Source: Tetrahymena thermophila SB210
Taxonomy: Eukaryota; Ciliophora; Oligohymenophorea; Hymenostomatida; Tetrahymenidae
Assembly (NCBI RefSeq): GCF_000189635.1
Contig: NW_002476512.1
Coordinates: 186,001 to 250,000 of the forward strand
Length of the DNA stretch: 64,000 nt
Direction: 5' to 3'
Part shown: positions 1-64,000 of the stretch, one piece after another
Layout of the letters: each line of letters begins with the position of its first letter
How positions within the stretch are numbered: the stretch's first letter is position 1
Notes under the pieces: model-generated
The model's database searches: none
Seen by the model: the letters and a program-made list of their open reading frames with translations, nothing else
Told to the model about the DNA's origin: nothing
Made by a program: the position numbers and the translations under genes

Positions 1-547
1 GAAAGGAGTTGAATACTGTAGTTATCTCAAAAGTTTCTTCTTTGAAATAGGAAGGTAACAAGCTAAATAAAAATATAAAATATTTAATTTGCTTAAAAAT
101 TAAAAGTAAAAACAAAGTTTAGTCAGAAGGTGTTAGTTGCTTGATAGGTTCTTTATAAAATAAGTACTATTTAAATAATTTAACACTAAAGTTTGCAAGG
201 TAAATATTTATTTATTTATTGCCAAATAAATATTTATTTAGGCTTTTTAAATTAAAAATAAAAAAGTGGAAATAAAATAGAAAGTAAATCTTTTGACAAC
301 TTTTAAGAAGTTAGTAAAACTCTTTCTTCTCTCTAGGCTCTTACTTTGGAAATAAAAGAGTGAATTTTTAAAGAAAAATTTTGATAAAAATAAATATATT
401 TATTAATAAAATGATGATTTAGGTCCAATTTAAAAAGCCAAGATATTGTGACACTTAAAAACAGTCTCCAAAATCTTTAAGCCCTTAGAGATTTCAAAAT
501 CATATTTAATAGGTAAATTTTTTAAATTCATTATCAATTAATTACAA
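1..547. other. AT-rich stretch without a supported gene
   Basis: Low-complexity A/T sequence before the first start codon. The first 80 bases could be the end of an exon of a gene lying left of the window, but no frame can be followed far enough to support it. Confidence 0.4.
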
Positions 548-3500
548 ATGTTTAATATTAGAAATTATGATCCTGAAAATCAAAACTAAATAGAAGAAAG
601 TAACGAAATAACTTAAAATTTTGGGGAGCTTTTTGGTGCAATTAAATCAATCGAAGTTCTTTAGTTTAATTACATGCAGTAAGTTTATCATAAAGAATAA
701 AAATAAAATTTTTTATTTAAAGATATTAGCAAATAAGCTAGTTAAATCAAAACAATATCTTTAATGGGCTATGCTCTAGCTTACTTAATTTAAAGGTATT
801 ACAAATCATGTTGTCAAAGTAAATATAATTCAATAATTATCAAATTAATTTTTATTTTTTTTCAGCTAAATAGAATTTAATTCTGAAAGCTTTTAACTAC
901 TTTAAACTGCTTTATCCAAGTGTACTAGTTTGATAGAGCTAGAATTAAAATTATATGGGTAATTAATTAAAGGAAAGTGCAAAATCTCAAATTAATTAAT
1001 CATTTTTATAATCTAAAGACGTAATGAAGAATAAAATGAGACAAGAATAGATAGAATTCTTAATAACTGCAATAATTTGCTCAAATTCTCATATCAAATA
1101 TAATTGTAATGTATTTATATAAATAAATTTTCAACTTTATTTCATGAACTCAATTATTTAATATTTTTCTATAAATTAATATTATCAAAAATTAAAAAGT
1201 ATTTGGGGTTAAGAATTGAAGAGACTGAATAAAAATGCCATGAAGAAAAAGAGAATTCTCATTATAAATAAATTATGACCACCTTTCATTTTTTAAAAAA
1301 ATTACAATTAAATGAAAAAATCTTCTAATAACTTAAAAATAAAGTATTTTTCTAATTTATAAATTATAAAGATATTATAATTTATTTTGTAATTTGTATG
1401 TGAAAGCAGTTTATTTGAATACAATAACTAAAAATATATTTTATCTTACTTACTTATTAAAAAATAATAAAATTTATCAAAACGTAAATATTATAAATAT
1501 CTAAGTTATTTATTTAGCTTTAATTTTTATAAAGAGCAACAACAATATATATTTAGTGTTTATATAAGGTGATATTCAATCAGTTTATTAAAAGTTTCTA
1601 CTTAGATCTTATTAAATTTTTGATTAATATATTAATTTTAAATTAAAAAAATATCTGTTTATATATTAAATGGCATAATAGTGCTTACAATTTATTTTAG
1701 ATAAAATTGGCTTCAGAAATGAAGTAAATGAAGTTGAGGAAGAGATATAATAGATAGATTTTTGCAATTTAAATTAATAATAAATAGAAGATTTATTTAA
1801 AGGTAGGAAACAGAATATCAAACTCATTAAAAATTTGAAAGTTTATAGTGATAGTATTATATTTTTTGGACATGTTTAGAATGAGTCGGTAGAACCAGCT
1901 GTATTTTATATAAATAAGATGGATTCTTTTGAGATTTAATCTCTTTTCTAAAAACAATAAAGAGAAAAGGAATTTGAAAATTTAAATTAAGATTAACATG
2001 ACATTTTTACGCTCAGAGATTCATTTTTTGTTCCTTTACCAAACTAGATAGACTTCTTTCTATAAGTAAATTAATATAGCTTAAATCTTGTAAACAAAAA
2101 GGATGATTAGATAAATCTAATAGCTTTACTAGAAAATAACTATTAAATATTAGAAGAAAAATAGAAATATATTCAAAATAAATCATTGAACGATTCTTCA
2201 TCATTATAAGAAAAAGACATTCAACAGTTTTTGATTTATCCTGAGAAATTGATAAAGGCATTAAGTGAGTAAAGCAAATAATTTAGCTCAATCTTATAGC
2301 AAAAAAGTTTCTAAATAATGTCAAGTTCAGATTATTATAAAATGAATGAGTTTACTAATAGATTCCTTTACAAAATTTTTGAAACAAAAAATATCTAAGA
2401 TTCAGATCCTTACATAGCAAATAGGCTTTAATCGTAAAATGCTATTAATGACATTATAGATTCAGTATTTTTTGAAAGCAACGTTTTATATATATCTATT
2501 ATTGATCAGAAAGGTATTCAAGCTTATAAATTAATAGAGCAATTCAACATAAAGCTTCTTAACTTCATTAAAACTATATTTACCAAGTAATATCCTTTAA
2601 GAATAAAATTAATAATTTTTTTCTAATTTATTTTAAATTGTATTTATACTTAGCATTTAGGCCTTGAATTTTACTAAATAAAATGATTAATTGGCATATT
2701 AGTAGCTTTCATCTCTCACACACATTGAAATTAATTTGAGGTAGTTATTGAATATTATTTTTTAAATAAAACTAAATCTTATTTTCTTTATTATTAAAAA
2801 TACTATTTAAGGTAAAAAATATCTGATTCTGATTTGCTTAGTTTAAAAGATTCACTCCTCCATATGTAAAACCTAAACACATTATTATTCGATATAAGGT
2901 AATGTTAATAAATAATTTAAAATTTTAAAATTGAATATTTTTTTACAAAGACATTAATATGTTTGTTTGATGAAAATAGAATTTTTCTAATAATTTTACT
3001 TTATTTAAAATAAATTAAATAATTTTATTTTTAGTTATAATAAGATTTATAATAATTCTCTTATCTCAACTGTGTAAGCCCTTTCTGAGTTATCAAATTT
3101 GAGGAACCTATATTTCCTTATTAAGTAAATATTAAATGAAAAGTATATTTTTAAAATTATTTATTTTAAATATAAGCAATACTTAAGTTAACAAACAAGG
3201 GATAATCCAAATAGCAGAGTTACTAACAAAAATAAATTAACTGGAAATACTAATTATGGATGTTAGGTAATATAGCAATTATTTTTTAAATTACAACTTA
3301 AAATTTTATTCCTTTAAATTTTTAGATAATGCAGAATTGGTATTGAAGGTCCAAAAGTATTAGCAAACTGTTGCAGATAACTAAATATGATTAAATTTTT
3401 TGAGGTCTAATTTACGAACACTTTTGAGAGGCTAATTTTTGAGCTTGAGTTATCACTTTAAGATAATAAGTATTAAAAGTGTGAAATTATAAGATATTAT

Positions 3501-4980
3501 GCAGCATTTATGTAAACTCTCTAAGATATAGATATTAGGTTACAGTAATTTTTTAACATATTAAAATATTAAAAAATAAAAATATTTTAATAGATCTAAT
3601 TATTTAGACTTAGATGAAATATAACTCCTTTTCAACTATCTTTTATTAATCCCTCAGTAAAAATCACTAAAGCTAGATTTATGGTATATTAAAATGTCTT
3701 TTTAAAAGCTAATTTACTAAAACCTATCAATAAAATAATATAGCTCAACATAAATTAATGATAGTGGAGTCATTTTGCTTTAGAGCTTTTTGAATTAAAT
3801 GAAAGAACTTGACATTCTTGTTTTAAATTTGTCGTAAAATATAAAATATTAATATTTTTTTATAATCAGAAAATTAAATAAATAGTTACAACTAGATTTC
3901 TTTTGAAGGATCACTTAAATTTGGGAAATTTTTCAGATAAATATAAAATTTGAAGAGACTTGAATTCTTTTATTAAGAACCCATTAAAAGATTATTTTTT
4001 GAGATTAGCTATTTTTATGAAGATAATTTTGGACCTAAATAAAGATAATTGCTTTTTCCTAAGTATTTAAGTATAGATGAAAAATCAAAGCAAATAGAAT
4101 TAGACTTATCGTATTTATTTATATAACTTTACAAATGAGTTTTATTATAATTTCAATTTTTAAATTTTAATTATCATTATTTGAATGATATAAAATAATA
4201 ATAATTATTGCATCAAAATTTTAATTTTAATATAAAATCTTAAATTAGTGACTCCCTATTCCTTTCTATGAGTGATAAAGTTGTATAATCTATGATGAAT
4301 TTGTTGTCTTAGTAAAGTAAAATTCAAGGTCTTATCTTTTCAAGTTTGTAAAAATATTATTAAAATTTATAATATGCATATTAATAATATTTAATTAATA
4401 TTACAGAGATAGAGAGAAGCATACTCTCCTCTTTTAGATCCTTAGTTAACTTAAACTCCTGAAATATATAAAACATTTGAAGATTTAGAGATATTCTGGG
4501 TAATTAATTAAATTATCATTTTATTTTTTTAATTGTTTTATGTTTAAATAAATAGTGTGTCTTAATACTTTTTACCTGAGAATAATTTAAGGTATGTTAA
4601 TAAAATATTTACTTATATTATTTTTATAATATTTATTATTAATAAAGAAAAAAAATATGTTATCATGCTTTAAAAATGCCTAGATTGGTTATGCTAACTG
4701 TTTAAGCATGAAATTATAATATTATCTTTTGATTAAATCATTTATTAATTTGCATTTTTATCTTTTTGTATCTATTAATTGTTTGAATTTTTAAAAAATT
4801 GTTTATCTAATTTTAATATTTTTAATACCATAAACATTCTAATTCAATGTTAAAGATAAATTACTTTTTGTTTTTTCCCGAATATAAAATTTTTCTCCAT
4901 TTTTTAAATTCACATATTATTAGAAGACAATCAATTAGAATATTTAAGGTAATAGAAATATATATTTTATTCAATATATA
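548..4980 (+). CDS. Multi-exon hypothetical protein, function not recognised
   Basis: The gene starts at ATG 548 and is read with TAA/TAG as Gln. Coding frames are separated by short AT-rich GT..AG introns, the first beginning at about 680. The longest exon runs from about 1700 to 2590 without a TGA and contains stretches such as IKNLKVYSDSIIFFGHVQNE and SFFVPLPNQIDFFLQ. Later exons lie near 3320-3540, 3610-3830, 3880-4110, 4247-4350 and 4406-4500. One join, after base 4110, restores the frame exactly. A short N-terminal stretch (near 880-960) reads like a leucine-rich repeat (LSKCTSLIELELKL), but the repeat does not continue. No known domain was recognised. The 3' end is uncertain: the last exon may end near 4600 or a TGA near 5028. 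The region could also hold two genes. Confidence 0.5.
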
Positions 4981-5195
4981 TTTTGACTTTTTAAATTTAT
5001 TTTTGTTATGAACTTATCAAAAAAAATTGACTGTTTTAATCAAAAATAAAAATTATAAGTTATCATCAAAATTAAATAAAATATTTTTTCTTTTAAACTT
5101 TAAAAATAAAATGATCAAAAAATTCAAATATTTTAATTAAAAAATATTTTACAAAAATAAAATTAAAAATGTTAATTTTTAAAATAAAAAATAAT

Positions 5196-5277
5196 GGCAA
5201 CTGTGAGATTCGAACTCACGCGGATTACATCCAGGCGATCTTAAGTCGTCCCCCTTAACCAACTCGGGCAAATTGCC
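5196..5277 (-). tRNA. tRNA-Leu (anticodon UAA), copy 1, inverted
   Basis: 82 nt, read on the minus strand. The acceptor stem is GGCAATT paired with AGTTGCC, the anticodon loop CTTAAGA gives anticodon TAA, there is a variable arm with a GGAT/ATCC stem, and the T arm is GTGAG TTCGAAT CTCAC. The next base is A, the discriminator expected for tRNA-Leu. A T-run follows on the same strand as Pol III terminator. It has no intron and is identical to the three copies downstream. The anticodon stem has one unpaired A28/C42 position. Confidence 0.95.
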
Positions 5278-5792
5278 TTGATGAAATTGTTTGTATTAAA
5301 AATTAAAATCTATATAAAAAGCTTAATACAATTTATTTAATAATTCATCTAATAATTTTTGAGTTGTAAATTTTTATTTATTGATATAAATTAATATATT
5401 ATCAAAGTGTTTTAATATATAATAATTCTTACTTTTAAAAATATAACACTTTATTATTTTCATCAATTTCTTTGATTTTGCTTCTAGTTAATTGATTGGT
5501 AAATAAATAATTTTAGCTCTTTTTATTTTATTTGGATAAGAGTTATTTACCTCAAGCTGTATTAGACAAAAAGATAAATTAAAAAAATTTTTATTGTGTG
5601 TTTTTAGAAAAATAAAATTATTTATTATTATTGTATTCATTAAAAATTTTAAAAATTATTGCTATTGTCCTCTAACTAAAATATTAATATTGATTTTTAT
5701 TGTAGTTGCTTGATATTTTTTAAATTATTAACTTAGTTTTATAACACAAATATTTATATTGATTTTTGAAGTTTGATTTAAAATACCAATTA
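5278..5792. other. AT-rich spacer between inverted tRNA-Leu genes
   Basis: No coding frame or RNA gene was seen. The inverted copy (5196-5277) and the first direct copy (5793-5874) face away from this spacer, so it holds both upstream regions. Confidence 0.5.
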
Positions 5793-5874
5793 GGCAATTT
5801 GCCCGAGTTGGTTAAGGGGGACGACTTAAGATCGCCTGGATGTAATCCGCGTGAGTTCGAATCTCACAGTTGCC
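5793..5874 (+). tRNA. tRNA-Leu (anticodon UAA), copy 2
   Basis: Same 82 nt sequence as the copy at 5196-5277, on the plus strand. The A box (TGCCCGAGTTGGTTAAGG) and B box (GTTCGAATC) are intact. The 3' flank begins ATTATTTTTTT, a Pol III terminator. Confidence 0.95.
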
Positions 5875-6245
5875 ATTATTTTTTTATATAAAATTTATCA
5901 ACAAGAGTTAAATTTTATCAAAAATCTAATCATAATTTAATATTTAAAAAAATTTATATAAAAATTTAAATCTTTCTAGGCATAATCTAACTAATTTTAT
6001 TAGTAATTTTTTTCTTAAAAGCTAAATATTCTCTTCCCTATGATTACAGTCCTCTAAAATTAGATGAGTTAAAAATTTTAGTTAGTTCAATTTTATTTTA
6101 AGTTGAGGTTTGATAATATAAAGATATTTTGATTAACCAATTTAATATTTTTTAGGCAAATAAAAATAATGATATCTAAAGTATATTATTATTAGAAACA
6201 AAAACTGTTTAAATAGATACTGAAAAATGATAAATATTTCAATTA

Positions 6246-6327
6246 GGCAATTTGCCCGAGTTGGTTAAGGGGGACGACTTAAGATCGCCTGGATGTAATC
6301 CGCGTGAGTTCGAATCTCACAGTTGCC
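6246..6327 (+). tRNA. tRNA-Leu (anticodon UAA), copy 3
   Basis: Identical 82 nt gene. Its 3' flank closely matches that of copy 2, so gene and flank were duplicated together. It is followed by a T-run. Confidence 0.95.
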
Positions 6328-6721
6328 ATTATTTTTTTAAAAATAATATTTATCAAATAAATTAAATTTTATCACAAATCTAATCATAATTTAATATTTA
6401 CAAAAATTTATATAAAAATTTAATCTTTCTAAGTATATTCTAACTTATTTTATTATTATATTATTTAAAAAGTAGGTTATTTTTTTCTTAAAAGCCAAAT
6501 ATTCTCTTCCCTATGACTACACTTATCTAAACTTAGATGATTTAAAAATTTTAGTTAGTTCATTTATATTTTAAATTGAGGTTTGATAATATAAATTTAT
6601 TTTGATTAGCCAATGTAATATTTTAGGCAGGCAAATAAAAATTATGATATCTAAAGTATATTATTATTAGAAACAAAAACTGTTTAAATAGATACTTGAA
6701 AAATGGTAAATATTTCAATAA

Positions 6722-6803
6722 GGCAATTTGCCCGAGTTGGTTAAGGGGGACGACTTAAGATCGCCTGGATGTAATCCGCGTGAGTTCGAATCTCACAGTT
6801 GCC
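6722..6803 (+). tRNA. tRNA-Leu (anticodon UAA), copy 4
   Basis: Identical 82 nt gene. Its 5' flank matches that of copy 3, while the 3' flank is different apart from a T-rich terminator, so this is the right edge of the tandem duplication. Confidence 0.95.
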
Positions 6804-7134
6804 AATATTTTTTATTTTTTTTAATAAAAAAGATAAATTTACTAAATAATTAATTCTCATTTTAGATTTAAAAAATAAAATTTGTAAATTAGTAAAATAT
6901 AAATAAATGAATAGATTTAGTTTAAAATTATTAGGTTAAATAAATAAATAATTCATTATTAGAATTTTTTTAGGTAACCAAAAGATAATTTAGAGAAAAA
7001 TGAATGTCTTTTTGAGATTTTTAAGTAAAATAACACAAAGAAGTATTTTGTATAAAATGTATCTAACTTTAATTGTTAAACATAAAAATAAAATTTACAA
7101 AGGTTAAATTTAGACTAATTTTTAATGAACTCAT
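6804..7134. other. AT-rich intergenic spacer
   Basis: Lies between tRNA copy 4 and the end of the minus-strand gene at 7135. Nothing else was seen. Confidence 0.5.
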
Positions 7135-8928
7135 TCACATGTCATCATTAAATTAATCTTCTACCATAAACTCATTTATAATAATTTAATCGTCTTATTA
7201 GTATAGCTCAATACCAAATCTATAATTAAGATTATCTTTAATTCTATTTCTATTATCTAACTCAGAAATATTTTCGTAGCCTGGAATCGTAGCAATTCTA
7301 AATAGTTTTTTTTTAAGATGAATCCTTATCTCTATTTGCTTGTTTATGTTCAGCTTATTTATTTCAGGAATTGGATCACCTTTGATAAGCTTTGTTAAAG
7401 TGTAGCAACTATCTGCTCTCTCATTGTAAGTTAAACCTGAGTCTCTGAGATATGATATGTCTTTACTTTACTCAGGTATTAAACCAAACAAAATCAAGTT
7501 ATTTGAATTTTTCGGATTTGATTAAATAGTTAATCTTATTAAATATTTTTTGTCTTCTTCTAATTGAGTATTGCTATAGCAAATAGCATGACCTTTCTTA
7601 TTTATCTTTTGAATTTATATATTCAAATTTGGCAATCTCTAAATATGAAGATTCTAAGAATCTGCATAAATTGATTTTATCATATTAAAAAATATTAATT
7701 AATGGCAACCAACTTATACACTATCTAGCTCAAAAATGGGGTACTCTTTTAATAAATTTTAAAATCTCTAATACTAACTTGCTTTTCCACTGAACAAATT
7801 ATTGTATATTTCATAAGAATTAGGTTAAATACAAGCTTACAAACAGTAAGGCTAATAATTTTATAAGCTTTTATCTGAAAGAGCAGAGTCTTCTTTAAGT
7901 GAAGATGATGCTTCATTTTCTTCGTATTATTTATCAATAGAAATAATCTTTTCTGAAATGAGTCTTACTCTTTCTAGCTGCTAATCGCTAAGGTTAACGA
8001 AGCTATTTCTTTTAGCTTCTTCCCAAATTGGTTAATTTAATTCAATTTAATTTAAAAGCAATGAATATTTTTTCAGTAGCTTTTAAATTTCATCATAGCT
8101 TGAATTATTGCAATAATTTGTCTAGTTTTTAATAAGTTCTAACAAATAATCAACATTTGTCTTTTTTTGTTTACTTGTATTTAACAGTTAGTATTTATGA
8201 TTATCGTTTAACTCCTATTAAAATATTATTTAAGTGTATTTTTCAGCATTGAAGTCTGAGAAAAAGTCTATTTAATTCATTAAACTTATGACTGCTTCTT
8301 CTATTTTAACAGGTCCATCGAAATTTACTGATCTTTTATAGGTATTAAATTTATCTATTAATTCTTTTATTTTTTATGTGTTTTCTGGTAACTCGTCAAA
8401 TTTTTTAGAAATTAGATCGTGCAGAGCAGAATTATCCTTGTTGTTATTTTGAAAATAGTTCTTTAATTCAGATTTTTAAGAAATAGAATTATAAGTTTCA
8501 ACTAATTGTTTTTTTAAATATTTTATATTTTCAATTTTATTTTCCATATCCCTTTGTAATTGCTTAATAATACCTATTAACTTTTCTTCAAACTCTTTGA
8601 AAAATTGCTAGATTTTAATGATTGATTAATCAAGGATCATTTATTCGTTGAAAATATTAATCAACTAAGTATACAAATTTTAATTCTCTAAAGGAGGGTA
8701 ATTTTAAAGGACAGTATCTTCTTTTGCAAATAGAATCTATCTAATATTGATAATTTCTTCTTTTTTTATTGGATAACTCTAAAAACACATATAGCAAATT
8801 TCATGCTGATTAGATTTATTTGTGATATAAAGAAGGTCAAGAGGATACTCATTATGTTTAGGACATTATCTACTTAATATTTCTTATATTTGTAGAATTT
8901 TGTCGGTTCCTTTTTCTTAATTAATCAT
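7135..8928 (-). CDS. B-box-like zinc finger / coiled-coil protein
   Basis: A single uninterrupted exon of 598 codons ending in TGA at 7135. I chose the first ATG that follows an AT-rich leader (8928). Residues 20-60 contain CPKH followed after about 25 residues by CYMC, a Cys/His pattern like the B-box-type zinc fingers common in ciliate proteins. A long charged helical region follows, with coiled-coil-like Lys/Glu/Gln runs, for example QFFKEFEEKLIGIIKQLQRD. The last 200 residues form a separate domain ending in FGIELYQQDDQIIINEF, a C-terminal block I associate with ciliate zinc-finger/coiled-coil proteins but cannot name. The function is unknown; it may act as an adaptor or ubiquitin-related factor, but no RING finger is visible. 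Confidence 0.8.
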
Positions 8929-9696
8929 TTATTATTGATTTACTTTCAAAAAATTAAATTAATTTAATTTTAATTAGATCAGATATGTTTCTAGGCCAAA
9001 AAAATTTGTTTACCACTTTAAATATTTTTTTAAAAATTTATATAAAGTTTTATTTTTTTAAGTTTTTTTATTATGAATATAATAATGATGAGGAAAGTGA
9101 GCTTATAAATAAAAAATTGAGCTAATTAAGTTATTTTATATAAAATATTCAATGAGAACTAATCAACTTGACAGAATATTCATAATATCTAAAAAAATAA
9201 TTTAAAAGCAAATAATTAAAAGTTTGTTTCGATATTTAAAATAATTTATCTCATAGAGTAAATAATAAGTTATAATAATAATATAAAACATTTAAATTTC
9301 TTGTTTATTTTGTATATTAAACATCATTTAATATTTTTAAATCAATTTAAATTATCTAAGAAGTACTTAATAATTTTCAAAAATATGAATATTCAATATT
9401 AAAGTAAAATATTATTATAATTTTTTAATGTTAAAAGGTACTTTTTTCTATTTAATTTATTTAAGATTACAAAATTTAAATAGAAAAATAAGCTATTCTA
9501 TAAACAGTTTCTGAATTAAATTTAATTCATAATATATATATTTAATAAATTAATTAAGGGTTTTTATTTTATTTTTCTAACTATAAGAAATTAAATTTTT
9601 TTTGATCCAGCATACTCTATTTTCATATAACTCTACTACTATTTTATTGATTTATTTTATTCAAATAAATAATATCTCTATTTATAATTCTAATAG
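8929..9696. other. AT-rich intergenic spacer
   Basis: It holds the upstream region of the 8928 gene and the 3' flank of the 10586 gene. No gene was seen. Confidence 0.5.
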
Positions 9697-10586
9697 TCAT
9701 AGATCTTCTTGTCTGATTAGATAATTTAGCTCAATTTATTCAATTTTATCTTCTTCTGTTTCTTCATTTTCCTTTTAAATATCTTAGATAGAGTCAGTTT
9801 TTAAATGCTCTTATTCAAGCTATTTTTTAGTGCCCTTTTTTTTATTTTTTTTAGGTTTCTTAAGGACTACTGGAGGTGGAGGGATTATTGCTAATAAATT
9901 TTATGTATTTTGAATTAAAAATTTAAATTAAGTTTAATGTAACTACTTTTTGTAGCAATTTTAGGAAGTTAAATTGATTTTCTTTAAATATCTAAACTTT
10001 TTTAAGCATTTTATAAATCATTCTTAAAGTTTAAATTAACAGTTTTCTTTGTCAAATAATTAATAGGCTTTTACAAAGGAGTTTTAATAACAGGCGTTTT
10101 TATTTGCTAAAGTGAGTTCAATTTTGTCTGAATCATACATTCTTAAAGCTAGCTTTTACCAATTTAAAAGAAAAATACATAATTAACAAAATCAGCATAA
10201 TTGCTAAGTTTTCACTTGCAAAAATTAAAAAATATTACTTAGAACAGTCATAAAAATCATTATTCTAAATTAATTGTCTTAAAAATTTAGCATTCGCTAA
10301 GTTTTTAACATTATGAAGCAGATACATTTTATTAGCATCATCATTCTGATAATAAGGTTTTTTAATGTTCTTTTCTAGATTAAAATTATTTTATAAAGTT
10401 AAAAATGTAGCTTCTTTTCCAACTCAAGCGAATAATATGTTTAATTTACGCTTATTTCTTACTATCAAAAATAAAAATTAATAAATTACAATTTTCATAA
10501 TTTGGTGATAAATCCCTCTAAACATGCTATTACTTAGGGCAATTAAGCTTAGTAAACGAGTTCTTGACTTAGAGTGTAATATTCAT
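9697..10586 (-). CDS. Hypothetical protein, 243 aa, four exons
   Basis: Exons, in gene order: 10490-10586, 10239-10422, 9947-10203 and 9697-9890. The sum is 732 nt (244 codons including TGA). Every join restores the frame and all three introns are GT..AG (67, 35 and 56 nt). The N-terminal half is mixed and contains LSPNYENFGKEATFLTLQNN and a hydrophobic patch (YADFVNYVFFFQIG). The C-terminal half is basic, then has a PPPP tract followed by a Lys-rich run (KKPKKNKKKGTKK) and an acidic Glu-rich tail. No family was recognised. The Lys run could act as a nuclear localisation signal, but that is inference. The start at 10586 is the first ATG of the frame. Confidence 0.7.
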
Positions 10587-11623
10587 TTTTGTAAAAAGAG
10601 TTATATAAAATATTTGCTTTTTCTTTTAAATATATTTATGTAAGGAAATAAATATTCCTACTTTTGAATTATTACTGCTTATCTATCTATCTGCTTATTG
10701 GTTTTTAATTCTATTGAAATTCTTTGAAATTTTCTACTAATAAGAAATAGTATGTCTTATTAATGAATATATTTTTTATAAAATAACTAAATTTCATTTG
10801 AAAAATTAGCTAAATATTTTCTAACAATAATTTATTTATTAAAACAATTAAAATTATAATTATTTAATAATTTAAAATATTTATTATAGCTTTTTTAGAT
10901 TTAAAATAGGAACCAAATAAATAGATAATTATTTAAAACTTCAAATTATGATTTCAAAAATAAATTTAAAAATTATTTTTTTAAATTTTATAATCTTATT
11001 TTCTTATTGTAAAAAACAAAATTCAAATTACAACTGCCCTATGTATTAATAAAATTGTATAAATATTATTTTTAAAGTCTAGACAAAATATTCAACCGAA
11101 TTAAAATCACATTTTAAGTTTTTAACATTTAGCTAAATTGCTGAATAGTTTTCTAATTGTAATTTTTGATAAATTAAATAATAAAATAAATTATTTTATC
11201 AAGCTACTTGAATTTTATTTCCTACAATATACTCTAATAAATTTATGATAAGTAAAAGAGTTAATTTAAGAGTAAATAGTATTTTGATTTAGGATAATAA
11301 ACATTTAAAAATATTATTGAGCAAAAAATACATAAATATTTTATGATAAAATGATTAAATTAAAGTTATAAATATATATTTGATGATTTCAAATCAACAA
11401 AATACAAAATTCTGATAAATAATAATAGAAATTTATGATAAATAAATATATAAAATAATCCAAAATGAATATTTTATTAATTTTGAAATCACAAATAAAA
11501 TAAATTATTAATTAGTAAAAGAATTTTTATTTCCATTTATTTTTGTATAAAAAATTTTTCAAACTATTACAATTTTAAATTTATTCTTTCTATAAATAGT
11601 CAATTAATTTCAAAAACTTAAAC
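10587..11623. other. AT-rich intergenic region
   Basis: About 1 kb between two divergently transcribed genes. It probably holds both promoters. No reading frame or RNA fold stands out. Confidence 0.5.
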
Positions 11624-11891
11624 ATGAAGAATGAATGTTAATAAATTTAATATAGTTTTATTATTAGGAATAAGGTAAAAGATAACGATAAATTGAAGTA
11701 ATGAAATACTAATGAAGTTTTTTGCTTTCTCAGAAAAGATATTGAAAGTTAATTTAAGGATAAATTTTTTATCGAATATCAGTAAGCTTAATGGTATTTT
11801 TTATTGACCGAATAGTGAATAGGAATTTAATTTTTAGTCATAATTTCAAAAATTGATTGATATAATTAAAAGAAAAATAGAGCTTTATTGA
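11624..11891 (+). CDS. Small candidate gene with two very short introns
   Basis: From ATG 11624 the frame can be read through two GT..AG introns (11698-11733, 36 nt, ending TTTCTCAG; and 11782-11815, 34 nt) to TGA 11889. The predicted product of about 65 residues is highly charged (NKVKDNDKLKKDIESQFKDK) and resembles no family I know. If the second intron is not removed, the frame ends at TGA 11816 instead. It could equally be the 5' exons of the gene starting at 12172, since the 280 bp between them show no clear promoter boundary. Confidence 0.35.
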
Positions 11892-12171
11892 TAGAGGTGA
11901 TTTGTGTATTTTATAGCTATTATTATATAATCAAATCAAACTGCGAGTGAAAAAAAAAAAAGAAAGTTAAATCAGAATCAAAATTAAATATAAAAAATTA
12001 AAGGAGTATAAAACATTTGCTCTTAACTCTAGATTAGATATATAAATATATATAATTATAATATAAATATCAATATATTAATTGTTTTTTAAGTATTTAG
12101 TAGCATAAACTAGATATACCAAAAAAAAATAGAGAATAAGAAATATTAGAAATAACTAAAGATAAATAGAT

Positions 12172-13104
12172 ATGGCTTACTCTATTCAATAAATGCAATA
12201 CTATAATTAGAATTAAAATTGTATTACTTCGAGTATTATTTAAAAAAAATTTAAGCCTTTGCATGAGCCGATTGTGGAGGTTCAATCTAAAGATGAATTT
12301 TCCATAAACGCAGATATATTATCATCATAATAAATGAATTATTCATTAAGTAAGTAGTTATTGTATTTCGATAAAAAGAATAAGTAAGGCTCAGCAGTGG
12401 ATATTATAAAGGCAAATGCACTACATAATTCAATTGAAATGTCTCAAAGACTGATAGGTTCTTAAATCTACCCTACAAATAATCTATTATAGGTTGATGA
12501 TCAATATTTAAACACACCTAAAAATATAATTAATAGCAATAATCAAATAAATTAGCTAAATAGCTAAAATCTTAACAATAACTATTAAGTAGCAGGTGAT
12601 GTGAGTCTTTGCATAGATAATATGTCTAATAACGGAAATGATTTTAATGAAAAGACATCTACTACGTATGATCCCAGCAATCATTTGGGTACAAAACCTA
12701 CTACATTAAGTTTTATGAATCAACATATAGTAGCTCCAGTAGCATATTCTAATAATTTTGGGTCAAATGACCAATTAGCAGGTATAGAGTAAGATGAACA
12801 AGCTTAAGATGTTGTTGCTGATATAGAAAAAAAAAGTATTGGAAAAAAAAGTGCCTTTTAGAACTCCAATAAAAAAGAAAAACAAACAAATTAATAAGAA
12901 TTAATATTGATGAATTGTCCACATTGTAAAAATCACATTACTTTATTTTAGGACAAAGGTGATAATATAAGTGAAAATTAAAATTGTCTAAATATTTTCC
13001 ATAAAATATTTTCTTTTTGCCAATCATGTTCTTGTAACCAATAAAACTAAGTGTCTTAAAAGTACTAATGCCCAGAGTGCTAAAAAGATATTTAAATTAG
13101 TTGA
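12172..13104 (+). CDS. Asn/Ser-rich protein with C-terminal Cys-pair zinc domain
   Basis: 310 codons without TGA, one exon. The start is the first ATG after a very AT-rich, probably untranslated stretch. The first 230 residues are polar and low in structure, rich in Asn, Ser and Gln. The last 80 contain CPHC, then the cluster CQSCSC, then CPEC, and the protein ends seven residues later. Two CxxC pairs around a hydrophobic stretch containing further Cys resemble a LITAF-type zinc domain, in which CPxC pairs flank a membrane-dipping segment. The linking segment here (LNIFHKIFSF) is short, so the match is only suggestive. A cytosolic or membrane-surface role is inference. Confidence 0.7.
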
Positions 13105-14366
13105 TATCTTTACTGATTTAAAAATAGACTTAGCATTACCACTATAAATTAATTAACAATTTCCTTAAATTTAAGAACATGGCTATCTAAAAACAAAGTA
13201 TCAAAAATACTCAAAAGTAAATTACTAAAATAATAATGATTACAATTAATCGTCAAGAAAATTTCACTCCTGACTTAAGGATGAAATGACTATCAAATAA
13301 ATTAAAAAAAAACTAAAAAATGCCTATAAATTTTACTCAACTCTAATTTAATCTTATTCTTTCAATTATAAATGATAAAACATATATAAAAACTCTTCTA
13401 GCTTTAAAAAGAAAATAAATAATAATAATAATAGTAATAATAACAATAATACTGTAGTGTAAATAGATAATACTGTTTAACTAACCAAAAATATTATATA
13501 AAATAAAATAAAATTTTTTCTCAGATGGAATTTAAAATTTTGCAAGTTTTTTTTAAAGAAAGACAGTAAAATTTAATAAACAAAAATTAATATTGAATAA
13601 TATTACAAACTGAATTTTATGCGTTACAATCATCAATTTGTTTTTATATTCTTGAATTCGTATTAATTTTAATTTTACTTTATTACATGATTTTATTATT
13701 TCACTCCATCCAAAATCAATCTTTGGTAATTCAATCAAACATAAGTTATAAAATATTCTATTTACAAAGCTTGCATTTATTATTTATTACATTTCCCAAA
13801 TGTAAAAATAATATCAAAAATAATTAAGAAAAAGGATCTACTGGATATTTAAGGAAAAAGATACAAATTTATTCAAGCAATAAATTTTAATATTAGTATG
13901 ACTTAATTTAACAAATTTTGTAAAACAAAAAAAAAAGATTTAATAAATCATAATTCCACAAAAATTCAAAGATTTATGTATACATTTACATTTTATGTAA
14001 CAAAAGCAATTTATATATTAAATTTTTATAAGTTTTTTTAAATAATTAACAAAGTACTCTATTCACCATTTATTTATTCAATGGCTTAAAATTTTTTTTA
14101 TTAAAATTGTTAATTATAAATTTACAAATTTATTTGACTTAAAAATTATAAATTTTTTTTAAGATTGTATTTGCTTATTGGTTATAAAATTTGCTCAGTC
14201 AAAGCTAACCAAACTAGAAAAAAATTAAATTTGTTACATTCAATTTATTTCTTTTTAAATCAATTCAAGCTTATTTTCTAATCTATCTACAACCTATTTC
14301 AAAAAATAAAATTTTTTTTTAAGTTAATAAATATATTTATAATAATAATAATAATTGCATTTTGAT
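13105..14366. other. Intergenic region with AAT trinucleotide run
   Basis: Holds the 3' flanks of two convergent genes. A run of AAT-type triplets lies at about 13408-13450 and another at 14338-14354. Part of 13110-13376 reads open in one frame, but this is expected by chance when TGA is the only stop. Confidence 0.5.
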
Positions 14367-17300
14367 TCAGCAAATCTTAATTTTTATTAATGCTTTTAAA
14401 TTATTGTGTAAAATTTAAACTAAAATTCTAATTTTTTAATGGTTGCCAATATTTGTTTTAAATTTTTGTGAAAATAAATAAAAAGATACGTTTTTGAACT
14501 TGTTAATAAATGAACCATGAAGTCTTTTGTTACAAGAGTTATTTTATAATCTGTCCTACTTCATAATACCTCTAGTATTTAAAGGAGTAGAAGCCAAAGA
14601 GAAATTCTATATAGCCTTACTTGAGCTGTAGCAAGGTCTTGCAGTATTATATTCACTATAGTTATGATCAGTATTATCTCTGACAATATAATCACGTTAA
14701 GGTGAGGCCGCTATAAAAGCATGTCTATTTGAGATATTTGATCCATTAAACTTTATGGTTTTAACTGAATTATATTTTTCATTTTCTAATCTTTCAACAT
14801 CTATTGCATTTTTTTGGTGTAAAATCTAATTTTAAAACAAAATAATTTTTAATTTTTATTCTAATGCACTAAATCTGTATTAATAAAATTATTTATATAA
14901 CAATGCCTAAATTTATTTAAATATCTTACAAATATTCTTCAATCTTTAAAGATTTTAAAATTAAGAATCGTAAAAAATTAGTCTAAATAATATTCTTCAT
15001 ACCAAAAAAAAATAATCACAAAATGAACAGTAAAAAATTTCAAAAAATCTGTTTTGCATTTTTAGGGGAAATAAATTTTTTTCTTAATTTTCTGTTAATT
15101 TCTTTATTATTGAAATAAATAAATCAATAAAACATTCTTAAGGACCTAATAAAAGTATGAAATTTTGTTTATTTTATAAAGTAAATTACTTTTTCAACTG
15201 ATTAATCATATTGATTCCTAATTATTTATACTTCTTAATCTCTTCTTTTTATTTCTTCTTGATATCTTTAATTACTAATGTCAAGTTATTCTTATAAACT
15301 TCTAACATTATCCTTTAATGACTATAAAAATAAAATAAAAAAATTAAATCAATTATCATAAAAAAAAAATAAAACTAAATAATTATCAAAATAATCTATT
15401 GATTGTAATTACTAAAATTAAATTCTGTTCATTAGTTCTATTTATTCTTTCTTGTCTTATTTAATTTCTTAAATCTTCTATCTACTAATCTTTGTACATT
15501 TCTTATTTATTTCCTTTTAGCATATTATTTTCTATTTCTTAGAACCTAGAGTCATATCTGGCTAGCAATTTTTTTAAATCATCATTTTCAATTCTGAGCC
15601 TTTGTGCTTCAAAAAATGCACTACCCTAATTCTTACGGAGTTATGTAATTTCTATTCTTAGTTCCTCAATATCTTGATTTTTATTGTCCATCTACTTTTA
15701 AGAGTGCAAAATCCTTCTTTCTAAATCTTAAGTTTTTTAATCTTCCTATTCAAGTTAATCAAATACATCTCTTTAGAGATTTTTCAACTCTCTTTAAAAT
15801 TCAATAAGCCTTGATCTTAGATATTCGTTTTGCTTTAAAATAATGTTCAATTAAGTTTATTGAATAATAAATAATAATCTTACCTATAGAAGATCATTTT
15901 CTTAATTCTATATATTTTGTATTTTCATTGAATACAAGGAACTGTTCCTATCAAATTAACTAATAGCATTCTGTAGTTCTTAGATTTGTATATCCTTATT
16001 CTACATAGCATTTTGTAAATCAAACAATTTATCTTTCTACTAATTATACTACTCTAATACATTATCATTTTGGAGCTTTAAGTTTTTATTTTCATTTTGA
16101 ACCAAAATTAATTTCTATTATAGCTAGTCGATTTCGAAATTTTTTTATTATTATTCGAATTGAGTTTCTTGCTAAATCTATCTAACTGAATGGTGCATAT
16201 TCTATTCTATTGCAGAGGCTTCAATATTACTTTTTCTAACTTCCTACTTGAGTTCTCTTATTTATTCTCTAAGTGCAGAATTTTCTTCCTCCAATTTAAA
16301 TTTTGATTCCTTTAGTCTTTCAACTTCAATCGAACTTAAATCTACTTTCTCTTAAATTTTATCAAATGTTTTTTCAACATCAAGTTGCATGTTTTATTTC
16401 ATAAGGTCCATATTCTATTCATATTTTCTATTTATAAAAATATTTAATTGACTTGTAAAAACTTGTAAATAATTTGTATCATATTATCAAGATTAATGTT
16501 TACAAAAATAAATTAATTTTTAGGTAATAAAAACTTAAATATTTTATAGAGGTTTCATAAAAAAATAATTAGTAAACCAAAAACAATTAAAAAATTGGTT
16601 TTTAGATTTAATAATTTCAGCAAATGAAAAAAAGAGGCTCAGATTTTAATTTATAATAAAAAAAATTATTTTTTAAAATTCTCAAAGATTTACTTAACAA
16701 TTATTTTATAATTCTGATTTTCTTCTTCTAATTTATTCTCTAAAATTGCATTTTTCTCTTTAAGCTACTGATTTTCAATTTAAAGATTAGCAACAAAGTG
16801 CTTACTTATTTGCTAATCTTCCTACTCTTCTACTCTTTTTTAAAGAATATTTATTTGCTCTTTTAATTGATCATTTTAAACTTAGAGAGAATTGAATATT
16901 TGTTTATTGCAGTTCAAATACTCAGTTTCTAACTTTTATTCTAAAATCTTAATCTATTCTTTTTGTTAATCATTTTAAAGTTGAAGTTGGTGAACAAATT
17001 GCTTATATTTAACATCTTATTACTCATTTTCTACTTACTTTTCGTATAAGCTATTCAACTTTTCACTTTCTATTAGATTTCTTTGAACATTTTCAAGCCT
17101 ATTTTTAAGAATTTCATTTTCTTAGATTAAACCTGTTAATTTAATAAGTAATAAATTATATATTGTTTTCTTATTTTATTAAATAAAAATATATATTTTT
17201 TACTATCTCTTTCTTAAACAGTTTGTTAAATACGTAAATTAACTTCATCAAAAGTTGTTGACCATTCATTCATAATTGCATGTCTTTTTTCTAAATCTTC

Positions 17301-17880
17301 ATTTACTTTCTACAAATACTAATAAGCTTCATTCTTTTTAATCAATTCATTTTTTATTTCTTCATATTATGCTTATATATCTGACTTAGAATTCAACTCC
17401 ATTTCTAAACCTTCATTTACTTATTTCAGAGTAAGTACTTCAGCTCCAAGATTTTATAGCTCCTCTAATTTTAATTTATCAAAATTTTCAATTAATGAGA
17501 CAAATAACTAAACATTTGCTTTGGTATATTTAATGAATACTAAAATAGTAATAAAATTTAAGAACCTTTATATGAATTTATCTCTTCTAAGTATGAATTA
17601 AATGTTGATTCATACCTCTAAATTTGCTAAAATTGATGATCCTTTTCTATTATCAATTGTTAATTAATCTAATTTTATCTTTCCAATTCATAATGAAGCT
17701 CTTCGATAGCTTTTTTGCATTGCTAAAGAATTAGATCTTTATTAGGATCATCTGTTTCTGTATTAAAATTAGAACCGCTCTAATAATTTTAGGAAAAATA
17801 AGTAACATGAATCCTTATATTCTATCTAATTTCTTAATTTATTGATGCAATTTATTTACAGTTTCATGACTTCTGCTCAT
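14367..17880 (-). CDS. Long coiled-coil protein, multi-exon
   Basis: The start is ATG 17880 (MSRSHETVNKLHQQIKKLDR). At least seven exons follow, separated by AT-rich introns of about 30-190 nt, visible for example near 17520-17575, 17150-17215, 16430-16680, 15855-15885, 15320-15425 and 14825-15185. Nearly all of the product is heptad-like and rich in Glu, Gln, Lys and Leu, for example SLQEQLDISNQRYQEEIKRR and EENSALREQIRELKQEVRK. The last about 150 residues are different: Ser/Asn-rich and probably unstructured (AFIAASPQRDYIVRDNTD). There is no motor or kinase domain. Long coiled coils of this sort in ciliates often belong to basal-body or cytoskeletal proteins, but nothing here proves that. 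The C-terminus is taken from the TGA at 14367 and may be shorter if another intron is used. Confidence 0.65.
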
Positions 17881-18638
17881 AACAAATATCCCTTAACTGA
17901 TTTTATTAATGTTCCGCTATGCTAATAAAAAAGATATTTTTAAATAAACAATTTTTTTGTATTCAAATTCTTTGGATAATTTTTATTTTCTACTTATGTA
18001 TTAAGTTTTCAATTTCTGAAGTTATCAATAAAATAATTGAAATAAGTAAAAATCCTAATAATCTTAAATTTTATCTATGCTTTGAGATACTGACCAACAA
18101 AATTTTTTGAAATAAAGCTTTCAGTTTAACTTTCAAATTTCTATTATTAATTTACATATTCTATATATAAATACGTTGTTATTTAATTATTCTTGATTTA
18201 GAAGTAAATAAAATATTAAAAACAATTTAATGATTTTATTTTTAGATTTAATAATTTATTTATTTAAAAAATATAATGCTTATAATTTCGAAATTAACAT
18301 ATTTAAAGGATTAAAAAATAGAAAATATGTTTATTTAATAAGGGATACAAAGAAAAGAATAAGTATAGAACAACAGTAAATAAGATATTTTAAAGAGTTA
18401 TTTTAAAACTTTTATTTTTAGTATTATTTTAATTAACTTTTGATTGTTTTTGATTATATTTAATAGATTTTATAAGTAGTATTTTATAAAAATAGTATCT
18501 GCTGATTAAGCCTGTTTTTATTTTCTTTTACTGAGTATTTATTTTTTTTATTATAATTTAACTTTTTATTTTTAAAGACATTTTTCCTTTGTAAAGTTCA
18601 ACCTAATCAACTTAAAATTACAAAGGAATAGACCAAGT
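17881..18638. other. AT-rich intergenic spacer
   Basis: It is the upstream region of the coiled-coil gene and the 3' flank of the kinase gene. No gene was seen. Confidence 0.5.
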
Positions 18639-21260
18639 TCAAAATGCCCAATTTAGCTTATCTTCAAACATTTTATTCAGTTATTAAGATTCAGCTTCAT
18701 TATTGACATTTCCTATTTAATAAAATAAATTAATAAAATAATAAAAAGAAATTAAATTACTATATTCTGGTGGCAAAGAAGAGTTCTTATTGTTATGGTA
18801 ATTTTAATAGTTATTATTGCTAACCTAAACTTTATTAAATTAATTGAAAAAAGCTGCTGCTTGATTGTCTAATGAGCTCTATAAATCACTATATTTTTGT
18901 TGATTGAAATATTATGGTTCATTGTTAGATTGAATAGAGTTAAAATTCTCATAATTCTTTTTCAGCAAATTATTTTATCTTCTGTTCACTTTCTAAAGAT
19001 CATATTAATTGTTAAAATTAAGAGGTCTTTCTAATGTTCCTCCAAACGGTAATCCAGAGTTCTAAGCTCCATTTAAATTCGACTTACTTGCAAAATGGTA
19101 GTTAGTAGTTGAAGCAGGATTAAGGTTTTACTATGATTACTACTACTCATATAATAATTAATTTGCAGCTCTCTTAGCATAATTAGAATCTTATACATGC
19201 TGTTTAGAGTAGATATTTTAGTTTTTTAAAAATTCATCTTTATACTGTTAGAAAGGATTTTAAGGCTTACTTAAATTAAGAGTATTGAAGCTTTGATATG
19301 ATTGGGTATTTTACTTTTTAGCAAAATTATTTTCATTTAAAACTGATTACTGTTATTAATATGATTACTAATTGTTTACAAACCATGGATTCTTTATTTC
19401 TTTATAAGCATTCTCGCTAACTTTATTAGGAATATTTGTAATGCTTAATGTGTGATTAGATTTTTGTTAAGTTAATGCATTTCCTGAGTGTGCTTCTTGC
19501 AGGTTAGAATGACTAAAAACTTAGCTTCCACTATCTGAATTTTCTTTTCTTATATCATCAAAATAAGGATATTTTGTAATTTAAATTGCTGTAGGACGTT
19601 TCATTGGATCATATTGCAGCATATCACCTAGAAGTTAAAGTGCATCAAGAGAAGCTCTAGGCACTACTTATGGTAAAGGCAATGGCTCCTTTTTAGGTAT
19701 TGTTAACTACAGTTTTTGGGCTAATTTAGCTCCTTCATTCCAATTTTAAGGTGTGCCTAATACACTTACTATTTTATAAAATTAATCTACTTCATTTTAA
19801 CCTGAAAATAATGGCTGAAGATTATATAATTCCGCCATAATGCACCCTAAAGCAAATACATCAATCGGAGAATTATAATTCTAGCTATGTAAAAGTATTT
19901 CTGGTGCTCTGTACCATCTAGTAGAGACGTATTCAGTAAAAGGAGGACGGCATCTAACCTGCAATAATATTAATTATAAAATAAATAAATTAAAAAATTG
20001 GGATTAATTCTATGGTCAAAATTACAATTTTGTTTAATAAATATTTAAAAATAAAACACTATGAATTAATTTTGACCACAAAAGAGAATCATTAATCCAG
20101 ATGTAACAAAAAGTATTTGAATAAATTTATGGTAGTAATCAAAGTATTTTTATAATTCATTATAAATTAGAGTCTTTATTTAAAATATCATTTAAGGATT
20201 GATATATTTAAATAAATCCTCTTTCTTTTAAAAATATTAAGAGCTTTCAAATGAATGATTCTAATTTTAAAAATGATGGGAGTTTTATAGGTAGTAGAAC
20301 CAGCAAGGATATGAATTACGACAATTAAACAAAATATTGAATTGAGGAATAAAAAATATGCTATCAATGCTTGAAAGAGCATTATTATTGATAATTTTTA
20401 TCCTCTTCAAGTACTGGAAAAAATAATTTACAAAAATATAAGTTCTTGTAAGTATTACTGTAAGGCTTCATTTACTTGATATTAATAAAAATAATATCGC
20501 GCATCATTGTATATTCGAACAAATTAGAAGACTGGAATAAATTCGTCGCGAAAAAAAAAAAATTGAACGTTAGTTTAAAACATAACAAAAAATTTAGAAT
20601 TTTTAAGAGGGATTTAAATATTTATTTGTGTTCACATGTTTTATTCATTTTAGTAAGCTACTTTTCTTTATTATTTAAGCCATTTTTAGGATTTCAAAGA
20701 AGTGAAAATCAGCAGCTTTAAATTTTTATAAAACTGGTGAAATTTATAGTTAAGGGTGTTTAGCTTATTTATTCTATTTGTTATATATAATTATCTCTTA
20801 CCTCCCTTGCAAGTCCAAAGTCGCAAACTTTTACGTTTAATGATGACATGTTAACCAATAGATTTTCAGGCTTAAGATCCCTATGAAAGTATCCTGTGTT
20901 ATGCAGTGAATCCAAGCCTAACGCTATTTGATAAATTATTTTTTTTATAACAGACTCAGGAATTTAAGTTTTCTTCTCTTTGTAAGTCATGTACATTTAG
21001 TATAAATTGAGATCTACATACTCAAAAACAAGCATAAGCTCGTCTTTTATCTAGAGGACTTCTTTTAGCTTGACAAGATTTGGGTGATTCATTTTACGTA
21101 ACGATTTAACTTCCCTCAGAGACATGCACTCGTCCCAATTTCTATACTTTCTTTTCATTTTTTTGATAGCAACAATTTCACCATTTTCTTTATTGATAGC
21201 CTTGAATACTGTTCCATAGGTGCCATCTCCAAGATTTTTAACCAATTAGTACTTGTCCAT
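18639..21260 (-). CDS. MAK/ICK/LF4-type (RCK family) protein kinase
   Basis: Exons are 20802-21260, 18761-19958 and 18639-18712, giving 577 codons with all joins in frame. The kinase domain (residues 1-290) begins MDKYQLVKNL and has the glycine loop GDGTYG, the ATP lysine in AIKK, the C-helix Glu in [16 protein letters not shown] and DFGLARE. It also has an activation loop with TEY followed by [10 protein letters not shown], then [13 protein letters not shown] and KRPTA. This combination, with PIDV and the LQPLF insert region, marks the MAK/ICK/LF4 group, which limits cilium length. Those kinases mostly have TDY; here it is TEY. The 290-residue tail is Gln/Asn/Ser-rich and low-complexity, as in ciliate homologues. 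The first intron (19959-20801) is unusually long at 843 nt and splits the gene just after DFGLARE. An assignment to MOK is less likely because of the DFGLARE/PIDV features. Confidence 0.92.
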
Positions 21261-22381
21261 TTATGCTTAATCTAATTTATAAGGGCAGATCTGATATTTG
21301 ATGTTGTTTTATACTTTATTTACTTTTTTTATTTCTTGATAAATTGCGTTTATTGCCCTATCAACTAGATTATTTCAGAGTACCTACTATGTATTTTAAC
21401 ACTATTTTTAATAAATTTATTTCACTTTTTTTTAATGAATTATTATTTTTTATATAATACTAATTTTTTTTAAATTAATAATCTTTAAATTATTGTCTAA
21501 TGAATGAGCTCTTGGGAGTCTTAGAAGACTTCATTTATTTTTGATGAACTATTTACTAATTTTAGTGATAGGTTTATACATAATTATTACTATTAATAAC
21601 GAATGGCGAATTGTTTATCTCAATCCTACCATTTAAAAACAAAATGTTAATATTTTAAATCTACATTTTTCTTTGTTAACAAATGAATATATATTACTAA
21701 AATCAACACAATATTTTTTGTTTATAAAACAAATTTTGTCTAAGTCTTTTTATTTATTAACGTTTGAGCTAAAAACTTATCAATTTTTTAAATAAATATT
21801 ATCAACATTTTTAAAAATAAATAATAAAAAATAGAAATATATTAAATAAATAAATTTGTAAATTAAAAAATTAAAAGCTCCTTTAATAATTTTAAATAGT
21901 TAAAAATCGTAAAAATAAATTTTAACTATAAAACTTTATTTTTTTCTCATCAATTTTTGTCACCTAAATTAACTGAGTTTAAATCAAATTTGTATTAAAA
22001 AATAGAATTTTATATTTTAAAATATTTATTCCATCGTTTTTTCATATTATTTATTTCAGAAATTGAATTCCTAGATGAAGTTATTTTTATTTTACTTCTT
22101 AAAAATGCATTTAAATTAAATTATAAATTTGGAATTAAAATAATATTTTATATTTCCAAAGTTTTTCAGAAAAATATAATTAAATTTTAATTAATATAAA
22201 ATACTAAATTTTTTACTTTTAAATATTTAAAATTAATTTATTCAAAAAATTTTTGAGTAAATATTTATTAAAAATAGTATTATGTTTTAAAAACTATGGT
22301 TTAAAGCTAAAATATTTTTTACAATATGCATTGAATAATAATTACAATTAGCTTAAAATAACATTCTTATTTTTTATTACA
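21261..22381. other. AT-rich intergenic region
   Basis: Upstream region of the kinase gene and 3' flank of the PAS/membrane gene. No reading frame or RNA gene is supported. Confidence 0.5.
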
Positions 22382-25300
22382 TCACTAACCAAAATTATTT
22401 AAATTGAGTTTTTTCTTTAAATAAGATCTTAAATATTGGTTTTCTCTGTGCAGCTAGATTGGAATAAGAAGAATGAAACTATTAACCCACTGTGAATCTC
22501 TCTTTAGGTCATAGAAAACTTTCCACCACACTAGAATGACGAATAGGAAAATAAATATATCAAAAAAGATAAGCAGCATCATGTTATAATTTATTTAATC
22601 GCTTATCCCTTAGTTGATTGCATCCTGTTTAAATTATTTTCAAATATAAATTTTTCAAAAAAATTAAGTTTAATAAAAGTTTTACTGTTTGTTCTTAATA
22701 CCACAATTAAGTAGTATTTGAAATGTAATCATAAAGATATCTCATATCGTATACTTGTCTTTCTTTGATCATTTAACTTGCTTTTAACTTAGCAAAATCA
22801 TAACCATTGGTTTGCAAGTATTATTTCAAGTTATCAACATTTAATTTCATATATTATTGCTGTGTAATATAGAAGTTTACATAACCTTCATTTAATACGC
22901 CAGAAAATAAACTCTAGCATTAATTTAATTAACTCCTTTAAATAAATATAAAAGATATTATTTTAACATTAAAATTTATTTCAATGTTTTTGAAAACTAA
23001 AGTAAATAAAAAAAAAAATTCTAAATTTATACTATGTTAAAGTGAGAACTTCCGTGCAAATACTATCTTACAATAAGCTTTAAATGAATTATTTATAGGA
23101 TGTCTAAAATTAACCAAAAAATGAATAGCTGTCCATCAAATTTTCTTACAGTTTACTATTTTAACTCAAGAAAAATTCAAAATTGCTAACATCGTTGTTA
23201 AATTAAGTGGAATTGTTAGAATCGATGATATTTTTAAAAAGCTCATGGTAATTGCAAGTTGCAACAAGATTATTGTAAAGAACAGAGTGCTATGTAATTT
23301 AATGATTTTTCATAGTATCTAAGCTAGTTAAGAAGATGATAGCTTTATAATCTTTTAAAGCAATAAATGACAAAAATAATATCATAACAAATGAGATTTG
23401 AAGTAAGAATAATAAACTATCAACCTTTACTCCTTTATAATCACGACTACGAACAATAGATCTTGAATCTGAAGATTTTTTTAGCTTTTATAGGAGTAAA
23501 GCCTAGCTTTCAACAAACTTCTCGATTTCCTTCATAAGATAAAATACATTTTCAATTGAATTAAAGAAAAAGTGTAACTTCTTGTAGTGATCTTCATAGT
23601 AATCTACATCTCTTAAAGAGATACGAGTAAAGAGCACCAATGATTCATGTATTTTAATTCTAGACTTTAGCATAATAGGATATAAAACAAAGAAAGTGAA
23701 TATTATAAAAAAGAAAGTAAAAGACCATTATATTATAAAATCTTATAATGCTTAATTATTCTAACTTTAAATCATGCTATTAGTACTATTCATGTTTAAA
23801 ATATTTTATTTAATTTATTCATCCTTATTTTAATCGATAAAAAATAGGTAATCATTTGTTAAATAATTTTAGTATGTAAAATAAGTAGTAGGTAAATCTA
23901 TTGTCTGGTTGATTGAGTTAATGTAGAGTCTTAAATAGCTTTCAAAGTTACTATCCTATACTTGTGGTTATTTAGCTACAAGCATAGTATATTGCATAGG
24001 TTAAAATAAGTATGCCCTTAAATCCTAGTTGGAATAAAAAAATAATATTAACTCTTATTTGATATTATCTCATTAATAAATTCATTAAATTTCTTGCTAA
24101 ACATTTTATCTCTTTGATAATAAAAAATTGATGCGATTGATTTATTTAATAAAAAAATAATTTTTTACAGTTTTTCCAGACACTTCTTAGCCAGCTGAAC
24201 TTAAATCTAATAGTTCAAAATTAGTGAATTCATAAAGATTTTACTTAATTGTAGCCACATTAGATTACCACCAAGCTTAGTTGTAAAGATTAAGATCATA
24301 ATATTTTTAATTGACCATGTAGAAATCAATATAATTGTAATAAAATCTAATAGTATTTTCAGAGTAGGTACTGATTCTTCCTATTATCTAATATAGATCT
24401 TAGAGTTATTGCATTCTTGTCCTAAAAAGTAAGAACTAGCTCAAACTCAAACAAAATACTGCAACACACATAAAAATAACTGTATAATTTGCGATTTAAA
24501 GAATTCTTGGAGTTTCCATGTTTTTAAGACTTTATCTGAGAATTCTAACTGCATTTTAAGCGTTTAAACTCGAAGATGTAGATCCTACACTTTGAGCTAC
24601 TGCTCTTTCTTCTTCTTTTATTTCGACTTTTTCCAAATTATCGATTAAATTTCTTTCCTGTATAAGAGAGTCATCTGATCTATGTTCAATAAATTTTTGA
24701 TTCTCATCAAATATGTTATCTTTATGATAATCTTCATTTTCACTTGATGAGCTACTATCTTTAATCTAAAATATTCTTATTAATATCTTTAAAATTTTTA
24801 ATGAAAAAATACTTTTTTGAGAGTTTTAATTGTGTTTCCAGATTTATAAGATTTTTTTTAGGAAAATTCTTCTTCTTCTTTTATAATTTTTTCGTTCATA
24901 TGGAGTTTACCTTCTTTGAACATTTTTTTTAGCTTTTATATGGCATTCAATTAAGCTTTTTATAAAAAATTTATTGAGCTGTGTGTTTATTTATACATGA
25001 TTAATATATTTACTTAGCTAAGGTTTACTTTACTCACCAGATTCTTATAAAGTTTCTTAAGTTCCTTTTTTGCCTTCGATAATTTCCTCTGAATTAAGTA
25101 GAAATAGCTAACCGCTCTCCCTTCTTTTTTTGAGATTCATTGGATCATAAAATAAACTTCTTTCTCTAATACCGATAATACCCTTATTTAGCAAAGCTCT
25201 TCTAACTCTATGAGCTAATCTGATACTGACCTCAGGTTCATTGTTATCATCATCAGATTCATCATCGAATACCCTCGATCTTCTAGTTTTGTCTTATCTT

Positions 25301-28300
25301 ATAGGAGTTGTAACAGATTTACTTAAATTTGAGCTTTACTTTTTCCCTGATTTAAATGCATTTCTTTACTCAGCTGTTGGTCTTGCATTACTCCTTTTTA
25401 TTATTTAAAAAATATTATTTTAGTTCCAGCTAATTTAACTCAATAAATAAAAATTGGGTATTTCACCAATTATTTTTTTAAATTTACAAAACTATGCTAG
25501 TTTTCTTTTCTAAGGTTCTAGCAACTGGCTTTAGATTATTTTTTTCTGGTGATTATTAGTTATTTACATCCTATTAAGAGGGCAAAGGTATTTTTTGTTA
25601 AGTAGGATTGTTTTACTTTAACCATGAATAACCTTTTAATCTCGCAGATTTAATATACTTTAAACTTTTCTTTGGTTTAAAGAATTCTAAAATTCTTTTT
25701 TTAAGCATAATATCTATCTCTTCTAAGTTTTCTTTATCGTTCTATTTAATTATTAATATATTTGTAAAATCATTTTAGGAATCATATTTTTTGTTAATAT
25801 AATTTTCCATAAAAAATAAAATTCTTAATTTGATCATCAAAACTACATCAAAAAAGGTAGTTAACTATTTTAAAAATTTGATTTGCTAAATTGTCAATTT
25901 TTATAAAATAATTTTATGAAGTTAAAGTGCATGAAACAAACATACCTTCTTTTTACCATTTTAAGTTGGTTTAATCTTTTTTAGAAGACTCATAAGTTTA
26001 TTTTGATTTGATTTTTTATTTTTAGGGTCTTATTCCTTCTCTTCCTCCTCTTTTTTTTGCTCTTCTTATTCTTTTTGCTCTTCTTCTTATTGTTTTTTTA
26101 GTTTTTTTACTTTGAAATCATTGTGCCTTTAATTTATATCTTAAATGAAAATCTTAAGATATTTTTACTATCTTTGCATTCTCTCTTAAGTAGCATATTA
26201 TGGAGTTTTAGACTATTATCATAAATTTTATTATAATATATAAAAATTTCCTTATCTAATAATTTTATTACGTCTATTGTTATGATTTTTATAGCTTTGA
26301 TTCTGAAAGTTTAGTTATTCATAGTTTAGTATTGTAGAAATTATACTGAGGCTTTAATTTTGATAATTTTTAATAATCTCTTTTTATTTAATTTTAAAAT
26401 TCCTCTTTAAATAAACTCAGCATAAGCACTCTTAAATTTTATAAGCTCTGTTATATCTTTTGATTTTGAAGAAATGTCTTTAATCTAAATGTCTTCATCA
26501 TTGAAAAATTTGGTAAGAAGTCTTTTTTTGCTATTCAAGTGGTGCTCTATCAAGCTATCACAATCGTTAGGAACAAAAAAATAAAATCTAATAAAATATA
26601 AATTAAATATAATTATTCAATTAAAAATAATAAATACTTGAATTCTTTTTCTCTTAATTAGCTATTATCAGCTCCCAGAACATGAAGTTGTTAGTTTGAA
26701 ATTTTAACTTGATTTTATTCTTCAGGTTCTTCAGAATCTCCAAAGTAATCTTTATATAAATCACTTATCTTCGGTGCAAACAGCTAGATATTAAGTCTTT
26801 ATTCTTTAAGTTTTTTTACATTTAATTGCTATTTATTTTTATAAAATAAAATTAAAATATTTTTTCTTTTAAATAAATTTACTAAATAATCAGCAGCCTT
26901 CTTTCCAAGGCCTGATATTTATCCATCATAGTCAGTGATTATATAATCTTTATCATTAATTTTATGAATCAGAGAAATAATCTCATAATTCTTTAGCGAA
27001 GGAATTATTTTTACAAAGATGTTACAAGAAAAGCAGAAGCCTTTATGGTCAATAGCCCAAGTATGCATAATATTATTTATACTTCTTTCCTTTCCTAAAA
27101 TATTTAATTTTGAGTTAAAAATATTTTTAAAATCTATATTTTAAACAACCTTTTTGGTAAAAATTTTAGAGAATACTATCATGATGCTAAGAATAAACAT
27201 CAGGCATAAAATCGTTTATACTTCTTCCCTTAAGATTTTATTCATTGATTCCAAACACATTTAAACAATTTTTAGAACACCAAGTAATTTGGCTCATTGT
27301 TTCTATATTGGAGCTTATACTAATAATACAAGAATTTTGATCATAAATATCATATTTCTTTAGAAGGTAGTCTATATCTTAATTTATTGAATCACCAATC
27401 TCCATATGAGGTGTTAAAAGGATTTCTTTTTAAATCTTTTTGTAGAGAGGTTCATCAAAAACTAATTAATCAGCATATATTTCCATCAGAATCTTTAATT
27501 CTGTAGAATTTTAATTATAATACTTTAGTTCTTCATATAAATCGTTAGTAGTTGCTATCTTTTAAGAAGTATCATTACATATCTCTAAAAGTTTGGATAA
27601 ATCTGGTATATTATCTTATAAGCATTCCCATATTTGTTAGAATTATTTTGCAACCTATTTTACATAATCTTTTAGCCTCTTCAATCCAACATCAAAAATT
27701 TGAACATTTTCTATTTTTAATTCATCAGACACAGTACCTAATTTATAAATTAATATTGTTAACTTTGCTTCAGAATTTTTAAACAGATAAAGTTTTATTT
27801 TATTACAAATAAAACTCAAAATAGTATTTTAAATTTTAAATGAATTTACTTTTTTGGTTTTTGTTTTGTATAAAATGATGGACCATCTGTTCAAGCCTAT
27901 AAAGACAAAATTCATAAGAAAGGTTAATTTAATTTTCATATTTTTTTTTGAAATTTTAAATGATTTAAAATAAAGGTGTGTATAGCCTTAAAGCTTCATA
28001 CAGATAAAACATGTAATTCAACTCTAGAAGCATAGATTGCTTAAATTTTTTATGGCCATCTGAGATCATTTTAGAAATAAAATGTTTCACAAAAACGTTA
28101 TCTTTATGTAATTAAAGCTTTTGATCACCATATTCTCTCTTTTTTGGGTCAAAAAGAGTATTTCTATTTCTACAAAGACAAGTTGCTTTTTCTTTACATT
28201 TATCATAGTGTATCTTAAGTAATGAAGCTAGCAATAGCTCACTTTTTTTGATATGTAAGGTTTTAAATAGATGATTGAAAGACCTTACTTTTAAATCTAA

Positions 28301-29874
28301 AAGTATATCATCTCCAATTTCTTCTAGCTCAGAAAATACTATTTCCTAGTTAAAGTTAAAAGACAAATAAATTCATGAGAAGGCTAAATAAATTTGATTA
28401 AAAAAATACTTTAGCGTAGTAATTCCTAACATTTAAGTAAAGCTTGACAAAACAACCCAACCCTACTCCTACTATGTATAAAATATTTGAAGAAATTGTA
28501 CCTTCTTATATAATGTAAAGCACAAAGAATACTCCATTAATCCAAAAATAGGAAGCACAAAATATACCATGAGCTTTCGATACATTTTTAGAATGATAAG
28601 GAAAAGCAGATAGAGATTCATAGCACAAAAAAAATCCATTAATCAGATGAACTATCAAATATTCAATGTAAGTTTCTTTAGTTTTAATGTCAAATCGTAC
28701 CTAAATAAAGATTAAAATAATCTTCATCACAAACATAAAAATTTAGAAATTAGTTGGATTTTTTGCTAAATTATCCTTTATTCTAAAAGTGAAGTTAAAG
28801 AACAGCTGTAAATAAAAGAGCTCGTTAATAGTCAAAAATATTATAAGTAATAGACTTGTAAAAATGTCAACATAATGAATTGCTTTTTTAATAAAATAAA
28901 ATTATTAAATGTATTTTTAATTAATTAAACAATTAGTTTTTAATTTAAAGTTATTTTTTTAATTTGAAGAGTAAATTTAATATTTTTTATATGAGTAGAA
29001 TTTTATTAATAATAAAGTTTTTTATAGAAATAGTTTTATTTTAATGCTTATTTTATATCTCTAAATAAAATATTTGATATTTTTGAGTAAATCTTCTTAA
29101 ATTAAAATTTTTTTCCTTATTTTTTAGATTAATTTTTAAAAAAATGTGTGTCTTTCTTAAATTTTTTCTAAAGTTTTTATTTTGAAAATTCTAAATTGAA
29201 ACTTTAATTTGTATTTTTTTGAATATTAAAAATGTTTTATATTGCTTTGAAATATAGAAACTGGCTTTTTAAAATTTTAAATGTGTATTGTTTGTAGAGA
29301 TAAGTTATTTTTTATTATAATATAGACATTTTTCTTAGTAAAGTAATTAATTACGTGCTGAACAATCTGAAGATCCTTCACAAAATATTGCAGAAATAGC
29401 CAAACCATAATAAGGTATCATTAGAACTTTATCTTATAAGTCATAAATAAATGCCCAAACATTTTTAAATTCCTTTATAGATATATCATCTTAAAACTCT
29501 TATTTATAAATAAAAACAGCACCCCAAATAAGAAAAACTTAGGTAAACAATCCAAAAAATAGAAACCCGCTAAAGAATAATTGATTATTATTACCCGTAA
29601 TAGCAGGATAGACAAGAATATAATCTGCTATTACTAAACCACCACTTATTGAAGTACTTGAAAGATCTGTATTTGCTTTGTTTAGAGTCATTGCTATAAG
29701 CTAAAGGAAATTCATGACTATAATAAAAATTGAAATATTTTCCGATAAAGTACGAGTTTCTAAGACTTAATAGAATGTGTAAAATATCATATCCTTTAAT
29801 TATTCGAAAGGCTTGCTTTCATTTTTATCATTTTATCTTAATATTTGTATATTTTTTAAGAATCTATTAATCAT
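22382..29874 (-). CDS. Giant multi-pass membrane protein with PAS-like domains (tiny-macrocysts type)
   Basis: ATG 29874, TGA at 22382; many exons. The N-terminal exon (about 29334-29874) and the next (about 28340-28885) encode several membrane helices, including ADYILVYPAITGNN, CEGSSDCSARN and HLINGFFLCYESLSAFP. A helical Cys-rich segment follows (HYDKCKEKATCLCRNRN, near 28170). PAS-like domains are then seen near 27190-27330 (WCSKNCLNVFGINEQNLKGR) and 26885-27060 (ITDYDGQISGLGKKAADYL). A long charged Glu/Gln/Lys-rich cytosolic stretch near 26000-26100 leads to a membrane helix (about 24470, IANYTVIFMCVAVFCLSL), a probably luminal loop region, and C-terminal helices near 23360 and 22560. This architecture matches the ciliate family annotated as tiny macrocysts B/C-like PAS proteins. 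Their role is not established; a sensory membrane function is inference. Intron positions are approximate. Confidence 0.75.
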
Positions 29875-31075
29875 TATTTTGTAATTAGCTTATTATTTTA
29901 TTAGAAATAGACCAATTCAATTCAACTAAAATGTATTAAATAACAATGACACTATAAGTAAATATTTGTTTAGCTTTTAATTATTAATTAAAATAATTTC
30001 TAATAAAAGCTTCCTTAAATAATTGTCTTTATAAGGCCTATTTATCTTTTACAATCTCTACTGATTTCTAAAAGTTTTGTAAAACTAAACTTAATACTCA
30101 AATTAAAATCACAAACATAATAAGAAGCAAATTAACTAAATAATAATAGAACTAAATGTTAAAAAACAAAAGATGCAATAAATTTTTAATATTTATATTT
30201 CTTAATATTTTGTATGCAAAGTCTACACTGTATTACTGTATTAATTTATTAAAATCATATATTTTATATTTAAGCTGCATTAATTTATTTCAAATCTTTT
30301 AAAAATATCTTAATTTGAATAAAATATTTGTTTTTTTATAATAACCTCAAATAGTTAAACAAAAGTTTTATTTGATCATATTATTTTATAAAACACTCTT
30401 TTTTTGATATAAATGCATTTGTTCCTATGATTTTTACTGATTAATTCAAAATTTAAACAGTAAGTAAATAATTGATTGATTGATTGTTTGATTGTCCAAA
30501 CGAACACTATAGAGTTAGTAAGATTTTAGTAAATTTGAAAATTATATTTAAAAATTAAGATAAAAGATAGATCCATTTAGTCAATTTCATTTTATTATAT
30601 AATTAATGAAAGACCTTATAAATTAATAAGGAATATTAATAATACTAATTTAAAAGTAAAAAATTCTTTATTTCATAAATTATAAATTGCATTATCAATT
30701 TTAAAGTAAAGTACAATAATCAGACAGAAAATTTGTAGAATTATCATTGTTTTCATTAAGAAGAAGGAGTTAAGGAGTTGAATATCTATTAATAATTTCA
30801 TTTTGTTTTCCAAATCATCAATATATCAATCAGATAGCCATAATTATCTCAATAAATAAATACTTCTAAATTTAAGGAATAAAAAAATCTACAAAGAGCT
30901 TTGTTGAAGTAAAAGCTTCACAGATTTGACTCATAGTTAAATTATATTAAAATAATAATTGCATTTTGATAAACAATCCATTAAAATTTAGAATTTACTA
31001 TTTCAAAGAAAAATCTAAAAATTTTTATATTAACATTTAATTGGTGTGTCTGGAGATAGGTAATAAATTTAAAAA
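29875..31075. other. Divergent intergenic region with ATTG repeat
   Basis: Probably holds the promoters of the genes starting at 29874 (minus) and 31076 (plus). A short ATTG tetranucleotide run lies at about 30472-30495. Otherwise it is plain AT-rich sequence. Confidence 0.5.
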
Positions 31076-32210
31076 ATGTATGCGATGAAAAGAGTAAAAA
31101 AACAAAGAAGCAAAACAATTGAAAGTAATTTAACTATTTACAATACAGAGAAAGTAGATTTGGATTCTTGTATATAAATTAAATAAGTAAACTATGGAAT
31201 AACGAATAGAAACTCAACTCCTTCTCCTTCTTCTCGTTAAAACAATTAGTATAGAGAACAAAAAATGTGCTAATAATAATAAATTGATGGGCTACCAAAA
31301 ATAAATAAATGTTTAACTGATAAATATGTAAAAATGAAGTAAGCCATTTTATTTATTTAAAATTAGATTACTATTTAAATTAACAATTTAAATTATTTAA
31401 AATAGCTAATCAAATGAACCTACAAATTCATTTTATTTGAATGAAGATAAGGACGTTATAAATAATTAATCTTAAGTTATTAATATAAGATAATAGACAA
31501 GGTCTTTGTTTTCTACTAGCTCTTTCATAGCTTCTTCTATGTAAAATAATTAATTAAAAGCAAGTGCCTCTTAAGGATTATCTATAACAAACTAATTGCA
31601 AAAATACTAAATAAAAAGTAAAGAGTTATTTAATTGTAAATAAAAACAATCAAATCATAATTCTTTTTTATCAAATTAATTATCAAACAAAAAAAAAAAA
31701 TCAATATCAAATATTGCGTTTACAGCAAAAACAGCTGATTCTTTGTAAAGTAGCTAAGAAAAAAAACTATTTTGTGTTGAAGCAAAAAATAATTAAAACT
31801 CAACTTTTCTCAAAATAATGAGTAAATCTCTTCTGAACACCAGCATTAGTGATGATTAATTATCATATGAAGAGGGATATAATAGAAAAATATCATCTTC
31901 TTTTAAAAATATCTGCGAAAATGAAGGAGCAATTTTTATGGATTAAAAAAAGCTTAAAAACTCAATCAACAGCTCTAGTTTTTTAGAAAATAGTTATAAG
32001 CACAGTGGGTATAGCAATTATGCTAACTCTTTACTTTCTCCTTTTTTAATGAATTCGGATATTATTGATGAAAGCTGCATTCCCGAGCGCTGCTAAAATC
32101 CTCTCAGTAAAGATATTCAATTTTTGAATCTGTCTAATTAAGAGAGTAACTTTGAGGAACTTAAGAAGAAGATATTATTTGAAGAAGATCTTTCTGATTT
32201 TGAATTGTGA
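31076..32210 (+). CDS. Ser/Asn-rich hypothetical protein, 355 aa
   Basis: Two exons, 31076-31338 and 31406-32210, separated by a 67 nt intron starting GTAAGCC and ending AAATAG. The total of 356 codons is in frame to TGA 32208. The N-terminus is basic (MYAMKRVKKQRSK). Most of the protein is Ser, Asn, Gln and Lys-rich and looks disordered. The C-terminus is acidic, ending FEELKKKILFEEDLSDFEL. No domain was recognised. A Ser-rich disordered protein with an acidic tail could be a phosphorylation target or regulatory subunit, but there is no direct evidence. Confidence 0.7.
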
Positions 32211-32876
32211 TTATTTTATCTATAATTTATAGATATAGATAGATGAACAAATTATTAAAATTGTGTAAAAAAATTGAATTAAAATTAACAAATCTTCTCT
32301 AAAATATCAACAAAAATGTAAATAATCAATAAGATGTTAAAGAAAATATAATAATCAAACTAAATTTTATAAATAATCTATTCTAATTGACTCAGTTAAA
32401 TTAATATTAATAATAAACCAAAATGATATTTCAATATTTTATGTAGATAGACAACTTCCCACCAAAATACTAATCTTATTTATTTAGAGTATTTCTGTAT
32501 ATTAAATTTATATATAAATATATATTTATCATGTGCATAACAATTATTATATTAGAACCATATCATTTAATAATCAATCTAAAATATTTTATTCTTAGAA
32601 TTATTAAACAAACCCTTTTTCATACAAACACATTTATAATAATCAAATTAATTTTTTTTTTTTATGAATTGAATGAAATAAAATAATAATTTAATTAATT
32701 ATAAATATTCTTAACTATATAATTTAATAGTTTTTGTATTGTAATTTATTCATTTTTAATTATTATAAATTTTTGATAGACAAAATGCAAAGAGATATAA
32801 TTTTTATTACAATATATTATTTTTTATCTAGTCAATAAAGATACAAAAAATCATTGTTTTAAGATCATTAGTTAGT
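32211..32876. other. AT-rich intergenic spacer
   Basis: Contains the promoter region of the CWF19L1 gene. No other feature was seen. Confidence 0.5.
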
Positions 32877-35196
32877 ATGAAGAAAATTTTAGTTGTTGGA
32901 GACCTTTAAGGAAATTTTGAAGGTTTGGCTCAAAAAATTTAGAATTTTAGTAAAAAAGGGCAGGAATTCAATTTTGCTGTATGCGTTGGATAAACTCTCT
33001 CTTTAGAGATTTCATTGTAGGATTACAAAAAATCTGGAGTAGAAATGCCTATCCCTGTATATTTCATAGACTGCAGTGAGATGTGCTAATGCTTAAATCA
33101 TTTATACCCTACTGGTACAGAAATTGCAAAAAATATATTTTTCCTAGGCAGGTCAGGAATATAGGAAATATAAGGATTGAAAGTAGCCTTTTTAAATGGG
33201 CTATAATCAAATAAATATTCTGAGTTCTACACAGAATTGCATTCATAAAAGTCTTCATTCACAGGTATTAGAATAGTTTATTCTTATTTATTTTGATATT
33301 TGCTTTAAAAAAGAACAAAATATAAAAAAATGAATTAGAATTTAGAATAAAATAATTGCTATGATAGCCATTTTCAAAAAAAAAATATTTCAAATATGAA
33401 AATCTTAATTCGTTCATTTTAGAAATTAAAATAAACTTAATTTAAAGCTGATATTTCACTTATTCAATATTAAACTTTATATAAAAAAATATATTTATTA
33501 ATATTTAGGTCCTTATTATAGTTTGCAAGATATCAAGCTTTTAGAAGAGGAAGTAAAGCTTTCCAATCAATTTATGGGAGTTGATATATTTTTGTCAAAT
33601 GAATGGCCTGAAGGCTTTGAAAAATATACTACTTTTAATGAGGTAGTTAAGAGAAAATCTATTCATATTACTAAAATTGCATAAAAGCTTAGTCCTCGTT
33701 ACCACTTCTGTGCTTTGGAAGACAAATATTATGCAAGATTTCCATATTAAAATGAACAAGGTCATTTAAGTAGATTGGTTTGCTTAGGAAAATGGAAATC
33801 ATAGCAAAAGCATATTTCAGCATTTCAAATAACACCAATCAGCAAAACTCCTCTTGAAGAGCTTAAACAAATCACAGACGATTGTACTTAAAACCCATAT
33901 ACTCATTTAACTAAGCCCCCAGTATAATAAAAAGTAAAAGATACTTCACTCTCAATATAGTAATAAATTGAAAACGAATTAATGAAAGAGGAAGAAGAAA
34001 GGCTTGATAAGCTAGAAAAAAGCTAAGGAGAAACTGAGGACTTAATAAAACCATACTAGCCTAATGGTAAGTAAGAAAAGCATTCTATTAACTTAGAATA
34101 AAATTAAACTATCCATTTTAGTGGATTTGATTACAGAACTAATGATGATGATATCATTGAGTTCCTTTCTAGATGGGGTACAATTTCTAAAATAAATTTA
34201 GTTTATGATGATCACTCAAAAAAACATAAAGGTTATGGTTTTGTTGAGTATAAAGATCTTTAAGTTACATAAAAAGCTCTAAATGATTCAGAAAAATATT
34301 CTCTGCACTCCAGAAAGATTAAATTTAATCTTGCAAATAACAATAAATCAAGTCAGGTAAAACTTACTAAATTAAATTCAAAAACAAATTAAAAATTAAA
34401 TTAAATTGAAAGAATGATTAAATATTAAATTTTCAAGAGATAGATTATTTAAAAAATAAACTAAAAACAATTTTATAGTTTAAAAAAATAAATTAAAAAG
34501 AATTTTTAAATTTTAAATTATTTTTAAAATATAAAGTCAAAGTAAAATGATAAATGTTGGTTTTGCTATTCTAACCCTAATATTGATAAGAGTCTTATTT
34601 TTTATGAGGGGAAACATTGTTATTTAGCATTAGATAAAGGCCCATTGAGTAAAAATCACTTTATGATTGTACCTTATGATCATCTTTCTAGCACTTTAGA
34701 ATTCTCTTAAGAATTACTTGATGAAATTTCAAAAATAAAAAAGAATTTGCTATATATCTTTGAAAACGGATACAATTAAGGGCTTGTTATTTATTAAAGA
34801 TATGTAAAACTTTCTCCAAACGTCTCACATATATTGATTAATTGTGTACCATTAGATTAGAACTAAGTAACACAATTTTAAAGTAATTTTGAATCTATAG
34901 TCAAACATTAGAAAATTGATTTCTTCAAATTAGAGGCAAATGAGCAAATTTCTAGCTGCGTAGGAGAAAAAGAATATTATTTTAATATTGATATTTATCT
35001 TTCTTAAGATACTTTCAAAAGATATTTATATGTGTTTAAAGAAAATGAAAGATTTCCTTTAGATTTTGGAAGATAAATCATTTGTGAAATACTAAAAATG
35101 CCTCACAGGCTTAACTGGAAAACTTGTTAATTAACTAATGACGAGTAAAATGAATGTATTTCCGAAATGAAATTCAATTGCCAAAAGTTTAAATGA
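32877..35196 (+). CDS. CWF19L1: CWF19-like protein 1 with an internal RRM
   Basis: Exons are 32877-33264, 33509-34356 and 34537-35196; 632 codons, all joins in frame. Residues 1-200 form the metallophosphoesterase-like N-domain (MKKILVVGDLQGNFEGLA, FAVCVG, NIFFLGRSGIQE). Next comes a conserved stretch ending RYHFCALEDKYYARFPY. An Arg/Lys/Glu-rich linker leads to an RRM near residues 330-415, with IHFSGFD as RNP2-like and KGYGFVEY as RNP1-like. The third exon holds the CwfJ domains: CWFC, ALDKGPLSKNHFMIVPYDHL (HIT-like) and the C-terminal RFPLDFGRQIICEIL segment. Family members (yeast Drn1, human CWF19L1) bind the lariat debranching enzyme and act in intron turnover in the nucleus. The RRM is not part of the usual human or yeast layout. 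Exon 3 was later copied twice downstream as part of a tandem duplication. Confidence 0.92.
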
Positions 35197-36342
35197 TTGA
35201 TTTAAATTTATAAAACTAAAAATTTTTATTTAATTTATTTTAAAATCAACTGTGAATAAATTAGTTTTATCCTTAATAAATAAAACTTAAATTAATTAAT
35301 TTTTACTTATGTGCTTATTTATTTTTAAATAACAATCCTAAATAAATTTATTAATTGTATGCCAAATAGTATCAGTATTAAAAATCCTATGTGATATTAT
35401 AAAAATTTAGATTTTTTTCTATCAATTAATCTATTTTTGAAATTTTTAGCAGAGCTATGCTATGAGGTTGTAAATTATTTTTATTTTTGTAAAATTCTAA
35501 AATTTTCATTAAGATTATTAAATTTAAAAATTGTAAAAAAGAAATTTATTTTAAGCTTTTCAAAAGATTTTTATATTTAGCTATCAAAAATAATCAATTA
35601 AATATACTAGATTAAATAATTCTATTTATTTGTAAACTAATATTTTATTTTTAAACATATATTTTAACAAAATTAAAATTTATTTAAAGTATTACAAATG
35701 CTAAATGAGTAAAATCAAATTAATTATCAACAAGTAATCTTTATTTTAACTAATACATTTATATTGATTTAAATAAAATTAGTATAAAATATTTTATTTT
35801 TAGGTGCTTAGGTTCATTCATTCTAAATTGAATTTTACATTTTAAATAATTCAAATTATTTAAGTCTAAAATTTCCAGTTTTTGTTTTTTTCAAAAGCTT
35901 TTAGTTAGACAATAAATTAAGCCTTTGACTAGACAAACTTTAATCTGTTTTAAAACTAAATTAAATGCGATGTGTTTAACTTAGACTATTAAGGGTTGGT
36001 GCTTTTTCAACTTATTGTTTTTTTGTTTTATTCATAGATTAAAGTAATTCTCTTAGTCTCTTCCAGCTTTTTATAATAAGAATTTAAAATTTGCAAATAA
36101 AAAAATATCTTTACTTTTTAAAGACCTACAGAGATTGATGACTTGGCTTAAACATTAAAATATATAAGGAGTAATTTTTTTTTTTAAGGTATTCTTTTAC
36201 TTTGTACTCATTTTTTGTAGATAGACATTTTTTGAATTTAATAAATATATAATTAAAAATTTTCGATTTTATTATTCTAATCATGCTTCTTTATAGTAAA
36301 ACATTCAAAAAACTTGCTATTAAAGAACCTTTTTATTTTAAT
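35197..36342. repeat. Conserved spacer between CWF19L1 and giant gene 1
   Basis: No protein frame is supported. The spacer recurs at 49285-50170 and 61040-61951 as part of the duplicated unit. Its right half (about 35860-36250) is notably similar in all three, including the block at 36121-36173 around GAGATTGATGACTTGGCTTA. Confidence 0.7.
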
Positions 36343-39300
36343 TCAAATTAATTTATTTTTTATGAAAAAAATTTTTTTTTACCAAAGAGCATAATAAATA
36401 AAGTAACTAAGAGAACAGAAAACGCATATTTAAAGTTAGATTCTTCTGTCAAACTATCAAATACAGCAATCCAAAAAATCAGTATCATTAAAGTTACAGA
36501 CTTTACCTCCAGCTTATTAATTCTGTTGTTTTCATATGGTTTAAAATATATTAATAGTGCTAAATATACCGATTATAGAAACAAAATAGATAATGTTTAT
36601 ATAAGATTTTGAGAATTAAAGAATGTTGCAAGAAAGATAATTATGAATTTTTGATATATTCTAATAAACTCCCACCACCACCTGTTTTATTTTATGCCTG
36701 AAATAATATATCCGTATCTTCTAATTACTACACTTCTGAGTTGGATAAACATATATTATTTATTGTGGTAGATTAAATAAAAAAGTATAAGAGGATAGAT
36801 TATTACAGTTATCAAGAGTATAGGGCATATAAGAAAGAATAAATACTAGTTGTGTTCTTTGGTATAGCAAATTTAATCCATTTGGCTTTTCATGTAATAT
36901 TTATTATCGAGCTCTTAGCAAAATATTATTTGTAGAGCTTCCTAGTATATATTTTATAAGACTAGATACATAAATACAATCAAAGAGCTTATTGCCATAT
37001 TTCTAGTATTGTACATATGGTTATTAAAGTATTGATTGTTATTGAATAAACTTAGAATAAATATTATTCCTTTTACGAATAATATTAAAGAAAGAAGCAT
37101 GATTATAGGTAATACCATAGATAAGTAAATAAATCTTAAATATTAGATTGGAATTTAAGTATTTATGCTACTTAAACTGCAATCTAAAGAATATATAAAT
37201 ATGTATATTGGCTGAGATGAGAAATTAGGGAAAGAAATTAAATTCGAAAATAGAGTTGGAAAGGTAATTCCAATATTTTGTTGTAATGAAGCAAATACCT
37301 AAAATTAATTTATAAATATTTTTACTATTGTTGAAGATTATAGAGTAAAAGATGAAACTCCCAAATTGATAATCCTGAGCTGCTTAAGAGTATGTATTTA
37401 ACATATCCTGCAGTTACTATTTTAAGAGTCAACCATTAAAATTACTACATAAATTAAAACACCAATGAAGGTTAGTACTTATTTAAAGTAATTAGCTTAA
37501 ATTTCAGAACATTCCATACATACCACACCTCTTACATTAACCGATAAAACGGCTCCATAGCGATTTCCCCACACTTATCCATAATTATCACAAGCTGAAC
37601 ATAATCCTCCAGTATAACCCTTAGCACAGTAATTATTTTATTCATCTCCATTGCAAGACAAAATATTTTTATTACATTCATAAATATTATCACTAATATT
37701 GCTGCTTCTCCTAAATATTATTTTAATTTTAAATAAAATTAATAAATGAACATGATTAATCAAGCTCACTCAAAATGTTAATAAAATAGAATATATAAAT
37801 CATTTATCAACAACCTATCAAATACCCTCATAATATTGTCTAAAAATAAATATTATTGGATTAATGTTTTATTCATTTTAAGTCAAATATCAATAATTAA
37901 AATAAAAGAAGTTGAAATGTACTAAAATAATTTTTATAAAAAATAAATACCAATAATTTTATTTGAGCACTATTTAATCCAATTAACATGATTCAACAAC
38001 TGATAAATCACAAGGTTAACATTACTTTTAACTATTAATTTTTGGTATAACTAAAGAATATGTTCCACTTTAACATTAAGCACATTCTTAAATTAAACAA
38101 CCATTGCATGTAGGGTTGTAATACTCTCCTTTGATACAGCTTCTAAAATATATCTCTATTTAAATCTAATTAACATCGTAAAAAGTAGAATTTGCTGCTA
38201 TTTATTTCATTCCTTAAAGTGATAAATAAACTATTGCTCTTTAGGACGGAACTCCTGCAATTTTAAAATTACTCATTAAACATCCAGATAAATTTTAATG
38301 TTAGAATTTATAATCAATAGAAGTAGCTCCTTCAATTTTAATGATTTATTTCTAAAGCGATTCTATAGTTTGTATTAAATAAACTTGGCAATTATATTGA
38401 CTTAACTCTTAAAGCAAATTTCCACTTAGTTAAGCTGTTTATGCTAATATGTTAAATATGGTAAAAATATAATTTAATATTTTAAGTAGTTACTTGAATT
38501 CTTAAAATCAACTTAATTCACAGGGTTCTTAAATTCATCTAAAAATTAAATGCTTAGATCAAAGCTACTTAAACCACTTCTAAAATTACTAAAAGTTATA
38601 TTAGGATAGAGCGAGATATTTACATCAAAGTCTCTGCTAGGAAAAATAGAAGCATATTAAGGATAACTTGCTATTGAATCACCAAATATTATTGCTTTAT
38701 TCTATTTACATGAATTAGATGAATATGTTTTGCATGAATCTTTAGCTATTATGTTGTTTTATTAATTTTTAACCATAAATGAAGGTTTTATGATTAAATA
38801 TCTTATAGCACCTCCAACACCAGCTCTATTCTTTATAAAATTTGAATTTTATAATGGAAAGTTAGAGTTATCAATTAGAATAGCACCACCACTCCTATTT
38901 TTTTTAAAATATGAATTGGAATTGTAAATTAAATACATTTAATTACCCATATGCATTGTTGAACTAAAAACTTGAATTATTAATTATTGATTTGATATAT
39001 CCTGATTTTGTGATATAAAAACAGCCTCCATCCGAATAAGCAGTACTATTTTGGAATATTGAGTCTTTTATGGTTATAGTTGGTATTTTTGACATATATA
39101 AAAAACCTCCATTATTAGTACATTTTGATGCTTAAGATTGAACTTGTGTTAAATTAAGAGAACCACTATCAGCATAAATGCATCCTCCGTTTTAAGATGA
39201 GCAAGAAGAAAAAACTGTTGATAATATTGACAGATTTGATCGTGAAGAATAAATTGATCCTCCATTAGAAGTGCATGAGTCATTTTCAAAACTAGAATTC

Positions 39301-42300
39301 TGAATAATTTGAGTGCTTTAAGTAATATAAAGTGATCCTCCATTTAATTAAGATAAGTTGTTTGAGAAATATGTGTTTTTAATAGAAAAAGTTGATTGTT
39401 AAACAAATATTATTGATTATTACCAAATAGCTTTATTGTTTAAAATTTTAGAATCAAATAATTGCGCACTAGAAGAAATAATATAAAGTCCATAATAGAT
39501 TTCATTTTAAGTTAATTGTAAATTAAACAATTAACATAAATTAAATTGATTAATTTAAATCAAAGAATTAAAGCCAATATTTATTCTAAAAAAAATATTC
39601 TAAAAAGAAAGTTAATCTCCTTGTTAAATATACAGTAAATTTATTGATTTGGTAATGTCAGTATTGTTCTCAAATATAGTATCATTTATAGTTAAATTAT
39701 GACACTAGATTTTAATTGTAGGTTCTATGACTTTATTTGTATAATTATTAAAAATTATTTTTATATTTTTAAGTAAAACATTATCTTTTATTAATTAATA
39801 GTTAACATAGTAGTCTTATTGCACCTGTGATTAACTATTACTGTGGTCCATAAAGCTGATATCTTAATTTTTATAATATTCTATTGTATTTAATATTAAA
39901 TTTTTAATTAAGAAAAGTCTAAAAATTAGAGTAGGAGTACCCGAGCAAGTAGAGATAAGTATAGAAGACATTTAGACATTTTAAAAGTTTTACAATTAAA
40001 AAATTGTGTTAATATTCATTGACGAAATAAAGTAAAATTTTGAGTTATCTATGATCATATTTGTAAGTTAAAGTTAATATATACCTTAACTTAAGCTGTT
40101 ATAAAAGTTGAATAGTTAAATTTAACTAAAAGTACAATTTTAAATAGTCATTAAGTTTATCTAAATTTAATTGACATCCTAAATGCTAAATAGGTTCAAT
40201 AATTAACTACTTTGCATATTCAGTTTAATCATTTAAATATGATTGAAATACACTTCATTGATTTAAGAAATTTCAAAAGAATAAATAGCTAAGTCTCCTA
40301 AATTGATACTATAGAAACCTAAGTATCCAACGTTTTAAATATTGAATATAGAATTGGAGCTATATTATTATTAGGGTTGAATAGTTAAATTACTCATGAT
40401 AATTTTACTGTACCCTCTGAATGAATCAAAAAAATCAGAATTTACATAAACCTAAATTTAATTTGTTAAATTAGATTGAGATTAATATGTTATTGATGAC
40501 TAACTAGAAAAAGCAAAATTAGGAAGTCTTTAAAGTACAATATCAGATTCTATTTAAATTAAAAATTCCATTTCAATTATTGGAAAGTATTTTTAAACTT
40601 AATAGTAAACACTGTCAATAGATTTAAAAGTTGAAGCAATTTCATCTATATATAGAGTTTCTTAGCAAATCTATTATCCCTAAATTGGTAGATGCAATTA
40701 TCCTATTTAAAAAGAAGAGTAAAGAATTAACTTTATATAAATATTATCAAGAGAATTAAATATCTCATAATTTGAAACAAATCCTAAATCTTCATTATCC
40801 AATGATAATTACCCCTTTATTTTAATTGTTTAAGATATTTAGTCGATTAGATATACGAAAATAGTATTTTAGTATACATCTATAAAATAATCTTTGTTTA
40901 CTAAAATGATTTAATTTTGATCAATAGTGTAAACATCTGTTAAATTTAAATTTTAAAAGAACCTTCCCATTCCTAGTTATTTAAAATTAGAAAGCAAATT
41001 AACTTGATAAATGCAAACACAACTTTATAAAATGTAATCCAACTCAAAATTCAAATCAAGTTTATAAACATAGCCAAGACATGGACTTGATATTTATTGG
41101 ACTAGAGTAAAATCTTCTAAATTGTACAATCCAATATAAAAATCACTTATTCGTTTTATGAAAACCTAAAATTAAAAAAAATGAAATTTTATTAAATTTA
41201 TTAAATAATTTTTTTACTTTTGATTCAAATATTTTAATTATGTGTGCATGCGATTTATAACCAGGTAATTTTATAATTTACTATTCCAAAATAGCAAAAC
41301 TGAAATTAAATTTAATACAGGCTATGTTTCCATCAAAAGATGCCATTAATATGATATAAATATTTTCTAATAAAGTAAATGAATAGTTAATGATAGCTTA
41401 CTTAAGAAGATTTATATTAAACTGTTAATCAAACTAGACAGGGTTTTTGTCATTTAGCTAGAAAGAAATGATTTCTCCTAAAGTAGTTGTAACAAAGAAA
41501 GAATTTAATTCATTAATTGATTCAAGTTAAATAATACTAGAATTTTAGTTAATTGAAATCTATTATATTTATCTGAAATCGTTTAAGCCAATTATTGTAA
41601 TAATGTTTAATTATGAACAAATAAAATAAGATATAAGCTAAGTATTTCTCATGCACTTAACACTTTAAATGTTGACTAAGTTTAAACTATTTAGATCAAA
41701 AAATATTGTTTGTTCTCTGGTTAATAATACTCCTATATTCTTTTAACCTTTCAGTAAAATCATCTTACTTTAAACTTCATATTCAGGATCATCGCTATTT
41801 ACGAAAAATCCATAACTTAATTATTAACTTGTATAATTCCATTACTAAACTATATTTAGTTCTTAGTGAAAAATAATACTTTAATTCACTTATAATGTGG
41901 ATAATAGACCTATATTTATTATAAAAAATCAATTTTTGTATGCGATATTTAATAATTACCTTCGCTTTAATAAGAGTTTGTATACATATTAGGAACTAAA
42001 AACTCAATCATATTAAGATATTTAATTGTTCCAGATGATTGACTGCCTATCAATATTAAGTTATATTTTACATCTAAAAAGATTTTAGAAATCTATCCTT
42101 ATGCTACTTATATTGTTCTCAATAATAATAAGTTTGGGTACCTAAGGATATAAACAAATCCATTAAAATCGCCAACAACAACAAGATTATTATCTTTATC
42201 TAATATTCCACAAAACAAAGGATTTTAAAGTTATAACTGACTCCTTTTTATTAAATTTTTATTTTAATAATATTTATTCTAAAAAAATTATTATTTATAT

Positions 42301-45300
42301 TGATGCGCTTTAGTATTTTTATGTTTAATAAAAGAGTATATACAATGGGGAAATTATAAGGCCATTAGGTTCAAAATGAAGCCTTACATTAACAAATTTC
42401 TTGAAATTAAAATCTGTAGTGGCCCATTTTTATTGGCCTTATACTTCCCCTATTGCATGTTCTATAATAGAAATTTCAAATATAAATTATTTATTTAATT
42501 AATTTATTTTTTATTTTGTAAATAAGAGATTTAATAAAAAATATTTTATAATATCAAATTACATAAATTGAATTCCGTTAGAATAGCTCCATGTTTTTAC
42601 AAATAGATCTTTACTTTATATTTATAAATACTTTAAATAAAATAATTATTATATTATTTTACCTTATAGATGTTAGTATATAGGATTAAGAATCAATAAG
42701 AACTTCATATATCCATTGTTTATGAGCTTAAACTTCTGATATTTTTTTACAATTCAAATCACTTAATCGAATATATCCAATATGCTTATTTAATATTTTT
42801 TTATTTTAATATATTTTAATATTTTAAATAATTACATCCCATTAAATTTAGTATTAATTAAAGTGGTCGAAATTCCCAAATATGCCCTCTATTGTACATA
42901 TTATTTAAAGGTTTTTATAATCAATCAAAACTGACCACCATGAATACTAAATATATTTAGTAAAGACTCAAAAATTTAATAAATAATAAAAGTAAATAAA
43001 TTACTCCTAAAATCATGATTTAATTTTATTCTGGATAGAAAGCCATATCTGATACTAAAGATACTGAGACTATTTAGTCTAAAATCTTTATCAATTAGAA
43101 TTAATTTGAAGCATCCCATACAATGACTGTTCCAGGTCCACTGCAAGCAGCAAACAATCTATTTGAATAATCATCATAATATAACTCTGCTACAGAATTA
43201 CATTTCTCTAAATCGTGTTTCATAGTATTAATATAATTATAATTACTTAATTTATAAGCTACAATATTATTTGAAACTGAAGTAAGATAACCAATAAGAA
43301 TGGTATCTTATGAAGTTATACCTCTAATAATATAAGCATTAGATAAATTTATATTATTAGGAAAGGGTGGAAGATATTAATTGCTAATATGATTATAAAT
43401 AAAGACTTCTTAGTTAGTAAGTATAAAAGTAAATCCGCTTTGTAAGTGAATATGGAAATCTAATACATTATTTTAAGGAGTTATCTACGCAATCTATCCA
43501 AAATTGATTAGCCTTTTTGTGTAAACCTACAAAATAAGTAAATAAATAATAAAAATTATTTAATTAATAAAATAAAAATTAACAAAAATTACTTCTGAAC
43601 CAGATTTATAGGTTATTGTATTATAATTACTTATAAAATAGTCCATATTATTTGGTTATATATTATTAAATAGAGAAACAATCGAGAGAATATTATAATT
43701 ATACAAAAGAATGTCACCATTGTCAAAGCTAATAATGACTATTTACATATTTGTGTCTATTTATATTTATTCTATAAGCTGAGGTTGTATCTGTAAGGAA
43801 TTCAGCAAAATTGTAGTTTTTAAGTCAAAAACATTTAACTTAAAACTGCTTGTTATAATTATTAGTATTGCCTTTTATTCATCAAATACCAAATTTTTAA
43901 CAATATCTTGCTTAAAATCAATAGCTTATTCTTATAAAGTAATATGATTTTTAGTTAATACTTAACTCCCCTTATTAATAAGAAAGATATTTAACTACTC
44001 TATAAGATAGATTTATTAAATTTTTCCTGAATAATAACTTATTGTTTATATGAGATCTAAGGAATTGACGTTATACTTATATTACTTTAAAAAAATAAAA
44101 AATATTAACAAAAATATTTTATTTAACTAATTTTTTACCATAATTTATTGTTCTTAAATGTTAAATAAAATTTATGTTTAAAAATTAAAAAAGAAACTGT
44201 TAAAATTTAAATTTTTTCCATCAAAAGGAATGTACGTATTGTAATCCCCATCACTGTAGAAGTAATTAAATAAATACAAGAAATCATTTATGTAAATAAA
44301 TATCTGCTTCTAGCTTTCCAATAATAAAGCAATTCCTTATGTTTGAGCATTAGGGAGAAAAGTTCCTTTAAATACAAGGGAATGATCATGACTAGAGTTA
44401 AAATTATATATCATATATTAAGTAGTTTAAATAATTCCTATTAGATATCCATTAGTTTTATCTTAGTGTAAATAGTAATATTGTAAATTGCTTTCAGAGA
44501 AAGCATTTTCTATACTATCTATTAATATTCCTTATCTGTAATCAAATACAAATAAAATTTTACTTCCTTTTGTAGTTTATAAATTTTGCTAAACAAGCTA
44601 TTTCAAATAATATGAAATGTTTTAATAAAATTATTATCAAAATAATTAATGATTGATACCTTATTTAACTATTTATCTATGATAAAAGTTGAGTTAGCTC
44701 CAGAAACAAAAATTTATTTCTCCATAATATTATCAAAATATGACCAATACTGTATTTTACCTCCTCTGTCTATTTTAATGATTCTAATTTTAATATTAAT
44801 AAAGTATTAATTATATTGATTTAGTTTACCTGTTAAAATCTGGATCAACTTCAATTTTATTAGGAACATCATAAGCTGAAAGCTATCTATTAAAATAATC
44901 TATAGCATAAACAAATTTGGATGATTTTATATCAATTATCGAAACAGACATTTCAGAGCATAATATGATACTACTCTGGGAAATGTAAGCCTACAGCCAA
45001 TTAAAACCAATATTTTAATTTTTGAACATAATTGGTTTTTATTCCTTTAAAGAGTAAGCAAATATATAATTATTTGATACACTAACAATTTAATCTAAGC
45101 TGTTAATCGAAGCATAAACAAAATTAATTTAGTTACTAATACTGGTTTGATTTGCATCTCTTTAATCACAATAAATATTTTGGAAATTAGGTTCATATAC
45201 TTTTTAAAATCTTTACAAATCCCATACTTAAAATAAATTAGATGTACCTACTACTGTAATGTACTGTTCAAGGGAGTTTACTAAAACGTTTGTTGTTTAG

Positions 45301-46160
45301 GCAGGTAAGATTTAGGAAAAAATCATCTAAGACTACCTAAATGAAACCAAAAAGTAATTTAATGAAGATTATTAGTATGATATAGTAACGAGGTTTTTTG
45401 ACAGAAAAGAGGATTATATTGAGTAAAATTTATTTAAGGTAAATAAAATGTTAAATGAATTCGAAGCTATATCATATTAATAGATATCACCATTAGATTA
45501 AAAAATTACCATTCTTCTATTTGCTTTATCATTTTGACAATTTAGAATTCCATTATTATTTGGAAGCTAGTGTGTACTTATAATTGTTGTGCTTTAGGTT
45601 GAGCTAGAAAAACCAATTACAAAGACCTATTTTTATAATGGAATTAATTTTCCCAAATTATTTAAATAAATAGCAAATAATTAATAAATTAATACATTTT
45701 TATTATTCCATGTCAACACAAGTTTTTCTTCAGAATTTAAACAAGAATAAGGATTAATGTTTAATAATTAATCAGGGATCTATAGTATTTTTTATTTGGT
45801 TCCAATATCTAGATTCCAACTGATTATTCTGCCACTAGAATCAAGAGTGTGCAGTTCTGATCTTTAAATTTATTTTCTGTCATCCTTGTCAATGCGATAA
45901 AACATAATATTTTCTTAAGGCTCCTACAGGATTAATTTTTTTTTTGATATCAAATTATAAATACCAATACTAAAAGGATTATATACGAGAATCGCTATAT
46001 CATCATTTGCGATCTAAGGATCAGATTTCATAATTATCATTTTCTGAATAGAGTAATATTAATTAGAGCACCCTACTTACCAAAAGGGACAGCCTATAGC
46101 AGCAACCCCATTTATTTTTAAATATATCAATAAAAAATGAATTAAAATAAGTAAGTTCAT
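36343..46160 (-). CDS. Giant surface membrane protein, propeller/beta-helix type, copy 1
   Basis: The start is ATG 46160 with a clear signal peptide (MNLLILIHFLLIYLK), and TGA is at 36343. Many exons are separated by 50-330 nt introns. The N-half, down to about 42650, has repeated propeller-like strands with WD-style motifs (SGRIISWNLDIG, LVLTWNNKNVLIYQL, TVIVWDASNQFQL). From about 40900 to 38500, Asn/Ser/Ile-rich repeats with GGAI, GGCI and SGGAIL turns suggest a right-handed parallel beta-helix. Then come Cys-rich modules (CNGCLIQECAQCQSGTY; CAKGYTGGLCSACDNYG near 37600) and, below about 37500, several membrane helices ending in FWIAVFDSLTEE and LLVTLFIMLFGKKK. It is predicted to be secreted to the surface with a short cytosolic tail. 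The architecture resembles other very large ciliate membrane proteins; the ligand and role are unknown. Two paralogues lie downstream. Confidence 0.78.
42341..42457. mobile_element. Short inverted-repeat (MITE-like) element in an intron, copy 1
   Basis: The left end TACAATGGGGAAATTATAAG (42341 on) is matched by an inverted copy ending at 42457 (TGCAATAGGGGAAGTATAAG when reversed). The element lies within the intron between the giant gene's exons near 42650 and 42235, so it is spliced out. The inner 80 bp are non-coding. No target-site duplication could be fixed. It is more GC-rich than the intron around it. Confidence 0.55.
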
Positions 46161-46189
46161 TAAGTTATTAGCTTTTTACTTAATTATTA

Positions 46190-46490
46190 TTTTTATATTC
46201 CTATTTGAATTTCAATATAAAATTGATTAAATTTATAATAATTATACTGATTTTACTTTTTCAACTCAATTTATTTAAAAGCCTTATATAAATAACTAGA
46301 GCCGTTTATTATCAATGTTAAATATAAATGAAAATTTAGTTTAATTTATCCTTCTTTTAATATTCTTATTTGAATTTCAATATAAAATTGTTTAGATGTA
46401 TAATAATACTGATTTACTCTTTCAACTCGAATTATTAAAAAACTTTATTATTTAAACAAGCATAGTTGTTTATTATCAATATTAATCCTA
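46190..46490. repeat. Direct repeat upstream of giant gene 1
   Basis: Two copies of a roughly 125 bp sequence start near 46194 and 46362. Both contain TATTTGAATTTCAATATAAA near the start and a TTTATTATCAAT motif near the end. A degraded relative lies upstream of giant gene 2 at about 60240-60370. The position just upstream of the start codon suggests promoter DNA. Confidence 0.65.
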
Positions 46491-47383
46491 AAACATAATA
46501 AATAATATAATTTTTAATCCCATTTAAGTAAATATTTTAAAATTAATAAAATGTAAAATATAAAATCAAATCTGTAGAATAAAATAAATTTATAAATTAA
46601 TAAAATGAGAAAATGAATTAGCTTAAGTAATATTTTGTAAACTAAAGCAGATTAATTATTTTGGTGCAATACAAAAATGGGTGGTTACTTTTTTAAAAAT
46701 TTAATAGATAAATTTGTGAGAAACTATAAAATAAATTATTGACTAGTTCATATTGAATATATTTAATGGTAAAGAAATAAAATAGAAGATTAAATTTTTT
46801 TTTATTTAAATTTGAATAAAATTTAAGAAAATAATTTAGCATTCAATCTAATTTTTTTTAACAATTAACTTTTTTATTTAATTTTTATGATTTAGAAAAT
46901 TTAAGTTATATTTATTTAATATAGTGCGCTTATCCATTTTTTAAAACTTAAAAAGTATCTATCATTATGATGTTTGCATACAAATTATACTCACACCACA
47001 GTTTCATTATTAATAATGTATTTATTTTGAGTATTACTCTTTGCATGAATAAAAAACAAAATTTTATTAGCAATCTTGGTGCATGAAATTGCTGAATTAT
47101 TGTTTATGATTTAGCTATTAAAGTTTTTGTTCACTATCTCATAATAAACCTTATATAAAACAATCTATCTACGATTTATTTTAGCTTTAATGCTTGCTTG
47201 TCTTTCAAAAATAATTTCTTGAGCTTTGTAAATGTTTATGTTATGAAAAATAATAAATAAATATACTTAAATTCCACACCTATTTTGCAAGAACAACCAT
47301 TGAATAATATGTGTCTATAGAAAAATAAATAATCGATTAAAATATATTCTGGAATTGTTCTATTAATTAACAAATTTAAAAAA

Positions 47384-47470
47384 GGCAGCTTGGTTATTTT
47401 TTTTTTTTGATTGATAAAAAATAAAAAGGGGAGCTTGTCTTTTTTTTTTTGATTAAAAGTAAAAATAAAG
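47384..47470. repeat. Short direct repeat with long T-runs
   Basis: Two neighbouring copies of AGCTTG, two to five bases, a T-run of 11-12, GATT and then A-rich sequence, starting at about 47386 and 47431. No coding or RNA role is visible. Confidence 0.5.
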
Positions 47471-47969
47471 AAATTAAATTAAAAGGAAGGTATTTATTTT
47501 TAAATTTTGCAAAAAATTAAAATTCTTTGATATTTGATTCGCTTGAGCTAGAAAATTGAATGAATTTGAATTTTTTACAAAATTTAATAAGAAAATATTC
47601 CTTTCAAATTAACCTTTTTAATCTATTCAACATTTTTATTTTTTCATTTATTTTTCTATAAGCATAAAATGGCTGGGCTTATAAAAAATTTGCAGGGTTT
47701 AAGTTTATAAAATTAATATTCTATTGATATTTAATTTAATTGATAAAACTTTAAAAAACCATTTTTTTTTAAGGTAAGTAAGACCTCTTTCATTTAAAAA
47801 TAAAATTGAATTTCTTTTATTTAGAAAATCTTACATTAATATCAATTTTATTTATAATAGTTAAATGAGGAGTAGTAGAAATGTTTAGCAAGGATATAAC
47901 CCAGTCAGAATGAGTGTAAAAGTAATTATTGAAAATGATTAGTTTATATTTACTAAATACATTTTTTTA

Positions 47970-48290
47970 TCAAATGAAAGTTATTTATTGTATAATTTCT
48001 TCTTTTATTTGAATAGTTTAACTTTATTTCATTTCTTCTATAATATTTCCTTCTACTTTTAAATTGTTTGAGAGAGCTTTATTAAGCAAAGGAAAGTCAG
48101 ATTTCTCAGATAATTTCAATACAGTACATCTTAAATCCAGAAAATCTTTTATTTCTTCTTTTGATCTTCTTTTATAAAATATTTTATTTTAAATTGTTAG
48201 CAAATGGCTTACCTTATTTTCCTAAGCTCTTTTTAGGGATTTGAGTAAAATTTATAGCATTCAAGTACATTAAATTATCAAAAATAATAG
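47970..48290 (-). pseudogene. Isolated 3' gene fragment, unknown family
   Basis: Two exon-like pieces, 48213 to about 48275 and 47970-48168, join across a 44 nt GT..AG intron (48169-48212) into a frame reading ECYKFYSNPQKELRKIRR and on through FLDLRCTVLKLSEKSDFP to TGA 47970. The protein-like composition and correct splice phase argue that this was coding. Upstream of about 48275 the frame meets a TGA and no start is found, so the piece looks truncated. It lies in the sequence present only between duplication units 1 and 2. The family was not recognised. It could still be a small intact gene with a 5' exon I missed. Confidence 0.45.
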
Positions 48291-48683
48291 ATGGTATTAA
48301 ATAAATATCTGATTTTGATTTTGAGAGAGAGACTCATTTAGAATTTCAATGATTTTTATATTTTAAATTCCTATAAGTTAAGAAATTCATGAACTATTTA
48401 ATAATTTATTAAAAAAACTTATTTTCCATTTATTAATTTTTTTGATGATTTGTTATCTATTTATTTCGATGATTATTTTAATCTAATGAAATTTGATAAA
48501 TTAACTTCAAAAATAATATTAAAAATAAAATTAAATAGTATTATAGATTAAAAATTATATTTTCAAAAAATTATTTTTTTTTTAAATTGAATAAATTAAA
48601 AAGAATTTTAAATTAAAAAAGTTAAATTAATTAAATTATATAGAATTTAAAAATTTTTAAATATTTTAAAAATAAATTTAAAG
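48291..48683. other. AT-rich spacer containing the left edge of duplication unit 2
   Basis: From about 48550 on it resembles the end of CWF19L1 intron 2. Before that it is unique AT-rich sequence. Confidence 0.5.
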
Positions 48684-49284
48684 TCAAAGCAAAATGATAA
48701 TTTATGGTTTTTTTAACATTGTTATTTAGTATTAGATAAAGATTTATTGAGTAAAAATCACTTTTATGATCATACCTTATGATCATCTTTCTAACAGATT
48801 AGAATTTTCTTAAGAATTACTTGATGAAATTTCAAAAATAAAAAAAAATTTGACATATATCTTTGAAAACGGATACTATTAAGAACTTGTTATTTATTTA
48901 AGGACTGTAAAATTTTCTCCAAATGTCTCACATATATTGATTAATTGTGTGTCATTAGATTAGAATTAACTAACATAATTTTAAAGTAATTTTGAGTCTG
49001 TTGTCAAGCATTAGCTTCAAATTAGAGGCATGAACATATCTCTAGCTGTGTAGGGGAAAAAGAATATTATTTTAAATGTACATTTATCTTTCTCAGAAAC
49101 TTTTTAAAGATTATAATATGTGTTCTAAGAAAATTAAATATTTCCTTTAGATTTCTAAAGAAAAATTACTTGTGAAATACTAAAAATACCTCACAGACTT
49201 AAATGAAAAAATTGTTGATTAACTAATGATGAGTAAAATGAATGTATTTCTGAAATGAGGTTCAATTGTCAAAAGTTTAATTGA
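48684..49284 (+). pseudogene. Relic of CWF19L1 exon 3, first duplicate
   Basis: Corresponds to 34537-35196. It keeps recognisable stretches of the HIT-like CwfJ domain (HFYDHTL-region, EISKIKK, LINC, CVGEKEYYF and the C-terminal EMRFNCQKF equivalent), but has lost the CWFC zinc-ligand segment near its start and carries several length changes that break the frame. There is no upstream exon or start codon. It is 5'-truncated because the duplication began in the preceding intron. Confidence 0.85.
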
Positions 49285-50170
49285 TTGATTTTTATTTATA
49301 AAACTAAAATTTTTATTAAATTTACTTTAAAATCAACTGTGAAGAAATAATTTTTATCCTTAACTTGAAATAAAACTTTAATTAATAATTTTATAAATAT
49401 TATTAAGATTATTATTAAGCTTTACTTTACAAAATATTTTTTATTTAACTACCAAAAATGATGAATTAAATAAATTAAAGTAAAAAACACATTTTTTTGT
49501 ACATTTATATTTATTTTGTACATAGACTATTATAAAATTTAAATTTATTTAAAATATTAATGCAAAAATGAGTAATATATAATTAATGAAAAGTGAGTGA
49601 GTAATCTTTTATTTAACTAATACATTTATATTGATTAGAGTAGAATAAAAATAAAATAATTAGTTTTTAGATACTAAATTTCATTCATTTTTAAATGAGA
49701 GTTTTATATTTGATTATTCAAACTATTTAAGTCTAAAACTTACAGTTTTTGTTTTTTTCAAAAGCTTTTAGTTAGACAATAAATTAAACCTTTAGACAAG
49801 CAAATTTTACTCAGTTTTAAAACTAAATGAATTGCGATGTATTGAACTTATATTATTTAGGGTTGATACTTTATCAACATATTATTTTTTTGTGCTATTC
49901 ATAGATTAAAGTAATTGTCTTAGTCTCTTCCAGCTTTTAATAATAAGAATTTAAAATAAGTAAATTAAATATATTTTTACTTTTTAAAGACCTGCAGAGA
50001 TTGATGATTTGGCTTAAATATTAAAATATATAAGGAGTAGTTTTATTTTTTAAGGTATTGTCTTACTTTGTATTCATTTTTTGTAGATAGACATTTTTTG
50101 AATTTCATAAATATATAATTTAACAATTTTGATTTTGCTATTATAGATATGCTTCTTCTTAGTAAGATAT
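49285..50170. repeat. Conserved spacer, unit 2 copy
   Basis: Counterpart of 35197-36342. The conserved block lies at 49987-50040 (GAGATTGATGATTTGGCTTA). No protein frame is supported. Confidence 0.7.
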
Positions 50171-53100
50171 TCAAAAAACTTGCTATTAAAGAACCTTTTT
50201 ATTTTAATACAAATTAATTTATTTTTTATTTATAGAATAAGTTTTTTTACCAAAGAGCATAATAAATAAAGCAACTAAAAGAACAGAAGAAACCTATTTA
50301 ATGTTAGATTCTTCTGTCTAATTATCAAATACAGCAATCCAAAAAATCAGTATCATTAAAGTTACTGACTTTAGCTCTAGCTTATTAATTTTATTGTTTT
50401 CATATGGCTTAAAGTAGATTAATAGTGCTAAATACACTGATTACAGAAACAAAATAGATTATATTTATATAAGACTTTAGGAATTAAAGAATGTTGCAAG
50501 AAAGATAATTATGAATTTTTGATATATTCTAATAAACTCCCACCACCACCTATTTTACTTTAAGCCTGAAATAATATATCCGTATCTTCTAATTATTACA
50601 CTTCTGTGTCTGATAAACATATATTATTTATTATGGTAGATTAAATAAAAAAGTATAAGAGGATAGGTTATTACAATTATCAAGAGTATAGGGCATATAA
50701 GAAAGAACAAATACTTATTGTGTTCTTTTGTATAGCAAATTTAATCCATTTGGCTTTTCATGTAATATTTATTATCGAGCTCTTAGCAAAATATTATTTG
50801 TAAAGCTGCCTAATATATATTTTATATGACTAGATACATAAATACAATCAAGGAGCTAATTGCCATATTTTTAGTATTGTACATTTGGTTATTAAAGTAT
50901 TAATTACTATTGAATAGGCTAAGAATAAATATTATTCCTTTTATGAGAAACATTAAAGCAAGAAGCATGATTAAAGGTAATACCATAGATAAGTAAATAA
51001 ATCTTAAATATTAGATTGGAATTTAAGTATTTATGCTACTTAAACTGCAATCTAAAGAATATATAAATATGTATATCGGCTGCGATGAGAAATTAGGGAA
51101 AGAAATTAAATTCGAAAATAAGGTTGGAAATGTAATTCCAATATTTTGTTGTAATGAAGCAAATACCTAAAATTAATTTATAAATATTTTAGCTATCGTT
51201 GAAGATTATAGAGTAAAAGAAGAAACTCCCAAATTAATAATGTTGAGTTGCTTAAGAGTGTGTATTTAACATAGCTTACAGTTACTATTTTAAGAATCAA
51301 TCATTAAAATTACTAAATATACTAAAACACCAATGAATGTTAGTGCTTATTTAAAGTAATTAGCTTAAATTTCAGAACATTCCGTACATACCACACCTTT
51401 GTCATATATCGATAAAACAGCTCCAAATCGATTTCCCCACACTTTTCCATAATTATCACAAGCTGAACATAATCCTCCAGTATAACCCTTTGCACAGTAA
51501 TTATTTTATTCATCTCCATTACAAGACTAAATATTTTTATCACATTGATAAATATAATCACTAAACTTGTTGCTTCTCCTAAATATTGTAAAATTTTAAA
51601 TAAAATTAATAACTTATTTTGATTAATCTAATTCAAAATGACAAAAAAATAGAATTTATAAGAAATGTATAATTAATTTCTCAACAACCTCTCAAATTTC
51701 CTCACAATATTATCTAAAAATAAACATTATTAAATAGACATTTCAATTATTTTTAAATATACTCATATCAAATATCAATAATTAAAACCAAAGAAGTTGA
51801 GTTGAACTAGGATAAATTTTAAATAAATCAATAAAAAAATAAATACCAATAGTTTTATTTGAGTACTATTTAATCCAATTAACATGATACAGCAACTGAT
51901 AAATCACAAGGTTAACATTGCTTTTAACTATTACTTTTTGGAATAATTAGAGAATATGTTCCATTTTAACATTAAGCACATTCTTAAATCAAACAACCAT
52001 CACATGTAGGATTATAATATTCTCCTCTGGTACAGCTTCTAAAATATATCTCTATTTAAATTTGATTAACATCCTAAAAAGTAGTATTTACTCCTATTTA
52101 TTTCATTCCTTAAAGTTATAAATAAACTAAAGCACTTTATGATGGAATTCCTGCTATTTTAAAATTATTCATTAAACACCCAGCTAAATTTTAACTTTAA
52201 AATGTATAATCTATAGATGTAGCTCCTTCAATTTTAATGGTCTGTTTCTAAAAGGATTCTATATTTTCTGTTATATAAACTCTGCAATTATACTGTCTTA
52301 TTTCTTAAATTAAATTTTCACTTAGATAACCTGTTAATGCTAATATGTAAAATAACGTATTATTATAATTAAATATTTCAATAATTTACTTTAATTCTAA
52401 AAATCTGCTTAATTCACAGGGTTCTTAAATTCATCTAAAAACTAAATGCTAAGATCAAAGTTACTTAAACCACTTCTAAAATTACTAAAAGTTATATTAG
52501 GATAGAGCTAGATGTCTACATCAAAGTCTCTGCTAGGAAAAATTGAAGCATATTAGGGATAACTTGCTATTGAATCACCAAATATTATTGCTTTATTCTA
52601 TTTACATGAATTAGAAAAATATGTTTTGCATGAATCTTTAGTTATTATCTTAGTTTATTAATTTTTAAGCATAAATAAAGGTTTTATCGTTAAATATCTT
52701 ATAGCACCTCCAATACCAGCTCTATTCTTTATAAAATTTGAATTATAAAGAGAAAAGTTCGAAGTATCAAGTAGAATAGCACCACCACTCCTATTTTTTT
52801 AAAAATATGAATTAGAATTGTAAATTAAATACATTTAATTACCCATGTGCATTATTGAACTAAAAACTTGAATTAGTAATTATTGATTTGTTATCTCCTG
52901 ATTTTGTGATATAAAAGCAGCCTCCATCCGAATAAGCAGTGCTATTTTGGAATATTGAATCTTATACAGTAAAAGTTGATATTTATGACATAAATAAAAA
53001 TCCTCCTTTATTAGTAGACTTTGATACTTAAGATTGAACTTGTGTTAAATTAAGAGAACCACTATCAACATAAATGCACCCTCCATTTAAAGATGAGCAA

Positions 53101-56100
53101 TTAAAAAAAACTGTAGAAAATATTGACAGATTTGATTGTGTAGAATAAATTGATCCTCCATTCTCAGAGCAAGAGTCTTATTCAAATTTGGAATTCTAAA
53201 TAATTTGTGTACTTTAAGAAATATAAATTGATCCTCCATTTTATTAAGCTAAGTTGTTTGAGAAATATGTGTTTTTAATAGAAAAAGTTGATTTTTATTA
53301 AACAGTTATTATTGAGTATTATCCACTAGAATTATTGTTTTAAATTTTAGAATCTATTAATTTCACACTTGAAGACATAATTATAAGTCCTTACTAGATT
53401 TAATTTTAAGTTAATTGTAAATTAAATAATTAACATAAATTAGATTGGTAAATTTAAATCAAAGCATTAAAACCAATATTCCTTATGTAAAAAATATTCT
53501 ATGATGAGATTTATATTCCTTGTTAAATATATAGTAAAATTATTGTTTTTAATTTCGTATTATCTACATTGTTCTCAAATATTATATCATTTATAGTTAA
53601 ATAATTACACTATATTTTAATCGTAGGTTCAAGGATTATATTTGTATATATATTAGATATTACCTTTATATTTTTAAGTAAAATATTATCTTTTATTAAT
53701 TAATAGTTAACATAGTAGTTTTATTGCACCTGCTATTAACTATTGCTGTGATCCATAAAGCTGATATCTTAATTTTTATTATATTCTATTGTATTTAATA
53801 TTAAGTTCTCAATTAAGAAAAGTCTAAAAATTAGAGTAGGAGAACCCTAGCAGTTAGTGATAAGTATAGAAGACATCTATACACTATAAAAGTTTTACAA
53901 GTAAAAAATTGTATTAATATTAATTGACGAAGAAAAGTAAAATTTTGAATTATCAATGATCAAATTTGTAAGTTAAAGCTAATATATACCTTAACCTAAG
54001 CTGCTATAAAAGTTGAATAGTTAAATTTAATTAAAAGTACAATTTTAAATAGTTGTTAAGTTTATCTAAATTTAATTGACATCATAAAAGCTAAATAGAT
54101 TCAATAATTAACTACTTTGCATATTTAAACTCATCATTTAAATCTGATTGAAATACACTTAATTGATTTAAGAAATTTCAAAAGAATAAACAGCTGAGTC
54201 TCCTAAATTGATATTATAGAAACCTAAGTATCCAATGTTTTAAATATTGAATATAGAATTGGACCTATCGTATTATTAGGGTAGAAGAGTTAAATTACTC
54301 ATGATAATTTTTCTGTAGCCGCTAAATGATTCAAAAAAATCAGAATTTACATAAGCCTATATTTATTTTGTTAAATTAGATTGAGCTTAATATGTTATCA
54401 ATGATTAACTAGAGAAAGCAAAATTAGGAAGTCTTTAGAGTACTATATCTGATTCAATTTAAATTAAGAAATCCATTTCACTTATTGGAAAGTATTTTAA
54501 AATTTTGTAGTAAACACTCTCAATAGAATTAAAAGTTGAAGCAATTTCATCTATATAGAGAGTTTCTTAGCACATCTATTATCCGTATATTGGTAGCTGC
54601 AATTAACCTATTTGAAAAGAAGAGTAAAGAATTAGTTTTATATATACATTATCAAGAGTATTAAATATCTCATAATTTGAAACAAACCCTAAATCTTCAA
54701 TATCCAATGAAAATTATCCCTTGATTTTAATTGTTTAAGAGATTTAATCTATCTGGTAAATGAAAATAGAATTTTAGTATACATCTACAAAATACTCTTT
54801 GTTTATTAAAATGATTTAATTTTTATCAGTAGTGTAAACATCTGCTAAATTTAAATTTTAAAAGAACCTTCCCATTCCTAATTATTTAAAATTAGAAAGC
54901 AAGTTAATTTAATAAATGCACACACAACTTTATATTATATAATCCAACTCCAAATTCAAATCAAGTTTATAAACATAGCCAAGACATGGACTTGATATTT
55001 ATTCGACTAGAGTAAAATCTTCTAAATTGTACAATCCAATATAAAAGTCGCTTATTCGTTTTATGAAAACCTAAAATTAAGAAAAATGAAATTTTATTAA
55101 ATTTATTAAATAATTTTTTTACTTTTGATTAAAATATTTTAATTATGTGTGCATGTGATTTATGACCAAGTAACGTTATAATTTACTATTCCAAAATTGT
55201 AAAGCTAGAATTAAATTTAATACATGCTATGTTTCCATCAAATGATGCCATTAATATGATATAAATATTTTCCAATTAAGTAAATGAGTAATTAATGATT
55301 GCTTGCTGAAGAAGATTTATATTAAATTATTAATCAAACTAGACATGGTTTTTGTCATTTAGCTAGAAAGAAATGATTTCTCCTAAAGTAGTTGTAACAA
55401 AGAAAGAATTTAATTCATTAATTGATTCAAGTTAAATAATACTAGAATTTTAATCAATTTAAATCTATTATATTTATTTGAAATCTAATAAGTCAATTAC
55501 TGTAATAACGTTTAATTATGAACAAATAAAATAAGATGTAAGCTAAGTATTTCTCATGCATTTAACACTTTAAACATTGACTAAGTTTAAACTATTTAAA
55601 TCAAAAAATATTGTTTGATCTCTGGTTAATAATACACCTATATTTTTTTAACCTTGCAATAAAATCATCATACTTTAAACTTCATAGGATGGATCTTAGC
55701 TATTTACAAAAAATCCATAACTTAATTATTAACTTGTATAATTCCATTACTAAACTATATTTAGTTCTTGATGAAAAATAACACTTTAATTCACTTATAA
55801 TGTCGATAATATACCTTTTATTTATCACAAAAAATCAATTTTTTTCAGTGGTATTTAATATTTACCTTCAGTTTAAAAGGAGTTAGTATACACATTAGGA
55901 ACTAAGAGCTCAATTATATTCAAATATTTAATTGTACCAGATGATTGACTGCCTAACAATATTAAATTGTATTTTACATCTAAGAATATTTTAGATATCT
56001 ATCCTTATGCTACTTATATTTTTCTCAATAATTATAAGTTTGGGTACCTAAGGATATAAACAAATCCATTAAAATCGCCAATAAAAACTAGACTATTATC

Positions 56101-59100
56101 TTTATCTAACATCCCACAAAACAAAGGATTTTAAAATTCTAACTGACTCCTTTTTATTAAATTTTATTCTTCAATAATTTATGTACTTTAATATTTTTAT
56201 GTTTAACAGAAGAAAAATACAATAGAGAAATTTTAAGGGCAATAGGTTCAAAATGAAGACTTACATGCCAATTTTTCTACATTCAAATCAATCTTTAATG
56301 TAGAGGGCTAAATTTCACAAAATTTTGAATAATATTTTAATAATATTTGGATAAAATAAATATTGGTAGAGGTTGATTTTTATTGACCTTAAAATACCCC
56401 CATAATTTTCTCTAATAGAAATTTGAAATTTAAATTATTTTATTAATTTATCTTTTATTTTGCAAATAAAATATTTAATAAAAAACATTTTAAAATAACC
56501 AAATTACATAAATTGAATTCCATCAGTATAGTTCCATGTTTTTACAAATAAATCTTTACTTTATATTTATAAATACTTTATATAAAATAATAATTATTTT
56601 ATTTTACCTTATAGATGTTAGTATAAATGATTAAGAATCTATAAGAACTTCAAATATCCATTATTTATGAGCTTAAACTTCTGATATTTATTTACAATTC
56701 AAATCGTTTAATCGAATATATCCAATATGCTTATTTAATATTTTTTTATACTTTTGGTATATATTAAAATTATAAATAAATAATTACGTCCCATTGAATT
56801 TAGTATTAATTAAAATAGTCGAAATTCCCAAATATGCCCTCTATTGTACATATTTTTGAAAGGTTTTTATAATCAATCAAAGCTGACCACCATGAATACT
56901 AAATGTAAATAATAAAGTATTCAAAAAATTTAATTGATAATAAAAGTAAATGAATTACTCCGAAAATCATGATTTAATTTTATTCTGGATAGAAAGCGAT
57001 ATCTGATACTAAAAACACTGAGACTATTTAGTACAAAATCTCTATCAATTAGAATTAATTTGAAGCATCCCATACTATGACTGTTCCAGGTCCAGTGCAA
57101 GCAGAAAATAATCTATTTGAATAATCATCATAATATAACTCTGCTACAGAATTACATTTCTCTAAATCGTGTTTCATAGTATTAATATAATTATAATTAC
57201 TTAATTTATAAGCTACAATATTATTTGAAACTGAAGTAAGATAACCAATAAGAATGGTATCTTATGAAGGTATACCTCTAATAATATAAGCATTAGATAA
57301 ATTTATATTATTAGGAAAGGGTGGAAGATATTAATTGCTAATATGATTATAAATAAAGACTTCTTAGTTAGTTAGTATAAAAGTTAATCCGCTTTGCAAG
57401 TGAATATGGAAATCTAATACATTATTTTAAGGAGTTATTTAGGCAATCTATCCAAAATTGATTAGCCTTTTTGTGTAAACCTATAAAATAAGTAAATAAA
57501 TAATAGAAATTATTTAATTAATAGAATAAAAATTAACAAAAATTACTTCTGAACCAGATTTATATGTCATTGTATTATAATTATGTATAAAATAATCCAT
57601 ATTGTTTGGTTACATATTATTAAATAAAGACACAATCGAGAAAATATTATAGTTATACAAAAGAATGTCTCCATTATCATAGCTAATAATTATTATTTAC
57701 TAATGTGTATCTATTTATATTTATTCTATAAGCTGAGGTTGTATTTATAAGGAATTCAGCAACATTGTAGTTTTTAAGTCAAAAACATTTAACTTAAAAC
57801 TGCTTGTTAAAATTATTAGTATTGCCTTTTATTCATCAAATACCAAATTTTTAACAATATCTTGCTTAAAATCAATTGCTTATTCTTATAAAGTAATATG
57901 ATTCTTAGTTAATACTTAACTCCCCTTATTAATTAGAAAGATATTTAACTGCTCTATATGATAGATTTATTAACTTTAGCCTGAATTATAACTTATTGTT
58001 TATATAAGATCTAAGGAATTGACATTATACTAATATTACTTTAAAAAAAATAAAAAATATTAACAAATATATTTTATTTAATTAATTTTTTACCAGAATT
58101 TGTTGTTCTTAAATGTTAAATAGAATTTATGTTTAGAAATTAAAAAAAAAATTGTTAAAATTTATATTTTCTCCATTAAAAGGAATACATTTATTGTAAT
58201 CTCCATCACTGTAGAAGTAATTAAATAAATATAGGACACCATTTATGTAAATGAATAACTACTTCTAGCTTTCCAATAATAAAGCAATTCCTTATGTTTG
58301 AGAATTTGGGAGAAAGGTTCCTTTAAAAACAAGAGAATGATTATAACTAGAGTTGAAGTTATATATCATATATTATGAAGTTTAAATAATTCCTATTAGA
58401 TATCCATTAGTTTTATCTTAATATAAATAGTAATACTGTAAATTGCTTTCAGGGAAAGCATTTTTTATACTATCTATTAATATTCCTTATCTGTAATCAA
58501 ATACAAATAAAATGCTACTTCCTGTTGTAGTATATAAATTTTGCTGAACAAGCTGTTTCAAATAATATAAAATATTTTAATGAAATTATTATCAAAAGAA
58601 TTAATGATTATTTATACCTTATTTAACTATTTATCTATTATAAAAGTTGAGTTAGTCCCGGAAACAAAAATTTATTTCTCCATAATATTATCAAAATATG
58701 ACCAATACTGTATTTTACCTCCTCTGTCTATTTTAATAATTCTAATTTTGATATAATTAAAATATTCATTGGATTAATTTAGTTTACCTGTTAAAATCTG
58801 GATCAACTTCAATTTTATTAGGAACATCATAAGCTGATAGCTATCTAGTAAAAGAATCTATGGTATAAACAAATTTGGATGATTTTATATCAATTATGGA
58901 AATAGATAATTCTGAGCATAATATGATACTATTCTGGGAAATGTAAGCCTATATCCAATTAAAACCAATATTTTAATTTTTGAACATAATTGGTTTTTAT
59001 TCCTTTAAAGAATAAGCAAATATATAATTATTTGATAAACCTACAACTTCATCTAAGCTGTTAATTGAAGCATAAACAAAATTAATTGAGCTACTAACAC

Positions 59101-60108
59101 TGGTTTGATTTGCATCTCTTTAATCACAATAAATATTTTGGAAATTAGGTTCATAAATTTTTTAAATTTTTTACAAATCCCATACTTAAAATAAATTAGA
59201 TACTCCTACAACAGTAATGTACTGTTCAAAAGAGTTTACTAAAATATTTGTTGTTTTGGTAGGTAAGATTTAAGAAAAAATCATCTCAGACTATCTAAAT
59301 GAAACCAAAAGGTATTATTAAGAAGATTTTTAATATGATATAGTAATGAGGTTTTTTGAAAGAAAAGAGGATTGTAATGCATCAAATTCATTTAAAGTAA
59401 ATAAAATATTAAATGAATTGGAAGCTATATCATATTAATAGATATCACCATTAGATTAAAAAATTACCATCCTTCTATTTGCTTTATCATTTTAACAATT
59501 TAAAATTCCATAATTATTTGGAAATTAATATGTATTTATGATTGTTGTGCTAGAAAAATCTATCACAAAGACCTATTTTTAAAGGAATTAATTTCCCCAA
59601 ATTTACAAAATAAATAAATAAATAGCAAATAATTAATTAATACATCGTTATTTTTCCATGTCAACACAAGCTTATCTTAAGAATTTAAACAAGAATAAGG
59701 ACTAATATTTAATAATTAATTAGGAATCTATATTATTTGTTATTTTGCTCCATTATCTAAATTCCAGCTAATTATCCTGTTACTAGAATCAAGAGTGTGC
59801 AGTTCTGATATTTAAATTTATTTTCTGTCATCCTTGTCAATGCGATAAAACATAATATTTTCTTAAGGCTCCTACAGAATTAATTTTTTGTTTGATATCA
59901 GATTATAAATCCCAATGCTAAAAGGATTATAAACAAGAATTGCAATATCATCATTTTCGATCTAAGGATTAGATTTCATAATTATCATACTCTAAATAGA
60001 TTAATATGAATGTGAGCACCCTACTTACCAAAAGGGACAGCCTATAGCAGAAACCCCATTTATTTTTAAATATATCAACAAAAAATAAATTAAAAAAAGT
60101 AAGTTCAT
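50171..60108 (-). CDS. Giant surface membrane protein, copy 2 (one apparent frame break)
   Basis: Same layout as copy 1: signal peptide MNLLFLIYFLLIYLK at 60108, propeller-like N-half, beta-helix repeats (about 52300-54700), Cys-rich modules (CNGDE...NNYCAKGYTGGLCSACDNYG near 51450) and C-terminal membrane helices ending near 50171. Most differences from copy 1 are synonymous or conservative. Near 59570-59640, however, a net change of two bases relative to copy 1 shifts the frame after LVLTWKNNDVLI. The homologous frame resumes at VFVIDFSS, before which a TGA is met. Another indel nearby (12 bases) is in frame. The copy may therefore be a recent pseudogene, or the sequence may contain an error there. 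The C-terminal tail after FIMLFGKK differs from copy 1. Confidence 0.7.
56219..56417. mobile_element. Inverted-repeat (MITE-like) element in an intron, copy 2
   Basis: Lies at the position homologous to 42341-42457 in copy 1. It has the shared left end TACAATAGAGAAATTTTAAG and inner motif AGGTTCAAAATGAAG, and an inverted right end at 56383-56417. It is about 80 bp longer than the copy 1 element. Its presence in both genes means the element predates the duplication. Confidence 0.5.
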
Positions 60109-60551
60109 TAAGTTATTTGTGTTCTACCTTATTGTTATTTTTTTTAAATTTTGTATTTAATTAAAAATTTGATTTATCAAGCACTTTTTTTCATATAAAT
60201 TTTTGAGTTTATAATTTAAAAGATAGTTGTAAAACCATAGTTGTAATTGAATTTCAAAATATAATTCATTAAATGTATAAAATTTATACTGATTTTATAT
60301 TTTTAGAATCTACTTTATTAAAAAAAAATTTTAAATAAGCAAGTAAAGTTATTTATTATTAATGTAAATTTTAAAATAAAGTGATACTATAATTTCCAAT
60401 TTTATTAAGTAAATATTTTAAAATCCATAAAAAAATAATATATTGTATAAATAAAATCTCATAAAATATTTTTTTTTAAATTTTCAAGAAATTATTTAAA
60501 AACAATTAGGGTGTGTTGAAAATAATTTAAAAATATTTTTAAAATATAAAG
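60109..60551. other. Upstream region of giant gene 2 and unit 2/3 junction
   Basis: The left part resembles 46190-46560 upstream of copy 1. The right part turns into CWF19L1 intron-2-like sequence at about 60480. Confidence 0.6.
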
Positions 60552-61039
60552 TCAAAGTAAAATGATAGATTCTGGTTTAGGTATTCTACCCTAATATATA
60601 AACGAGTCTTAAATTTTAAGGCTAAACATTATTATTTAGCATTAGATAAAAACCCATTTTAAGTAAAATCACTAACATTATGATCATATTTCTGCACTTT
60701 AGAATCTTCTTCAGAATTGCTTAATGAAATTTCAAAAATAAAAAAGAATTTGCTATATATAAAATTTTTTCTAAACATCTTGCTTATATTAATTAATTGT
60801 TTACCATTACATTAGAACTAAGTTACACAATTTTAAATTAATTTTGAGCCTAATTCCAAGCACTATAAAATTTATTTCTTCAAATAAGGCAAATGAGCAA
60901 ATTTCTAGCTGTATGAGAAAAAAATAATATTTTAATATTGATATTTATTTATCTTTCTCAAGATCTTTTTAAAATACTAAAAAACCCTTATTAATTTACT
61001 AAAGACGAATTAAGACTCAATAGTCAAAATTTTAAATGA
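60552..61039 (+). pseudogene. Relic of CWF19L1 exon 3, second duplicate
   Basis: Corresponds to 34537-35196 but is 170 bp shorter and more decayed than the relic at 48684. Matches to the start (TCAAAGTAAAATGATAGATT), the EISKIKKNLLYI region and the extreme 3' end remain, while internal segments are deleted. It has no start codon and a broken frame. Confidence 0.8.
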
Positions 61040-61951
61040 TTTTATCTAAATTCATAAAACTAAAAAATTATTATTTAATCTACTTTAAAATTAATTGCCA
61101 ATAAGTAAATAAGTTTTAACTTAAATATGAAATTATAAATTAGTTAATTAATAATTATTTAAATACTTTGCTAAGATTATTAACTTTATAAAATGGTAAA
61201 ATAAGAAATTTATTTTAAGCTTTTATAAAGATTTTTAATTAGCTATCAAAAATAATCAATTAAATTTAGAAAAATGAAAAAAAACATATTTTATTTCTAA
61301 ACTTAAAAGTTTACATCAATAAAAAAAAACTAAATTTATTTAAAAGATTATATGAGTAAAATATATAAAAACAATGAGCAATCAATAATCTTTATTTAGC
61401 TTATCCATTTATAGAGTATAATAAAAATAAAATATTTGATTTTCAGATGCTTAGGTTTCATACATTCTAAATTGAATGTTTCCTTTTTTATTATTAAAAT
61501 AAACTAAGTCTAAAACCTGTAGTTTTTGGTTTTTTAAAAATCTTTTAGTTCGACAATAAATTAAACTTTTGGCCAAGCAAACTTTAATCTGTTTTAAAAC
61601 TAAATGAACTACGAAGCACTTGAATCGAATTATTTGGGCTTAGTACTTCTTTTTCAAGTTATTATTTTTTTGTGCTACTCATAGATTAAAGTAATTATCT
61701 TACCCTTTTCCAGCTTTTTATAATAAAAATTTAAAAGAAGTAAATTAAAAAATATCTTTACTTTTTAAAGACCTGCAAAGATTGATGATTTGGCTTAAAC
61801 ATTAAAATATATAAAGAGTAACTCTATTTTTTAAGGTATTCTTTTAGTTTGTTCTCATTTTTTATAGATAGGCATTTTTTGAATTTAGTAAAAATATAAT
61901 TTAAAATATTAGATTTTGCCATTTTAAACATGCTTCTTAAAAGTAAAGCAT
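61040..61951. repeat. Conserved spacer, unit 3 copy
   Basis: Third copy of the spacer, with its conserved block at 61768-61820. It remains close to the other two although the adjoining CWF19L1 relic has decayed. Confidence 0.7.
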
Positions 61952-64000
61952 TCAAAAAACTTGCAATTAAAGAACCTTTTTATTTTTAATACAAATTAAT
62001 TTAATATTTGTTTATAGAATAAATTATTTACCAAAGAGCATAATAAATAAAAAAACTAAGAGAAATGAAGAAATATATTTAATGCTAGATTCTTCAGTTT
62101 AATTATCAAATACAGCAATCCAAAAAATCAGTATCATTAAAGTTACTGACTTTAGCTCTAGTTTATTAATTTTGTTGTTTTCGTATGGCTTAAAGTATAT
62201 TAATAGTGCTAAATATACTGATTGTAGAAACAAAATAGATTATATTTATATTAGATTTTGTGAATTAAAGAATGTTGCTAGAAAGATAATTATGAATTTT
62301 TGATATATTCTTATAAACTCCCACCACCACCTATTTTACTTTAAGCCTGAAATAATATATCCATATCTTCTAATTATTATTATTCTGTGTTTGATAAATA
62401 AAGAGTTTTTATTGTGTAAGACTAAATAAAAAAGTATAAGAGGATAGATTATTACAATTAACAAGAGTATAGGGCATATAAGTAAGCCCATATATTTATT
62501 GTGTTCTTTGGTATAGCAAATTTAATCCATTTGGCTTTTCATGTAATATTTATTATCGAGCTACTAGCAAAATATTATTTGTAGAGCTGCCTAGTATATA
62601 TTTTATATGACAAGATACATAAATACAATCAATGAGCTTATTGTCATATTTCTAGTATTGTACATATGATTATTAAAGTATTAATTGTTATTGAATAGAC
62701 TAAGTATAAATATTATTCCTTTTATGAGAAACATTAATGCAAGAAGCATGAATAAAGGTAATGCCATAGATAAGTAAATAAATCTTAAATATTATATTGG
62801 AATTTAAGTATTTATGTTACTTAAACTGCAGTCTAAAGAATAAATAAATAAGTATACTGGCTGAGATGAGAAATTAGGGAAAGAAATTAAATTCGAAAAT
62901 AGGGTTGGAAATGTAATTCCAATATTTTGTTGTAATGAAGCAAATACCTAAAATTAATTTATAAATATTTTAGCTATTGTTGAAGTCTATAGGGTAAAAG
63001 AAGAAATTCCAAAATTGACAATGTTGAGCTGCTTTAAAGTGTGTATTTGACATAGCTTACAGTTACTATTTTAAGAATCAATCATTAAAAATACTACATA
63101 TATTAAAACACCAACAAAGGTTAGTGCTTATTTAAAGTAATTAGCTTAAATTTCAGAACATTCCATACATACCACTCCTTTGTCATATATCGATAAAACT
63201 GCTCCATAGCGATTTCCCCACACTTTTCCATAATTATCACAAGCTTAACATAATCCTCCAGTATAACCCTATGCACAGTAATTATTTTATTCATCTCCGT
63301 TGCAAGACTAAATATTTTTATCACATTGATAAATAATATCACTAAACTTGCTGTTTCTCCTAAATATTATTTATATTTTAAATAAACTAATATTGAACTA
63401 AATTAATCTAACTCAAAATGTTAAAAAATAGAATTTATAAGAAATGTATATTTAATTTATCAACAGCCTCTCAAATTCCTTCTCAATATTATCTAAAAAA
63501 CTTTTTGAATAGATGTTTTATTCGTCTTTAAATGCATTCATACCAAATATCAGTAATTAATATAAAAGAAGTTGAGAAGTATTAGAATTAATTTTATAAA
63601 AATCAATAAAAAAATAAATACCAATAGTTTTATTTGAGTACTATTTAATCCAATTAGCAAGTTACAGCAACTGATAAATCGCAAGGCTAACATTGCATTT
63701 AGCTATGAATTTTTGGGACAACTAAAGAATATGTTCCATTTTAGCATTAAGTACATTCTTAAATCAAACAACCATCACATGTAGGATTATAATATTCTCC
63801 TGTGATACAGCTTCTAAAATATATCTCTATTTATATTTGATTAACATCCTAAAAAGTATTATTTATTCCTATTTATTTCATTCCTTGCAGTTATAAATAA
63901 ACTTTTGCACTTTATGATGGAACTCCTGCAATTTTAAAATTATTCATTAAACACCCAGCTAAATTTTAACGTTAAAATGTATAATCTATAGAAGTAGCTC
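61952..64000 (-). CDS. Giant surface membrane protein, copy 3, C-terminal part
   Basis: Only the 3' end of the gene is in the window; the start lies beyond 64000. It contains the Cys-rich region (CKGEYYNPTCDGC-like segment near 63790; NNYCA then GYTGGLC near 63230), the roughly 230 nt intron also present in copies 1 and 2 (about 63370-63620), and the C-terminal membrane helices ending in IMLFGK near 62020, with TGA at 61952. The residues after VWGNRYGAVL (SIYDKGV) match copy 2 rather than copy 1 (SVNVRGV). No frame break was noticed in this part. Confidence 0.7.

Follow-up and report, generated by a model that had tools for sequence, protein, structure and literature searches.

Tandem duplication of a gene for a putative giant membrane protein, with the last exon of a neighbouring CWF19L1 homologue, in Tetrahymena thermophila

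The window analysed here, 64,000 nucleotides of contig NW_002476512.1 of Tetrahymena thermophila SB210, contains a tandem array of at least three copies of a block of about 12 kb. Very probably, the array is an ordinary tandem segmental duplication of the gene for a large receptor-like membrane protein, with a breakpoint in an intron of the neighbouring gene, a homologue of CWF19L1.

Results

Self-comparison of the window's DNA bore out the tandem array and the duplicated block described in an initial annotation. Of the three copies counted there, two were full and one was partial, and since the last is cut by the window end, three is a minimum.

~34.4-46.6 kb: first block, full copy
46560-48488, no strand: AT-rich spacer of about 2 kb after the first block, missing between the second and third
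~48.5-60.4 kb: second block, full copy
60432-60524, no strand: junction of the second and third blocks, where DNA upstream of the giant gene (the equivalent of 46551) joins CWF19L1 intron-2 DNA within about 90 bp
from ~60.5 kb to the window end: third block, partial copy, cut there

The giant gene in the block lies on the minus strand and is convergent with CWF19L1, a plus-strand gene. The first block matched the second at 88.8% identity over 6,780 columns (35556-42271) and at 91.1% over 3,788 columns (42426-46194), the second matched the third at 89.0% (49636-52225 with 61412-64000), and the first and third were 85.2% identical over 2,871 columns; this similarity exceeds chance by far. A search for a fourth copy, in which the ORFs of the window's first 34.4 kb were compared with the first giant protein, gave a best E of 0.22.

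33045-35196, plus strand: CWF19L1 homologue, modelled from 33045 rightwards, open; exons 33045-33264, 33509-34356 and 34537-35196
34357-34536, plus strand: CWF19L1 intron 2, containing the left breakpoint of the block
48489-49284, plus strand: CWF19L1 orphan of the second block, an intron-2 remnant and the last exon (~48687-49284), carrying TGA stops and gaps that shift the frame
60524-61040 (right end approximate), plus strand: orphan CWF19L1 last exon of the third block, more decayed, with gap runs of up to 58 columns

The neighbouring gene is identified as CWF19L1 by the presence of CwfJ_C_1 (1.4e-25) and CwfJ_C_2 (5.2e-9), which together with an RRM_1 domain N-terminal to them scored above the Pfam cut-offs, and by its top PDB match, CWF19-like protein 1 (8ro2, 2.1e-49). 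In known CWF19L1 proteins, the N-terminal part is metallophosphatase-like. Exons 1 and 2 came from a gene model; the last exon was placed manually by following the open frame, which extends it to 35196 from the 35144 of the automatic model, and the boundary bases were checked. The proposed start of the block in intron 2 agreed with the limits of homology, and the position given for it, 34,490, was close: the second block can be traced to ~34,360 and the third to ~34,450-34,509, in AT-rich sequence that leaves the exact base uncertain.

The last exon at 34537-35196 adjoins the upstream exons of the gene in the first block only, and a left breakpoint within CWF19L1 explains why the extra blocks carry orphan exons. 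Their decay, also claimed at the outset, was evident from frameshifting gaps: in a three-way alignment, 5 of the 6 gap runs in the second copy and 7 of the 11 in the third were not multiples of 3, counts that depend on the alignment and include one 1-bp run in the second copy that is also gapped in the first and is therefore an insertion in the third.

35814-46160, minus strand: giant gene of the first block, 16 exons, 2,999 aa plus stop; exons 1-8 at 45696-46160, 44830-45626, 44660-44783, 44139-44597, 43005-44075, 42836-42946, 42663-42784 and 42563-42613; exons 9-16 at 41960-42243, 41282-41909, 38947-41145, 38494-38894, 37951-38443, 36383-37710, 36115-36328 and 35814-36066
49681-60108, minus strand: giant gene of the second block, 2,998 aa plus stop, its 16 exons placed as in the first
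61458-64000, minus strand: giant gene of the third block, last four exons visible (61458-61713, 61762-61975, 62032-63359 and 63622 to the window end), with an open frame of 724 aa
38949-41144, minus strand: largest exon of the first giant gene; GG-x-aliphatic repeats mark its last third, which codes for a beta-helix-like segment (aa 1973-2131)
36384-37709, minus strand: Cys-rich and multi-pass membrane exon of the first giant gene, 442 aa

The giant genes were built with a joint two-copy gene model, the tail exons being placed by pattern and one boundary taken from a separate model; introns of 319, 240 and 136 bp in the first gene may hide small exons. With TAA and TAG read as glutamine, the first gene has 224 such in-frame codons and a single terminal TGA, and the frames are open in both full copies, which encode proteins of about 3,000 aa and 347 kDa, and throughout the visible part of the third.

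By its layout, the product would be a very large multi-pass membrane protein. Its parts include a signal-like N-terminus and a C-terminal tail and, between them, WD40-like propellers, a beta-helix-like segment, a Cys-rich region and six or more membrane segments. Its most likely role is that of a receptor or adhesion protein at the cell surface, a location read from the sequence. Several Pfam propeller models matched, with E down to 9e-8, every one below its cut-off. The beta-helix-like repeats comprise 7 motifs, against a mean of 0.32 and a maximum of 3 in 2,000 shuffles. A structure model of this exon had a mean pLDDT of 51, with residues 531-730 at 61-88 (blocks of ten), and gave 307 PDB matches at E up to 10, none of them at E up to 0.001; most of the 50 matches listed are beta-helix proteins. 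A profile search of the PDB with this exon, at E up to 5, found no relative.

The membrane exon is 88% (second copy) and 84% (third) identical to that of the first copy. It had no match above the Pfam cut-offs, its membrane domain found no relative in the PDB (E up to 1, then 10) or in viral contigs, where the scan gave nine pattern matches, and its structure model was unusable (pLDDT 34). We rejected a fungal-type TRP channel (PF06011), which scored 5.8 bits in the first copy and 7.2 in the third against a cut-off of 28.5.

The giant copies were said to keep nearly all their amino acids; the identities are only 85.6% (first and second), 80.6% (first and third) and 85.2% (second and third). 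As for selection on the protein, the initial annotation was right: dN/dS was 0.33 between the first two copies (2,995 codons) and 0.39 and 0.32 in the other pairs (723 codons each), well below 1 overall, and the giant protein is therefore still under selection. The C-terminal tail is less constrained, with a dN/dS of 0.88 between the first two copies (uncorrected Fisher P 0.0005) and of 0.75 and 0.55 in the pairs with the third, and so perhaps is the beta-helix-like segment (0.64 over aa 1901-2150 and 0.52 over aa 1901-2330); the propellers gave 0.26 and the membrane region 0.23-0.32.

Discussion

In the explanation that we favour, a block reaching from CWF19L1 intron 2 to a point shortly upstream of the giant gene underwent two or more duplications, presumably through unequal crossing-over. 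Each extra block carries the last exon without its upstream exons, and the exon decays; the second block contains a whole copy of the giant gene and the third a copy seen in part, and the visible copies stay under protein-level selection. Since divergence between the copies is greatest in the tail, sub-functionalisation of signalling output is possible. The 2-kb spacer and the unequal left breakpoints of the second and third blocks are not accounted for by the simplest single-unit model.

The array could instead be a diversifying set of surface antigens or ligand receptors, its copies retained for their variation, a view put forward in the initial annotation and one that the higher dN/dS of the beta-helix-like segment and tail would suggest. 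We consider this unlikely: dN/dS is low overall, the beta-helix contrast (P 0.013) is lost after correction for seven segments, the lone 100-codon sliding window above 1 between the first two copies (1.08) falls in the tail, which is likely intracellular, and relaxed constraint would yield the identical pattern.

According to extracts of a comparative study of Tetrahymena (PMC6564038), tandem duplicates are common among species-specific genes, and median Ka/Ks is 0.25 and 0.30 for genes found in one or two species. The in-paralog clusters described there resemble our array in their adjacent copies, purifying selection and raised Ka/Ks; however, the largest consists of LRR genes, whereas here a giant multi-pass protein and part of a neighbouring gene were duplicated. 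The Ser variable surface antigens of Tetrahymena, in the extracts available (PMC4136848), are Cys-rich ciliate surface proteins whose candidates often lie in tandem arrays, like the giant protein with its predicted surface location, but they are GPI-linked, whereas the giant protein is multi-pass with a tail. We rejected a Ser i-antigen identity, as a GPI-type hydrophobic C-terminus is absent: in a hydropathy scan, the final hydrophobic segment of the first copy was aa 2834-2852 of 2,999.

In layout only, the giant protein resembles proteins of the mating-type recognition complex and the CRMPs. As described in the available text (PMC10901506), MRC2 has a pectin-lyase fold and eight membrane helices and MRC1 a GFR domain and five helices, a likeness of description; these proteins are of 92-212 kDa against 347 kDa, and 'WD40' does not occur in that text. 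The CRMPs of ciliates and apicomplexans combine an EGFR-type domain with several C-terminal membrane helices, and 'pectin' does not occur in the text available for them (PMC9670195); the giant protein shows a stretch rich in Cys and six or more hydrophobic segments. We give little weight to the idea that these are giant contact sensors with a role akin to either group, in which propellers and membrane core would be kept while the beta-helix face and cytoplasmic tail vary for different ligands or signals.

Slightly less probable than a diversifying array is that the whole CWF19L1-giant pair was duplicated and the second CWF19L1 then lost its 5' part. The spacer sits where the lost exons would be expected, and over the 434 fully aligned columns of the passenger exon, 15 of 34 changes private to the second copy were synonymous (15:19), against 9 of 54 (9:45) in the third (Fisher P 0.007), as if the exon of the second copy had once been constrained; such a lean would be unexpected had that exon been dead from the outset. 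Nevertheless, the lean is weak against a transition-aware expectation (P 0.029), and duplication between two divergent alleles would also produce it. The spacer, moreover, holds no credible trace of exons 1 and 2: blastn with 11-base words found no match below E 0.28 (low-stringency searches gave many AT-driven matches with unreliable E-values), protein matches in the coding frame of exon 2 were no better than E 1.3, and one match at E 0.006 was out of that frame. Four spacer ORFs had no Pfam match up to E 0.01. We discarded a coding-potential score as a sign that the spacer is non-coding, since it was uninformative: the spacer had itself served as the training background, and the score was -0.003 for a real CWF19L1 exon against -0.18 to 0.03 for the spacer. 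An assembly artefact or merged haplotypes is highly improbable, since the copies, besides being 8-22% apart depending on site class, have indels of their own and differing junctions.

Changes shared by the second and third copies had been taken to mean that the second arose first and was then copied to give the third. The data did not support this order: in the passenger exon, only 11 of the 434 columns unite these two against the first, versus 34 private to the second and 54 to the third, and this is the rarest class in the pooled non-coding sites alike. Distances over 695 intron and intergenic columns are star-like, with the first and second copies closest if anything (0.186, against 0.203 for first and third and 0.217 for second and third). 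Runs of site patterns departed from expectation in the giant gene (P 0.017) and across the whole aligned stretch (P 0.002); gene conversion between copies was set aside, as the longest runs were ordinary (P 0.22 and 0.37) and the mix of classes shifts between passenger exon and gene.

The duplication event itself is ordinary for ciliates. The array is a clear case of tandem-array growth in which a dead neighbour exon provides an internal neutral yardstick beside a selected gene, and if the giant protein is a surface sensor, the array would reveal which parts of the receptor are free to change.

Structure of the array

The initial annotation proposed a three-copy tandem array of giant membrane-protein genes, and a self-comparison of the window bears this out, with the repeated block recurring as follows:

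35556-42271 (unit 1) and 49425-56178 (unit 2), in tandem, 88.8% identity
42426-46194 (unit 1) and 56376-60142 (unit 2), 91.1% identity
49636-52225 (unit 2) and 61412-64000 (unit 3), 89.0% identity; this third block ends at the window edge and is thus seen incomplete
46,560-48,488, spacer of about 2 kb after unit 1, with no counterpart between units 2 and 3

The spacer gave no credible match to exons 1-2 of the neighbouring CWF19L1 gene, and four of its ORFs had no Pfam matches. Immediately upstream of the unit 1 giant gene, the same self-comparison revealed a stretch of roughly 150 bp that is directly duplicated (46175-46485, 80% alike). Identity between units 1 and 2 drops in this region to 78% and then 64%, such that regulation may differ between the copies of the gene.

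Each unit carries its giant gene on the minus strand. In frame, the unit 1 copy contains 186 TAA codons, 38 TAG codons and, as its stop, one TGA, so both TAA and TAG need to be read as residues; reading them as Gln (NCBI table 6) fits the ciliate code. The gene model, which by design prefers long open frames, was built jointly on the aligned units 1 and 2, with tail exons added by pattern and one boundary borrowed from the single-copy model. It comprises 16 exons encoding 2,999 aa in unit 1 and 2,998 aa in unit 2, both open from start to stop, and the 724 aa visible in unit 3 are likewise open. Intron conservation is partly built in, since the joint model rewards splice sites common to both units, and unit 1 introns of 319, 240 and 136 bp may conceal small exons.

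Layout of the giant protein

Hydropathy of the unit 1 protein showed a signal-like stretch (aa 4-22) and six or more further segments within aa 2477-2852. WD40-type propeller models of Pfam matched the N-terminal half under the cut-off. Chlam_PMP was likewise under the cut-off at aa 1973-2131, where seven GG-x-aliphatic motifs are spaced by about 25 aa; 2,000 shuffles gave a mean of 0.32 and a maximum of 3, a figure that flatters the motif because it was picked after viewing the sequence. This beta-helix-like region was modelled as strands from a two-sequence alignment (pLDDT 61-88, in blocks of ten), and a Foldseek search with the model, run to a limit of E 10, gave 307 matches, of which not one had an E of 0.001 or below; the 50 listed are mostly what we take to be parallel beta-helix proteins. 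The membrane exon had nothing over the cut-off in Pfam and no relatives in the PDB, and its structure prediction was unusable.

Selection on the giant protein

The giant protein is under selection to be kept, as had been supposed. Nei-Gojobori estimates of dN/dS under the table 6 code, all well away from 1, were 0.33 between units 1 and 2 (2,995 codons, 85.6% aa identity), 0.39 between units 1 and 3 (723 codons, 80.6%) and 0.32 between units 2 and 3 (723 codons, 85.2%). Seven segments were compared, with boundaries that we drew after an initial split. Between units 1 and 2, dN/dS was 0.26 in the propellers, 0.23 in the membrane region, and 0.64 or 0.52 in the beta-helix (aa 1901-2150 or 1901-2330); the tail reached 0.88, with 0.75 for units 1 and 3 and 0.55 for units 2 and 3. 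Each against the rest, the tail and the beta-helix gave Fisher P values of 0.0005 and 0.013, and after correction for seven segments the tail alone stays significant. The one 100-codon window over 1 (1.08) also lies in the tail. Relaxation or diversification would account for the locally high values, and the data fit either.

Passenger exons and order of duplication

The giant gene is convergent with a neighbour identified as CWF19L1: CwfJ_C_1, CwfJ_C_2 and RRM_1 were all over the Pfam cut-off, and the top PDB match was CWF19-like protein 1 (2.1e-49). The limits of its last exon were set by hand using the open frame.

33509-35196, plus strand, CWF19L1 homologue with the RRM ahead of the CwfJ domains

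Its stretches best matched to the two solved CWF19L1 chains start downstream of the RRM. Units 2 and 3 both start with DNA of intron 2 and the last exon of this gene; a partial neighbour gene is an expected outcome of a duplication breakpoint. Homology to intron 2 starts at about 34,360 for unit 2 and about 34,450-34,509 for unit 3, so the left breakpoints appear to differ, with caution, as the DNA there is very AT-rich. In these passenger exons the reading frame shifts from piece to piece, and most gap runs are not multiples of three (5 of 6 in the unit 2 row, 7 of 11 in that of unit 3).

According to the initial annotation, unit 2 arose first and was then copied into unit 3. Had unit 3 derived from unit 2 after joint decay, the class of sites where these two agree against unit 1 would be enlarged; it is the smallest in the passenger and in the pooled non-coding sites, and this order is therefore unsupported. 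Of the 434 passenger columns in which every copy is present, 11 are shared by units 2 and 3 (7 synonymous), 34 changed in unit 2 only and 54 in unit 3 only; the counts are 53, 63 and 75 in 695 intron and intergenic columns, and level (27, 25 and 25) in the 329 intron columns alone. The 2,174 coding columns of the giant gene gave 118, 75 and 125; the first class is larger here, and in such an unrooted comparison it mixes changes of unit 1 itself with shared ones. Two of the 11 shared passenger sites, a Gly and the first Cys of CWFC, fall on residues also conserved in CWF19L1 chains, so units 2 and 3 may have undergone slight decay in common or have changed in parallel.

Changes confined to the unit 2 passenger (34540-35196 against 48687-49284) were synonymous in 15 cases and not in 19, and those confined to unit 3 in 9 and 45 (Fisher P 0.007). 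The synonymous lean of unit 2 has a P of 0.0005 against a random-change expectation of 18%, and of only 0.029 against a transition-aware one of 28%; it is thus no more than a hint that this exon was under constraint for a while or derives from a different functional allele.

Other features of the window

5195-6804, four clustered tRNA-Leu(TAA) genes, three on the plus and one on the minus strand, inside repeats about 0.1-0.6 kb long, both direct and inverted
18639-20015, ORF encoding the C-terminal portion of a protein kinase domain (Pkinase 3.8e-21), then a long Q/N-rich tail
27049-28017, ORF that weakly matches TmcB TPR (E 0.00034; 21 bits, the cut-off being 27) and that we take to be PAS-like in appearance

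Relation to known systems

The layout of the giant protein is similar to that of two proteins from the mating-type complex of Tetrahymena, MRC2 and MRC1 (PMC10901506), and to that of the CRMPs (PMC9670195), a likeness that we regard as resemblance and not membership. A further study reports frequent tandem duplicates in the species-specific gene sets of Tetrahymena, the median Ka/Ks being 0.25 for genes in one species and 0.30 for those in two (PMC6564038). The array is a good example of an already known kind of event.
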